DNA from: an uncultured Lachnospiraceae bacterium
GTDB lineage: Bacteria; Bacillota; Clostridia; Lachnospirales; Lachnospiraceae
NCBI GenBank assembly: GCA_947167135.1
Contig: CAMVGV010000018.1
Location: forward strand, 1 to 49,595
Direction: 5' to 3'
DNA length: 49,595 nucleotides
The notes beneath the pieces are model-generated. The model was not told where the DNA came from, ran no database searches, and worked only from the letters and a program-made list of their open reading frames with translations. Below, one piece after another: positions 1-49,595 of this stretch. Position 1 is the first letter of the stretch; each line of letters starts with the position of its first letter. Both the position numbers and the translations under genes were made by a program.

Positions 1-59
1 CAATGGTAGAACACCAGCCTTCCAAGCTGGACACGTGGGTTCGATTCCCATCACCTGCT
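1..59 (+). tRNA. tRNA-Gly(TCC), 5' end cut by window
   Basis: The D-arm remnant is followed by an anticodon stem CCAGC/GCTGG closing loop CTTCCAA, which gives anticodon TCC (glycine). The T-arm is GTGGG-TTCGATT-CCCAT and the acceptor 3' strand is CACCTGC with discriminator T. No CCA is encoded; a T-run follows. The first ~14 nt lie outside the window. A broken integrase gene begins about 120 nt downstream, and tRNA 3' ends are common integration targets. Confidence 0.95.
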
Positions 60-145
60 TTTTTATTTGCCCAGTATTTTCAAGTGTTTCACGGATTTTT
101 TGACCCGTTGCAACACGTTGCAACAACTTTTTCAGCAGAGAAATT

Positions 146-176
146 AAGCCCGACGGAATTATTCTCCGTCGGGCTT
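146..176. terminator. Hairpin terminator between tRNA-Gly and integrase remnant
   Basis: A perfect 12-bp inverted repeat, AAGCCCGACGGA and TCCGTCGGGCTT, encloses a 7-nt loop. It lies downstream of the tRNA on the plus strand and just beyond the stop of the integrase remnant on the minus strand, so it could serve both. The flanking T-tracts are modest on each side. Confidence 0.7.
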
Positions 177-181
177 CTTTA

Positions 182-440
182 CTAATTTTCAGGCTTATCA
201 AAAATCTTTTTCCAGATTTCAGGATCAACATTTATCTTCCCATCAGTCCTGTTATAATGTTCAGTCATAGCGATGTTTGTATGTCCCATGATCCTCCGTA
301 TCTGTTCCGGATCAACCCCTGCGTTAAAAAGCTCAGTAGCTCCAAAGAAGCGTATCTTATGTGAAGAGAGATAACGTATCCTGACTTCCTCACAGTATTT
401 TTTGAGATTTTCATTAAATCTGTTTAGAGTTGAAAGCCAT
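182..440 (-). pseudogene. Tyrosine recombinase/integrase, C-terminal remnant
   Basis: The minus strand reads as the last ~80 residues of a phage/transposon-type tyrosine integrase, ending at TAG 182-184. Visible motifs are SSHKIRFFGATEL (the catalytic HxxR box), then GHTNIAMTEHYNR with the second catalytic His and the nucleophilic Tyr, and a short tail ending DKPEN. There is no start codon; beyond about 430 the frame stays open but no longer resembles an integrase. The N-terminal DNA-binding part and the first catalytic Arg/Lys are gone. The position beside the 3' end of tRNA-Gly is typical of an integrated element, so this is probably the scar of a decayed one. Confidence 0.8.
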
Positions 441-503
441 ATTAGATATGATAGAATATAGATGTAACAGTAAGTATTATTCAGTAGGTGCAGACTAATT
501 ATT

Positions 504-833
504 ATGAATAGGAATGAGATTTTTCGAATATTAAATAAAATAAAAAACGACAGAGAGTTTTCCTTTTATAAAATCGGTCTAGCTGGTTCATATGCCCGTA
601 ATGAACAAAATGACGGGAGCGACATAGACGTAGTGATATCTACAGGTAATCTTACTCTGTCGCAAATGGAGAAAATCAAGTCGGAATTTCCAGATCTAAA
701 CGTTGATGTGTTGCAGCTGGATCTCCTTGAAGAAGAAGATAGGGAACTCGACGGCTTTTTAATTGAAATGGGACTTCCTGCAAACGATCATAGTGTTTAT
801 AAGAATGTACTGCAAGAGGTTATGTGGGCATGA
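504..833 (+). CDS. MNT-type nucleotidyltransferase, probable antitoxin of an MNT/HEPN pair
   Basis: This 109-residue protein carries the minimal nucleotidyltransferase signature, GSYARNEQNDGSDIDVVIS at residues ~27-45 with G-S and the D-x-D metal ligands, and a third acidic position in NVDVLQLD (~73-80). Such MntA-like proteins usually form a two-gene toxin-antitoxin module with a HEPN RNase, in which the transferase AMPylates and silences the toxin. The next gene is a HEPN protein whose ATG overlaps this TGA, which fits translational coupling. The ribosome site before the ATG is weak. Family assignment is from motifs; the antitoxin role is known for the family and inferred here. Confidence 0.8.
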   Translation: MNRNEIFRILNKIKNDREFSFYKIGLAGSYARNEQNDGSDIDVVISTGNLTLSQMEKIKSEFPDLNVDVLQLDLLEEEDRELDGFLIEMGLPANDHSVYKNVLQEVMWA

Positions 834-1342
834 GTAAGTCAAAACAGAGAGATATTCAGGAATTAACATACATCCTGAAAAATCAGAAGAAAAATACTGA
901 GGCCATAAAGCGGATGAATGTTTCTCTGGATTCGGCAGCAAAGAACTGTATTCTGGGAGATGAGATGGTATTTGATCTGTGTTCGATGTATATGGCTCAG
1001 ATTGGAGAAAGTGTTAAGCAGCTTACTGATGATACAAGAGAAAAGCTGAACGCTTCTATTGATACGAAAATTCTGGAATACTTCAGAAACAGAATAGACC
1101 ACCGGTATGAAAAGATAAACAAAACCATATTACTTCCATATATTCAGCAGGCTCAATCCAAAGAATCACAAAAGGATGATAGTTTTTACAAAACTCGAGG
1201 AATCAAAAAACTACGACCACACTTCTTCGGTTACAAGATCCCCCGATTTCATCTCAACATCAATCTAATCCAAATTTTTGATCAACATCCTGTAGTTCTT
1301 ATATGGTATACAAAGACAATTCCGGAATCACATCGCTTATAA
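830..1342 (+). CDS. HEPN-domain (HepT-like) toxin with unusual C-terminal extension
   Basis: The start is ATG at 830, overlapping the upstream TGA; a GTG at 824 is possible. The first ~115 residues look like HepT: helical, with an IGESVKQL segment and the HEPN RNase motif R-x4-H in RNRIDHRYEKIN (residues ~89-100). HepT proteins usually end soon after this motif. Here the frame runs on for ~50 residues of unrelated sequence into DNA that, on the other strand, holds a broken vapC gene. The last third is therefore probably read-through after a deletion or rearrangement. The toxin core looks intact; whether the extended protein is active cannot be judged. Confidence 0.7.
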   Translation: MSKSKQRDIQELTYILKNQKKNTEAIKRMNVSLDSAAKNCILGDEMVFDLCSMYMAQIGESVKQLTDDTREKLNASIDTKILEYFRNRIDHRYEKINKTILLPYIQQAQSKESQKDDSFYKTRGIKKLRPHFFGYKIPRFHLNINLIQIFDQHPVVLIWYTKTIPESHRL

Positions 1343-1531
1343 GTTTAAAATGCCGATCATTTGTAAGAAGACTGACACCATATTCGACAGCTGTCTGTGC
1401 AATCATCGCATCGGTAAAGGGAACTGTTAAACCTGCTTTCCGTAGTTTGTTAAGCATTTTTCCAAGTTCGTCATTTTATCATCTGGATCTTTCCAGTAAT
1501 CAATAATGATATTAGTATCTACGAGAATCAT
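1299..1531 (-). pseudogene. PIN-domain toxin (VapC family), internally deleted and frameshifted
   Basis: From ATG 1531 the minus strand encodes MILVDTNIIIDYWKDPDD (the PIN N-terminus with the first Asp) and then hits a stop. In another frame it resumes with PFTDAMIAQTAVEYG and LLTNDRHFKLIS (the third and fourth PIN acidic positions) and ends at TAA 1299. About 50 residues that normally lie between are missing. An antitoxin-like gene sits 8 nt upstream in the same orientation, the usual antitoxin-toxin order. The toxin is almost certainly dead. Confidence 0.8.
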
Positions 1532-1539
1532 ACGATCAC

Positions 1540-1755
1540 CTATATCATAGATGCAGATCGAAGTTCATCCACTGCATTTTTATCTATGTTAATTTTCCCA
1601 ACAGCAGCAAAAAATTTGCTTTTATCCTGAGCGCTCTTTTTTCCCGGGGTTTCGTTTATTATTACCGTTACTGATCTTCCGTCAAACGGTTTTATTTCAT
1701 CTGCATCAACAAGAACAGAATTCCCCTGTATCATTCCTTGTACTGCGGCAAGCAT
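1540..1755 (-). CDS. Small antitoxin-like protein, partner of the broken PIN toxin
   Basis: The protein is 71 residues when started at ATG 1755, which has GGGGGTGG seven nucleotides upstream; a longer frame from 1800 lacks such a site. The N-terminus MLAAVQGMIQGNSVLVDADE resembles short Clostridia antitoxins that open with a beta-rich DNA-binding part; a later stretch, DGRSVTVII, completes it. The C-terminal half (FFAAVGKINIDKNAVDELR) would be the toxin-binding tail. A TATAAT box at 1818-1823 (minus strand) lies ~60 nt upstream with no clear -35. With its toxin destroyed this is an orphan antitoxin. The exact antitoxin family is not certain. Confidence 0.6.
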   Translation of the reverse strand: MLAAVQGMIQGNSVLVDADEIKPFDGRSVTVIINETPGKKSAQDKSKFFAAVGKINIDKNAVDELRSASMI

Positions 1756-1875
1756 TGTATCCACCCCCGTATTAAAAATTTGCGTTATTATCGGCAACAA
1801 CTGTTAAAGTCAGTTTTATTATACACCTTTTCGCTTAATTTCGGCTATTGTATATTTGCATTCCGAGATATATTA

Positions 1876-1904
1876 TTGCCATTTCCGATTTTTATACGTA
1901 TAAA
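1876..1904 (+). promoter_or_regulatory. Sigma-A-type promoter of the double-glycine leader peptide gene
   Basis: TTGCCA (1876-1881) and TATAAA (1899-1904) are separated by 17 nt. An AAGGAGGT site follows at ~1910 and a second, CGGAGG, at ~1935, the latter placed to serve the ATG at 1948. A CTG-started leader frame of about 15 codons would fit between the two sites, but nothing supports its translation. Confidence 0.55.
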
Positions 1905-1947
1905 TATTTAAGGAGGTAAAAGCTGCCCAATTTCGGAGGACACGGTT

Positions 1948-2280
1948 ATGAAGCTTACAGGAAATCTTAAGAAACAGGTAGAAAAGGCTGAATCAAAACA
2001 GGAAAAGAAGAGCCTCATTGAGAATGCAGGGATGCTGCTTAGCGATGATGAGCTGGAGAATGTAGCAGGTGGGAAATCTAATTTATATACGCCCCATGAA
2101 ATTTATTGCGCGGGTGTTGTTGCTGATAATGGAAAAGTGATCACGCCGGGCTGCGACTTTAAAGAAACGCACCCTTCGTATGAAAATGCTATTCAAAAAA
2201 TGACTAAGATATACAAAAATACATGTCCGAAGTGTATAACGAAGGGTATAAAACATCCTTTAGACTTACGGGAGATATAA
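1948..2280 (+). CDS. Peptide with double-glycine-type leader (bacteriocin/RiPP-like precursor candidate)
   Basis: This 110-residue protein begins with a charged ~28-residue segment and then GMLLSDDELENVAGG (residues ~28-42). That matches the L-S-x-x-E-L-x-x-V-x-G-G leader cut by peptidase-containing ABC transporters. The 68-residue remainder has four cysteines (YCAG, PGCDF and CPKC), suggesting disulfides, thioethers or a metal site. No modification enzyme, transporter or immunity gene is adjacent, so it would depend on machinery elsewhere. The start follows CGGAGG at good spacing. The core does not match a class I know; the bacteriocin role is inference from the leader alone. Confidence 0.65.
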   Translation: MKLTGNLKKQVEKAESKQEKKSLIENAGMLLSDDELENVAGGKSNLYTPHEIYCAGVVADNGKVITPGCDFKETHPSYENAIQKMTKIYKNTCPKCITKGIKHPLDLREI

Positions 2281-2481
2281 AGAATATCCTTATGAAGCAG
2301 AATGGGATTCGATTTTGCCCTAAAATACGCCACTTTCAAAAATCCGTGTCATATTTTGTGACATACATATAAGAAATAGGGGTATCACAAAGCGATAAAC
2401 AATTATCCCCTTCGCGGGTAATACCGATTTAATCCTTGGAGGAGGGCAGTCAAAAAGAAAATGCAGCTTAATGATGATAAA

Positions 2482-2517
2482 CAAAAAAAAACAGCGGCGG
2501 AGTAAGTACTCCACCGC
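2482..2517 (-). terminator. Rho-independent terminator closing the sigma-factor end of the minus-strand block
   Basis: Read on the minus strand, GCGG-T-GGAGTA pairs with TACTCC-G-CCGC (2494-2517), followed by TGTTTTTTTTT (2482-2493). It lies 40 nt beyond the stop of the 93-residue gene and marks the end of the long minus-strand run. Confidence 0.85.
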
Positions 2518-2556
2518 AAAAGAAGCAGAATTTTTGTAGATAGGGATCCTCCGGTG

Positions 2557-2838
2557 TCACATTACCGGCGGTTTGTTTTTCCTGATCAGGGGATTCTCGC
2601 GTTCCATGGCTCCGATACTTTCGGGTGCCTTTTCCCGCTCCGAGTGTCTGGATCTTATGATCTCCTTTCCGGAACCATTCTTCACCTGGGAGCGGTTCTT
2701 TATTCCTTCCTCCTCCATCAGCTTATTCAGGCTGGTCTTTCTAACCGGAAAAAGCTCCTTTCCGAGCCTCAGCTTCAGGTCTGTCTCCTTAGAGAAATCG
2801 GCTTTTCTGAATATATTTTCTACTGTCTTAATATCCAT
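2557..2838 (-). CDS. Unknown 93-residue protein next to the ECF sigma factor
   Basis: This is a small, very charged soluble protein with no signal peptide or membrane segment. The N-terminal ~35 residues (DIKTVENIFRKADFSKETDL) look helical; the rest is basic and probably disordered. The start ATG follows AAGGAT at good spacing. It is the last gene before a strong terminator and has its own copy of the 33-bp promoter-like element about 60 nt upstream, between it and the sigma gene. I do not recognise the family. Its position suggests a member of the sigma factor's own regulon or a modulator of it. Confidence 0.7.
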   Translation of the reverse strand: MDIKTVENIFRKADFSKETDLKLRLGKELFPVRKTSLNKLMEEEGIKNRSQVKNGSGKEIIRSRHSEREKAPESIGAMERENPLIRKNKPPVM

Positions 2839-2898
2839 ATCTATCCTTGGCTTTCTGTATAATAGCTAAACTTTGGTCAGGTAATTTGTGCTTTCAAC

Positions 2899-2931
2899 TA
2901 TATATACAAATGAGAAAAAAAAATGAGCCCG
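2899..2931 (-). promoter_or_regulatory. 33-bp promoter-like element, copy A
   Basis: On the minus strand this reads GGCTCAT, ten T/C-rich bases, then TCATTTGTATATATA. It aligns without gaps to copies at 14632-14664 and 29981-30013. GGCTCA and TGTATA are 15 nt apart, like the -35/-10 of an alternative (ECF-like) sigma factor. The 93-residue gene starts about 60 nt downstream. Confidence 0.65.
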
Positions 2932-2947
2932 CCTCCCTTTCAGCCGG

Positions 2948-3472
2948 TCAGAGAAAATCTGACAGATCACGATCCCCGGCAAAGGACAGACACTTTGTCA
3001 GAGCTTTTTTTATCCGTTTACGAACCGCGTTTTCCGTGATCCCATAGAAAGCTGCTATTTCCGAAACCTGCATATCAAGGCCGTAGCGAAGGGACAGAAG
3101 CTCCCTCATATCATCATCGACAAGAGAGAGAAGCCTTGCAGCCTCCTTATTCGCAGGCTCCTTAAATACATCATATTCATCCTCAAACACAAGGTTTGAC
3201 TGAACCGCTTCCTCATCATAGGGAGCGGAAAGCCTCACGCTGCTGCTCATTAGATGGTTTGTGGTCAGATTTCTCGCAATGGTACAGAGCCAAGTTCTTA
3301 TACCTGCCTTTTTTTCATCATAGGAATCATAGTGAGTAAGTGCATTAAGAAAGGTCTGGCTGCAAAGATCCTCAGCCGTTTCCTTGTGAACAACCCGCAT
3401 GTAGATATAGTTGTAAATATAAGAGAAGTTCTCGTTGTATACCTCTTCGAAATCCCTGCTGACGTCAGCCAA
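2948..3472 (-). CDS. ECF-type RNA polymerase sigma factor
   Basis: The 174-residue protein has a sigma-70 region 2 at residues ~8-75 (YNYIYMRVVHKETAEDLCSQ, then TWLCTIARNL). Region 4 is at ~112-165, with LLSLRYGLDMQVSEIAAFYG and the helix-turn-helix ITENAVRKRIKKAL. This two-domain layout is that of the ECF group, which directs polymerase to dedicated promoters. The start is TTG at 3472 behind GGGGGTG. No transmembrane anti-sigma gene follows; the neighbour is a 93-residue soluble protein. A 33-bp promoter-like element immediately downstream and two more copies in front of the secretion genes make this the obvious candidate regulator, which is inference. Confidence 0.9.
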   Translation of the reverse strand: MADVSRDFEEVYNENFSYIYNYIYMRVVHKETAEDLCSQTFLNALTHYDSYDEKKAGIRTWLCTIARNLTTNHLMSSSVRLSAPYDEEAVQSNLVFEDEYDVFKEPANKEAARLLSLVDDDMRELLSLRYGLDMQVSEIAAFYGITENAVRKRIKKALTKCLSFAGDRDLSDFL

Positions 3473-3597
3473 AGAAACACCCCCGAAAATACTGTCTACA
3501 GCCTTTTTACTTTACCACAACATGATTTTCAGAAATGTCATAAAAGTGTCATGGTTACGGTCATTTCCGCTTATATTCAGGAAATTACCTCCGGTGA

Positions 3598-4809
3598 TCA
3601 GGAAAAAACGTATTCTGAAAGCCTTTCAAAGGCCTCCTGAAGAAGGCTTCCCGGAAGGGCTGCATTTATCCGGATCGCATCCTGCCAGGCAAAGGCACGG
3701 CCGTCCTGGTATTTTACTCCTGCGTCCCAGCCCGCCCTAAGGATATCATCAAGGGTCCGGCCCCTGCTTTTCAGAAAGGCACTGCAGTCCATAAAAAGCA
3801 TATAGGTAGCTTGCGGCATGGAAACTGTGCAGCCTTCAAAATTGTCATTGATATAATTAACGGCGTAGCGGCAGTTTCTTTCGAGTACCTTCAGGAGTTC
3901 AGCAAGCCACTCGCGGCCCTCATCCTCATAAGCACCGGTTAAGGCATGCATGGAAAGCACGTTCATTTCGTTATACTGTGTCCTCTCCGCGTGCCGGCAT
4001 ATTTTTTCCCTTAAAAGCGGATTGAATATAATGTGGTAGCTGCCGATAAGGCCGGCCAGATTAAAGGTTTTTGAGGGGGCATAGAGACTTACCGTCCGCT
4101 TTTTTGAATCCTCATTTATCATAGAGGTCGGGATATGCTTATGTCCGTCGAAAACAATATCCGACCAGATCTCATCACTGATAACGGTGCAGTCATTGTC
4201 ACGGAATATCTCCATGGCGCGTTCCAGCTCCCATCTTTCCCAGACTCTTCCGCTTGGATTATGCGGGGAACAGAGGATCACCAGCCGCACCCGGTTGGCC
4301 TTCAGCTTTTTCTCCATATCCGCATAGTCCATCCGCCAAACCCCGTTTTCGTCCTTTTTCAAGGGACTTAAGACGGCTTCGCGTCCGGTGCTCTTAAGAT
4401 CAGATAAGAATCCGAGGTAGGCCGGGCTGTGAAGCAGCACTGCATCACCGGGCTCGGTGAGGGTATTAAGGCAAGTCATGATACAGCCATGGACTCCGTT
4501 TTCATAGCCAATAACCTCAGGTGTAAGGCCTTTATAGCCGTGCAGGTCTGTCTGCCAGCGTATGATACTGTCATAGTATTCGTCTGACGGAAGGAAGTAT
4601 CCGTACAGCGGATGCCTGATCCTGTTTTCCAGAGCTCTGGTTACTGAAGGACTGGTTTCAAAATTCATATCGGCAACCCACATAGGGATCTCACTGAAAC
4701 CGGGCTTTGCCGCCTCCGGTGACACACCCCAGAGCTTTTTTCCTATGCCGTCATAGGCTGCACAATCCCTGCCGCGCCTGTCTATTATCTTATCAAAATC
4801 ATATTTCAT
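3598..4809 (-). CDS. PatB/MalY-type PLP-dependent C-S lyase/aminotransferase
   Basis: This fold-type I PLP enzyme has ~403 residues, the usual length for PatB/MalY. It opens with MKYDFDKIIDRRG and MWVADMNFETSP, hallmarks of the family, has the aspartate region VISDEIWSDIVFDGHKH and the PLP lysine in APSKTFNLAGL. Relatives cleave cystathionine and cysteine to homocysteine or pyruvate plus ammonia and sulfide; MalY also represses maltose genes in E. coli. The chosen ATG (4809) has GGAGG 14 nt upstream; the in-frame GTG at 4824 overlaps that site and is unlikely. It lies between the STAS-kinase fusion and the sigma gene with no obvious link to secretion. Confidence 0.88.
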   Translation of the reverse strand: MKYDFDKIIDRRGRDCAAYDGIGKKLWGVSPEAAKPGFSEIPMWVADMNFETSPSVTRALENRIRHPLYGYFLPSDEYYDSIIRWQTDLHGYKGLTPEVIGYENGVHGCIMTCLNTLTEPGDAVLLHSPAYLGFLSDLKSTGREAVLSPLKKDENGVWRMDYADMEKKLKANRVRLVILCSPHNPSGRVWERWELERAMEIFRDNDCTVISDEIWSDIVFDGHKHIPTSMINEDSKKRTVSLYAPSKTFNLAGLIGSYHIIFNPLLREKICRHAERTQYNEMNVLSMHALTGAYEDEGREWLAELLKVLERNCRYAVNYINDNFEGCTVSMPQATYMLFMDCSAFLKSRGRTLDDILRAGWDAGVKYQDGRAFAWQDAIRINAALPGSLLQEAFERLSEYVFS

Positions 4810-4854
4810 CGGTAATGCTGACACCTCCGGATTTTGTTACGTTACAAGGACCGA

Positions 4855-5934
4855 CTATTCTTCAATCAACATGATGAGCTTCTGCTTCAGTATGTAATAA
4901 CGCTTAAGAAGCATCTTCATCTTCTCGATATCCTCTTCCTTTCTTCCCTTCATATATGCTTTAAAGAAACACTCCCAGAACTGTAGGCAGTTCTCATAGC
5001 TCATTCTGAAGACACTGCTGCAGTACATAGGCTTTTCCTTTTCCATTTCAACAAGGGAGGCATAGAGAGCCTGAAGATCAAATATCGGATGTCCATGCGC
5101 TGCACCCGACATATCCATAAGCAGCATCTCATCCCCGTTTACAATTACATTTGAGGGGTTGATATTTCCATGTATAAACCCCTTGCTGTCGGGAATACCA
5201 TCTAAAAGCGCGGAAATATTATACCGGTCACCTTCAGACATCCTGCTGCCCGCAATATCAAGCCATTCCCTGTATCTGTCCTTGATATCCGGGAAATCCT
5301 CCACCTCTATCGAATGTACCTCATGGAGAAAATCCGCAAATCTCTCTGCGTATTCCGGCAGCTTTTCAGGTTCCTTCTTCACTGCTGCCGCGAGGGTCGT
5401 GCTTCCTGCGGCCTCATAGATAATACCGTATCCGTCTCCGACCATTACAACATCATAGGGAATAAGGGTCGGAACTCCCTCCAGCATGGCGTCCTGGGCA
5501 GCATCCCTTTCCTTCCTGATCTCGTTTAAGGAAACACCCTTATTAAAGATCTTCACCATGTTGTCATCCTTTTGCGGGTAGATCCCTCCGTTAAGGCTCT
5601 TTATCTCGAGATCCATCCTCTCCAAAAAGATGGTCCGCATCTTCTTTGTTATCTTGAAGTTGTATGTAAAACCGGTAACCGAAAATATTTCAAACACATC
5701 ATCTGACACATTTAAGATCTCAATTTCGGTTTTTTTCCTCTTTCTGACCTTTAGTAAAACCCTTAAGCCGGCACTGGAGATATACACGAGATCCCTGAAA
5801 TCAAAGGAAACCGTACAATCAGGATTCGCGTTTATAATATCGAAGATCTCCTTTTCCGTCTCATCGGCATTATTTGAATCTATCCTTCCCTCGGGAAAGA
5901 TCCTAAGTAAGCCATCTTTTACCACACTGCGCAT
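4855..5934 (-). CDS. STAS domain fused to an APH-fold kinase with altered catalytic loop
   Basis: Residues 1-~95 form a STAS (anti-sigma factor antagonist) domain with the phospho-serine loop VYISSAGLRVLLKV. Residues ~120-359 resemble aminoglycoside phosphotransferase-fold kinases. The catalytic loop reads FIHGNINPSNVIV, where the family has HGDxxxxN, so the proposed base Asp is Asn; LLMDMSGA replaces the usual metal-binding loop. The homolog at 30094-30963 keeps HGDFHIKN. The C-terminal domain is therefore either a pseudokinase or a small-molecule/partner sensor. STAS domains with this Ser loop are substrates of SpoIIE phosphatases, one of which is encoded at 34295-36532. Start ATG follows AAAGGGA. 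Confidence 0.85.
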   Translation of the reverse strand: MRSVVKDGLLRIFPEGRIDSNNADETEKEIFDIINANPDCTVSFDFRDLVYISSAGLRVLLKVRKRKKTEIEILNVSDDVFEIFSVTGFTYNFKITKKMRTIFLERMDLEIKSLNGGIYPQKDDNMVKIFNKGVSLNEIRKERDAAQDAMLEGVPTLIPYDVVMVGDGYGIIYEAAGSTTLAAAVKKEPEKLPEYAERFADFLHEVHSIEVEDFPDIKDRYREWLDIAGSRMSEGDRYNISALLDGIPDSKGFIHGNINPSNVIVNGDEMLLMDMSGAAHGHPIFDLQALYASLVEMEKEKPMYCSSVFRMSYENCLQFWECFFKAYMKGRKEEDIEKMKMLLKRYYILKQKLIMLIEE

Positions 5935-6016
5935 ATTTTTTCCCTTTCACTGTTTCTTTGTATCTGTTCAGAGCCCTTCGGATTCCGAATAGATCCTGCT
6001 GTCATTCCCCGGCCGG

Positions 6017-7114
6017 TCACTCAACCAGAAATACCTCCGCCTCTTTTACCCCGAAGCGCTGAGCTTCCTCGTGGGTTGAGAGGAATACATCTATCCTGTT
6101 CCCCTTTATCTTCGATCCGCTGTCCTCTGCAGTATATATATGACCGTTTATCATAACCCTGCTGCCGAAGGGGATTACATTGGGATCCACTGCTATAGTC
6201 CTGCCAACCTCAGCCGTTGTGCCTGTGGCGGTGATCCCGTCTGTCTTGCCGCAGCAGATTATGCAGGCATCATAGGCAGTAAGCCTGAATATCCCGAGGC
6301 TTTCCCCTTTTTTGCCAAGAAGACTGTCCAATGAAAAATCCGTATCACCGGAGCCCTCGAATCTTTCGGATATCTGCTGCTGTTCCTCCTCTTTTTCTTT
6401 TTCCTCAAAGCTCCCGAGGGTACTCTTCAGTTCGTCACCCCGTAATTCAAAAATATCTTTTGTATTCTTCCGTACATTAGCAACACTGTCAAAGCGGATC
6501 CCCTTCAGTTTGGCCAGGGACTCGGTCTTTGTATTTTCCGTTGCCACTACCCGGTCTCCGTCATTATACTCCTTAGGATCGCTGATGACCTTATCCTCGA
6601 TCACCGGGCCGTACTTCTTTTCCATTTCCTTATCTATCCGGCTGACCTCCCGGGCCATAGCGGTCAGTCTCCCGTCAGGATCTCCTCCCCCGTCCCCGGT
6701 TCTTATCACACGGTCACTCTGCGGATCACTGGCTGTGATACCGGCCTTTTCCTCCGTGTCCCTTACCAGTGACGCGAAATCACTGAGCCTGTCCCCGGAG
6801 TCCGTTTCCTTCCGGTTTCCGCTGGCACTGCCGTGAGCTTCCTCCCGCTCCTTTTTTTCCTTCCCGTTCCCGGAGACCTTCTTCTCTGTTTCCTTACCGT
6901 TTCCTGAGAGCTTCTTCTCTGTCTCCTTCCCGCTTCCTGAAGGCTTATTCCGGGGAGCCGTTGCTTCCGCATCAATATCCTTTAACATATCGGAAAACTC
7001 TGAAAGCCGGTCATCTGCATGGAAGGATGTCCTTCCCGGCAAAAGAACGGCAGCTGCTGTCATTATGAGGCCGAAAAAAATGATCCGGCCTGTTTTGCAG
7101 CATCTCCTTCCCAC
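6017..7114 (-). CDS. Membrane-anchored 3D-domain (RlpA/YabE-like) cell-wall protein
   Basis: The protein (365 aa, GTG start, 3 nt after the upstream stop) has one N-terminal hydrophobic segment (~10-28) and a long charged, low-complexity linker. The linker includes tandem SGNGKETEKK-type repeats and a duplicated RLS-(D/E)-F motif. The C-terminal ~95 residues are a 3D domain: LTAYDACIICCGKTDGITAT, then DPNVIPFGSRVMING and the aspartates of EDSGSKIKGNRIDVF. 3D/double-psi-barrel domains act on peptidoglycan, in several cases as lytic transglycosylases. It ends the pilin/lipoprotein block, where a wall-opening enzyme would fill the VirB1 role. That role is inferred. Confidence 0.82.
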   Translation of the reverse strand: MGRRCCKTGRIIFFGLIMTAAAVLLPGRTSFHADDRLSEFSDMLKDIDAEATAPRNKPSGSGKETEKKLSGNGKETEKKVSGNGKEKKEREEAHGSASGNRKETDSGDRLSDFASLVRDTEEKAGITASDPQSDRVIRTGDGGGDPDGRLTAMAREVSRIDKEMEKKYGPVIEDKVISDPKEYNDGDRVVATENTKTESLAKLKGIRFDSVANVRKNTKDIFELRGDELKSTLGSFEEKEKEEEQQQISERFEGSGDTDFSLDSLLGKKGESLGIFRLTAYDACIICCGKTDGITATGTTAEVGRTIAVDPNVIPFGSRVMINGHIYTAEDSGSKIKGNRIDVFLSTHEEAQRFGVKEAEVFLVE

Positions 7115-7119
7115 CCTTA

Positions 7120-7890
7120 TCAGAACACTGCCCTTATCTCATAGAGTCCGGCGCCGTTTGAAGGCACATATTTCACCAGGGTATCCCCGACGGTAACCCA
7201 TTCACCGACCCTCAGTCCATTGGCATTATTATCCATCCAGCTGGAATAGATAGCCTGCGCCACCTTATCCCCGGAACGACTGATACAGTACATCCAGAGC
7301 CTCAGCACCTGATAGTCATAGAGAGCCATGCTGCTCCATTCCCCCGCATCATCCGTCATCTCTTTTTCGTCGCCCGCAAGTGGAGTCCGAACCTCTATGG
7401 TATAGCCGTTGAAATCCGGATTCTTGTATATGGAAAGCCTTGTGGTCTTCGTCCTCTCTTTTTCCGTCGATACAACCGATGAAAGCGTCATATGGCTGCT
7501 GAATACGGAGATCACCCTCCATCCGTGCAGGTCATTCGTGAGCTTTTTCTGGGCGCTCTTCATTATGGGGATCAGCATTTCAAAATCCCCAACATCCGCT
7601 GCCGTGAGCCAGCTGTTCCTGGCGGGAACCATAGCCCCAAGTATATTGTACGCTCCCATCCAGAAGCCGTTTTTATTCACATAGTAGCCATCTGCCGTAT
7701 AGCCGTCCGCAAGGAATTTCCCGTCCGTTGTCACATATGAAAGCACTCCTTCAACCGGTGTCGGGGTCCAGGTTCCCTTTACACCCATAGCTCCGGGACC
7801 TGCCTCGGTTTCCGCCGGTGACAGAACAGTGATCAGTGCCGCAGCCAGAATGACTGCAGTAATCCTCCTCAAACAACTTCTGCTCTTCAT
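7120..7890 (-). CDS. Secreted protein of unknown function in the T4SS-like block
   Basis: Starting at ATG 7890 (GGGAG just upstream) the protein has 256 residues with a signal peptide: basic MKSRSCLRR, hydrophobic core to ~25, probable cleavage after AETEA. An upstream start at 7944 would overlap the lipoprotein gene and lacks a site. The mature part is Trp/Tyr-rich (GKFLADGYTADGYYVNKNGF near its start) with no cysteine pattern or membrane anchor. I do not recognise the domain. It lies between the giant lipoprotein and the 3D-domain protein with tight spacing, so it is probably an extracellular component of the same machine. Confidence 0.75.
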   Translation of the reverse strand: MKSRSCLRRITAVILAAALITVLSPAETEAGPGAMGVKGTWTPTPVEGVLSYVTTDGKFLADGYTADGYYVNKNGFWMGAYNILGAMVPARNSWLTAADVGDFEMLIPIMKSAQKKLTNDLHGWRVISVFSSHMTLSSVVSTEKERTKTTRLSIYKNPDFNGYTIEVRTPLAGDEKEMTDDAGEWSSMALYDYQVLRLWMYCISRSGDKVAQAIYSSWMDNNANGLRVGEWVTVGDTLVKYVPSNGAGLYEIRAVF

Positions 7891-7915
7891 CTCCCTATTT
7901 CCTTTCTGTTCCGTT

Positions 7916-10900
7916 TTACTCCTTGCTTTCTTCAAAGCTCTCATCCGTCCTGGCCTCTCCCCTTCCGGTTCTCTTTATGACATAGCTGAGATAATCGTCC
8001 CAGGTCTCCTTCCTTCCCTTCAAAAAGCTCTTTACTGACGGATCATTCTTCAGCTCTCCGATCACTGCCTTATAAGCGGCAGATGTTCTTAAGAAGCTTA
8101 TCCTCTCTTTGCCCGTGAGCTCACCGGTACTCACCTTATCATTATAATCCGTGAGCCACTGTTTATATCCGGAATACCCGCTTCCGTTCCCCACCTTTTC
8201 GGAGATCACCAGCTCCTCCAGCTTCCAGACCGCATCCATAGCGGGCAGGCCCTCCTTTATCCGCTTTCTCATATCCTCAAGACCGGAGCCGGACACCTTT
8301 CCCTTCCCGTGGTTAATAAGGTCGGTGAATTCATCTGCGACACTGTCTCTGTGGGCTATGAAGTTATCGGGATTGATCTGGTTTAAGAGGGAGCTCGTGT
8401 AGCTTCTTAAATTCTCTCTCTTTTCAAATAAAGAAGGCTCCTTCTCTTCAGCGGAGAGCTTGCCCTCCCTGGTCTTCGTATAATACTCCTCCGCTAAGTC
8501 CTTTATCACATCCTGCTTATAGTTTTCCCTTAACCGGTCTCTTTCTGTTCCTGTCCCGTTTTCGCTTAAGCTGTCAAGCTGAGAGGTCCCGTCCTCGCTT
8601 CCGAATATCTCATTTGCGGACACCCTGCCATTATCCTTTGTCAGATCCAGCACTTCCTTATAGGACCGGTATTTATCCGCCTGCTCCTTATCAAGCTCCG
8701 GCAGTACATCATCATGCATCCTTATTTCAACGAGTATATCATATAATCCCTCCGCCTCGTTAGCCATAGTCATTCTGGATTCCAGATTCTTCCAGTAGCC
8801 TTCGGATCTCTTTGCAGTATTCCCTGCCAGGGATCTGGCTCCCGCAAGCTCATAGATCCTCGTGATGGCCGGCTTCACTCCGGCTATCCTCTCCCGTAGA
8901 TCCTTCACATAGTCATTTATTTCCCCGGTAGTTCTCTCTATACCGTATTTCTTTTCAAGCTCCAGAAGGGCAGTGGAATAGGACTTATTAGCGGGGTTGA
9001 AGATCCTTCCTGCTTCCCTGCTCTCCTGTTTCTCTTCCTCCGTGTTCTCCTTTGTCGTTATTTCATCATTTTCGCCAAACTCCGTCCTGAACTCCCTGTG
9101 GAGATAGTCCTTTGCGTATTGTTCAAGCATATGCTTAAAGGAGTCTATAACAGACCTTTCAAGCTCCGTTTCCCCATATTCCACAGAATAAACCTTTGCT
9201 CTCGGCAGATCCGTATCCGTATACGAAAAATCGGTATTTTCAAAACCAACAAGCTTAAACTCCCTGCTCCTTTCCAGCTGGAAAGCCCTGTAGTACGAGC
9301 CCTCCATATCATCAGCCACCGTGCCGTATGTCAGGTCAAGGATCTTCGTCCCGCCCTCCATAGAGCAGATAAGAGCCTTGTCCTTTGAAATAAGGCTGAT
9401 ATTTTTTGAGCTTGTAAGGTGCCCGGTATATCTCTCGTTGAAATCAACATTCAGAGTCGATGAGTCAAGTGCCAGCTCCTTATCAATTGACTCCGCATCG
9501 GCAGCATTGGCGCTTTCGCTGGTATTTCCGCTTAAGGTTGCGGCCTTTTGCTCTATCCTCTCTCTGCTTTCCTTAAGAGCGTCTTCATACCGTCCCTCGG
9601 CTTCCCTTGTATAGCCCGAAGAGGTGAGGAGCATCCTTAAACTCATAAAGCCCAGAAAATCCTCCTTTTCCACGCCGTTAACCAATCCCCCCTTTAAGAG
9701 AACTTCCCTGTAGGCCTCGTCTCCCCTGGCCTTGAATTCAAGAGGGCTGTACATATTGTGAATACCGCTTTTCAGCTCTCTTTCCCGAAACTCTTTCATC
9801 ATTTCCTCAGGAAGCTCCATGCTGACAGAATTCACTCCCTCTACTTCCCCCCGGTCTATTCTGTCCATTTCGTCGGCAGTGAGGCCGGTCATACCTTTTT
9901 CCTCTATCACATTTGCAAGTATATCCGCATTTTCCTGTCCGATAAACCTTGCAAGCTTTATATTGTCAAGGCGTTCTTCAAATCCGTCCTTCCCGCCTTT
10001 TTCAAAGAACCTCACACCCTTGTCGGTTCGAAGGGCAAGGATGTTTCTCACACTCTGACCGTCATCATAGCTAAGAGGCGAAATATCCATAGGTTTCCCG
10101 TAGGTATACTTATTAAAGAAGTCAACAACACCTACGCTTTTATATCCCACGGCATAGGTATTGCCCTTAAAGGCCTTCGACGTATTTTCCGCTGCGATGA
10201 GAACTCCGTCATAGAAGGATTCCGACTTTCCTCCGACCGTCTCCGCCTGACCGCTTTCCTTTACTGTAACAGTGGCACCCTGTGGGAAAATAAGAGTGTA
10301 TGATATGGGATATTCCTTACATTCCTGAACATCTATGGAAAAACCGGCGCAGAGATAGAGCATCCCCTCCCTAATATCCTCAGGGATCTCTTTGGCAAGC
10401 TCCTCCACCCTTTCGAGCATTTTCTTTTTCAATCTGTCGCTGCCGCGTGCTATTGCCCTCTGTCCTTCCTCAATAAGTGTGCTCCCCTTTAATAGCCTTT
10501 CAAGCACTTCCTCGTCCACATCAAGACCTTCTTCCTCAGCCTTGTCTATGGTCTTCAGAATCTGCTCATACTCTTCGTCGCTTAATTTCCCCTCATCATG
10601 CTTTTCTTCTGCATCATCCCTCATTTCTTCATACAGAGTCTCAGGATCCTTGTCCGCCATATCCTCTTCCTGCTCTTCCACAAAGTCCTCGATCTCTTCA
10701 TACTTATCGTCATCAAGATCCCCGTCGTCATTAGCTTCCTCAGCCTTATCCGCGATCTCGTCAAGAAGCTCCTCCATATCCCCGGTGGCCTCTTTTACCA
10801 GCCATGCCAGCTCCATATTCTGCCAGGTTTTGGTATCTGTCCGGAGGATATCCGTGATCTCATCGATAGTTGCCTTTACATCATCCGAAAGCCCTGACTC

Positions 10901-12847
10901 CTTTATCACTTCTTCCTTCTGCTTATCAGCTGTTTCAAGGTCATAAATATAGCAGGTGCGTTTTCTCTTCTTTTCCGTTTTGTAGGGCTCCATTTCAAGT
11001 TTGGTCTCATAAGCCTTTTTTAGGGATTCTTCAAAGTGTAAATTATCCGAGTCCTCAGGAAAATAGTCTACGGGAGCAATGTAATTCTTGTAAACACCGT
11101 TTGAAGAAACCATACTCAGGGTATGGTCAGACATCTTGCTCACACCATATACATTTATGGGCGCCAGGGAATAAAACCCGATCTCAGACCCTTCCAAATA
11201 TTCCCCCGGTTTTAAGATCCACCCGTAGTCATTAAAGAAAGCAAGAGTAGACGCGGAGTCTTTATCCGCATTCTTTTCCTTCAAGCCTCTTGGCAGAGCA
11301 TCCGCCACAATGGTCTGTAATGCTCTTTTTGCGGGAATATCCAAAGACGTGAGATGTGATATAAGCATCACCCTTCTATCGTAGTCATTTATATCATTTT
11401 TATGTTCAAGAAGGTATATAATAAAATTAATATCAGACTCTTTTACTCCGCTGTCCTTAAAAAGTCCGGTCATAAAATTATGATCAAACCATGAAGACGG
11501 AATGTCGGCAATATCCGGTATCTCTATAAATACAGAGGCATCTCCCTTTTCATCTCCGGCGATAAAGGGTGAAAAATCGTCCTTATATTCATCACCGGAC
11601 TTTCCGGACTTCAGATCATCCATACTGTATCCCAGAGTATTTCTGTATTCGTCATAACTCTTAAAAAACCGGTTGTCCAATGACAGCCACGTCTCCCTCT
11701 GCTTATCCGCGTTATAGTTTACGGAAATATATGGTGCTGCTCCGTTCCCGGAATCAAGAGACTGTCTGTAGATCATGTATGTGGTACTGATCTCCGCAGA
11801 AGCAGCCATAGGGTTTTCCCCGAGAAAGAAAGTCGCACCGAGATAAGACTCATAGGAATCCGTCATGGACACTCCTGTAATGAGGACATTCATGGGATTG
11901 TCCCCTGCACCTCCGGGTTTTACGCCCTGATCATTCTTTCCCGACGAATCGAGCCATTTATCGAATTTATCATCTCCTTCGAACCTGTCGCTGTCTGACA
12001 TACGTGTTCTGTCGATCCGCAGCTTATACAAGCTTTCCTGCTTATTTTTTGCTTCATTATCCAGGGTGTTTTTGTATGTCATTGAAAACTTCCTGTTGCC
12101 CCTGGCATCAAATACCATACCGGAAAGACTTCCCTGATCCACTATCAGATATTCCTCCCTGCCTGCCACCTTACAGGCAAGAGCCCTCTCCGAAATAAAT
12201 GCATCATATGTACTATCCTCCTGCTGCACCAAATAATAATAGGGCCGCCCCTCCTTCTCAGGATCAAATTCATTGACCTTATCTATTTCATAGGTCTTTG
12301 CGAGCATGACCCGGTATTTGCCGCTGTCCGGATTATAGGACATCAAAACCTCTGCATCATATTCGTAGTCTTCCCTTCTGCCCTCGGGATCTGGCATGAC
12401 CCTTCTGTTCGCAACCATTCCGCTTTTCTTCTGGCCGCTGTTATACTCTTCGATATCCTCAGGCGCCGCGTAGCAGGGAGTCACATAGTAATATACAAAT
12501 TCCCCAAGGGAATTGTAATCCAGCACCTCAAAGCACGCCATGGCTCCCGGTATATTCTCAAGTCCCGGAAGTATGTAAAAGGCGTTGACTCCTTCCACGC
12601 TGAATCTGTCTGTGGAGAAATCAACCTCCTCTTTTTCCCTTTTTGTGGGTATCTCCCTGGAGACTGAATTAATACTTACTTCTTCCTTTTGTACGGGCTC
12701 CTCCGTGGTCTGGGTTACAAGGCTTCCTCCCCCGCAGCCTGAAAGCTGCAGCACAAGGGAAAAGGCAACAAAAAAAGACAGCATCCGCTTAAGGAACGTA
12801 TTTCGATCATATGATTTCTTTACGGTCTTCACGGATGCTGCCTTCAC
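7916..12847 (-). CDS. Giant (1643 aa) lipoprotein of unknown function
   Basis: The N-terminus ends in the lipobox LQLSGC with Cys38, or Cys17 if translation begins at the internal ATG (12784) rather than GTG 12847. It should be lipid-anchored on the outer face of the membrane. Residues ~60-680 look like a mixed, probably repeated beta-rich region; ~690-850 is an extremely acidic helical stretch (DKAEEANDDGDLDDDKYEEI); the remainder is mostly helical. No enzyme motif was found. It follows the pilin gene after 15 nt and precedes the secreted and 3D-domain proteins, so it is a candidate surface scaffold, adhesin or substrate of the T4SS-like apparatus. Confidence 0.8.
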   Translation of the reverse strand: MKAASVKTVKKSYDRNTFLKRMLSFFVAFSLVLQLSGCGGGSLVTQTTEEPVQKEEVSINSVSREIPTKREKEEVDFSTDRFSVEGVNAFYILPGLENIPGAMACFEVLDYNSLGEFVYYYVTPCYAAPEDIEEYNSGQKKSGMVANRRVMPDPEGRREDYEYDAEVLMSYNPDSGKYRVMLAKTYEIDKVNEFDPEKEGRPYYYLVQQEDSTYDAFISERALACKVAGREEYLIVDQGSLSGMVFDARGNRKFSMTYKNTLDNEAKNKQESLYKLRIDRTRMSDSDRFEGDDKFDKWLDSSGKNDQGVKPGGAGDNPMNVLITGVSMTDSYESYLGATFFLGENPMAASAEISTTYMIYRQSLDSGNGAAPYISVNYNADKQRETWLSLDNRFFKSYDEYRNTLGYSMDDLKSGKSGDEYKDDFSPFIAGDEKGDASVFIEIPDIADIPSSWFDHNFMTGLFKDSGVKESDINFIIYLLEHKNDINDYDRRVMLISHLTSLDIPAKRALQTIVADALPRGLKEKNADKDSASTLAFFNDYGWILKPGEYLEGSEIGFYSLAPINVYGVSKMSDHTLSMVSSNGVYKNYIAPVDYFPEDSDNLHFEESLKKAYETKLEMEPYKTEKKRKRTCYIYDLETADKQKEEVIKESGLSDDVKATIDEITDILRTDTKTWQNMELAWLVKEATGDMEELLDEIADKAEEANDDGDLDDDKYEEIEDFVEEQEEDMADKDPETLYEEMRDDAEEKHDEGKLSDEEYEQILKTIDKAEEEGLDVDEEVLERLLKGSTLIEEGQRAIARGSDRLKKKMLERVEELAKEIPEDIREGMLYLCAGFSIDVQECKEYPISYTLIFPQGATVTVKESGQAETVGGKSESFYDGVLIAAENTSKAFKGNTYAVGYKSVGVVDFFNKYTYGKPMDISPLSYDDGQSVRNILALRTDKGVRFFEKGGKDGFEERLDNIKLARFIGQENADILANVIEEKGMTGLTADEMDRIDRGEVEGVNSVSMELPEEMMKEFRERELKSGIHNMYSPLEFKARGDEAYREVLLKGGLVNGVEKEDFLGFMSLRMLLTSSGYTREAEGRYEDALKESRERIEQKAATLSGNTSESANAADAESIDKELALDSSTLNVDFNERYTGHLTSSKNISLISKDKALICSMEGGTKILDLTYGTVADDMEGSYYRAFQLERSREFKLVGFENTDFSYTDTDLPRAKVYSVEYGETELERSVIDSFKHMLEQYAKDYLHREFRTEFGENDEITTKENTEEEKQESREAGRIFNPANKSYSTALLELEKKYGIERTTGEINDYVKDLRERIAGVKPAITRIYELAGARSLAGNTAKRSEGYWKNLESRMTMANEAEGLYDILVEIRMHDDVLPELDKEQADKYRSYKEVLDLTKDNGRVSANEIFGSEDGTSQLDSLSENGTGTERDRLRENYKQDVIKDLAEEYYTKTREGKLSAEEKEPSLFEKRENLRSYTSSLLNQINPDNFIAHRDSVADEFTDLINHGKGKVSGSGLEDMRKRIKEGLPAMDAVWKLEELVISEKVGNGSGYSGYKQWLTDYNDKVSTGELTGKERISFLRTSAAYKAVIGELKNDPSVKSFLKGRKETWDDYLSYVIKRTGRGEARTDESFEESKE

Positions 12848-12862
12848 TTATTCAATACCTGA

Positions 12863-13285
12863 TCAATATGTTACATTCATTTTTGTATTGGTGCTGTTCT
12901 GAACCCAGGTTACAAGTGTGGGAACCATAAGTCTCATAACTACAATCAGAATGAAGATGAGGAAGAAGCCTATGATGGCGTTCTTTAATGCCATCTTTGC
13001 CTTTTCTCTTTCCTGCGGCTCATCAGCCTTTGCAAGCTTCACTCCGAGGATAACACAGTAGATAGCACCTACAGCCACAACTACGGAAATAACAGGTCCT
13101 ATAAGGCTGTTGATAAGACTTACAACAGGAGATGCTGCATTTGAAAAGTCAACTCCTCCGCCTCCTCCTGAAGAGGAAGAACCGGTGGTCTCACCAGCAA
13201 ATACCAGGGTGCTGTTTGCCAGTGTAAATACGGCAAATGTTAAGAGTGTCAGGGGGTACTTAATTTTAGTAATAATGTTCTTCAT
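12863..13285 (-). CDS. VirB2/TrbC-like pilin subunit
   Basis: This 140-residue protein has a signal peptide (to about VFAG, residue 31), a short Ser/Gly-rich stretch, and two hydrophobic helices (~55-85 and ~103-122). They are joined by a charged loop, KLAKADEPQEREKAKMALKN. That topology is that of VirB2/TrbC-type pilins, including the short pilin-like proteins of Gram-positive T4SSs. It would be the structural subunit or the membrane pore of the secretion apparatus. A strong AAGGAG precedes the ATG. It sits between a single-span Ig-like protein and the giant lipoprotein. Confidence 0.82.
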   Translation of the reverse strand: MKNIITKIKYPLTLLTFAVFTLANSTLVFAGETTGSSSSGGGGGVDFSNAASPVVSLINSLIGPVISVVVAVGAIYCVILGVKLAKADEPQEREKAKMALKNAIIGFFLIFILIVVMRLMVPTLVTWVQNSTNTKMNVTY

Positions 13286-13321
13286 GTTTTGTTCTCCTTT
13301 TTATTGAATTTTTATTTGTTT

Positions 13322-14302
13322 CTATATGATCCTCATTCTCCTGTGCTCAAAGGCCACTATTGATAGCGACAGTACCACAATGATGAGCACTATTAAAAAA
13401 TAAGGCAAAGCAGAGGTTATTTCCTTCACTTTCACGCTGAAGGAATATTCGTTACTGTTTCCGGCGGAGTCGGAGACCGTGACAATGTATCTCCCATTGG
13501 CAGCCGCCGTCATATTGTGCAGGGTGACCTCCGTGTTGTTCAGAAGTACCTGTATTTTTGCGTCTGACTCCGTAGGCTTGAAGCTGACCGGTTTTTCCTC
13601 CGGATCCCCCGAAAGCTTCGGAGTGAAAATAAGTGCAGGTGCCGTGGTATCCCTTGAAAAAAATGATGTCCATTCGGGAAGACTGCCCCTTACGGGTTTG
13701 AAATGCATCTCATATTGTCCGTCCCGTACAAGCTCCGCCCTTTCTCCCCCGGCTGTATTTAGCTTCTTTCCATTGAGCCTTATCTCTGTTACCACATAAT
13801 CATAAGGAGCTTCGATATAGGAGGAGCCTATGGGAACATTCGCTGCCACTATACGGAATCCTCCGTAAACATCATATGTCTCTCTCCCGTTCTTGTCGGT
13901 CACCGTACTCCTTATGTGAAAGAGATAGGAACCTTTCTTTTCAAGTGATGCACTCCTTATCACGTGATCCGGCACGCTTGCCAGAGCCTCGCTGACCGAG
14001 TGGTAATCCTGCTGCGGAAAACAGGACTCCCCGTCCTCCAGAAAAGACACTATCCAGGCATCCTTCCCTGTCATCACTTCCACAGCTTCATCCGTGATCC
14101 CTCCCAGAGGACAGCTCATTGTGAAATATGCCCCGTTCGGCATGGTGTATCTGAATCTGCCGTCTGTATATTCTGCGGATAACACCGGATCTGCTTCCAG
14201 AATCACCTTTTCTCTCGGTTTGCCTGCTGCAGTCAGGAGGAACCAGCAAAAGATCAGGAGTACCGGAAATACAAGCCTCTTCCTTATTCCGGTTTTTTTC
14301 AT
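13322..14302 (-). CDS. Signal-anchored extracellular Ig-like membrane protein
   Basis: Start ATG 14302 overlaps the upstream TGA by one base (a GTG at 14305 is possible). The ~326-residue protein has a signal peptide (to ~28), an extracellular beta-rich region of ~270 residues ending with the Ig-like motif TVSDSAGNSNEYSFSVKV, and a C-terminal membrane helix (~300-318) followed by a short basic tail. The same layout and the same D-x-AGN Ig-like ending occur in the 541-residue protein at 22437-24062, so the two appear to be distant paralogs. Function unknown; a surface part of the T4SS-like machine is likely from context. Confidence 0.75.
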   Translation of the reverse strand: MKKTGIRKRLVFPVLLIFCWFLLTAAGKPREKVILEADPVLSAEYTDGRFRYTMPNGAYFTMSCPLGGITDEAVEVMTGKDAWIVSFLEDGESCFPQQDYHSVSEALASVPDHVIRSASLEKKGSYLFHIRSTVTDKNGRETYDVYGGFRIVAANVPIGSSYIEAPYDYVVTEIRLNGKKLNTAGGERAELVRDGQYEMHFKPVRGSLPEWTSFFSRDTTAPALIFTPKLSGDPEEKPVSFKPTESDAKIQVLLNNTEVTLHNMTAAANGRYIVTVSDSAGNSNEYSFSVKVKEITSALPYFLIVLIIVVLSLSIVAFEHRRMRII

Positions 14303-14610
14303 CACATTACCGCAGAGGCTTCCCTTGACGGACCGCTGTTTTGTCTATGGGCTTTCTTCTGCATACCTCCGGTCATTTCGGATCCGCCCGATTCTGCCCT
14401 GGCTCTCCTCTCTATTTCCTCCAGCTCCTTTAGGGTGATACGGCGTACATAAGGGTTATTTCCAACTGTCCGGCTTGCCCGGCCGCTTCCGTCAATAACC
14501 TTCCTCTCCGGCTTATATCCTTCTTCCTTCCGCCGTTCTCTCTCCGCATCCAGACTTGCCAGTTCCTTGTTCCAGAGAGCCATATTTTTCGGACTGTCAA
14601 AAAAGGCCAA
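14302..14610 (-). CDS. Unknown small charged protein, first gene of the pilin block
   Basis: The 102-residue protein starts with TTG at 14610, eight bases after AAGGGGG. It is soluble and highly charged, with helical segments (LWNKELASLDAERERRKEEG and LKELEEIERRARAE). No family is recognised. A copy of the 33-bp promoter-like element ends about 20 nt upstream, making this the first gene of a transcript running through the pilin, lipoprotein and 3D-domain genes. An overlapping 62-codon ATG frame (14430-14618) looks less natural and was not chosen. Confidence 0.65.
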   Translation of the reverse strand: MAFFDSPKNMALWNKELASLDAERERRKEEGYKPERKVIDGSGRASRTVGNNPYVRRITLKELEEIERRARAESGGSEMTGGMQKKAHRQNSGPSREASAVM

Positions 14611-14631
14611 CTCATCATCCCCCTTTCTAAT

Positions 14632-14664
14632 TATATATACAGATGATTTCGGAAAATGAGCCTG
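14632..14664 (-). promoter_or_regulatory. 33-bp promoter-like element, copy B
   Basis: The minus strand reads GGCTCAT, ten bases, then TCATCTGTATATATA, aligning gap-free with copies A and C. It lies between the STAS gene stop (14669) and the TTG start at 14610, leaving a short leader with AAGGGGG. It is placed to drive the 102-residue/pilin/lipoprotein block. Confidence 0.7.
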
Positions 14665-14668
14665 TTTT

Positions 14669-14950
14669 TTATTCGATCACCAAAAATCTGGAATAACCGG
14701 TCACATCAAATATCTCCTTGACCGCATTCGACACATTGATCAGTGTCTCACTGCCGCCTCCCTTTTTCATTTTTTTCTGTATGAAAAGTACGGCACGAAG
14801 CCCTGCAGAGCTCACATACTTATTATCAGCAAAATCGATCACCAGATCGATGGAACCGTCACCGGTCACCTCTTCCAGCTCCTTCTGCACCTCCTGTGCA
14901 TTATTGGCATCCACCCTTTCTCTGAGCTTGTATACTACTTTTTCTGACAT
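14669..14950 (-). CDS. STAS-domain anti-sigma factor antagonist
   Basis: This 93-residue stand-alone STAS protein resembles SpoIIAA/RsbV. The key loop KYVSSAGLRAVLFIQKK (residues ~44-60) includes the Ser normally phosphorylated by an anti-sigma kinase and dephosphorylated by SpoIIE-type phosphatases. A strong AAAGGAGG precedes the ATG. No RsbW-type HATPase kinase is visible in the window; its kinase may be elsewhere or be one of the APH-fold proteins. A SpoIIE phosphatase is encoded at 34295-36532. The gene lies between the repeat cluster after the VirB4 operon and promoter element B. Confidence 0.9.
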   Translation of the reverse strand: MSEKVVYKLRERVDANNAQEVQKELEEVTGDGSIDLVIDFADNKYVSSAGLRAVLFIQKKMKKGGGSETLINVSNAVKEIFDVTGYSRFLVIE

Positions 14951-14988
14951 ATCTCAAACCTCCTTTTAAGACTGTTATTACTGTTGTG

Positions 14989-15189
14989 GAAAGATCCTTC
15001 GCTTCGCTCAGGATGGAAAAATGTCCAGTGGACATTTTTCGGGCATGTTTTGACGCACTATGTGCGGCAGTGCCCCGTAAAAGATCCTTCGCTTCGCTCA
15101 GGATGACAGGTCATTCTGAGGGCGCAGCCTCCTTGTCATTCTGAGGGCGTAGCCTCCTTGTCATTCTGAGGGCGTAGCCCGAAGAATCT
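14989..15189. repeat. Cluster of GTCATTCTGAG-type dispersed repeats
   Basis: Five repeat copies fill the gap between the solute-binding lipoprotein and the STAS gene. Two are in one orientation (AGATCCTTCGCTTCGCTCAG at ~14991 and ~15080) and three in the other (GTCATTCTGAGGGCG at 15110, ~15135 and ~15160). The last runs into the stop codon of the lipoprotein gene. The same family occurs at 21137, 29743-29937 and 49327-49416. Opposed copies can fold into long hairpins. Confidence 0.85.
15016..15040. terminator. Perfect hairpin inside the repeat cluster, possible terminator
   Basis: Eleven-base arms GAAAAATGTCC and GGACATTTTTC surround a 3-nt loop, with A/T-rich outer ends in both directions. 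It lies 150 nt after the end of the VirB4/lipoprotein operon on the minus strand and could end that transcript before the STAS gene. Confidence 0.5.
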
Positions 15190-15930
15190 TTATTCATTCG
15201 GTATCCCGGCCTGCTCGAGCCTGAAATCCCCGATGACCCTGTTCACCGTTTCAATAAGAGGGGATCCCTCCGGAGCCAGTGCCACATAGCTCTCTCTGGG
15301 GGAATTCAGGAGCTCCTGAGCCTGTATCCTGTCATTTATCATGGATATGGCCTCCCTTTCTGTCACCAATCCCGCCAGTATATTGCCCATGGCTATGTCA
15401 TCCGACATCAGGGAAATATCTGTGTAAGGCTGATTCACTATAGAATCTATACCGTTTACCTCATCCTTTATTCCCTCTGTTCTGGTGGTGAAACCCAGTG
15501 TCCCGGTATGGATGGAGGTTAAGCAGTTCAGATAGTTCCTTTTCGGGGTTGCGAGATAGAGACAACCCTTGCCATAAGGAACCGAAACCGACAGATTCTC
15601 TATCCTCTGATCCGTATCCGTTATTCTTCCAAAGCCCAGATCGTATTCTCCGTTCAGCATTCCGCTTAGCAGGGCATCACTGTCATTCACCAGTGAGAGA
15701 CGGATGGCATATCCTCCCGCATCAGCTACTCTCCTTGCGAGGTCTGCTTCTATACCTACCGGAGCTCCGGCTTCATTTTTTGCGAATCTGTCTTTTCCGT
15801 CAACTATCCCGACCCTCAGTATCCCATCCTCCGCGGTGGCAGGCACATCTGCTTTTTTTTCTCCGCAGCCGGTCAGGAAAGAAGCTGTGAAAATCGACAG
15901 AACTATGATCCCTAGCAGTGTTTTTTTCAT
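15190..15930 (-). CDS. Family-3 solute-binding lipoprotein
   Basis: The protein has a lipoprotein signal peptide (MKKTLLGIIVLSIFTASFLTG, then Cys) and ~225 mature residues of the bacterial extracellular solute-binding family 3 fold: LRVGIVDGKDRF, GIEADLARRVADAGG and NGEYDLGFGRIT. Family members bind amino acids or similar small polar ligands. The ATG at 15930 is chosen; a TTG four codons upstream is possible. It follows the VirB4 gene after ~20 nt, and no permease or ATPase gene is nearby. It may therefore report a ligand to the secretion machine or feed a distant transporter. Confidence 0.85.
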   Translation of the reverse strand: MKKTLLGIIVLSIFTASFLTGCGEKKADVPATAEDGILRVGIVDGKDRFAKNEAGAPVGIEADLARRVADAGGYAIRLSLVNDSDALLSGMLNGEYDLGFGRITDTDQRIENLSVSVPYGKGCLYLATPKRNYLNCLTSIHTGTLGFTTRTEGIKDEVNGIDSIVNQPYTDISLMSDDIAMGNILAGLVTEREAISMINDRIQAQELLNSPRESYVALAPEGSPLIETVNRVIGDFRLEQAGIPNE

Positions 15931-15952
15931 TTTTCTTTCCAATCCTCTTTAT

Positions 15953-18685
15953 TTATGTCATAGTGAACAGAGCCTCTATACCTTCCCCTGCCACGATATC
16001 CACATTGGTCCTCTCACCCGGGGAGGTAATGACAAAGGCCCGTCCTCTTCCGTTATTAACTATGTCATCCTGTTCACTTTCGTTTATGGCTCCGGCATTC
16101 TCATACAGCTTTATCAGATCTGTCATATCATTGGGCGACAGCGGGAAAATAAAGCTGTACTGACTTGCGTTGATTATCGCTGTGGACTTTCTGGCAAGCT
16201 CCTCCGTACCGACGAAATCCTTTATATTCTGTGTGATGACTATCTGCATGCCGTTATATTTTCTGATACGCTTCGCAAGCTGGAACATAAAGTCCAGAGC
16301 TATGGGATACTTGTCATCTATGAATACGTGCGCCTCGTCTATTACTATTATGATCTTCCTGTTGGCGTGGTACATCATATTGTATTCACGGTTCTTTATT
16401 ATCTCATTATCAAGCCACTTCAAAACGAGCAGCATCTGTGCGTTTGCTATGGTACCGTTCTTATTTGCAAGAAGGGACTGGAAATCAAAAACCACAAAGT
16501 TCTCCTCAGTGGTTATGGTTGCTTCGCCGTTCCAAAGGGTAGAGTCCCTTCCCCCCTCCGCAAACTTGGAAATAGAGGCCATAAGGGTTCTGAGGATCGC
16601 CTTGGTATAATCATTATCCGAAAAGCCCGTCTGGAAAGACTCCAGTATATCGTCATACAGATCATTAAAAGTGGGATAATCCGAGGGAGACAGCTTTGAA
16701 AAGTCCGTATCCTGATCGATACCCCGGCTGGTATACATACTGGTTGTAAGGCTGTTTAAAAATTCCAGTGCCTCGGGAGAAAGCCCCGGCAGTATCTGGC
16801 GATAGAATTCCTCCAGGAACTGCAGATGGGTGGAGAAGGTATTCGCCTTTGCATTCTCCTCCGCTTCCTCGCTGTCCTCCTCATCATCCGAAAGAGAGGT
16901 GATGATATGGAAGGGATTCAGCCTCCCCTGGGTTGCGGATCCCACGTCTATGATTTTACCGTGTAATCCGGCCGCCATCTTTGTGTACTCATTCTCCGGA
17001 TCCAGTATGAATATCTTTGAATCCTCGGCAGCCAGCTGTGCGAGTATGCTCTTCGTGGCATAGGATTTACCGGAACCGGACTTTCCTATAATAACGGTAT
17101 TGGAATTTACCCTCTCGGAGTCCCTTCTGAAGAAATTGATGAATACGGGGATCCCCGATGAATCTCCTATATATAGTCCGTCATCGTCGCACAGGCTCTT
17201 ATATACGAAGGGGAATACCGCCGCACAGGAGGTGGAGTGTATGCCCCTCTTATATCTCTCAAAGGCATCATAACCGGAAAGGGATTCGGAAGAATAGGCT
17301 TCAAACTGCTGCATAAACATATCCGTGACCCTGAAGCCTTCTTCGGACAAAGCCTGCCGCACCCTCTTCTTTCTGGAATTCGGATCCGCCTTAGTCTTAT
17401 AAGTACTCTTCTTCTGCTCCGAAAGCTCGTAATCATTTACCTGCAGGAACACGTTTACGTTAAACAACGTCTCATTCTCCCCCTGCATGGAGCGGAGTAC
17501 ATGAGCCAGGGCCTGTATCTGGCTGTCCAGGTCGATTATCCGGCTGGCCTTTCCGGTACTGTTCCTCTGATCCCTGAGTTCTTCAAGAGAGCGGTCGATC
17601 TGTCTTATGCCCTTCCCCCTCTCTATGGGAGACATCTTCATAATAACCTTGGTCCCAACCGTATTGAACATCTCGGCGCCCCAGGAATTGCCCACCAGCA
17701 CCGGGAAATCCCTAAGCCTGAAATTGTGGGTGATCAGGTCGTCATACTGTATCGTTCTGGTCCCTATCTTTATCTCATCCGGCAGGATCCAGTCCAGATA
17801 TTGATCGGGGCTTATCTCCTTCGCCACCCTCTCATCAAAGTTCATACCGTAATTATACTTAAGGAATACGGCAAGCTCGCTCCCCTCCAGCTGGTGGCAC
17901 TCCATATTTACCGAGGCGAAGTCCTGTATGGCGTTTTTTATCTGACTGTCAAGGAACTGCCTGTCCTTATAGATGAACATAAGATAATGAAAGGGCATGT
18001 AGACCTTGTTTCTAAAGTCGATCTCCTGGAGATGTTCTATCCTGTCCTGGATAATACCCACTCTGACGGTAAGCTCATCCTTATTGAAGACACCGTTAAG
18101 ATAGGCCTCCTTCAGCTCCTCCAGCTTTCTCTGTTCGCTTAAAATAAACTCATCGTATACCACGGGCTGATCAAGCTTAACAAGGTTGATGACCTCATCA
18201 TCCGCTGCGGTTCTGAGTATCCCGCCGAAAACACGGTCGATCATATTGTCCTGCCGGATCTGGGTGAAGAACCTGAATTCAACAGACGGTATATTAAGAA
18301 CTACAGCAGAATACTTATCTCCGTACTCTATGTACTTTCCGTCAATACCGGTAAAGGGTGTCACATCCTCTACCGTCAGCTGCTCCCTGTCCTTCTTTTT
18401 CCCCGTGTCCTCCACCTTGCTCCGTTTCACAAAATGTCTCGGCTGCCCAAAAAATCTGAGGCCGAAAAGTACGATCATATAACCCTTTTCATCACCAAGG
18501 GGTATCACAAGAGTAACGGTGATAACCAGCATTATTCCCGCAAAAATCAGCTTAGCCGGCAGATTGGACACAGCGAAGCTTATGGCTATAAGAGCTCCTA
18601 CCGCACCGACGATAACGTCAACTACCTCGACGCCCCGGAAGAGCTCCATCCTTACATTTGTTCTTTTCGGAATAACCCTCATCAT
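15953..18685 (-). CDS. virB4: VirB4/TraE-type T4SS ATPase with N-terminal PrgI/VirB3-like membrane part
   Basis: The 910-residue protein begins with a ~90-residue segment containing two membrane helices (VVDVIVGAVGALIAISFAV and a following hairpin), like the PrgI/VirB3-like part that is fused to VirB4 in many Firmicutes. A VirB4 N-terminal domain follows, then the ATPase domain with Walker A VIIGKSGSGKSYATKS (~530-545) and Walker B IIIVIDEAHVF (~780). VirB4 powers pilus biogenesis and substrate transfer at the inner face of the membrane. It starts three bases after the VirB6-like gene. Residues needed for ATP hydrolysis look intact. Confidence 0.95.
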   Translation of the reverse strand: MMRVIPKRTNVRMELFRGVEVVDVIVGAVGALIAISFAVSNLPAKLIFAGIMLVITVTLVIPLGDEKGYMIVLFGLRFFGQPRHFVKRSKVEDTGKKKDREQLTVEDVTPFTGIDGKYIEYGDKYSAVVLNIPSVEFRFFTQIRQDNMIDRVFGGILRTAADDEVINLVKLDQPVVYDEFILSEQRKLEELKEAYLNGVFNKDELTVRVGIIQDRIEHLQEIDFRNKVYMPFHYLMFIYKDRQFLDSQIKNAIQDFASVNMECHQLEGSELAVFLKYNYGMNFDERVAKEISPDQYLDWILPDEIKIGTRTIQYDDLITHNFRLRDFPVLVGNSWGAEMFNTVGTKVIMKMSPIERGKGIRQIDRSLEELRDQRNSTGKASRIIDLDSQIQALAHVLRSMQGENETLFNVNVFLQVNDYELSEQKKSTYKTKADPNSRKKRVRQALSEEGFRVTDMFMQQFEAYSSESLSGYDAFERYKRGIHSTSCAAVFPFVYKSLCDDDGLYIGDSSGIPVFINFFRRDSERVNSNTVIIGKSGSGKSYATKSILAQLAAEDSKIFILDPENEYTKMAAGLHGKIIDVGSATQGRLNPFHIITSLSDDEEDSEEAEENAKANTFSTHLQFLEEFYRQILPGLSPEALEFLNSLTTSMYTSRGIDQDTDFSKLSPSDYPTFNDLYDDILESFQTGFSDNDYTKAILRTLMASISKFAEGGRDSTLWNGEATITTEENFVVFDFQSLLANKNGTIANAQMLLVLKWLDNEIIKNREYNMMYHANRKIIIVIDEAHVFIDDKYPIALDFMFQLAKRIRKYNGMQIVITQNIKDFVGTEELARKSTAIINASQYSFIFPLSPNDMTDLIKLYENAGAINESEQDDIVNNGRGRAFVITSPGERTNVDIVAGEGIEALFTMT

Positions 18686-18688
18686 ATA

Positions 18689-21109
18689 TTAAAAGGCTCC
18701 GTCATCATCATCATTATCGTAATTAATAAAACCACTGTTAAGCGGATCATCACCACCATCTATGATATCCTGCATGGTCATTTGTCCGCCTCCTAAGCTG
18801 CTGTCTCCGGTATTTCCCACCAGATCCTGCATGGTGCTCCGGCTGCCGCCTCCGCTGCTGCCGGTACTGCTGCCTAAGCCGGAAGAACCCTGATTAACAC
18901 TGCCGTTACCCAGGTTTGCGCTTCCGCTGCTGCTCCGGTTTACGCTTCCGCCGCTGCTCCGGTTCACACTTCCGACACTGCCCCGGTTTACGCTTCCGCT
19001 GCTTCCCCGGTTTACGCTTCCGCTGCTTCCCTGGTTTACGCTTCCGCTGTCAAAGCGCCCGCCATCATCATTTCCGTCGTCTATAAAGGCAGTGTTCAGA
19101 GGATCGTTGTCCTGATTACCGGAAACTATATCCTGCATGGTTTTCTGACCATCGCTGTTGCTGCTGCCCTGATCTGCCTTACCAGCGCCGCTGCTCTTGT
19201 TTACACTTCCGCTGCTACCTTTTCCACCGCTATTGCCTTTCGAAGGAGACTCGCCTCCGGGTTTTCCTCCTCCGGCATTGCTTCCTTTACTCCGGTTTCC
19301 TCCTCTGAAGCTGCCCTGGTCGCCTTCGGAACCCTTTTTGTTTCCGACTCCCTGCAGCATTTCGCTCATCTGTACTCCCTTATTATCTTTTCCTGCATTC
19401 GGCGCTTTCTCATCCTTCTTTCCGCCCTTATCAGCGCCGGTTCCCTTAGGATTATTGTTTATGAGTCCTGCAGCCATTACAGAGGTCTTGACGCTGCTTA
19501 AGGACTGCTGCATGGATGATACGGCACCGCCTCCTCCGATAGCTCCCATGGCGCCGGGCTTACCGCCCGATCCTCCCTGAGGCCGCATTCCGACAAACTG
19601 CCCGAGTGCTCCGAGGGCTCCTCCGGCACCATCTGCGGCGCCTGCTGCTCCGTCGATACCTCCGGGACCGCCGATGCCTCCGGCACCTCCTGCGCCTCCA
19701 CGTCTACCCTGGAATTTGGCGATCTCCATTATTCCCATGCCAATGCCTCCGCCGATCTTCTTGGCTGTGGAGGTTGCCGCCTTCTTTACGAATCCCATCT
19801 CCTTATTGGCAATATACTTACCGACAGCTCCGCCGGCAGCAGCGTAAGCCTGCTCTCCGGAGGCTGCTCCCTGACTCAGGATACCTGTAATAAGAGGTCC
19901 GACATGCTGTACCGCAACGCCGCCTCCCATTGCGAAAAGGAGCATAATGAGATAATCCTGAAGTCTCGCTCCTACAGAATTGGAATTTGAAAAGCTGATA
20001 TTCCCGGCAAAGAGCTGTTCAAGGATCATCAGATATACCCTCATGCCGACTACAGAGCCAAAGCCCTGGAAAAGCTTCCCCAGGAAAAGCTCGAACCACT
20101 TCTTATAATATTCCCCGTCGTCAAAGGGCATCATTGCCACAAAGAAAGGCTCTATGATAAGCAGCACCACGACGTCGAATATCCTGCCTATAAAGACCGC
20201 CAGCACCATACACATGATCACGGTAAAGAAGATACCGCAGCCCAGACTGATAAAGTAGTCAAAACCCCAAAAGGTAAAGGTAAGTCTTGCAACGATCGGA
20301 TTTACAAAGTTTGGAATAAGGAAATGGTCATCCTCATAATAAAACTTTGCCCTGTATTTATCCGTAAGAGATGCCTTGGAAGGCCCGTCGGCGTAGCTGA
20401 CATTATATTCGGCTCCGTCTTTTGTGATCGACGTGTCGATAGCATCAAGGGAAGATATGCAGAAGATTATCCTCGCTATACTTGTCTTTCCCTCTCCCTC
20501 GGTCAGACCCCTGTCTATGGTGGTAAGAATAGCCTGTGAAAGGAGGATCAGAGCCACCGCGGTAAACGGCGCCAGCACGAGATACAGGAGTGACTTTGCT
20601 GTCATCTTCAGAACGTGGGTAACCGGCTTACTCTGCTCTCCCCCAAGCTCCAGGATGGTTTTGGCTGTCGCCAGGATCGCCATGGCAAAGCAGAGCCAGA
20701 ATCCGACGATTATCATCACAATAATGGCATTCTGCACAGCCTTCTGCTGAAAGACCGCGAAAAGTATGGGAACTCCACGGCCGGTAACCGCTCTGGTGCC
20801 TCCTCCTGCCCTCAAATAAACAGGACTTAGCCCGCTCACTATATTGAAGCAGTCCTCTATACAATCAAGAAGGAGCAGTATCGCCGACTGAAGAGCAAAC
20901 CACTTTGCGTAGAACCAGTCGAGGAAAATACTTATAATCTCCCCGAAAAGCGAATTAAGGACAGCATTTAAGGCAATAGAAATACCATTGGCCAGGTATG
21001 TAAAGCCCGTGGAGATACAACTGCTCACAAACTCCCATACCGGATCCAGAATGTTTTTATATATGTAATCATATACATCCTGTAAACCCCAAAGCTGAAC
21101 TATTTCCAT
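18689..21109 (-). CDS. VirB6/TrbL-like polytopic channel protein with long Gly/Ser repeat tail
   Basis: Residues 1-~440 contain about seven to eight membrane helices and an extracellular loop, the profile of VirB6/TrbL proteins that form the T4SS channel. Residues ~470-806 are a cytoplasmic Gly/Ser/Asn-rich tail with GSVN(R/Q) repeats (~688-745). Three copies of a short motif, TMQD(I/L)(V/I), lie at ~658, ~760 and ~779; the first and last are followed by DPLN-(T/S)-(A/G)-F-I and an acidic run. Start ATG 21109 follows AGGGGTA. The repeated motif suggests a docking site for a partner. A second VirB6-like gene lies directly upstream. Confidence 0.85.
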   Translation of the reverse strand: MEIVQLWGLQDVYDYIYKNILDPVWEFVSSCISTGFTYLANGISIALNAVLNSLFGEIISIFLDWFYAKWFALQSAILLLLDCIEDCFNIVSGLSPVYLRAGGGTRAVTGRGVPILFAVFQQKAVQNAIIVMIIVGFWLCFAMAILATAKTILELGGEQSKPVTHVLKMTAKSLLYLVLAPFTAVALILLSQAILTTIDRGLTEGEGKTSIARIIFCISSLDAIDTSITKDGAEYNVSYADGPSKASLTDKYRAKFYYEDDHFLIPNFVNPIVARLTFTFWGFDYFISLGCGIFFTVIMCMVLAVFIGRIFDVVVLLIIEPFFVAMMPFDDGEYYKKWFELFLGKLFQGFGSVVGMRVYLMILEQLFAGNISFSNSNSVGARLQDYLIMLLFAMGGGVAVQHVGPLITGILSQGAASGEQAYAAAGGAVGKYIANKEMGFVKKAATSTAKKIGGGIGMGIMEIAKFQGRRGGAGGAGGIGGPGGIDGAAGAADGAGGALGALGQFVGMRPQGGSGGKPGAMGAIGGGGAVSSMQQSLSSVKTSVMAAGLINNNPKGTGADKGGKKDEKAPNAGKDNKGVQMSEMLQGVGNKKGSEGDQGSFRGGNRSKGSNAGGGKPGGESPSKGNSGGKGSSGSVNKSSGAGKADQGSSNSDGQKTMQDIVSGNQDNDPLNTAFIDDGNDDGGRFDSGSVNQGSSGSVNRGSSGSVNRGSVGSVNRSSGGSVNRSSSGSANLGNGSVNQGSSGLGSSTGSSGGGSRSTMQDLVGNTGDSSLGGGQMTMQDIIDGGDDPLNSGFINYDNDDDDGAF

Positions 21110-21136
21110 TTATCTACCCCTGATCATTCCCTTTAT

Positions 21137-21167
21137 GTCATTCTGAGGGCGAAGCCCGAAGAATCTT
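21137..21167 (+). repeat. Single GTCATTCTGAG-type dispersed repeat
   Basis: One copy (GTCATTCTGAGGGCGAAGCC followed by CGAAGAATCTT) sits in the 81-nt gap between the two VirB6-like genes. It has the same sequence family as the clusters at 14989, 29743 and 49327. Its centre GGGC-GAA-GCCC can fold into a small hairpin. Confidence 0.8.
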
Positions 21168-21190
21168 TCACAGAATCTCCTTTAGATTAT

Positions 21191-22435
21191 TCATTCCTTA
21201 CTGTTTTTATTCATATTGGCAAGAGCGCCGCCCAGGGCTTCCCCTGCCTTGGAAGCGCCTCCGGTTGCATATGCTGCCGCCGCAGATGCGGCCTTCTTTG
21301 TTGCGTCCCCGGCCATCTTTGCCAGGAATTGCGACTGCTTCAGAAGCCCTACCGTTTCAGGGCTGAATATCTCCAGGATGAGATACTGGCTCTGCCAGGC
21401 TCCTACCAGTCCGAACCCGGTTATGGCAAGCTTCAATATCCATCCCGTAAAGGGATTGAATTCACTGCCGAAGCTTATATCCCCCGAAATCCCGATGTTT
21501 ACGAGGAGAATATTATATACCCTCATTACCAGAAGAGGTCCGAAGGTGGCAAAGGAAAATCCCACGAAGAGCCTTCTCCAGCTCTTGAATTTCTCTCCCC
21601 CGTCCAGTGGTATCATTGATACGAACCAGGGACTCGTAAGGAAGAGGATCGCAAGCATAAGCGCCCTCATGACCGCCTGCATAACTATGGTTATCATCAC
21701 CACGATCATAAATATCACGACCACATATGCATATAAATAATTTATATCTCTCCATTTTATATAGCTTCTGCTGGAGAGCTTTGAGAACATCCTGCCGGTT
21801 GAACATATCTTTCTCCCCGCCTCCGACTTCCAGTTGTCCCCTACTATCAGAACAAAAACTATGTCTGTGATCCTCTGGTCCTGGAACTCTCCCGCAGTCT
21901 GTGCGATTATCCTCGTAATGGCGCCTGCAAGCTTCATCACAGCAATACAGGCCGTAGGGATGAGAAGGAAGGTGAGAATTGCCTGGAAAGCCTGCCGCAG
22001 AACCGCAGTAACCGGCCTTCTCAGCTCACTTATACCCTCTCCCATGGACTTTATCACCGCAATGATAGTGAAGAAGAAACACAAAACGGTTGCAGCCAGC
22101 ATAAAATACCAGTAGGCATTCTGCACCGGACTCCCGATAAATACGGCGGTCATAAAGTCCTCCTGTCCGAGAACATTACCCGCAGTATCGTTCACATACA
22201 CGATCTGGGTTCCGGAAAATACATCAAAGGCCTGCTCCAGCACCCATACCAGATCCAGCAGCAGAATCAGAAAGAAATAGGCCTGCGTGTACAGGTACTC
22301 CCTTAATAGCTGTATCGCAAGTCCCTGAACCGACCAGAACACCCCTTTAATGATGTCCACGATCTGGTTTTCCACTATGAAATCCATGAGTGCATTCATC
22401 ATGGAATTGAAGCTTAAGATTGTGGGATAGAACAA
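21191..22435 (-). CDS. Second VirB6-like polytopic membrane protein
   Basis: The 414-residue protein has about six to seven membrane helices, including a long hydrophobic pair (YAYVVVIFMIVVMITIVMQA) and an Ala/Gly-rich C-terminus (KKAASAAAAYATGGASK). The layout matches the membrane half of the 806-residue neighbour and the paired VirB6-like proteins seen in Clostridia conjugation modules. The start is TTG 22435, with AAGG within reach; an internal ATG (22402) lacks a site. It follows the 541-residue gene without a gap. Probably part of the translocation channel. Confidence 0.82.
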   Translation of the reverse strand: MFYPTILSFNSMMNALMDFIVENQIVDIIKGVFWSVQGLAIQLLREYLYTQAYFFLILLLDLVWVLEQAFDVFSGTQIVYVNDTAGNVLGQEDFMTAVFIGSPVQNAYWYFMLAATVLCFFFTIIAVIKSMGEGISELRRPVTAVLRQAFQAILTFLLIPTACIAVMKLAGAITRIIAQTAGEFQDQRITDIVFVLIVGDNWKSEAGRKICSTGRMFSKLSSRSYIKWRDINYLYAYVVVIFMIVVMITIVMQAVMRALMLAILFLTSPWFVSMIPLDGGEKFKSWRRLFVGFSFATFGPLLVMRVYNILLVNIGISGDISFGSEFNPFTGWILKLAITGFGLVGAWQSQYLILEIFSPETVGLLKQSQFLAKMAGDATKKAASAAAAYATGGASKAGEALGGALANMNKNSKE

Positions 22436-22436
22436 G

Positions 22437-24062
22437 CTATACTACCTTCACTTTCTTTTTCATCCTTACAAGGTAAATTATCACACCCGCTATAAGAGCC
22501 ACCACTGCGATAATGGCTATCACTGCCGCTGCATTGATACGGTAGTTCACGGTAAACTCCGACTCGGTATAGTTTCCCGCGTTATCATAGACATATAGCG
22601 TGTACTTACCGGGTTTGGTAACAGTCTGCAAAAGCTCAGGATCACTTACGAGCTCGTCTCCTTTGTAAAGAACGGCTCGTGAAACATCATTGCTAAGATA
22701 GCTGATAGTTGCCTCATTCGGCTGCACTCCGACCGATACAACAGGCTGAACAGTGTCCAGGGTGAAGTATATATCCCTGCTTCCGGCATCATCCTCCAGA
22801 GTAAGCTCGTACTCTCCGTCCGAAGCAAGATAAACGGTATCCCTGCTTATGAAGGCTTCCTCATGGCTTAAATCCAGGCCGTTACAACGTACATTCCTTA
22901 TGGCCATACCGTCCGGAGCGGTGATAATACGGAGATCGGAAACCGGTCCGTTCACGATCCGGAACCTTATTGCAGGATTTCCCTTGCTGTACTTCTGGCT
23001 GAAAGCACTGTCTCCTTCCTTGGAAACATATACCTCAAAGCTGCCGGTGGTCTGTATGTATTCTCCCGGGGCAAAATCCTCGAAGGGCTGCCCGTTCATA
23101 TATGCCGTAAAGGTCAGGCCTTCCGCTTCCTGAACAAGCACTCCCTCATTGCTGATACCCCCGTTTGGAACGTTGCTGTAGAAGAAATCCCCGGTTCGGA
23201 GTGTGTTCCGGTAGTAGCCCATATCGCTGTCGTACTCACTCTTCAGCTCTTCTTCCTCGGGAGGTGCAGTCTCTTTCGGCTCCTCCGGTTCCTCCTCTGT
23301 AAGGTTCTCGAATTCGCTTTCGTCGTATTCAAAGTCATCCGGAAGCATATCCTCAGGCAGATACTCCGGGCTCTCGGTCAGTTCGTTTGCGGAGACCTCT
23401 TCCTCTGTGGCTCCCTCTCCGACTACTCCCGCGACTCCGGGAGAATATTGTATCCTGAAGCGGAACTTTGCCCTGAGGTATGTCTGTGAAGCAAAATTCT
23501 TTACATCTTCTCCATTTGATACTATATAGAAGTTCAGGACATAGCTGCCCTCCCTGTCCAAAACCTGCTTTGAAGCAAAGGCCATGTCGGATCCGTCTTT
23601 TTTCAGAGAAACCCCGACGCCCTTTGGCACATCTATCACAACCGGCCTGTTGGTGACTCCGCCGTTTTTTACATTCGTATATATGGTGTAATCTTCTCCC
23701 AGCTTCTCCTCATACACCTTGTAATCTTCGTGGTAAAGCTCATCCAGCGATGCTTCTTCAACGGAAGGTCCTATGGGTTCCGTTTCCATCCTTTCCATTA
23801 TCTGCTCCATCGTCACCGTGGAGGATGACGACGTGGTGGATGATGAACTGGAAGAACTGCTGGACGAAGATGAATCTCCGTAGATAGCTCTCAACGCATC
23901 ATATAAGCTCTGCCCCGTACCGGAAGAAGACGATGTAGTTGATGATGATGACTCTTCGTCAGCCCTTATCTCTACAGAGTTCGCGAATACAGCAAGAAAC
24001 AGTATCCACAGTGACAGCAGTGATACCGTTGCGTATCCAAGTAACCTTTTAAGTCTCTCCAT
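22437..24062 (-). CDS. Signal-anchored, Ser-rich extracellular Ig-like membrane protein
   Basis: The 541-residue protein has a signal peptide or anchor (to ~32), then a Ser/Thr-rich low-complexity stretch (~37-90). Two related extracellular domains follow, marked TNVKNGGVTNRPVVIDVPKG and SNVPNGGISNEGVLV, with an acidic linker between. An Ig-like domain ends in YVYDNAGNYTESEFTVNY, followed by a membrane helix (~512-533) and a basic tail (RMKKKVKVV). ATG 24062 lies four bases after the VirD4 stop. It shares its design with the 327-residue protein at 13322. Likely a surface-exposed T4SS-associated subunit; no family name can be given. Confidence 0.78.
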   Translation of the reverse strand: MERLKRLLGYATVSLLSLWILFLAVFANSVEIRADEESSSSTTSSSSGTGQSLYDALRAIYGDSSSSSSSSSSSSTTSSSSTVTMEQIMERMETEPIGPSVEEASLDELYHEDYKVYEEKLGEDYTIYTNVKNGGVTNRPVVIDVPKGVGVSLKKDGSDMAFASKQVLDREGSYVLNFYIVSNGEDVKNFASQTYLRAKFRFRIQYSPGVAGVVGEGATEEEVSANELTESPEYLPEDMLPDDFEYDESEFENLTEEEPEEPKETAPPEEEELKSEYDSDMGYYRNTLRTGDFFYSNVPNGGISNEGVLVQEAEGLTFTAYMNGQPFEDFAPGEYIQTTGSFEVYVSKEGDSAFSQKYSKGNPAIRFRIVNGPVSDLRIITAPDGMAIRNVRCNGLDLSHEEAFISRDTVYLASDGEYELTLEDDAGSRDIYFTLDTVQPVVSVGVQPNEATISYLSNDVSRAVLYKGDELVSDPELLQTVTKPGKYTLYVYDNAGNYTESEFTVNYRINAAAVIAIIAVVALIAGVIIYLVRMKKKVKVV

Positions 24063-24065
24063 TTA

Positions 24066-26450
24066 TCAGACTGCTGCCTCCTCCATTTCATCATCGGAGA
24101 GCCACTCTGATGAGCTTTCCTCATAATCCTTCATAAGGTCAGCCATGATCTCCATAACACTCTCCTCATCGATATCATCGGATCCTTCATCCGTGATATC
24201 GTCCTCCAGGTCTTCAGTATAATCCCCTTCATCCCCTTCATACTCTTCGTCTTCATCATAGTAGTCTTCATCTTCCGGCTCCCCACCGTCCTCATCAGAC
24301 TCCCATTCAGGATCATACTCCCCCTGAGGATCCCCGTATTCCTCCCCTTCAATCCCGGGATCTTCATTTATGACATCATCCTCAGCTTCCATGGCTTCTC
24401 CTTCAGCCCCGGCTCCTTCGGACTCTTCCCCTGTCTCCTCTTCCTTTCCCTCATCAAGTATCAGATAATTTCTCTCATCAAGATCGTAGTACACATCATC
24501 ACCGAAAAACACATTAGACCTCACTTCTGTCAGATCCATCTGACCCATCTCATATAAAGGACATTTGTAGGAAGGCGTAAATTTGGTCATCAACGGATAA
24601 TTATTGAAGGTGACCACAATGGAATTACCTGTACTCTTCGCATTGTTCAGCCTCGTAAGCTCATTCGGATAAATAAGCGGTCTCTGCTGCAGCTGGGTGG
24701 ATACGTTGATATTACCGGTCTTGTCCTTCAGTCCCGATGAAACGCTGGAGGTTTTGACGGTCATATTACCGCAGAGCTTTGAAAACTCCTCACAGGTAGG
24801 CATATCATTTGAACCGATGAACAGCTTGATACCGCAGTTGCCCTTTACGATATCCGCTACTGTTTCACCGTAGACGTTCTTTAGCTGGGCAAAGGACTGC
24901 ACTATCATCTCAAACCAGATCTTCCTCGACCGGCCGACCGTGATCATCTTGTCGAACTTATCGATCTTCGGCATGTTTCCGAATTCGTCCAGGAGGAAGA
25001 AAACGTTCCTCGGAAGGGAAAGATCCTCTCTTGCGGATGCCACCTTGATAAGCGCCTTGTAAATACAGAGGATAAATACCGCCGCAAGGGCATGTCTCGT
25101 ATCCTTTTCATCAGGTATCTTTAAGAAAAGCGCCGTCGGCCTGTCGGCAAATTCCTCGGGCTTTATGTCTGTAGCACTGGTAAGGGCACAGAGTCCTTCA
25201 TCATTGAACATTGAGAGCTTGTCAAAGGCAATACTCATATATGATGAAAGGGTCTGGTCGGCAGCGGACAGAACCTGCTTGGAAAGACCCACCGCCTTTG
25301 AAAGCTTTGATCTTCCCTCGAAATAGTCCTTTAATGCCGCAAATTCATTTTCAGAATTTGACACCGCCTTGTTTATGTTGTAGAAGCAGAACTTATCCTT
25401 GGTCATCTCGAGCTTAGGATCCTCGGAGTCCTCAAGCATTGCGAGAGCAGTTGCCATGATTATGGATCTGGCACCCTTCTCCCAGACGGGATCCTTTTCA
25501 TTCTCTATGGGGCAGATAACCGAGATAAGGTCGTTTAAGTCCTCATAGCATTCATCGTAAAGCTTCTGCTTTTCCACCCTGGCCTTGTTTATCAGGTCTA
25601 TGCGTACCGCATAGGCAGAGCCCTGCCACTCATACCAGGGTTCCCCGTCACTGAACTGTGATCTGTCGTGAACCTTCTTCAGATCAGGATAATCATCTAT
25701 GGAATCGGTGTGCTCCAGAATATCGTCACCCATATGGAGATACTCCTGATACACGTCAAAGATCGATCCCAGCGGATTCCAGCGGAAGGAACTGTAGGGA
25801 TCACGGAGGTCAAGAACCATGCACTTGTATCCGTTTTCCGTCAGCAGCTTGGAGTGAAGCTGGAAAAGCTCTCCCTTAGGATCCGTGCATATCATTGACG
25901 AACCCGCCTTTGCACGTCCCAGTATCTGGATAACGGGATTCACAAAGGTGGTGGTCTTACCGGAACCGGTAGCACCGATGATGATGCCGTGAGCCGGAGA
26001 GATTATATTTATGTCCATATCCTTTTTCTTACTGTTATATACCGCGTAAAGCGGAATCCCGTCCTTCTTCAGATCCTTTAGCTTCTTAAACTGAGTCTTC
26101 GGAAAGAGCTCGTTTCTCTCCTTTTCCTCCATCCAGCGGGAGTTTTCAAGGGATCCCTCAACTCTCTCGGTCTTTCCCCCAAGCATATTTTTCGACGCCT
26201 TAAGCACGCTTCCGCTGCTGCTGACCAGCACGAAAGCGAAGATCACGCCCATCTCAGCCAGGCCGTACATAAGGGTTGTAGGCGAAAGGATCTCGCTCAT
26301 TTCCGATCCGGAAAACGCGAGGCTCCCCGTGGAAAAATAAGATGAAAGACCTATCAGCACGGACTGCGTCAAGACCCCGAGGAAGATCACACCGCCTATT
26401 GAAAGCGGTATCCATTTTATCAAGTTTAATCCCGAACCCTGCTCATCCAT
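24066..26450 (-). CDS. virD4: VirD4/TraG-type coupling ATPase with acidic C-terminal tail
   Basis: The 794-residue protein has two N-terminal membrane helices (~14-35 and ~58-80), Walker A IIIGATGSGKTTTFVNPV (~150-167) and Walker B NVFFLLDEFGNMPKI (~478-492), typical of type IV coupling proteins. These recruit substrates, DNA-relaxase complexes or effector proteins, to the T4SS channel. The last ~125 residues are almost entirely Glu/Asp/Tyr, a feature of some coupling proteins and a plausible substrate or adaptor docking tail. Start ATG follows AAGGTGG. No relaxase accompanies it in this window, so the substrate is unknown. Confidence 0.95.
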   Translation of the reverse strand: MDEQGSGLNLIKWIPLSIGGVIFLGVLTQSVLIGLSSYFSTGSLAFSGSEMSEILSPTTLMYGLAEMGVIFAFVLVSSSGSVLKASKNMLGGKTERVEGSLENSRWMEEKERNELFPKTQFKKLKDLKKDGIPLYAVYNSKKKDMDINIISPAHGIIIGATGSGKTTTFVNPVIQILGRAKAGSSMICTDPKGELFQLHSKLLTENGYKCMVLDLRDPYSSFRWNPLGSIFDVYQEYLHMGDDILEHTDSIDDYPDLKKVHDRSQFSDGEPWYEWQGSAYAVRIDLINKARVEKQKLYDECYEDLNDLISVICPIENEKDPVWEKGARSIIMATALAMLEDSEDPKLEMTKDKFCFYNINKAVSNSENEFAALKDYFEGRSKLSKAVGLSKQVLSAADQTLSSYMSIAFDKLSMFNDEGLCALTSATDIKPEEFADRPTALFLKIPDEKDTRHALAAVFILCIYKALIKVASAREDLSLPRNVFFLLDEFGNMPKIDKFDKMITVGRSRKIWFEMIVQSFAQLKNVYGETVADIVKGNCGIKLFIGSNDMPTCEEFSKLCGNMTVKTSSVSSGLKDKTGNINVSTQLQQRPLIYPNELTRLNNAKSTGNSIVVTFNNYPLMTKFTPSYKCPLYEMGQMDLTEVRSNVFFGDDVYYDLDERNYLILDEGKEEETGEESEGAGAEGEAMEAEDDVINEDPGIEGEEYGDPQGEYDPEWESDEDGGEPEDEDYYDEDEEYEGDEGDYTEDLEDDITDEGSDDIDEESVMEIMADLMKDYEESSSEWLSDDEMEEAAV

Positions 26451-26465
26451 ATATAACCACCTTGA

Positions 26466-27377
26466 TCATACCTTTCCCTGAAAGAACCTCGTTACAAAAA
26501 GGCTTTCCCTTTCTGCTCTGTAGAGCTTGCTGAAGAGCAGTGCAAAGGCTCCCCCTGTGACTCCGAGCATCAATACAAAAGGTTTGTTCTCCTCCAGAAA
26601 CACCTTTGTCTCCGGTCTGAAAAGATACAGGAACCAGAGGACGGTGGAAAACAGATTAAAGCCCATATGCACGCATATGGCGTAAAAAATGTTGTCTTCA
26701 TATATCGAAACCCTGCCTATGATCCATGCCATGGCGAAGGCATAAGCCATCCAGAGCGCCGTCCCATGCATCAGGGCGAATAAAAAGCTTACCGTGAACA
26801 GCGCCCTTTTCTCGCCCCAATGCGGCAGGAGACCGTTCAGCATATATCCTCTGAATATCACCTCTTCCACTATGGGAGTGAAAAAGGTATTGAAAAGCAC
26901 CGCAACATATAGTGACCAGGTGTGGTACAGCCTATCCATGGTGGCACTGTAGGTCGCCATCGGTCCTATCTTCGGAAGGAGGGAAATAAATGCCGAAAGC
27001 GCCAGGGACAGCCCCAGCCCGAAAACAATAAATCCCACCGTTTTTACAATACTTATATTGTTCAGGTAAAGAGAGGCATCCTCGAAAAAGGTACTGCTTC
27101 TCTTTTTTGAATACGCTCTCAAGAGAACAAAGGTAAGCATCACCCCTGCCATCATATAGAGGTTCATCTTCTGTTCTCTGAATTCGGCATGGCTAAGATT
27201 CGAGTGGATCAGGGTTGATCCCAGAACCACCAAAAGTGCCTCCGCCGCAATATAGATCACAAGGGGACCCACAGACGGAATAAAATAGCGAAGGAAGGAT
27301 ATGACCTTATGCTCTGCCTTATCCCTCACTCTGGTCGCTTTATTTTCGGTTTCTTCTCCCCTCAGGTTATACTTCAT
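26466..27377 (-). CDS. CPBP-family intramembrane metalloprotease
   Basis: This 303-residue polytopic membrane protein has about eight helices. It carries the CPBP (CAAX protease/bacteriocin processing) motifs: EEVIFRGYM (the Glu-Glu and Arg motif, ~170-178), FALMHG (~203-208) and HMGFN (~249-253). Family members cleave prenylated or leader-containing peptides, or act in self-immunity and export. It lies between the coiled-coil protein and VirD4, only 15 nt before the latter, so it is probably part of the same operon. Processing of the pilin or lipoprotein is a possible role, not shown. Confidence 0.88.
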   Translation of the reverse strand: MKYNLRGEETENKATRVRDKAEHKVISFLRYFIPSVGPLVIYIAAEALLVVLGSTLIHSNLSHAEFREQKMNLYMMAGVMLTFVLLRAYSKKRSSTFFEDASLYLNNISIVKTVGFIVFGLGLSLALSAFISLLPKIGPMATYSATMDRLYHTWSLYVAVLFNTFFTPIVEEVIFRGYMLNGLLPHWGEKRALFTVSFLFALMHGTALWMAYAFAMAWIIGRVSIYEDNIFYAICVHMGFNLFSTVLWFLYLFRPETKVFLEENKPFVLMLGVTGGAFALLFSKLYRAERESLFVTRFFQGKV

Positions 27378-27421
27378 ATCCTGTGCTCTGCTTCAGGCCG
27401 GTCTGCCTTCAAAAAGATGAC

Positions 27422-29647
27422 CTACATTCCCATAGCATTCTTCTGCGGCGCCTTCATCTGAGTCTGTCTGGATCTTCTCTTTGACTGCTCTGCCTGAAGT
27501 CTGCGGTTTCTTGCTGCATCCCTCTTCTGCTTTGCAGCTTCCAGCTTCTTATTGGACTCATCGAGCCGTCTCTTATTCTCCTGATGCTTTTCGGTATTGG
27601 CAGCATTTCGCTGACCCCTTGCGGCTCTCATCTCGGTCCTTAAATCTGCGATCTTCTTTTCACGCTGCTCTTGGGCCTGCCTGCGTTCATTTATCTTTCC
27701 GGCCTTCTCCGTGAGAAGCTGCCTGCGCTTCTCGTAATCGGCAACTATGTTCAGTTTATCTATCCTGTTATTCTCATTAAGGCGTTTACGGACGTCCTTT
27801 CCGGCCTGTCTTGCAGCATCCACTGCGGGACCCTTCATTTTGCTGCTTAAGGATTCCTTCATAAAACCGTCCGCTGCATTATATACATTAACATACGCAT
27901 CTGCGTTGATGCCTCCGTTCTTTTTCCCCATAGTGTTCTTAAGTTCACTCAAAGCACCATGGAATTTTTCGGCGCCGGGGCCAAGCTTGCCATTGGCATC
28001 CCTCATATTATCCAGAGAGCTGATGGCCTTATCGATCTCGTTCTTTGAAAACCATTTCATCTCCAGATTATTTGTAGCAGTGAACTGACGGTTATTATTT
28101 CTGGCATCGGCTCTGGCCTCCGCTCTCTTTCTCATTTCGGTTTCCTGAAAATGATCCACGGAATTAAGAAGCTTCTGGGCTCCTGTCCTCGCCTTCATCA
28201 TCTCCGGACTCAGGGTCTCATACTGGCCCTTCCTCGCACCCTCATTTATGAGCTTTGGCTTCGTGGCATCAAGGAAATTCTTTGCGGCGTCATAGGTTCT
28301 TACCGTATCCTCCGCATTTGTAAGCTTGTCTAAGTCCTTATTATTGAAGTCCACGACCTCTTTATTATACTTTTCAACCGCATCCAGCACACTCTTGTCT
28401 GCGCCCTCAGCCTTTAGCTTATCACTGAGCCTTACTATGCTTGTCTCAGCCTCCGCGAGATCCTTCTCCTGAAATGGTGAGACATCCGGGTTGATATTGT
28501 CATTAATGAGCATTCCCTTGTTGATCAATGCCTTTTCACTGGCTATCGCGTCCTCCTCTATCTCCCGGTTCAGTTCTGCGCGGTCATCCTCAAGAGCGGT
28601 ATCCTTCTCGGACTTCAGCTTTGAGATCTCTTTTATTTTTTGATCCATATCCAGCTGATGGTAGCCTATCATGTCCTCAGTCTGGAGCACTTCACTTTCG
28701 ACCTCGGCTTTAACGGCATCATTTTCAGCCTTTACCTGCTTATATTCTTCATTTGCTTCTTTTAATTCCTTTGTACTGTTAATTAGCTCTTCTGCAATCT
28801 CACTGTCAGATGGGCTGTTTTCCTGCTTTTCCGCCCCGGCCTGCTTTTCAGGCTGTTCATTGACAGGCTGCTCCTGCTGCTTTTCGGCCTGCTCCTTAGA
28901 AGGCTGCTCCTGCTGCTTTTCGGCCTGCTCCTTAGAAGGCTGCTCCTGCTGTTTTTCAGCCTGCTCCTTAGAAGGCTGCTCCTGCTGCTTCTCAGCCTGC
29001 TTCTCCGGCTGCTGCTCCTGCATCTGGGGATTCTGCACCTGCTGCATCATCTGACCCTGGTACATCTGCTGCATCTGCATCATTCCGCTCATCATGGTCT
29101 GCATCATCTGCATGCAGACATTCATCATGATGCCCATCATACCGCCCATCTGCATATTGCCCATATTCATATTAGGCATCTGCATATTGCCCATATTCAT
29201 GTTGGGCATCTGCATATTTCCCATGTTCATATTGGGCATCTGCATATTTCCCATATTCATATTAGGCATCTGCATATTTCCCATCTGGGGCTGGCCGTCC
29301 TTGGCCGGTGCAGCCTGCTGCTTCTGGGGGGCGTTCCCCTTCTGAGGTCCGCGCTGCATCTGGGTCTGCATATTCTGAAGCTGCTGCATACCCTGATACA
29401 TCTTCATGGTGGAGTCCATCATGGTCTGCATATTTTTCATATGGTTCTGGCTCTTCTGATTCTGATTCTCATTTTCGTTCAGAGTTCCCAGATACCCTGC
29501 CTTCATCCCGTTCACGAAGCTTTTGATCACATCGATCAAAAGATCCATGATAAACGCAAAGGGATCATCGACCGGCCTCTTCTCGTCCTTGTCCTTCTTT
29601 TTTTCTTTTGTATCTTCTACGTTGTTTTCATCTTTAGCATCAGCCAT
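27422..29647 (-). CDS. Met/Gln/Asn-rich repeat and coiled-coil protein, first gene of the VirD4/VirB4 block
   Basis: The chosen ATG (29647) lies after AAGAGGTG; an in-frame GTG at 29656 overlaps that site. The protein (741 aa) has no signal peptide. Residues 1-~55 are charged with one amphipathic helix. Residues ~60-210 are Met/Gln-rich, with four tandem MPNMNMGNMQ decapeptides. Three tandem EQPSKEQAEKQQ dodecapeptides follow (~222-260), then a ~450-residue helical coiled-coil region ending in an Arg/Lys/Gln-rich tail. I do not recognise it. A cytoplasmic scaffold, chaperone-like adaptor or the secreted substrate are all possible; being first in the operon fits an adaptor or substrate. Confidence 0.75.
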   Translation of the reverse strand: MADAKDENNVEDTKEKKKDKDEKRPVDDPFAFIMDLLIDVIKSFVNGMKAGYLGTLNENENQNQKSQNHMKNMQTMMDSTMKMYQGMQQLQNMQTQMQRGPQKGNAPQKQQAAPAKDGQPQMGNMQMPNMNMGNMQMPNMNMGNMQMPNMNMGNMQMPNMNMGNMQMGGMMGIMMNVCMQMMQTMMSGMMQMQQMYQGQMMQQVQNPQMQEQQPEKQAEKQQEQPSKEQAEKQQEQPSKEQAEKQQEQPSKEQAEKQQEQPVNEQPEKQAGAEKQENSPSDSEIAEELINSTKELKEANEEYKQVKAENDAVKAEVESEVLQTEDMIGYHQLDMDQKIKEISKLKSEKDTALEDDRAELNREIEEDAIASEKALINKGMLINDNINPDVSPFQEKDLAEAETSIVRLSDKLKAEGADKSVLDAVEKYNKEVVDFNNKDLDKLTNAEDTVRTYDAAKNFLDATKPKLINEGARKGQYETLSPEMMKARTGAQKLLNSVDHFQETEMRKRAEARADARNNNRQFTATNNLEMKWFSKNEIDKAISSLDNMRDANGKLGPGAEKFHGALSELKNTMGKKNGGINADAYVNVYNAADGFMKESLSSKMKGPAVDAARQAGKDVRKRLNENNRIDKLNIVADYEKRRQLLTEKAGKINERRQAQEQREKKIADLRTEMRAARGQRNAANTEKHQENKRRLDESNKKLEAAKQKRDAARNRRLQAEQSKRRSRQTQMKAPQKNAMGM
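28868..28990 (-). repeat. 36-bp in-frame tandem repeats
   Basis: About three near-identical 36-bp units encode EQPSKEQAEKQQ within the 741-residue protein. The DNA units are nearly identical, so the array is young or kept uniform and may vary in copy number between strains. Confidence 0.9.
29150..29272 (-). repeat. 30-bp in-frame tandem repeats
   Basis: Four 30-bp units encode the decapeptide MPNMNMGNMQ. They differ only at a few third positions. The array lies in the Met-rich part of the same gene. Confidence 0.9.
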
Positions 29648-29742
29648 ACCGATCACCTCTTACCTTTTAGGTAGGTCTAAGCGCCCTATATTAACATAAC
29701 TACTTTCACATAACTGTCACAATACTGTCATATTGCTCTAAT

Positions 29743-29937
29743 TGTCATTCTGAGCGAAGCGAAGAATCTTCTTTATCTCATTAGTGTCATTCTGAGCGAA
29801 GCAAAGAATCTTCTTTTCTCATTAGTGTCATTCTGAGCGAAGCAAAGAATCTTCTTTTCTCATTAGTGTCATTCTGAGCGAAGCGAAGAATCTTCTTTTA
29901 CCGGAGAAAAGATCCTTCGCTGGCGCTCAGGATGACA
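29743..29937 (+). repeat. Array of four direct and one inverted GTCATTCTGAGCGAAGC repeats
   Basis: Direct copies begin at 29743, 29785, 29827 and 29868 (period 41-42 nt), each GTCATTCTGAGCGAAGC followed by (G/A)AAGAATCTTCTTT and CTCATTAGT. An inverted copy, GATCCTTCGCTGGCGCTCAG, lies at ~29911-29930. The final direct and the inverted copy can form a long hairpin in the leader of a transcript from element C. Confidence 0.9.
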
Positions 29938-29985
29938 ACACTACCGCTTCTGTCAATATGACAATACTCCCGCTTCTGTCAATAT
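29934..29985 (-). repeat. 26-bp tandem duplication beside promoter element C
   Basis: Two adjacent 26-bp units (29934-29959 and 29960-29985) match at about 24 positions. On the minus strand each starts ATATTGACAGAAGCGG. They abut the -10-like end of element C, where a regulator site would be expected. Confidence 0.8.
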
Positions 29986-30013
29986 ATACAGATGAGAAAT
30001 AAATATGAGCCCG
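29981..30013 (-). promoter_or_regulatory. 33-bp promoter-like element, copy C
   Basis: The minus strand reads GGCTCAT, ten bases, then TCATCTGTATATATT, gap-free with copies A and B. The next gene downstream is the 741-residue coiled-coil gene that opens the VirD4/VirB4 operon, with a ~330-nt repeat-filled leader. Confidence 0.65.
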
Positions 30014-30093
30014 AAGTCTCACTGCCGGACCGGAAGTTCAATACCGGATCCAATGCTCACCGCCGGGATAAACGCCTCCAGTCAAACACTGCA

Positions 30094-30963
30094 TCACATC
30101 AGTGAATCAATAAATTCCAGACTTTTCCTTATGATCAGTTCTCTGTGTTCCGGATCTCCGCCCCGTTTTCCGAAATCAAGAATACGAAGACACCCCAGGA
30201 TCCTGCATATTTTTTCCCTTTTAAGAAGCTCTGCCTTGTCCATTTCCGGATGATACAGCTTAAGCGTCTGCTGCCAGATATGATCGGCATCCTCCACGCT
30301 GATGCCGAGGAATCCGGTTGCCGCATCGGCAGCCATCCGTGGAAATGAATAATATGAATTCGATATGGTGGCAAGGTCAAAGACCGGATCGCCATAGCAC
30401 AGGGTATCCATGTCGATCAGCATCGGCTCACCTTTACTGATTATTATATTTTTTATATGGAAATCCCCGTGAAGAAGGGTTTCCGTATCGGGAACCTCCT
30501 CTATGATCCCCTTTATCCTGTCAGCCTTGTCATCCCCCAGAAGCTCCCTTGCATTTTCCAGCCACTTCAGATGATCGGCCTTCATATCCGGAAACTCATC
30601 CTTATTAACCTTTATGGAGTGAATGAACTTAAGAAGCTCTACCGACATTGATATGAATCTGTCGAGATTTTCCCTGCTCCTGCCAATGTATTTTTCGGTT
30701 GATTCGGCATCGATAAGTTCATATACTGCGCCGTAGTTTTTGCCCACCTTCACTATATCAAAGGAGATTGCCGTGGGAAGCCCGAGAATAAGGGCTTTCC
30801 TGGACTTTTCCTTCTCCGCCTGTATCTTGGAAAGAGGGATATCTTCTCTGTATACCTTGACTATCTCATCCGGCCCTATCCTGTATACCTTACCGTGGGC
30901 ACCCATTCCGATCAGTTTACAGCCCTCGATGCTTATCTGTCTGTACTCCTCTTTTTTCTGCAT
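30094..30963 (-). CDS. APH-fold phosphotransferase/kinase
   Basis: The 289-residue protein has a kinase-like N-lobe (GMGAHGKVYRIGPDEIVKVY, residues ~17-36, with the nucleotide-binding Lys) and an intact catalytic loop, LLHGDFHIKNIII (~187-199). The metal-binding MLIDMDT and the DPVFDLA motif follow. This is the aminoglycoside phosphotransferase superfamily (Pfam PF01636 type). It is homologous to the C-terminal half of the STAS fusion at 4855-5934, where the catalytic Asp is replaced. Its substrate is unknown; given STAS neighbours, protein phosphorylation is possible but unproven. The start ATG follows GGTGAG. It is the last gene of the signalling cluster. Confidence 0.85.
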   Translation of the reverse strand: MQKKEEYRQISIEGCKLIGMGAHGKVYRIGPDEIVKVYREDIPLSKIQAEKEKSRKALILGLPTAISFDIVKVGKNYGAVYELIDAESTEKYIGRSRENLDRFISMSVELLKFIHSIKVNKDEFPDMKADHLKWLENARELLGDDKADRIKGIIEEVPDTETLLHGDFHIKNIIISKGEPMLIDMDTLCYGDPVFDLATISNSYYSFPRMAADAATGFLGISVEDADHIWQQTLKLYHPEMDKAELLKREKICRILGCLRILDFGKRGGDPEHRELIIRKSLEFIDSLM

Positions 30964-30984
30964 AGTCTCACCCGCTTACTCCGT

Positions 30985-31383
30985 TTACTCCCATCCTGTC
31001 GGTAATATCAACGAACATTCCCCGCTTCTTACCCTGAGACGGTATTCCACATCATAGTTCTTTTGACCGGAATAATCATTTATGGTATCTCTGAATTCTT
31101 TCAGAACCGCATTCTTATCATCGGGATGCAGAAGGTCAGACCAGGACTCAAGCTTATCGGGAAAGTCGTTCTCATCCTTGTGGACTGCGATCCTGTGCTC
31201 ATTGGTATCCTTAAGCTTCGCCTTATTCGCATACATTTCCTTATCTGCAAGGCTCATGGTCTTATCAATATCGACATCCTTTTTATTTACCATTTCATAT
31301 CCGAAAGCACACACATATTTCATTTCGTCCGGCTCAGGTTTGCCCGCATATCCTCTTGGGATTTGCCTCTCCTCTATATGGCG
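30985..31383 (-). pseudogene. Remnant of a GGDEF/PAS signalling protein
   Basis: The frame contains the C-terminal end of a GGDEF domain (DKTMSLADKEMYANKAKLK), then a PAS-like C-terminal piece (LLHPDDKNAVLKEFRDTIND and VEYRLRVRSGE), and stops abruptly. The GGDEF active-site segment is absent and an in-frame stop closes the frame at 31384-31386. The ATG at 31323 has no ribosome site. It is best read as a fragment of a diguanylate cyclase-type gene left between two signalling genes. Confidence 0.65.
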
Positions 31384-31409
31384 TCACTAATCTCACCATA
31401 GGGATCCCG

Positions 31410-32102
31410 TCAGGTAGGAGCTCCTTCCGATACCCTGAATCTGCTCATATCAAGCCACATCCTGCCTCTTTTATGCTTTACTGCCCCCTGAAGCCCCCAG
31501 GCAGACAATGTATGGATAAGATCCGAACGGACATTCTGCAGATATGAGCGGCTCTTATCGATATCCTTGCTTTCTTCCCACAATCTGTCGATCATAACCT
31601 CATTACTGAGCATCCCACCCTCCATATCGAAAAGGAGTGCCAGTAGCTCACCCGTCTTTTTGTAAGCAAAGCTCACCGGCTTTTCATCAATAAAAACCGT
31701 TATGCCGTTCCTCCGTTCCAGCCTTAAAAGCGGGAGATCGTCATAGACCGGGTAGAGCAGGTTATGAAGCTCCGAATCCACTGCTTCTTCCGTTAAAGGA
31801 AGGCATATGTACCCGCTTGCGTGCAGCTTCAGCGCGCGGGACATATATCTTTCGTCTTCGCTTATGATTATCAGATTTACCCCGGGAATAATAAGGCAGA
31901 GCCTCCCCGCATCATCCAGTTCTTCTTCCGCCTGAACAGACAGACACAGGAAAACCACATGGAAAATATGTCTGTCCGCATAGTGCATAAGCTTCGCCCG
32001 ATCGGTGAAGTAATGAACATTATCCTCTCCGTATCCGGCTTTAAGTATGCCGTGAAGACCATCTGCCGCCTTTCCCGAGCTGTCGTATACAAGGATCACC
32101 AT
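31410..32102 (-). CDS. Degenerate receiver plus SARP-like winged-helix regulator
   Basis: With ATG 32102 (five nt after the upstream stop) the protein has ~230 residues. It is co-linear with the response regulator at 33343-34152: LKLHASGYICLPLTEEAV here against FKLHASGYLLKPVTEDMV there. In the receiver-like half the phospho-acceptor segment is FLCLSVQ instead of FLDIEMP and the conserved Lys is lost, so phosphorylation is unlikely. The C-terminal half keeps the OmpR/SARP-type winged helix (GITVFIDEKPVSFAYKKTGE; DRLWEESKD). It is probably a duplicated, phosphorylation-independent regulator. A longer frame from 32186 overlaps the preceding gene and is less likely. Confidence 0.78.
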   Translation of the reverse strand: MVILVYDSSGKAADGLHGILKAGYGEDNVHYFTDRAKLMHYADRHIFHVVFLCLSVQAEEELDDAGRLCLIIPGVNLIIISEDERYMSRALKLHASGYICLPLTEEAVDSELHNLLYPVYDDLPLLRLERRNGITVFIDEKPVSFAYKKTGELLALLFDMEGGMLSNEVMIDRLWEESKDIDKSRSYLQNVRSDLIHTLSAWGLQGAVKHKRGRMWLDMSRFRVSEGAPT

Positions 32103-32107
32103 TTCTT

Positions 32108-32758
32108 CTATACCAGACCCGGAGAATCCTTCACATCCTGTATGCCAACCCCTGCCGCCGACAGTCCGATCTTCAGGAACAGCCATATTGGTGAAGATGG
32201 CTCCGGGAGAGTAACCTCATAGGGAAATACCGGAATAAGATCCACCAGGAAATTGACCACCGCAAAGCCTCCCACCACGGCAGTCAGACAAACCAGTACA
32301 GTCCTCGTCATACTGACCGAGAGCTTCGCTATGGCAAATGCGAGAAGCCCGGAAATGATGGTTACTACGACACCCGTGACCAAAAAGCTGTATTTCACCC
32401 TGTTTTGCAGAAGGGCCTCCACATACACCGGAAGATTGGAGGACGCAAACTGAAATACTGCAATGAAGATCCCCGCAAGGAATATCCTGTAGGACACCAC
32501 ACAAAGTATCAGTCCCATAAAGGTCTCCATCATGAGCAGTACTTCATTTGAAAAGCCCAGACTTCCGAAGATCAAAAATCCGACCCGGAACCCCAGTGCA
32601 AAGCCCATAATCCCAAGCAGCATCTTGTATATGCGATAGCCCTCCAGACAGCAATATCCGGCCGCCACTATTCCGACCACATAAAACAGCGGGCCATTCC
32701 TGAAATCAAGATTAGCAAATACTTCAACAAAGCTATTTACCGCAGTTTTCCAATCCAT
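32108..32758 (-). CDS. Polytopic membrane protein of unknown function
   Basis: The 216-residue protein has about six to seven membrane helices with a Gly-rich small-residue pattern (MLLGIMGFALGFRVGFLIFG), like DUF4203-type multi-span proteins. GGAGG precedes the ATG and overlaps the end of the upstream gene, indicating translational coupling. It lies between the two response-regulator paralogs and could be a sensor or channel for the signalling cluster; nothing identifies a ligand. Confidence 0.72.
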   Translation of the reverse strand: MDWKTAVNSFVEVFANLDFRNGPLFYVVGIVAAGYCCLEGYRIYKMLLGIMGFALGFRVGFLIFGSLGFSNEVLLMMETFMGLILCVVSYRIFLAGIFIAVFQFASSNLPVYVEALLQNRVKYSFLVTGVVVTIISGLLAFAIAKLSVSMTRTVLVCLTAVVGGFAVVNFLVDLIPVFPYEVTLPEPSSPIWLFLKIGLSAAGVGIQDVKDSPGLV

Positions 32759-32762
32759 ATAT

Positions 32763-33320
32763 TTAATCCTCCGGTTTCGATGTCATCACCGGTGCATCAA
32801 AAGAATCCTTAGACACTTTCCTGCCCAGACCGTATTTTCTCTCAAGGCTGTCGGTGAATACTTTCAGGTCACGCTCCAGGTTATCCGTCAGGGCGTACAA
32901 TTTGTCTACTCCCCGGCTTCCTTTTATATCGCTTTTTTCTTTTCTCTTATTTCCGGCGATAAAGCGGTTAAGCTTGTAGTTTATACCGGTGAGAAGCTCA
33001 TTTGCCCTGATCGTGTCAAAATAGCACTCATTATACACGGCGTCCAGACCCTCTCCGTTTTCATCCCCATATGAGAAAAGCCTGTCCACTATCCCGTCAA
33101 GCTCCATTATCGAACCTGCGAGTTCCTCCGACAATGAAACTTCATCACCGTCTTCGGTCCTGAATTTCCTGTATGCCTTTCCGGACCTTCTGACTGCCGG
33201 ATATGCCTTTGACACCGGCAATGCCTGATGTCTGGGATTAATGAGCTTATTCACGGTCTTCCCCGTGAATAACCCCTTTGACAATTCTTCAAGATCTGTT
33301 TTTCTGGTTTTTCCGTCCAT
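32763..33320 (-). CDS. Unknown soluble 185-residue protein
   Basis: This is a cytoplasmic, charged, mostly helical protein with no recognised domain. A basic N-terminal third is followed by helices such as LSEELAGSIMELDGIVDRLF and LYALTDNLERDLKVFTDSLE, compatible with a small helical bundle. A strong GGAGGGGGAG site precedes the ATG. It is tightly packed between the response regulator and the multi-span protein and is probably co-transcribed with both. Confidence 0.7.
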   Translation of the reverse strand: MDGKTRKTDLEELSKGLFTGKTVNKLINPRHQALPVSKAYPAVRRSGKAYRKFRTEDGDEVSLSEELAGSIMELDGIVDRLFSYGDENGEGLDAVYNECYFDTIRANELLTGINYKLNRFIAGNKRKEKSDIKGSRGVDKLYALTDNLERDLKVFTDSLERKYGLGRKVSKDSFDAPVMTSKPED

Positions 33321-33342
33321 TTACTTAACTCCCCCTCCCTCC

Positions 33343-34152
33343 TCATTTATTAAGGCCGGCTCTTTCCCGCCTTATCTTTTCCAGTACTGCCACTGTCGGC
33401 TCAGCCCAGGAATAACGTTCCATATATATGCCTTCAAAGGGTCTGGCTTCCGCCTTTCCCTCCAGGTAATCATAGTAATCACACTCCACAGCTTCCGTCA
33501 CAAGACTGATCCCGTCTCCCTCCAGTCGGAACAGCTCATTTATTCCCATCCTTGAAAAGGTGTTTATCATGTCCTTCTTCAGAGTACTGATATAGGACGC
33601 ATGATCGGCGATGGAATTATCCTCCGGCCATAATAATGCCCTTATCCTGTCTGTATCTGCGGAAGCACCGCGAAGATCCACGAGTATCGCAAGTATCTCC
33701 TCTGACTTGCTGTATTGAAACCCCACCGGCTTACCATCCACGAACACCGTAAAGCTTCCGAAGGCAGAAACCCTTACCTTTTTCCTGTCTGTCGCAGGAG
33801 CATTTCTGAGATCGATAAGCTCCCGGAAAACCATGTCCTCTGTCACAGGCTTCAGGAGATATCCGCTGGCATGAAGCTTGAAGGCTTCCTGCATATACTC
33901 CTTATAGGCTGTGATAAAAATGATATTGATATCTGCACGGAGCTCCTTCAATCTGGCCGCCAGCTCCAGCCCGTTCATCACCGGCATCTCAATGTCGAGG
34001 AACGCCACATCAATGCTGCATTCCTCTGCAAGCTTCAAGGCCTCGAGAGGGTCATCAAAGGAATACAGCACGACATCGGAGCGTACTCTTCTGACCGTGT
34101 CCGCGATCCCCTGAAGCTCAATCATTTCATCATCAACGATAATAATCTGCAA
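33343..34152 (-). CDS. Response regulator with receiver and SARP-like DNA-binding domain
   Basis: Residues 1-~120 form a complete receiver: acidic pocket IIIVDDE, phospho-acceptor Asp in FLDIEMPVMNG (~53), and Lys in YLLKPVTED (~103). Residues ~130-269 form a winged-helix of the OmpR/SARP type with FGSFTVFVDGKPVGF and LLWPEDN, plus the start of a bacterial transcriptional activation region. The start is TTG 34152. A LytS-type kinase is encoded ~4 kb upstream in the same direction. LytS partners usually carry LytTR output domains, so a SARP-type output here is unusual. It is the likely DNA-binding output of the cluster. Confidence 0.88.
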   Translation of the reverse strand: MQIIIVDDEMIELQGIADTVRRVRSDVVLYSFDDPLEALKLAEECSIDVAFLDIEMPVMNGLELAARLKELRADINIIFITAYKEYMQEAFKLHASGYLLKPVTEDMVFRELIDLRNAPATDRKKVRVSAFGSFTVFVDGKPVGFQYSKSEEILAILVDLRGASADTDRIRALLWPEDNSIADHASYISTLKKDMINTFSRMGINELFRLEGDGISLVTEAVECDYYDYLEGKAEARPFEGIYMERYSWAEPTVAVLEKIRRERAGLNK

Positions 34153-34214
34153 TTCTTCAGTCTACCTGTCATTTATTTAACGATATCAGGGTCAAAAGTC
34201 CTGAATCACTGTTC

Positions 34215-34298
34215 TGATGCAACGAATTGCTTCGTTGCTTCCGGCAATGGCTTTTTGAACAAGTTCAAACGCCATTTGTACTTTTGCGTTTGTATCAT
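34215..34298 (-). repeat. Palindromic ~83-bp repeat, copy 1
   Basis: The core is TTTGAAC-AA-GTTCAAA (34254-34269), flanked by AATGGC/GCCATT arms, with an outer end ATGATACAAACGC on the minus strand. About 50 of 58 bases match copy 2 at 39676-39758 in the opposite orientation. It fills the gap between the SpoIIE gene, whose TGA it supplies, and the response regulator. It could act as an operator, hairpin or mobile palindromic element. Confidence 0.75.
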
Positions 34299-36532
34299 TT
34301 ATATACGAATATAGTCATGGTAAGGTCATCAAACTGCGGGGCATCTCCCACGAAGCTGTCCACATGCTCTCTTACCTTTCCGAGCATACCCTGCAGATTC
34401 TCTTCCTCCCTGCTGTCATCCAGCGCTTTCAGCATCCGGTCTATTCCGAAGAGCTCACTTTGGGAATCCGTGGCCTCGGGAACTCCGTCCGTATACAGGA
34501 ACAGCATATCCCCGCTCTTTAAGTCGCCTTCCCACTCCTCGAAATCAACATCGTCAAACATTCCGAGCCCCGGACCGTGCTCATCCTTTATCAGCTCATA
34601 CTGTCCGCCCTTCCTGCAGATCGCCGGGAATTCATGCCCTCCGTTGGCAGACACCAGATGTCCTGTGGATATGGTCAGAATACCGAGCCATACGGTAACG
34701 AACATGCTTTCATCATTGCCCTCATAGAGCTTATTATTTACGTCATAGAGTATTTCCCCGGGTCCCTTGTATTTCCCGGTAAGCGTCACGTTCTTTATGA
34801 TGGTCTTTGCTATGACCATAAATAAAGCTGCAGGCACCCCTTTCCCCGACACATCAGCCATTACAAGTGCCAGATGGTCGTCATCTATAAGGAAGAAGTC
34901 ATAGAAGTCTCCTCCAACCTCCTTTGCGGGTGTCATAGTGGAGTATATGTCAAATTCGCTCCTCTCCGGAAATGCCGGAAATATCTGAGGAAGCATATCC
35001 GACTGTATCTTTGTGGCAACCGAAAGCTCTGTATCTATCCTTTCCTTTTCTGCTGTCACACGCTTCAGTGAGCGGACCGATGTCACGATATTTATCTCCA
35101 GATCCTGCATGGTGACCCAGAGATCCTCTATCTCATCCCCTGTAAAAAGATTCAGTGAACCGAAATAATTCGGTGCGGTCTCCACCTCGATAGCGTCTCT
35201 CTCGATAAACCTTATGCCCGCATTCTTCAGCTCCATAATGGGCCGGACGAGCCTGCCGGCATTCTGCAGAGAAAAGAATACGGAAAAGGCTATAAGGACA
35301 ATGGCTATAAGGATAATAATAAGCTGTGTCTGCTTTGAAATATATCCGGTCTGCGCCATGGTCTCATTGGATATCACATCCATTCTTTTGACCAGATCCT
35401 TTGCCGGCTTCTCCAGCTCCCTGTCAGATATTCCGAGTAAAAGTGTCCATCCCACGGTTTTCAGCGGTGCGTATGCAAGGATCGTAGATTCTCCGTCTAT
35501 TTCCAGCTGTTCGTACCCCTTTCCGCCTTCCAGGGCCTTCTGCAGGAAATCTACCAGTTCCACATTGGGGCTTACCAGCATGCTTCCCCTGTTCTGATCG
35601 CTTATCGCCAGCTCTCCGTTCTTCCGCTGGGAATAGATGATGTTGCCGCTCTCGTTGATAAGACAGATAAAGCTGCCGTCACTTAGGTCCATCCGTTTGA
35701 TCATATCCTCCATTCCGGACAGGAGTCTCGACCCGGCAACTACTGCGGCCAGCCTGCCTTTCACATACACGGGAACACCCAGCATAACCTCCATTGAATC
35801 ATTGAAATAGTCATAATTCGTTGGGGCAAAATAGGTTTTTCCTGTAAGATAGGCGCCCACATAATATGGCCTTCTGTCAGAATTAAAGGGAAGAACCTTT
35901 CCGTCATCCCCGATCTTCTGCTCCGGGTGCCGGTCCATATATAGGGTGGCACCTCCGGGAAGAGCTATCAGGCAGTCGTTTATGGTTTCACTGGTACCAA
36001 CGATATAGGACATCTGATCATTCAGATTTGCCAGCTTCCTGATGGAAGACATCATCTCCTTATCCCCTTTGTCCGCATCGCTGGAAAAAAGAAGCTGGGC
36101 GGTGAGCTTGCCCTTGTCAGAAGCTAGGGGAATGGATACCGGTTTTTCGGCGTATTCGTCCGGATGCTCAAGTATTTTCTGAACCCCTTTGGAAAGTATC
36201 TCGACATCATGCTTCATAAGCCAGAATTCATTGTCGATTATCTCCGCATCAGCTTCAACGTATTTCTGGAAGCTTCCGGTAGCCGTATTGTACATTGTCT
36301 TCGTGGTCGTATCGGCTACGATCCTGTCCTGCTCGGAACCGGATTCGGAAAGAAGCTCCGCAAACCTGCTGAACTGTATAACTCCCAGAACGGCAAAGAT
36401 CAAAACCGCTGCAGAAACAAGGGAGACACACATCACAAAGATCTTCAGCTTCAGGCTGATCTTGTTTCTGCTGTCGCTCCCGCTGAGCCATCCTCTTGGC
36501 CTGTCTCTTTTCTCCGTTTCCGCATTTCCCAT
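34295..36532 (-). CDS. Membrane sensor with HAMP and SpoIIE-type PP2C phosphatase domain
   Basis: The 745-residue protein has an N-terminal membrane helix (~30-52) and a ~330-residue extracytoplasmic Cache-like sensor (GATLYMDRHPEQKIG, RRPYYVGAYLTGKTYFAP). A second helix (~400-420) leads to a HAMP segment, a coiled linker and a PP2C/SpoIIE phosphatase (~495-745). Phosphatase metal ligands are in EVGGDFYDFF, VMADVSGKGVPAALFM and the C-terminal DDLTMTIF. Such enzymes dephosphorylate STAS proteins and so release sigma factors in partner switching. Two STAS proteins (14669, 4855) are candidate substrates. The ATG directly follows the upstream TAA, so it is coupled to the solute-binding protein gene. 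Confidence 0.92.
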   Translation of the reverse strand: MGNAETEKRDRPRGWLSGSDSRNKISLKLKIFVMCVSLVSAAVLIFAVLGVIQFSRFAELLSESGSEQDRIVADTTTKTMYNTATGSFQKYVEADAEIIDNEFWLMKHDVEILSKGVQKILEHPDEYAEKPVSIPLASDKGKLTAQLLFSSDADKGDKEMMSSIRKLANLNDQMSYIVGTSETINDCLIALPGGATLYMDRHPEQKIGDDGKVLPFNSDRRPYYVGAYLTGKTYFAPTNYDYFNDSMEVMLGVPVYVKGRLAAVVAGSRLLSGMEDMIKRMDLSDGSFICLINESGNIIYSQRKNGELAISDQNRGSMLVSPNVELVDFLQKALEGGKGYEQLEIDGESTILAYAPLKTVGWTLLLGISDRELEKPAKDLVKRMDVISNETMAQTGYISKQTQLIIILIAIVLIAFSVFFSLQNAGRLVRPIMELKNAGIRFIERDAIEVETAPNYFGSLNLFTGDEIEDLWVTMQDLEINIVTSVRSLKRVTAEKERIDTELSVATKIQSDMLPQIFPAFPERSEFDIYSTMTPAKEVGGDFYDFFLIDDDHLALVMADVSGKGVPAALFMVIAKTIIKNVTLTGKYKGPGEILYDVNNKLYEGNDESMFVTVWLGILTISTGHLVSANGGHEFPAICRKGGQYELIKDEHGPGLGMFDDVDFEEWEGDLKSGDMLFLYTDGVPEATDSQSELFGIDRMLKALDDSREEENLQGMLGKVREHVDSFVGDAPQFDDLTMTIFVYK

Positions 36533-38254
36533 TTATTTAAGCTCCATCTCTTCAAGAATCACATCACTCCAGCCTGCCCAGTAGGGAATATAGCTCTTTA
36601 CCCTGTCTCCTTTGACGAACACATGCTCTGACGAGTAGAGCGGCACCCACACAGCATCATCCATAATGAGCTTCCTTTCAAGGGCTGCATATTCCATAAG
36701 CCTCTTCTCATCATCTATTATAGTACGGGCCTTCCCTATTCTTTCTATAGTGCCATAGTCTTTGTAATTACTGGAAAACTTCTTTGTTGATTCCTCTGAA
36801 CCGAAAATGGTATAGATAAAATTGTCCGGATCATTATAGTCAGCATACCAGTCAAACACATAAGCCATGATCTTTCCGTTCCGCCTTAAGTACAGACGGC
36901 TGTCCGAATCATAGACTACCGTGACCGTATTGATCCCGACTGCATTCAGGTTTTCCTGTACTATCTCAGTCAGTCTCTGTATGGAAATATCGGCAGTGGA
37001 TCCTATTGCGAGCTCTACAGTGTAATTTCCTCCGATTCCGGCTTCCTTTACAAGTTCTTTTGCTTTCTCCGGATCATATTTCAGCCACCCCTGGTTTTCC
37101 TCCGTGTACCCGATAAGACCCTTTGGGAAGATCCCGTCTGTAATATCCGCATATCCCCCGCAAACCTCTTTTACTATCCTTTCACGGTCAATGGCATACT
37201 GGACTGCCTTCCTTATTTTCACCATGTCAAGAGGGGGGATATCGGTATTCAGCATAAGACTTATTATCCCCACATTCTCCTTTACCACAAACTTATCCCT
37301 GTAGGTATAATTGTCATCCGTAAGATACTGCTCCTTGGCCTCGCCGTTCAGGAAATCAAGATCCAGGAGATCCAGGTTTCCCTTGCTGAATTCCCTGTTC
37401 ATAAGTGAATTCACCATGACCCGCATCTCTGCCTTCTTCACCGAAGGCTCTTTCCCCCAATACCTCGGGTTGTATTCCATGGTACACATCTCATCATTGG
37501 CTTCGGTAAGCATATAAGGACCGCTTCCTATGATGCTACTTATATCTGTTCCGTAGGAATCTCCCGCGGCTTCAACAACCTCTTTACACAGTATGGAACA
37601 GGCGGGAGAACCCAGCATACTTATAAAGCTCGGGAAGGGTTCATTAAGTATCACCCTTAAGCAGTGGTCATCAATAACCTGTATTCCGTACAGTTCCTCA
37701 GCCTTCCCTGCCATCAGCTCATCCGCGCCCTTGATCATATCGGCATATGCGGTCTGCTCACTCCCGGGAACAGTTAAAAGTCTCGATAGGGAAAACTTCA
37801 CATCATAGGCGGTAAGCGGCTTCCCGTTGGAAAAAACCACATCGTCCCTCAAATATATGGTGAAAAGCTTTCCGTCCGGGGATTCTGTCCATTGTTTCGC
37901 AAGGGATGGTATTATCTCAGGTGTTCCGTCCTCTTTTTCCCGTATCTCCACCAGCCTGTCATATACATTGATCGGAAGAAAATAGTTGTTACTGTTTCTA
38001 GCCACATCCATGTCTCCCAGACTCTGGTCGGAGGCGATACGTACGACTCCTTCCTCCACCGGAGAAGGCCCGGTCTCTTCGCCTTCTGCGTCTGTTGCTT
38101 CCGTACTTCCCTGAGCGTTGCCGCTGCTCCAGGGCATCCCGGGTTTTTCCCATAGCCTGACAATAATGAAAATAAGCGAAGATAAAATTATTACGACCAT
38201 GATAACAGCCAGAATAGTTCCGCTATTTTCGGTACTTTGTCTGTTTTCATCCAT
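36533..38254 (-). CDS. Membrane-anchored family-5 (Opp/Dpp-type) solute-binding protein
   Basis: The protein (573 aa from ATG 38254) has one N-terminal membrane helix (TILAVIMVVIILSSLIFIIV) and no lipobox, then a complete family-5 solute-binding domain: PSLAKQWTESPDGKLFTIYL, GSGPYMLTEAN, NPRYWGKEPSV and a long C-terminal lobe. Relatives bind oligopeptides, nickel or sugars for ABC importers. No permease or ATPase gene accompanies it. Instead it lies between a sensor kinase and a SpoIIE phosphatase, to which it is translationally coupled, suggesting that it presents a ligand to a sensor. An in-frame GTG (38281) would add nine residues. Confidence 0.87.
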   Translation of the reverse strand: MDENRQSTENSGTILAVIMVVIILSSLIFIIVRLWEKPGMPWSSGNAQGSTEATDAEGEETGPSPVEEGVVRIASDQSLGDMDVARNSNNYFLPINVYDRLVEIREKEDGTPEIIPSLAKQWTESPDGKLFTIYLRDDVVFSNGKPLTAYDVKFSLSRLLTVPGSEQTAYADMIKGADELMAGKAEELYGIQVIDDHCLRVILNEPFPSFISMLGSPACSILCKEVVEAAGDSYGTDISSIIGSGPYMLTEANDEMCTMEYNPRYWGKEPSVKKAEMRVMVNSLMNREFSKGNLDLLDLDFLNGEAKEQYLTDDNYTYRDKFVVKENVGIISLMLNTDIPPLDMVKIRKAVQYAIDRERIVKEVCGGYADITDGIFPKGLIGYTEENQGWLKYDPEKAKELVKEAGIGGNYTVELAIGSTADISIQRLTEIVQENLNAVGINTVTVVYDSDSRLYLRRNGKIMAYVFDWYADYNDPDNFIYTIFGSEESTKKFSSNYKDYGTIERIGKARTIIDDEKRLMEYAALERKLIMDDAVWVPLYSSEHVFVKGDRVKSYIPYWAGWSDVILEEMELK

Positions 38255-38296
38255 CTTTAAGCTTATCCTTTCTTTCGTCACTCTGAGCGGCTTTCG

Positions 38297-39664
38297 TCAT
38301 CCTCTTCCTTTTGCCTTTTGCTCCGGTATGTGGATGCGGATCACGGTACCCTTTCCCACGGTACTTTCAATTTCCATGGCAGCCCCCATCATCATTTCCA
38401 GTCTGTCACGCACATTTGACAGCCCAATATGATCCTCTCCCGGGCCTGCCTCTCCGTTTCTTTCTTCCGGTGAGAATCCGGCTCCGTCATCCTCCACCGA
38501 TACCACATAGCCGTCTTTGTCCCTGGCTGTTGATATGGTAAGCGTTCCCTTTCCGCCTTTCTTCCAAATGCCGTGACGCACGGCATTTTCCGCAAGCGGC
38601 TGTATCGAAAGAGCCGGAAGCCTGAAATTTTTCTCCCTGATATCATACCTGACCGTAAGCTTCCCCTGGAGCCTCAGCTCCTCGAGAGCCAGATATGCCT
38701 TTGTATGCTGCAGCTCCTGCTCTACCGGTATGGGGGTTTCGGAATAAACAGAGCTTATATTCCCCCTCAGATACTCTGAGAAATCGGAAATCGCACCCCT
38801 GCATCTGTCGCTGTCCATCCCCACAAGATAGTATATGGAGCTGAGTACATTAAACAAAAAATGAGGTTTTATCTGGGAAACGGCTATCCTCATCTGGGCT
38901 TCCTTGATAAGCCTCTCATTATCCCTGTTCCTCACTGCCTGTTCCACATAGGCTTCAGCAAACATAAATATAGCACAGACTATGCTGACTATCGTACTTA
39001 TGGAATAACCGTATACAAATTGCTGTGCCGTCACTGCAAGGATCGGAAGCAGTACATAGCATAACAGTGCCGCCATTCTATGGGCGCTCAGACGTTCCCT
39101 GAATCTCAGGACAAACAGAAGCAATACCGTAAGCTGCACGACCCCAAGGGCTGAAATAACGAAAAACAGCTCTCCCCTGTGATACAGGTTGTCTTTATCG
39201 ATATAATAGATCCATCCGGTATACTGCGTAATGATCAGCAGGAGGAGATTTATGCCGGATGAAGAATATATAATGATACGGGCTCTCTTCTTCCACCATA
39301 AATAACTGGATTTTTCCGAAAGCACGCCCTTTCCGCAGGATCCGCCGTATGATCCCGTTTGTTTCTGTTCAACAGAGCAAAATACATATTCCAGAAATAC
39401 AGGAACAACCGCATAGGAAGCAAAAAAATTCAGAAAATTCCCGGCATACACCGATACTCTTGCGGCCTGTCCCCAGACTCCCCTGAAACCCCATGCGACG
39501 GCATCTCCCACCGCACTCAGACCATCCAAAGCTTCAATACCCGCAAGGCAGACAAGGAGCCGTTCCTCCAGTCTTTTTGTCAGGAAAATACAGCCCGCTG
39601 CCAGAAAGCACAGCAGCGCCCCCTGCAGATCCATTGTGACATAAACAATATGCTTCAGTTCCAC
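38297..39664 (-). CDS. LytS/YpdA-type sensor histidine kinase
   Basis: The first ~250 residues hold about seven membrane helices; the cytoplasmic part starts with AVSQIKPHFLFNVLSSIYYL (the phospho-acceptor His). The ATPase domain has the N box LAENAVRHGIWKKGG, G1 EDDGAGF and G2 HIGLSNVRDRL. It has the LytS-like His_kinase architecture. The start is uncertain: GTG 39664 is used, the frame is open to TTG 39691 inside a palindromic repeat, and ATG 39634 is the first ATG. It is the first gene of the signalling cluster; the response regulator at 33343 is its likely partner. Confidence 0.9.
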   Translation of the reverse strand: MELKHIVYVTMDLQGALLCFLAAGCIFLTKRLEERLLVCLAGIEALDGLSAVGDAVAWGFRGVWGQAARVSVYAGNFLNFFASYAVVPVFLEYVFCSVEQKQTGSYGGSCGKGVLSEKSSYLWWKKRARIIIYSSSGINLLLLIITQYTGWIYYIDKDNLYHRGELFFVISALGVVQLTVLLLFVLRFRERLSAHRMAALLCYVLLPILAVTAQQFVYGYSISTIVSIVCAIFMFAEAYVEQAVRNRDNERLIKEAQMRIAVSQIKPHFLFNVLSSIYYLVGMDSDRCRGAISDFSEYLRGNISSVYSETPIPVEQELQHTKAYLALEELRLQGKLTVRYDIREKNFRLPALSIQPLAENAVRHGIWKKGGKGTLTISTARDKDGYVVSVEDDGAGFSPEERNGEAGPGEDHIGLSNVRDRLEMMMGAAMEIESTVGKGTVIRIHIPEQKAKGRG

Positions 39665-39670
39665 TCCTTT

Positions 39671-39699
39671 ATTATATGATACAAACGCCAAAAGCCCAA
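39671..39699 (-). promoter_or_regulatory. Possible promoter of the histidine-kinase operon
   Basis: The minus strand has TTGGGC (39694-39699) and a perfect TATAAT (39671-39676) 17 nt apart. The -35 is poor and the predicted start is almost at the GTG, giving a very short leader. Part of it lies within the palindromic repeat. Confidence 0.35.
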
Positions 39700-39758
39700 A
39701 TATCGTTTGAACCTGTTCAAAAAGCCATTTGTCGTATTTCTATATGTGATTGTATCAT
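39676..39758 (+). repeat. Palindromic ~83-bp repeat, copy 2
   Basis: The ends ATGATACAA and TTGTATCAT form terminal inverted repeats; the centre is TTTGAAC-CT-GTTCAAA (39706-39721). It matches copy 1 (34215-34298) in the opposite orientation and covers the upstream region and first possible start codon of the histidine kinase gene. Confidence 0.75.
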
Positions 39759-39780
39759 GAAAATCAGCATGTGGACTGAG

Positions 39781-39808
39781 AAAAACGGTAGATTCCTTAG
39801 GGAATCCG
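39781..39808 (-). terminator. Candidate terminator of the antiporter operon
   Basis: On the minus strand GGATTCC-CTAA-GGAATC is followed by TACCGTTTTT. It lies ~25-50 nt after the stop of the last antiporter gene. The stem is short and the T-run modest. Confidence 0.5.
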
Positions 39809-39830
39809 AAAGCCCTGTGTCAAAGGAGCT

Positions 39831-41843
39831 TCAGAAAAAGATCTGTATATAACAGAGAACAATGATGATACCGATGCAGGTCATCATCATTGCAAAGGAA
39901 AAATTCGAGAAAAGCTGTCCGGCTCCGGCGGCAAGCACCGTTGACAGCCTGATCAGGAATCCGGGTTCCGTTTCCTCCCCGCATTTAACCTTTCTTTCCC
40001 TCATAACAGTCTTACGTAGAAGGAGAATACAGCCATCGGTAAGGCCTTCAAGTATCCGTGTCACGACAATGGCTGCCTTAAGGCAGATCCCGGACAACGG
40101 CTTTAATATCCTGTTTTCCCCGAAGACATATGCAGCCTTTCCCATAATAGACGGCAGATACCTTGTGATTAGCGGACGGTAGACGAGTTCCTCGAGATCA
40201 AGCTTTTCGGGCCGGAGATCCACATAGCTTCCGTCTTTCATGAGCACCCGGCGGACTACTGTAAGATAAACAAAAGCTCCTATGGCAAGTGAGATAAAAG
40301 CTCCCTTCAGGTTTTCCGCAGTAAAGGCACGGAAATCCATGATCTCTTCAAAGCCCGTCATATGTCTTATCAGCCTTATGCTGACAAAGGGCTGTCCCAG
40401 TATGATCATCAGAAGGGAGGAGCCGAAAACCGCTGCGCAGCTTGGCTTATTCATGCATTTCCTGTCCCTCTCATAGGACTGCTGTACCCTTTCGTCCCTG
40501 TTCCTCTGTACAAAGATACAGATGAAAAGCTTCAACATATATGCAAAGGTCAGACCCCCGGAGATAAGAAAGATCCACTCGATAACGGAAAAAAGACATC
40601 CGTACCCTTTTATACAATGTATTCCCTCCACGATGCCCTCGTGGAGCAGTGTCTTACTCAAATACCCGTTAAACAGCGGAACTCCGCTTATACCGAGGGC
40701 TCCAAGAGCAAAAGCCGTCATAAGAAACGGCTTATTCCGGCCGTAGCCCCGGATCTCATCCAGGGTAAGCACCCTGAGATTCATCATCACCACGCCGGCC
40801 GCCATAAAAAGCGTAAGCTTTATAAGCGAGTGATTTACCATATGCAGCGTGAGTCCGGCTAAGGCAATGCCTGTACCCTCCCGGTTTCCGCCGGAGGAAA
40901 GGATGAGCATCATCCCCGTTCCGGTAAGGATAAAGCCGATCTGTGACATGGAGGAGCAGGCAAGGGTTCTCTTCAGGTTAACCGAAAACAGTGCCAGCAC
41001 CGCTCCGAGCGCCATGGTAATAACCCCGGGAAGCAGCACCGAAAGAGCGAATATCCCATTTCCCATAAGAGCAGTGCAGGAGATCATAAGGATCCCGTAT
41101 ACCCCGACCTTTGTGAGTATGCCGGACAATAGCGCTGACGCAGGCGAGGGAGCTACGGGATGGGCCTTCGGCAGCCACACATGGACCGGGAACATTCCGG
41201 CCTTGCAGCCGAATCCGAACAGGATGCATATCCCCGCCGGCAGGATAAGCTGCTGATCCGCCGATACCCTGACCGCCTCTCTTAAAGCGTCAAAGGACAG
41301 TGTCCCCGCTGAGTACTTTAGGAGTGCAAGACCCATAAAGAGCACAAGGCCTCCGATAACCGCGATAAAGAGATAGGTATAGCCTGCCCTGACAGCCTCC
41401 GGCGACTCCTCGTGTATAACCCAGGTAAATGACGTAAAGGAGAGTATCTCAAAAAAGAGAAAGGCCGTCATCAGATCTCCGGAAAGCATCACACCCTCGG
41501 TGGCTCCAAGTGTCAGCAGGGTAAAAAACCAGTAACGGTTCAGGTTTTCCCGCTCCTTTGAAAAATACTCCTTTGCAAACAGCGTCGTGCCGGCCCACAT
41601 AAAGGCAGTGATGACCGCATATACTGCCCGGAATCCATCCGTAGTAAAGGACAATCCATCCTCCGTCATAAATGCGGCTATTCTGTATGAGGGCATAGCG
41701 TAAAACAGCAAAAGGGAGAGCATGAGCTCGGCAGCCGTCGCTCCGATCACGAAGAGATCCCGGCAGTTTTCATTCTTTTTTCCGATCATGTATGATGCCC
41801 CGGCAAGGATAAAGGGTCCGAACACGATCAAAAATATGAGCAT
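39831..41843 (-). CDS. Large MrpD/NuoM/HyfB-like proton-translocating antiporter subunit
   Basis: The 670-residue protein has about 14-16 membrane helices. It carries the conserved Glu in TM5 (TAFLFFEILSFTSFTWV), the TM7 Lys in GFGCKAGMFPVHVWLPKAHP, the TM8 Lys in SALLSGILTKVGVYG, and LACSSMSQIGFIL. Its length and C-terminal extension resemble the HyfB-type subunit of hydrogenase-4 and some MrpD proteins. It should move protons, coupled to Na+ or another cation in an Mrp-type complex. AGGAGG precedes the ATG. It is the last gene of the operon and the fourth such subunit. Confidence 0.88.
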   Translation of the reverse strand: MLIFLIVFGPFILAGASYMIGKKNENCRDLFVIGATAAELMLSLLLFYAMPSYRIAAFMTEDGLSFTTDGFRAVYAVITAFMWAGTTLFAKEYFSKERENLNRYWFFTLLTLGATEGVMLSGDLMTAFLFFEILSFTSFTWVIHEESPEAVRAGYTYLFIAVIGGLVLFMGLALLKYSAGTLSFDALREAVRVSADQQLILPAGICILFGFGCKAGMFPVHVWLPKAHPVAPSPASALLSGILTKVGVYGILMISCTALMGNGIFALSVLLPGVITMALGAVLALFSVNLKRTLACSSMSQIGFILTGTGMMLILSSGGNREGTGIALAGLTLHMVNHSLIKLTLFMAAGVVMMNLRVLTLDEIRGYGRNKPFLMTAFALGALGISGVPLFNGYLSKTLLHEGIVEGIHCIKGYGCLFSVIEWIFLISGGLTFAYMLKLFICIFVQRNRDERVQQSYERDRKCMNKPSCAAVFGSSLLMIILGQPFVSIRLIRHMTGFEEIMDFRAFTAENLKGAFISLAIGAFVYLTVVRRVLMKDGSYVDLRPEKLDLEELVYRPLITRYLPSIMGKAAYVFGENRILKPLSGICLKAAIVVTRILEGLTDGCILLLRKTVMRERKVKCGEETEPGFLIRLSTVLAAGAGQLFSNFSFAMMMTCIGIIIVLCYIQIFF

Positions 41844-41860
41844 CCGCTTCCTCCTTTTTT

Positions 41861-43339
41861 CTACAGCAGTCCTTTTGCGATCTTTTCTATGTACCCGATC
41901 AGGGGACCGGGCCTTATCCCCAAAAGAACATTCAATATCCCGAAAAAGACAATCGGGATAAGCATGCGTCTCCCGGGATCCTTAATATCGCTCCTGTCTG
42001 CATATCTGTCGCTTCCCTCAACCGGAAAAAACGCCCTGACGCTCACCGTCAATATGTACATAGCGCACAGAAAAGCAGAAATTATCAGAGCAAACACGCC
42101 TGATAAGCTCTGCGCTCTCCCGGCTTCAATCCCTGCGTTTACAAGCCTCCACTTTGATACAAAGCCGCAGAATAAGGGTATTCCCACCAGAGAAAAGCCT
42201 GCAAGGGTGTAGAGTGAAAAAATAACCGGCATCCTCCTCCCCACACCGTTAATCTGATAGATATACTCATTCCCCGTGACATGCATAAAGGCTCCTGCAC
42301 AGAGAAACAGTGACATCTTGATGATCCCATGGAAGACCATGTGCAGAAGCCCCGCTGTCAGTCCCGCCGGTGTCAGTAAAAGGATCCCGAAAAGCATATA
42401 GGACAGATTACTTACCGTGGAATAAGCAAGTCTCCTCTTAAAATGCCGCTGCTTTAGGGCCATGGCGGCCGCAAATACCATTGTAAACTCTGCTGTAAGA
42501 AGGGCAGCGTTAAGGGACAGGGTTCCGGACAGGATTTCCGTCCCAAAGGTAAAATAAACAAGCCTCGCCACCGCAAAAACCCCGGAGTTTACAACAGCAA
42601 CCGCATGAAGGAGCGCAGTCACCGGAGTCGGCGCAGCCGAGGCTGTGGGAAGCCAGTCGTGAAGCGGAAATACCGCGGCCTTTACCCCGAAACCGAAAAA
42701 GCCGCACAAAAACGCAAGCTGCAGTATGGGCGTCATACGGCTCACATGCAGGCTGCCCCCGTAAATAAATAACCCGCCTTCGCCGTAAACCGTGGTAAGC
42801 ACCACGGCAAAAAAGGCGAAACCCGTGCCTCCAATGGTGAACGCCGCGTATTTCCGTCCGGCATACATACTCTCATGGTTTCCGTAATGACAGACCAAAG
42901 GGATGGTGACAAGGGTCAGCATTTCTATAAAGGTGTAGAGTGTTGTCACATTATAGGAAAAAGAGAGCCCCAGCGTTACCCCGTAGGTCATAATATAAAA
43001 GGCAAAGAAACGGTTTTTCTTCTGTGCCTCCTCCATATATTCAAATGCATACAGCATTACAAGGGGCCACATCAGAGAGACCATACCCGCAAAAAGGCAG
43101 GATAGCCCGTCCGGACGGAAGCCTATGGAGAATTTGCCGGACAGGCTTATTATCTGCACGGCTTCTCTTCTGACAAAAAGTACAGCTGTCCACACGAGTA
43201 TGCTTGTGATCAGCACTATGGTCTCAAGATAGAGATTACGCTTTTTGTCCGCATCTCCCGGAAGCCTTAAAAAAAGCAGTGAAAACCCTCCGGCTATCGG
43301 CAGCAATATGGGTATTAGCAGGAAATAAGGACTTATCAT
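41861..43339 (-). CDS. NuoL/MrpA-like antiporter subunit
   Basis: The 492-residue protein has about 14 helices, with TM5 Glu in VTTLYTFIEMLTLVTIPLV, TM7 Lys in GFGVKAAVFPLHDWLPTA and TM8 LLHAVAVVNSGVF. The TM8 His with no following Lys is the NuoL/MrpA-type signature, unlike its three neighbours. It lacks the C-terminal domain of full MrpA, which is encoded separately upstream as MbhD- and MbhE-like pieces. It overlaps the preceding gene by four nucleotides (ATGA). Confidence 0.87.
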   Translation of the reverse strand: MISPYFLLIPILLPIAGGFSLLFLRLPGDADKKRNLYLETIVLITSILVWTAVLFVRREAVQIISLSGKFSIGFRPDGLSCLFAGMVSLMWPLVMLYAFEYMEEAQKKNRFFAFYIMTYGVTLGLSFSYNVTTLYTFIEMLTLVTIPLVCHYGNHESMYAGRKYAAFTIGGTGFAFFAVVLTTVYGEGGLFIYGGSLHVSRMTPILQLAFLCGFFGFGVKAAVFPLHDWLPTASAAPTPVTALLHAVAVVNSGVFAVARLVYFTFGTEILSGTLSLNAALLTAEFTMVFAAAMALKQRHFKRRLAYSTVSNLSYMLFGILLLTPAGLTAGLLHMVFHGIIKMSLFLCAGAFMHVTGNEYIYQINGVGRRMPVIFSLYTLAGFSLVGIPLFCGFVSKWRLVNAGIEAGRAQSLSGVFALIISAFLCAMYILTVSVRAFFPVEGSDRYADRSDIKDPGRRMLIPIVFFGILNVLLGIRPGPLIGYIEKIAKGLL

Positions 43340-44775
43340 ATAAGCTCAACTATCCTCCCGCCGAAAACTCCCACCATCAGTGCTGCCAGACAGAGCAGCA
43401 TCAGAGGTATTGTCATAAAGAGCGGGGGCTCCTTATTCTCCGTCCCGGAGAGATCGAAATCCCTGCCGGGAAAGAACGCATCCACCGCTATGGGAAACAG
43501 ATATCCTGCCGTCAAAAGTGCCGATATCAGCAGCACAACCGGAGGCAGTACCGAAAAAATACCCATACCGTCTCCCAGTGCTGCGCCTGCAAGCACCCAT
43601 TTACTCGTGAATCCTCCCATTGGAGGTATTCCTACCAGAGACAGGGAAGCCAGCATAAAGCACCACAATGTGACCGGCATTTCCCTTCCCGTGCCCTTAA
43701 GCTCCGTTACACTCCGTTTACCGAGCTTACAGATGAAGATCCCCGCCACCAGAAAGAGACAACCCTTGGAAACCGCATGGCTTAATAAGTGAAGCATCCC
43801 TCCCTTGAAGCCCTCCGTAGTCATGACCGAAAGCCCCAGCAGTATGTAGGAGATCTGGCTTACTGTAGAATAGGCCAGCCGTTTCTTCAATATCTTTTCA
43901 TGAAAAGCACAGGTCGAACCCATAAGGATCGTTAACAGGCACAGGGTCATCCAGGCGTACTGAACCCAGGTGCCCCGCAGCAATTCCACACCCACGGAAT
44001 AGAATATGAGGCGGACAATTGCAAAGACCCCGGCCTTGGCGATTATACCGGAAAGAAGGGCTGAGGCAGGCGCCGGCGCTATGGGATGGGCTGTGGGCAG
44101 CCAGCCATGCATGGGATACATTCCGGCCTTGGTTCCAAAGCCGATTATCCCGATAAAAATGACCGCCTGAAACACAGCCTCATTCCCGGAAAGCAGGCTC
44201 CTCTCAATGATCCCTCCCGGAATAAACGCTGCATCACCCACCGAATGGTAATACACGAAAAACACCGCGAGCAGACCCATCAGTGCTCCGGCTACGGAAT
44301 AAAAGAGATATTTTAATCCGGCCGCAACCGCTTCCTTTGTCATTTCGTGCAGAACCAGTGGAACGGACGACAGTGACGCGAGTTCAAAGCAGAAATAAAG
44401 CGTCAGCAGATTTGCGGACATTGATATGGCCACCAGGGCTCCCAGAGATACGAAATAGAAGCTGAAGAACATCTCAGGCCGCTCTTCTGTTTTCATATAT
44501 TCAAAGGCGTAGAAGCAGACCGCCGTATACAGGATCAGCACCACCGAGAGAAACAGCCTTCCGAAGCTGTCATATGAAAACCCGAAGACTGCCCGGTCCG
44601 TAATGCAAAAGAGTGTCACCGCTTTTCCGTACAGGGCGGCAAGGATACAGAGAATATCCGTAAGAACCATAATACCCGCGTATCTTCTGGTTCTGCTGCC
44701 ATCCTTTCTCTCCGGGTAAAGAGCCGCGAACGGACCCGCGATCATCGGAAATAATATCGCTGTAATGAGAAGCAT
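43336..44775 (-). CDS. MrpD/NuoM/NuoN-like antiporter subunit
   Basis: The 479-residue protein has about 14 helices, TM5 Glu in LLTLYFCFELASLSSVPLVL, TM7 Lys in GFGTKAGMYPMHGWLPTAHP and TM8 Lys in SALLSGIIAKAGVF, so all residues for proton transfer are present. It is close in sequence to the 670-residue subunit and probably arose by duplication. A ~50-nt gap separates it from the upstream 495-residue subunit; it overlaps the downstream NuoL-like gene. Confidence 0.87.
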   Translation of the reverse strand: MLLITAILFPMIAGPFAALYPERKDGSRTRRYAGIMVLTDILCILAALYGKAVTLFCITDRAVFGFSYDSFGRLFLSVVLILYTAVCFYAFEYMKTEERPEMFFSFYFVSLGALVAISMSANLLTLYFCFELASLSSVPLVLHEMTKEAVAAGLKYLFYSVAGALMGLLAVFFVYYHSVGDAAFIPGGIIERSLLSGNEAVFQAVIFIGIIGFGTKAGMYPMHGWLPTAHPIAPAPASALLSGIIAKAGVFAIVRLIFYSVGVELLRGTWVQYAWMTLCLLTILMGSTCAFHEKILKKRLAYSTVSQISYILLGLSVMTTEGFKGGMLHLLSHAVSKGCLFLVAGIFICKLGKRSVTELKGTGREMPVTLWCFMLASLSLVGIPPMGGFTSKWVLAGAALGDGMGIFSVLPPVVLLISALLTAGYLFPIAVDAFFPGRDFDLSGTENKEPPLFMTIPLMLLCLAALMVGVFGGRIVELI

Positions 44776-44826
44776 ACTTTGTCGATACCGCTCCTTCCTG
44801 TCTTTATGATCTGCCGCCTTTTCCTG

Positions 44827-46314
44827 TCACCCGAACATCAGTAGTCCGGTCCGGATGAGATCCGCCGCTACCCTGGAGAACAGCCCCAGAAACAGATTAC
44901 AGGCTGTCAGGGCCAGCAGCGGAAGGATGAAGTCCGCCCTGTGGCCTGCTCTTTCCGTTTTCTCCGGGGAATCCGTGTAGATCCGGATAACGGTACGTAT
45001 AAAATACATCGCATTTAAAAGGGAGCTCACGGCCAGTGCCAGCATAACGAGGATCAGCTTCCTGTTCCCTACTGTCACAGCCGCGAGTCCAAACTGCAGC
45101 TTGGATGAAAAGCCCGCAAAAATGGGTATTCCGATCATTGAAAGTGCACTGACGGAAAAAAACGCCCCTGCATCCCTGTCACGAAGTCCGCTTCCCTGCA
45201 GCTCCCTGAAAAGGAGGCTTCCCCCGGACACCTCCGCAAGACGCGGTGTCGTAAGGAAAAGCTGGGATTTGGTGACGGCATGGACCAGGATATGGAAAAG
45301 CGCTGCGGTATAGCCGGCTGCCCCTCCGAGTCCGAGGCCCGCATAAATGTATCCGATCTGTGCCGCAGAGGACAGAGCCACCATGCGGTTAATATTATTG
45401 GACAGTATCGCCCCTGCGGATCCCGCTATGATGCCACAGACCCCAAGCAGCAGAAGGATATTCCGGACAGGCATCATTTCAAAGGTTTTTATCCCTATGA
45501 CACGGTAATAAATCTTAAACAGCAAAAATATATATGCCTTTGAAACAATGGCTGAAAGTATGGCGGCCGATGTGGGCGTCGCCCAGCCGTAGGTGTCCGG
45601 CATCCAGTAATGAAAGGGGAACAGACCGCTCTTAATGGAGAGGCCGACGGTCAGGATACCCACCACTATCGTAAGATTCCTTAGAACCTGCGGATCCCCG
45701 GCAAGCTCCGTGATCGTATGCTGCATAGGCACCATGAGAAGGTGTCCCGTCATTGAATACAAAAGTACCACTCCCAGCAGGAAAAGCCCCGACCCGAGAA
45801 GATTTAATATCATATACCGGACCGCCGCCAGGGTTGTTCGTCCGAGTTCCCTGACGATCAGTATGCCGCAGCTTGTAAGAGTCAGGATCTCCACAAATAC
45901 ATAGCCCGTGAAGATGTCATTCGTCCAGACTACAGACATCAGCGCCGCTGTCATAAGGTTCAGGAGAGCGTAGTAAAGATTTATCTTACTCTCATCTATG
46001 TCCGTATTGACGAAGCGGTGTCCGGCAGTAACCGAGCAGATCAGTACCGTCAGGAAAAGGAGCGCCATAAGCGCTTCAAGCACCCCGGCCCGTATCTCAT
46101 TACCCCAGGGTGCGGGAAATTCGCCCATGGTAAAGGTAAATTCCCTGCCGGTCTGCACTACATTTGCCAGCACCGCTGCAGCCATCCCAGTCAGCACAAG
46201 TTCGAGCGCAAAGGTATAGCGCTTGGCCGTCCTTCCCTTCAGCAGCAGACAGAGTACTCCGGAGAACAGACTCAGCAAAATGGTAAAAAGAGGAAAGCCG
46301 GTGACTATAACCAT
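44827..46314 (-). CDS. mrpD: MrpD-like antiporter subunit
   Basis: The 495-residue, ~14-helix protein has TM5 Glu in TGYVFVEILTLTSCGILIV, TM7 Lys in LSIKSGLFPFHYWMPDTYG and TM8 Lys in AAILSAIVSKAYIFLLFKI. Position directly after the MrpC-like gene, in the canonical C-D order, supports the MrpD label. GGAGG lies 10 nt upstream of the ATG, which follows the mrpC stop directly. In the Mrp complex this subunit provides a proton pathway. Confidence 0.88.
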   Translation of the reverse strand: MVIVTGFPLFTILLSLFSGVLCLLLKGRTAKRYTFALELVLTGMAAAVLANVVQTGREFTFTMGEFPAPWGNEIRAGVLEALMALLFLTVLICSVTAGHRFVNTDIDESKINLYYALLNLMTAALMSVVWTNDIFTGYVFVEILTLTSCGILIVRELGRTTLAAVRYMILNLLGSGLFLLGVVLLYSMTGHLLMVPMQHTITELAGDPQVLRNLTIVVGILTVGLSIKSGLFPFHYWMPDTYGWATPTSAAILSAIVSKAYIFLLFKIYYRVIGIKTFEMMPVRNILLLLGVCGIIAGSAGAILSNNINRMVALSSAAQIGYIYAGLGLGGAAGYTAALFHILVHAVTKSQLFLTTPRLAEVSGGSLLFRELQGSGLRDRDAGAFFSVSALSMIGIPIFAGFSSKLQFGLAAVTVGNRKLILVMLALAVSSLLNAMYFIRTVIRIYTDSPEKTERAGHRADFILPLLALTACNLFLGLFSRVAADLIRTGLLMFG

Positions 46315-46695
46315 TTATCTGTCCTCCATCTGATGCCTGGACAGTATATAGATCTCATCCAGGTTCAGGGTGTGGTATCTTTTGTAGAGACGTATGGAAA
46401 GAGACAGCATCACGGCCGTCACGGATACCGATACTACGATCCCCGTAAGCACCAGCCCCGCGGGAACCGGGTTTATATATGCCGACGTCTGTTTTACCCC
46501 GCCCTCGATGATCGGAGCCTTCCGTCCCTCAATATAGCCAAGTGAGGCCAGGAAGAGAAAGATCCCCGAGTCCATGATGTTCATTCCTATCAGCTTTTTT
46601 ATCAGATTCTGCTGAAAGAGCAGCATGGTAAAGCCTATCCCGAAGAGGATCACAGCAGCCGCCTCTTCATTGTTTACCAGCAGATGTTCAAGCAC
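46315..46695 (-). CDS. mrpC: MrpC/MnhC (NuoK-like) subunit
   Basis: This 126-residue protein has three membrane helices: AAAVILFGIGFTMLLFQQN, then LIGMNIMDSGIFLFLASLGY and VLTGIVVSVSVTAVMLSLSI. It has the NuoK-family pattern of MrpC, with the Pro-rich loop between helices 2 and 3 (GGVKQTSAYINPVPAGLVLT). Its start overlaps the preceding MbhE-MnhB fusion gene by eight nucleotides. Confidence 0.9.
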   Translation of the reverse strand: MLEHLLVNNEEAAAVILFGIGFTMLLFQQNLIKKLIGMNIMDSGIFLFLASLGYIEGRKAPIIEGGVKQTSAYINPVPAGLVLTGIVVSVSVTAVMLSLSIRLYKRYHTLNLDEIYILSRHQMEDR

Positions 46696-47626
46696 CGCCT
46701 ATATTTCCTCTCTTAAACAAACTGAAAAACCCATACATTGTGCAGGCCACCACCAGACCAACGGCAACATTCAGCGGCAGTATCAGACCGCCGGAAAATA
46801 TGTTTCCCGGGATCCCTTTGGGGATGTGGTTTTCCAGTCCGTTGGCTCCCGTGAAAAACACATATCCCTTCGCAAGGCTGTAAAAAGCCAGGGATACAAA
46901 GGTGGTAAGTGACAGCACCCTCGCCGAAAATACCCTGTCCACCGCCTCAAAGCCGAAGGTCAGACTGAACACGATAAGGGCTGCCCCCAGAATGGCTCCT
47001 GCGGAAAACCCGCCTCCCGGACCGTTCTGACCGTTAAGCAGTACGTAGATCCCGAAAAGAATTATGCAGGGTACCAGTATCGTTCCCACCAGCCGAAGAA
47101 TTGAATCCTCCGAAATATCAAAAAAGCGGTCCTCCTTTATCGTATAATAGCTGTCCAGATGACCGCCGCGGATGGTCTTTTTATCGAGCTTCAACAGTAT
47201 CAAAACACAGACCAGTGCGGTAAAGAGGACGTGGGACTCCCCAAGTGTATCAAAGGCACGGTAATCGAGGATCATTCCGGTAACTATATTTACGGCACCG
47301 GTCTCTTCAACACCGTGTTCGATGTAGCGCTTCACCACTTCCACGGTTCGCGGGTTTTCCTCTCCGTACCTCGGGAGATTCGTCACAGTATAGAGAAGCA
47401 CGCCGATAAGCACGATACAGCTCATAACCGAGACCACCCGGTAAAATGCGAAAAATCCCTTCTCCTCTGCCCGGATCACCGACTCAGTGCCCTGTATTTT
47501 CATCCGGTTCTCTTTTCTCTGTTTTTTCAGGTCTTCTCTGGAGCTGTCCGGAATCTCGGCGGCATCGGAAATATCCTCCAGTAATTCCATATCTTCCGAG
47601 AGCCAGCGAAAAAATAGTTCCTTCAA
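46688..47626 (-). CDS. MbhE-like/MnhB fusion subunit
   Basis: The 312-residue protein combines two parts. Residues ~60-150 resemble MbhE, equal to the end of MrpA (helix, then VNIVTGMILDYRAFDTLGES and VLFTALVCVLILL). Residues ~165-312 are an MnhB/MrpB domain (LNGQNGPGGGFSAGAILGAA and VAVGLVVACTMYGFFSLF). A charged cytoplasmic extension of ~55 residues precedes the first helix. In Bacillus MrpA the MbhD- and MbhE-like parts are fused to the large antiporter subunit. Here they are detached, as in Mbh/Mbs complexes, with E joined to B. Confidence 0.87.
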   Translation of the reverse strand: MKELFFRWLSEDMELLEDISDAAEIPDSSREDLKKQRKENRMKIQGTESVIRAEEKGFFAFYRVVSVMSCIVLIGVLLYTVTNLPRYGEENPRTVEVVKRYIEHGVEETGAVNIVTGMILDYRAFDTLGESHVLFTALVCVLILLKLDKKTIRGGHLDSYYTIKEDRFFDISEDSILRLVGTILVPCIILFGIYVLLNGQNGPGGGFSAGAILGAALIVFSLTFGFEAVDRVFSARVLSLTTFVSLAFYSLAKGYVFFTGANGLENHIPKGIPGNIFSGGLILPLNVAVGLVVACTMYGFFSLFKRGNIGGA

Positions 47627-47931
47627 ATTTCCGTCCCTTCCTCCCGGTCATTATCCTCTTCTCCGGGCTCTTCTTTATCAGGCTCCCCATCCCCGCTCCG
47701 GACCTTTTTCAGCGTCATCAGAAAGAGGACTCCGCTGATGCCTGCCCCGACGGCGGCCTCCGTGATCGCCAGATCCGGGGATTCCATCAAGATCCAGAGG
47801 ATGCACATGACTGAGCTGTAAAACATAAATATTATCACCGACTGTAAGATATTCCGGGTCAGATTGACCGCAATGGCGCAGATTATCAGAATAATAAGAA
47901 GTATTATCCGGAAGACCAGCTTCATTTCCAT
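47623..47931 (-). CDS. MbhD-like (DUF4040) subunit
   Basis: With ATG 47931 (GGGGAGAG upstream) the protein has ~102 residues and three helices. It carries the DUF4040 signature SPDLAITEAAVGAGISGVLF, with the conserved acidic and small residues also found near the C-terminus of MrpA. A longer frame (to 48003) would overlap mrpG extensively. It overlaps the mrpG end by ten nucleotides and the next gene by four. Confidence 0.87.
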   Translation of the reverse strand: MEMKLVFRIILLIILIICAIAVNLTRNILQSVIIFMFYSSVMCILWILMESPDLAITEAAVGAGISGVLFLMTLKKVRSGDGEPDKEEPGEEDNDREEGTEI

Positions 47932-48233
47932 AGCTTCAGCTCTCCCCCCGCATAATATTCGACCTGACTCAGGAAATGAGACGAGACAGGAGATGTAAAC
48001 CACATAAACACGATAAGTAAGAGAAGCTTAAGGGAATCGCTTTTTAGGCCGGTGGCGGCCATGACAGCCGCGATCACAAAGAGGAGTCCAAGTGAATCCC
48101 CGATACCCCCTGCATGCATACGGTTCAGAATGAACCCGAAGCGGTACACCCCGATAACAGCCAGCGTATAGCAAAACAGCGCGGCCAGTAGCAACAGGGC
48201 GGTGATGAAAAATACGATCCATTCAGCTGTCAC
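47922..48233 (-). CDS. mrpG: MrpG/MnhG subunit
   Basis: This 103-residue protein has three helices with the MnhG motif YRFGFILNRMHAGGIGDSLG and the following VIAAVMAATG helix. The GTG start at 48233 lies behind GGAGGAG and overlaps the mrpF stop. MrpG is a small structural subunit needed for antiport by the full complex. Confidence 0.9.
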   Translation of the reverse strand: MTAEWIVFFITALLLLAALFCYTLAVIGVYRFGFILNRMHAGGIGDSLGLLFVIAAVMAATGLKSDSLKLLLLIVFMWFTSPVSSHFLSQVEYYAGGELKLWK

Positions 48234-48558
48234 TGTTTTTCTCCTCCTCCTTCTGCTTCGCGGAACCGCCTTCTTTTCGGGAATAGCGGAAGGGAATATA
48301 AACGTTTGCCAGAATCAGTACGGAGATAAAGCTTATCATGGCATAGATCAGCGCCACATCCGCAAGGTAGCTTTCCTTCAGTACCCGGCTGAGAATGGTG
48401 ATGCAGCAGATCACCATTGTTCCCGTCATATTGATGCAGAGTATCCGGTCTGTGATCCTGGGTCCTATTATGGACCGGATCAGAAGGAAAAGTATCAGTA
48501 TGGAAAACCATACCAGCGCAGCGGAAAACAGTATTTGATACGCAGTCTCTACCTTCAC
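48223..48558 (-). CDS. mrpF: MrpF/MnhF subunit
   Basis: The 111-residue protein has three helices and the MnhF motif IIGPRITDRILCINMTGT, followed by VALIYAMISFISVLILA. The C-terminus is a charged tail. GTG 48558 follows GAGGAG and overlaps the end of mrpE by four nucleotides. Confidence 0.9.
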   Translation of the reverse strand: MKVETAYQILFSAALVWFSILILFLLIRSIIGPRITDRILCINMTGTMVICCITILSRVLKESYLADVALIYAMISFISVLILANVYIPFRYSRKEGGSAKQKEEEKNSDS

Positions 48559-49007
48559 TTTATTCTCCTCAATAATCTCACAAAAGAAGAGTCATCTATG
48601 CCCCGGCCATATTCCGGTCTGAGACAGTGGATGACAAAAAGGTCTCCCTCCTGGAACATCGTTATGGTTCCCGGAGTCAGTGTTATGGAATTCGCCAGCA
48701 GAACATTCTGCATTTTGGATTCAAAGCCCGAATGAAACTCAATGATCACCGGCTCCGGAGCCTGTCCCCGAAGGATCATCAGCATTACGGATGAAGCCGA
48801 TACCATTATCTCCCGTATCAGGTTCAGCACGTACAGAATAAAGAGAAATATATTCCTAAGGAGTCTTATGTCACTTGCGGGGGAATAGCCAGTCAGCCTG
48901 TATGAGAACAGAGAGACGAGTGCGGTTACCGGCAGACCGGTCAGTATGATCTCCGTCGTGACCCGGCCGTTAAATATAACCCACAATATGAAAAATATCA
49001 CCGGCAT
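48555..49007 (-). CDS. mrpE: MrpE/MnhE subunit, first gene of the operon
   Basis: From ATG 49007 (GGGGGAAG upstream) the protein has 150 residues with two N-terminal helices and the MnhE signatures FILYVLNLIREIMVSAS and LLANSITLTPGTITM. A longer frame from 49094 would include the promoter region and is rejected. A sigma-A-type promoter lies ~90 nt upstream. The operon order E-F-G-D'-(E'B)-C-D-D-A'-D differs from the canonical A-B-C-D-E-F-G order. Confidence 0.9.
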   Translation of the reverse strand: MPVIFFILWVIFNGRVTTEIILTGLPVTALVSLFSYRLTGYSPASDIRLLRNIFLFILYVLNLIREIMVSASSVMLMILRGQAPEPVIIEFHSGFESKMQNVLLANSITLTPGTITMFQEGDLFVIHCLRPEYGRGIDDSSFVRLLRRIK

Positions 49008-49093
49008 GCTCTCTTCCCCCTTTTCCGCAGCCCCAAAAAAACTTAACCATCGGAATGATCCACCAAAACCCGGCTCCTGTAAACCCAAACACA

Positions 49094-49122
49094 ATTATAA
49101 TTCAAGACATTCACCCGTACAA
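49094..49122 (-). promoter_or_regulatory. Sigma-A-type promoter of the antiporter operon
   Basis: On the minus strand TTGTAC (49117-49122) and a perfect TATAAT (49094-49099) are spaced 17 nt. The first gene begins ~87 nt downstream. Confidence 0.75.
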
Positions 49123-49595
49123 CAGTATATTGACTTTTGTCCTCCCCGGGAGTCAAGAAGTCATTGAGAAGTCATCGGGGACGGTTCTGATTGACTTCCG
49201 GAATCAGTGGGAAGTCTGTGGCGACAGTTCTAATGGCGTTAAGTAACTACGGCGAGGCTTTCTGATGAAGCAGATGGACGACTGGACAAGTCAAATGTAA
49301 AGATTTATTTATGAACAGATCCTAAGTGTCATTCTGAGATTACACATTGTCACTCTGAGATTACACATTGTCATTCTGAGATTACACATTGTCATTCTGA
49401 GCGAAGCGAAGAATCTTATATTGTATTTAGTTCTTATTTGGGTGAATTGCAGTTTTTGCATTTTTGATCATTCTACTCTAAAGCCATTGGTGCTACACTC
49501 CGTAATTACCCTTGATTTTGCTTTCTCATTCTGGTATATTTAGCATCACTTTCGGACGGGCATCCTGCCTGTCCGGTACATATCTATGGCGCTTC
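49123..49595. other. Gene-free end of window
   Basis: No credible gene is seen. The stretch holds the 49327-49416 repeat array. Near the edge, a minus-strand frame enters the window and ends at a TGA near 49527; it could be the tail of a gene lying outside, but it is too short to assign. Confidence 0.5.
49327..49416 (+). repeat. 21-bp tandem array ending in a GTCATTCTGAGCGAAGC repeat
   Basis: Three units of TGTCATTCTGAGATTACACA plus T (49327, 49348, 49369; the middle has one change) run into a full TGTCATTCTGAGCGAAGCG copy ending AAGAATCT. The tandem units look like truncated copies of the dispersed repeat. Confidence 0.9.

Follow-up and report, generated by a model that had tools for sequence, protein, structure and literature searches.

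A relaxase-poor type IV secretion system of Lachnospiraceae and a helical module shared by its candidate protein substrates

Results

Gene content of the operon

The window analysed here is a stretch of 49,595 nucleotides from an uncultured Lachnospiraceae bacterium (genome G000). An operon-like block lies on the minus strand at 4855-29656, with gaps of -29 to 82 bp between genes and a single wider gap (239 bp) between the STAS and solute-binding-like (SBP3) genes. The genes of the block and its surroundings are given below; fractions refer to the 35 named loci with full flanks.

2948..3472 (-), ECF-type sigma factor (Sigma70_r2 2.4e-11; 4/35)
4855..5934 (-), STAS-APH kinase-like fusion, candidate regulator (STAS 6.2e-11, APH 5.5e-10)
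6017..7114 (-), 3D-domain protein (Pfam 3D 2.7e-17; only 2/35)
7120..7944 (-), secreted protein, 274 aa, choline-binding-like wall-binding repeat (weak Choline_bind_2; 20/35)
7916..12847 (-), giant lipoprotein, 1643 aa (lipobox LSGC; family in 29/35)
12863..13285 (-), VirB2-like pilin (PF18895 T4SS_pilin 5e-11; 27/35)
13322..14305 (-), Ig-like wall protein, 327 aa, C-terminal TM anchor (weak BiPBP_C/Big_13, sequence, conserved position)
14302..14610 (-), small soluble protein, 102 aa (23/35)
14669..14950 (-), free STAS protein, anti-anti-sigma-like (STAS 2e-13; 21/35)
15190..15942 (-), solute-binding-like lipoprotein adjoining VirB4 (SBP_bac_3 3.5e-11; 32/35)
15953..18685 (-), VirB4 ATPase, 910 aa (Pfam P-loop_TraG 1.7e-19)
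18689..21109 (-), VirB6-like polytopic membrane protein, 806 aa, long Gly/Ser/Asn-rich tail (topology, conserved position)
21191..22435 (-), VirB6-like polytopic membrane protein, 414 aa (topology, conserved position)
22437..24062 (-), Ig-like wall protein, 541 aa, signal peptide and C-terminal TM anchor (weak BiPBP_C, sequence, conserved position)
24066..26450 (-), VirD4-type coupling ATPase, 794 aa (Pfam T4SS-DNA_transf 7.5e-50)
26466..27377 (-), CPBP/Rce1-like membrane protease (PF02517 3.4e-16; 30/35)
27422..29656 (-), leaderless coiled-coil/repeat protein, 744 aa, basic tail (sequence; homologues in the same place in the genus)
34295..36532 (-), Cache-SpoIIE (PP2C-type) phosphatase (SpoIIE 3.9e-44; 5/35)

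Judged by sequence, VirB4, VirD4 and the VirB2-like pilin place the block in the T4SS superfamily. A preliminary description had listed VirB4, VirD4, the pilin, the VirB6-like proteins, the lipoprotein, the 3D-domain protein and the CPBP protease, and all were found, on the minus strand. The two Ig-like genes are likewise present, although the label depends on sub-cut-off matches to BiPBP_C and Big_13. The VirB6-like calls are based on topology and position, and neither protein (414 and 806 aa) had any match in a Pfam scan. The free STAS protein, the solute-binding-like lipoprotein, the 102-aa protein and the STAS-APH fusion had been overlooked, and a protein given as 741 aa becomes 744 aa if an upstream GTG is the start.

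The VirD4 protein ends in a very acidic tail (net -58 over the last 120 residues), and many relatives have mildly acidic tails in a comparison confined to system VirD4s. No VirB1 or VirB8 was seen in the system loci; the 3D-domain protein is a candidate wall-remodelling enzyme and VirB1 substitute. The 274-aa secreted protein has a conserved C-terminal domain (alignment A6). The N-terminal part of the giant lipoprotein is predicted to be beta-rich with helical insertions, and a model and fold look-up gave a weak likeness to a beta-propeller. The ECF-type sigma factor recurs beside some system loci. The Cache-SpoIIE phosphatase gene adjoins the operon in G032, and the phosphatase is a possible partner of the STAS protein.

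Distribution and synteny

VirB4 is the hallmark of the system's own clade, with 47-96% identity inside the clade and 23-35%, over shorter stretches, to the other VirB4s of the sampled genomes; G279 (216 bits) falls outside the clade and was left out of the VirB4 count. The system occurs in 18/99 genomes (the own genome and 98 relatives), and matching loci were found in Lachnospiraceae and other Clostridia around the best 80 of 483 VirB4-encoding stretches from named genomes. Named isolates that carry it include Lachnospiraceae bacterium AD3010 and Butyrivibrio sp. WCD3002. The genomes surveyed are mostly fragmented MAGs. Gene calls in the relatives come from a longest-ORF script, which misses part of the short or antisense-masked genes and sets some starts too far upstream.

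The search for conserved synteny across Lachnospiraceae that the preliminary description had proposed showed most of the gene order recurring at about 50% VirB4 identity, and this recurrence at diverged loci is more than chance. VirD4 is present in all 35 loci with full flanks, and its gene is relocated in some of the most distant loci. The system had been described as fixed in the chromosome. This is wrong, because presence is patchy and the flanks of the block differ between the own genome and its close relative G027.

Relaxases, integrases and mobility

None of the 39 distinct ORFs scanned in the window matched a relaxase family, as had been claimed. Loci were searched for PF03432, PF02486 and PF03389. 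Among 34 distinct carrier genomes a single one (G004, at its second copy of the system) had a PF03432 relaxase no more than 50 kb from a system VirB4, within the reach of the contigs, many of which are too short to cover 50 kb on both sides. PF02486 and PF03389 were absent within 300 kb on the locus contigs of 22 genomes. In the near-complete G032 the nearest relaxase is 278 kb from the system VirB4, and the two ordinary conjugative VirB4s of this genome have a relaxase 8 kb away. A search for PF00589 integrases found none up to 50 kb from the operon in G032; H. hathewayi has one about 36 kb from VirB4. None of 72,556 plasmid and 50,697 phage records reached 60% identity to VirB4, with weaker matches in 1257 plasmid and 45 phage records. 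So far as these searches reach, a linked relaxase, a bounding integrase or repeats, and plasmid or phage carriage are not characters of the system, and the scarcity of relaxases and the low identity of all plasmid and phage matches bear out the earlier view that its anatomy is not that of a conjugative element. Strain-variable presence together with attachment-site repeats had been named as a sign of such an element; presence is indeed patchy among genomes, but no repeats bounding the block and, in the window, no intact integrase were seen.

A relic or helper conjugation machine, which has lost its relaxase or moves mobilisable elements in trans, would be compatible with the patchy presence and differing flanks. 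It would also suit a decayed tyrosine integrase at 242-424 of the window (PF00589 5.8e-11), which adjoins a tRNA at 1-59 truncated where the contig ends. The PF03432 relaxase of G004, 13 kb from the VirB4 of the second system copy, could be read in the same way, as could those that G124, G032 and G125 have 229-350 kb from VirB4 within one contig and the relaxases found at other places in many carriers, among them one of PF03389 in G000 on a different contig. However, the operon is intact over wide divergence and VirD4 is kept in all 35 full-flank loci, which argues against decay. Where the block recurs in G027, its contig has no such integrase; relaxases are scarce near the loci, the block ends share no direct or inverted match of at least 11 bp, and the co-occurrence described below is left unexplained. 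We consider this explanation unlikely.

A helical module in large leaderless proteins

A helical module of about 70 aa, here called TAM, is common to large leaderless proteins at the system loci. Large proteins encoded at dispersed sites in the genomes carry it as well, and they usually end in a basic tail. The TAM, shared by both sets of proteins, is the new element of this analysis. Searches used alignment A2 at E 1e-3 and A4 at 1e-4. Some TAM proteins contain kinase, Fic, ADP-ribosylglycohydrolase or Ntox11 domains, and a Pfam family was matched at E 0.001 in at most 2/30 independent TAM proteins; the Fic-TAM protein comes from G040, a genome without the system. A protein of locus L112 has a PI4K/Fam20/HipA-like kinase fold with DRHxxN and a metal-binding Asp. 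The kinase proteins carry the TAM at their N-terminal end, and in the model of the kinase protein it forms three helices. Four proteins of G000 have a C-terminal TAM. No BID was among the Pfam matches listed for TAM proteins, in a Pfam copy that may hold no BID model.

The TAM lies at most 96 residues from the protein end in 23/29 unlinked copies. Among the 30 independent proteins only 15 have it within 99 residues of the end, and the other 15 have it 158-571 residues from the C-terminus. Tails of TAM proteins are more basic than those of neighbours (p 3.4e-7, for proteins with a TAM at E 1e-3 or better and stretches chosen from A4 matches), and charges of zero or below, as low as -8, also occur among them.

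Two proteins of the window had been proposed as substrates. The 741-aa (now 744-aa) protein has no signal peptide and a tail of +8, but at this position it was seen only within the genus, and it has no detectable TAM; it may be a substrate or a partner in the cytosol. The lipobox of the 1643-aa protein suggests that Sec exports it, and with its weak propeller likeness it is more likely a part of the machine or surface than a substrate. Likely substrates are encoded mainly outside the window.

The VirB2-like pilin, the wall-binding protein, the propeller-like lipoprotein and the solute-binding-like lipoprotein beside VirB4 would also fit a surface appendage or uptake machine (for adhesion, or for DNA or nutrient uptake), with TAM proteins as regulators or cytosolic partners. 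Such a role has been suggested for Saccharibacteria, and the Patescibacteria T4SS are described as mostly relaxase-free with PF18895-type pilins (PMC12102498). However, an ATPase of the substrate-recruiting type, VirD4, is kept in every full-flank locus, and enzyme or toxin domains in some TAM proteins and basic tails in most make this explanation improbable.

Co-occurrence of TAM and the system

Among 397 Lachnospiraceae genomes, 15 have both TAM and the system VirB4, 4 have TAM only, 6 have VirB4 only and 372 have neither. The association is weaker inside the genus (11/5/5/27, p 7e-4). The system occurs without TAM in 6/18 carriers of the 99-genome set and in 6/21 of the family set. TAM without the system was found in G003, G009, G011, G019 and G040 among the 99 genomes, and in G357, G468 and G479 in the family set. 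G040, which is 98% complete, has four TAM matches and neither the system VirB4 nor its VirD4.

That TAM and the system are merely drawn from a common pool of accessory genes in certain lineages, with no functional link, is very improbable: both are patchy in one family, there are exceptions such as G040 and the Fisher tests ignore phylogeny, but each of the 15 double carriers stands for a genus of its own in the family sample, TAM is missing from 372/376 non-carriers, and TAM genes lie inside or beside some T4SS loci and elsewhere mostly on contigs other than that of VirB4, so hitch-hiking is unlikely.

Discussion

Computation establishes the operon, its synteny, the scarcity of relaxases, the shared module, the basic tails and the co-occurrence. 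The best explanation, to which we give a probability of about 0.7, is a chromosomal effector-translocating T4SS that has no relaxase of its own and whose protein substrates, mostly encoded elsewhere, are recruited through the TAM and a basic tail. The preliminary description had suggested a substrate other than DNA, and the module, tails and co-occurrence support this; export itself, like VirD4 recognition, regulation and the target cell, is what we infer from them.

In the proposed mechanism VirB4 and VirD4 would power a membrane translocon made of the two VirB6-like proteins, which may carry a VirB2-like pilus or conduit. The Ig-like anchors, wall-binding protein, wall enzyme and propeller-like lipoprotein would replace the VirB8/VirB1 wall complex, and the anchors, wall proteins and giant lipoprotein may contact the target cell. 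VirD4 would recruit large cytosolic effectors by their TAM and basic C-terminal tail, perhaps helped by its own acidic tail. Most of these effectors would be encoded away from the operon, and kinase, Fic, ADP-ribosylglycohydrolase or toxin domains occur in some of them. A STAS/SpoIIE-type switch probably controls the system, and the target cells could be bacteria or eukaryotes.

Whether Gram-positive T4SSs act as dedicated effector translocators is a long-standing question according to a 2025 review, which describes nearly all of their known functions as DNA transfer (PMC12857230). With a defined machine, a candidate signal, effector lists and named isolates the question becomes directly testable. 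We tentatively suggest, at somewhat less than even odds, that these systems form an unnamed class of Gram-positive T4SS which injects effectors and has a substrate-recognition domain of its own. Commensal Lachnospiraceae of the rumen and gut would use it to inject multiple effectors (PI4K/CtkA-like kinases, Fic proteins, ADP-ribosylglycohydrolases and toxins) either into rival bacteria or into eukaryotic cells, for example rumen ciliates or gut epithelium. If this is true, commensals of the rumen and gut deliver proteins into the cells of their neighbours or hosts. Protein export is a job that Gram-positive T4SSs are hardly known to do.

Comparison with known systems

The MPF_FATA/FA conjugative systems of Firmicutes (pCF10, Tn916 and kin) have the same monoderm VirB4/VirD4/VirB6-like core. 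However, the present system hardly ever has a relaxase nearby, shows no VirB1/VirB8, and its VirB4 is less than 30% identical to plasmid VirB4s among the 25 plasmid matches listed. The X-T4SS of Xanthomonas and Stenotrophomonas kills bacteria with toxins that share a C-terminal recognition domain and are paired with immunity proteins. It is Gram-negative and its domain is other than TAM; the likeness would be in toxin delivery by a shared domain.

The TAM with its basic tail resembles the BID-plus-basic-tail signal of the Bartonella VirB/VirD4 effectors. The Beps are described as having varied N-terminal domains, including Fic, and a bipartite signal that combines a helical module with a tail of positive charge (PMC6509941). 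The Bartonella machine is Gram-negative whereas the present system is Gram-positive, and the TAM is shorter than BID and not always C-terminal.

The T4SS of Patescibacteria/Saccharibacteria are described as monoderm, chromosomal and mostly without relaxase, with PF18895-type VirB2 pilins and an elusive VirB8 (PMC12102498). The present system is alike in being monoderm, chromosomal and relaxase-poor with a PF18895-type pilin. It differs in a strictly kept VirD4 in the operon, in its wall proteins and in effector-like proteins with a shared module.

Evidence of Gram-positive protein export comes from the 89K T4SS of Streptococcus suis, for which secretion of SspA-1 is reported; its locus, part of a pathogenicity island, is described as having the usual set of six conjugative subunits (PMC12857230). 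In contrast, the present loci form a chromosomal family with conserved synteny and a candidate substrate module of their own.

The operon and its conservation

The window, which is contig C18 in full, comes from a genome (2.91 Mb, 99.8% complete, 119 contigs) and carries the T4SS-like gene block that a preliminary description had claimed, and both an ORF listing and Pfam scans bear it out.

Features of the window
1-59: tRNA cut by the contig end
242-424, minus: decayed tyrosine integrase
504-833 and 824-1342: MNT/HepT-like pair
29656 down to 4855, minus: T4SS-like operon (ORF listing, Pfam scans), in the order 744-aa leaderless protein, CPBP protease, VirD4, Ig-like 541-aa anchor; two VirB6-like proteins, VirB4, solute-binding-like lipoprotein (SBP3), STAS protein; 102-aa protein (p102), Ig-like 327-aa anchor, VirB2-like pilin (PF18895); 1643-aa lipoprotein, 274-aa wall-binding protein (p274), 3D-domain protein, STAS-APH fusion
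39831-49094: Mbh/Mrp-type antiporter and NADH-dehydrogenase-like subunit operon, at higher coordinates than the T4SS block

Beyond the operon, at higher coordinates, are an APH-like gene and then sensor/regulator genes including a SpoIIE phosphatase. The system VirB4 forms a distinct clade (identity at least 47%) found in 18 of 99 genomes (the window's own and 98 relatives) and in 16 of the 48 of the genus. VirB4 matches outside the clade in these 99 genomes have 23-35% identity over shorter stretches. The relatives' order is CPBP-VirD4-Ig-VirB6-VirB6-VirB4-SBP3-STAS-p102-Ig-VirB2-lipoprotein-p274, with some variation.

At E 1e-3, a VirB4-alignment scan of genome contigs returned 483 stretches encoding a VirB4 relative, and the 80 best (identity 50-100%) were retained. 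These derive from Lachnospiraceae and other Clostridia, and named carriers among them are Butyrivibrio sp. WCD3002, Hungatella hathewayi, H. effluvii and Lachnospiraceae bacterium AD3010. Gene content at the 35 loci with full flanks among the best 80 comes from longest-ORF gene calls combined with iterated HMMs. VirD4 is present at all 35, followed by VirB6 (33), SBP3 (32), CPBP (30), the lipoprotein (29), VirB2 (27), p102 (23), STAS (21) and p274 (20); SpoIIE (5), an ECF sigma factor (4), the profile of the 744-aa protein (3) and the 3D protein (2) are rarer. In some distant Clostridia the position of VirD4 is shifted within the cluster, and at four such loci one protein has a VanY-like peptidase motif, recognized by eye.

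The VirB4 ORF of one stretch (L055, G049:C26:81942-86096) is 1384 aa, far above the usual length, and open frames of 1271-1606 aa surround VirB4 in several other family members. These overlong frames suggest fusions.

Relationship to conjugative elements

Judged from sequence, the system appears not to be a conjugative element. Relaxases of families PF03432, PF02486 and PF03389 were searched for. PF03432 matched at E 1e-3 in 18 of 36 genome handles (34 distinct genomes, G027 and G004 each being counted twice) and is absent from the window's genome. Within contig limits, many locus contigs having <50 kb on a side, the only PF03432 match at 50 kb or less from a system VirB4 in the 34 genomes was in G004, 13 kb from a second, diverged system copy (L039, contig C52). 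Distant matches on the locus contig occur in G124 (229 kb), G032 (278 kb) and G125 (350 kb); the others are on contigs different from that of the system VirB4. Near-complete G032 serves as an internal control (n=2), since each of its two ordinary conjugative VirB4s has a relaxase approximately 8 kb away. For PF02486 and PF03389, searched in 22 genomes, no locus contig showed a match up to 300 kb away; H. effluvii has a weak match (36 bits) at 327 kb, and the single PF03389 relaxase of the window's genome is on contig C9. VirB4 matches in 1257 plasmid and 45 phage records are all <60% identical, and the 25 plasmid matches listed have 23-29% identity, with mollicute ICE ATPases among the best.

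The system was described as fixed in the chromosome, and this was not borne out. Window 2557-31355 is collinear with contig C10 of the related genome G027, the flanks differ, and the right flank maps to G027 C11. Window 1-1342 is a site of past integration, separated from the shared block by 1.2 kb. No direct or inverted match of at least 11 bp was found between the block ends. A PF00589 integrase is approximately 36 kb from VirB4 in H. hathewayi, and no such integrase was found up to 50 kb from the G032 operon. The observations of the preliminary description hold, and its interpretation does so only in part.

A 112-aa PAS ORF (30985-31323) matches part of a 498-aa G027 gene (C10:4501-5997) and looks truncated where the collinear block ends. 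Sequences of ~55-75 bp at 29863-29938, 34193-34299, 39665-39731 and 49246-49421 have many copies in G027 and G040 and resemble dispersed intergenic repeats.

A module of candidate effectors

Among the locus proteins without an assignment are large, helical, leaderless ones, several of them kinase-like. An HMM of their ~70-aa helical module (working name TAM), seeded with seven stretches chosen by eye and then iterated, found 26 domains in 21 proteins, spread over 16 loci or contigs and clearly separated from noise. TAM is present in 17 of the 99 genomes; the window's genome has four copies, none on the window contig. The ORFs of these four copies encode 731-2278 aa. Thirty unlinked copies were read, 29 with a complete end: the distance from TAM to the C-terminus is 65-96 residues in 23 of the 29 and 198-486 in six, and the net charge of the last 30 residues is +3 to +9 in all 29. 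Hydropathy of any 19-residue stretch in the unlinked proteins is at most 1.49.

An independent set of 20 stretches from eight genomes outside the model (G277, G447, G192, G362, G237, G445, G449, G231), chosen because TAM matched there, gave 30 TAM proteins and 81 neighbours of at least 200 aa. Median last-30 charge was +4.5 versus -1 in the neighbours (p 3.4e-7), and 17/30 versus 5/81 reached at least +4. Half of the 30 proteins (15) have a TAM that ends 54-99 residues before the C-terminus, and in the remaining 15 the distance is 158-571; no 19-residue stretch in the 30 exceeds a hydropathy of 1.5.

TAM genes also cluster in groups of four to seven (L161 on G004:C17, L190 on G192:C95, L191 on G362:C131), L161 having seven among eight same-strand ORFs. 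ORFs at L104:19974-22691 and L108:19953-22691 combine an N-terminal TAM with a kinase motif, and the p274 profile matches them too.

TAM and the system VirB4 co-occur:

Co-occurrence of TAM and system VirB4 (both; TAM only; VirB4 only; neither)
99 genomes, including the window's: 12; 5; 6; 76; p 8.9e-8
Genus alone: 11; 5; 5; 27; p 6.9e-4
Family without the five seed-giving genomes: 10; 4; 6; 372; p 3.6e-13

In the full family sample (397 genomes) VirB4 is in 21, leaving out a 22nd weak match, TAM in 19 and both in 15 (p 3.5e-19). In the class sample TAM occurs in 2 of 391 genomes, both system carriers, and the carrier G070 is without TAM. G448 (68% complete), TAM-only by VirB4, is probably a carrier because a system VirD4 (65% identity) was found there; none was found in eight other TAM-only genomes examined. 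Exceptions remain, foremost G040 (98% complete), which has TAM proteins (L162, L163), one very close to a protein of the window's genome, and in which neither system VirB4 nor VirD4 was found. Loss of the system, a gap in the assembly or an independent use of TAM may each account for this.

Predicted mechanism and comparison with known systems

The likely substrates are this scattered, modular repertoire, for which export is predicted. The C-terminal ends of the listed system VirD4s are acidic in all but one (L138, +1), with the last 120 residues at -26 to -85 in this genus and often only -1 to -18 elsewhere; the basic tails may dock on such ends. STAS, SpoIIE and HATPase-like genes occur at some loci, which suggests that partner switching may control the system.

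The combination of TAM and a basic tail is like that of the BID domain and a positively charged tail (PMC6509941). PMC12857230 treats effector T4SSs of Gram-positive bacteria as an open question, and the Patescibacteria T4SS (PMC12102498) is a parallel. By its anatomy the system would work like an effector-translocating T4SS and is a candidate member of that class.
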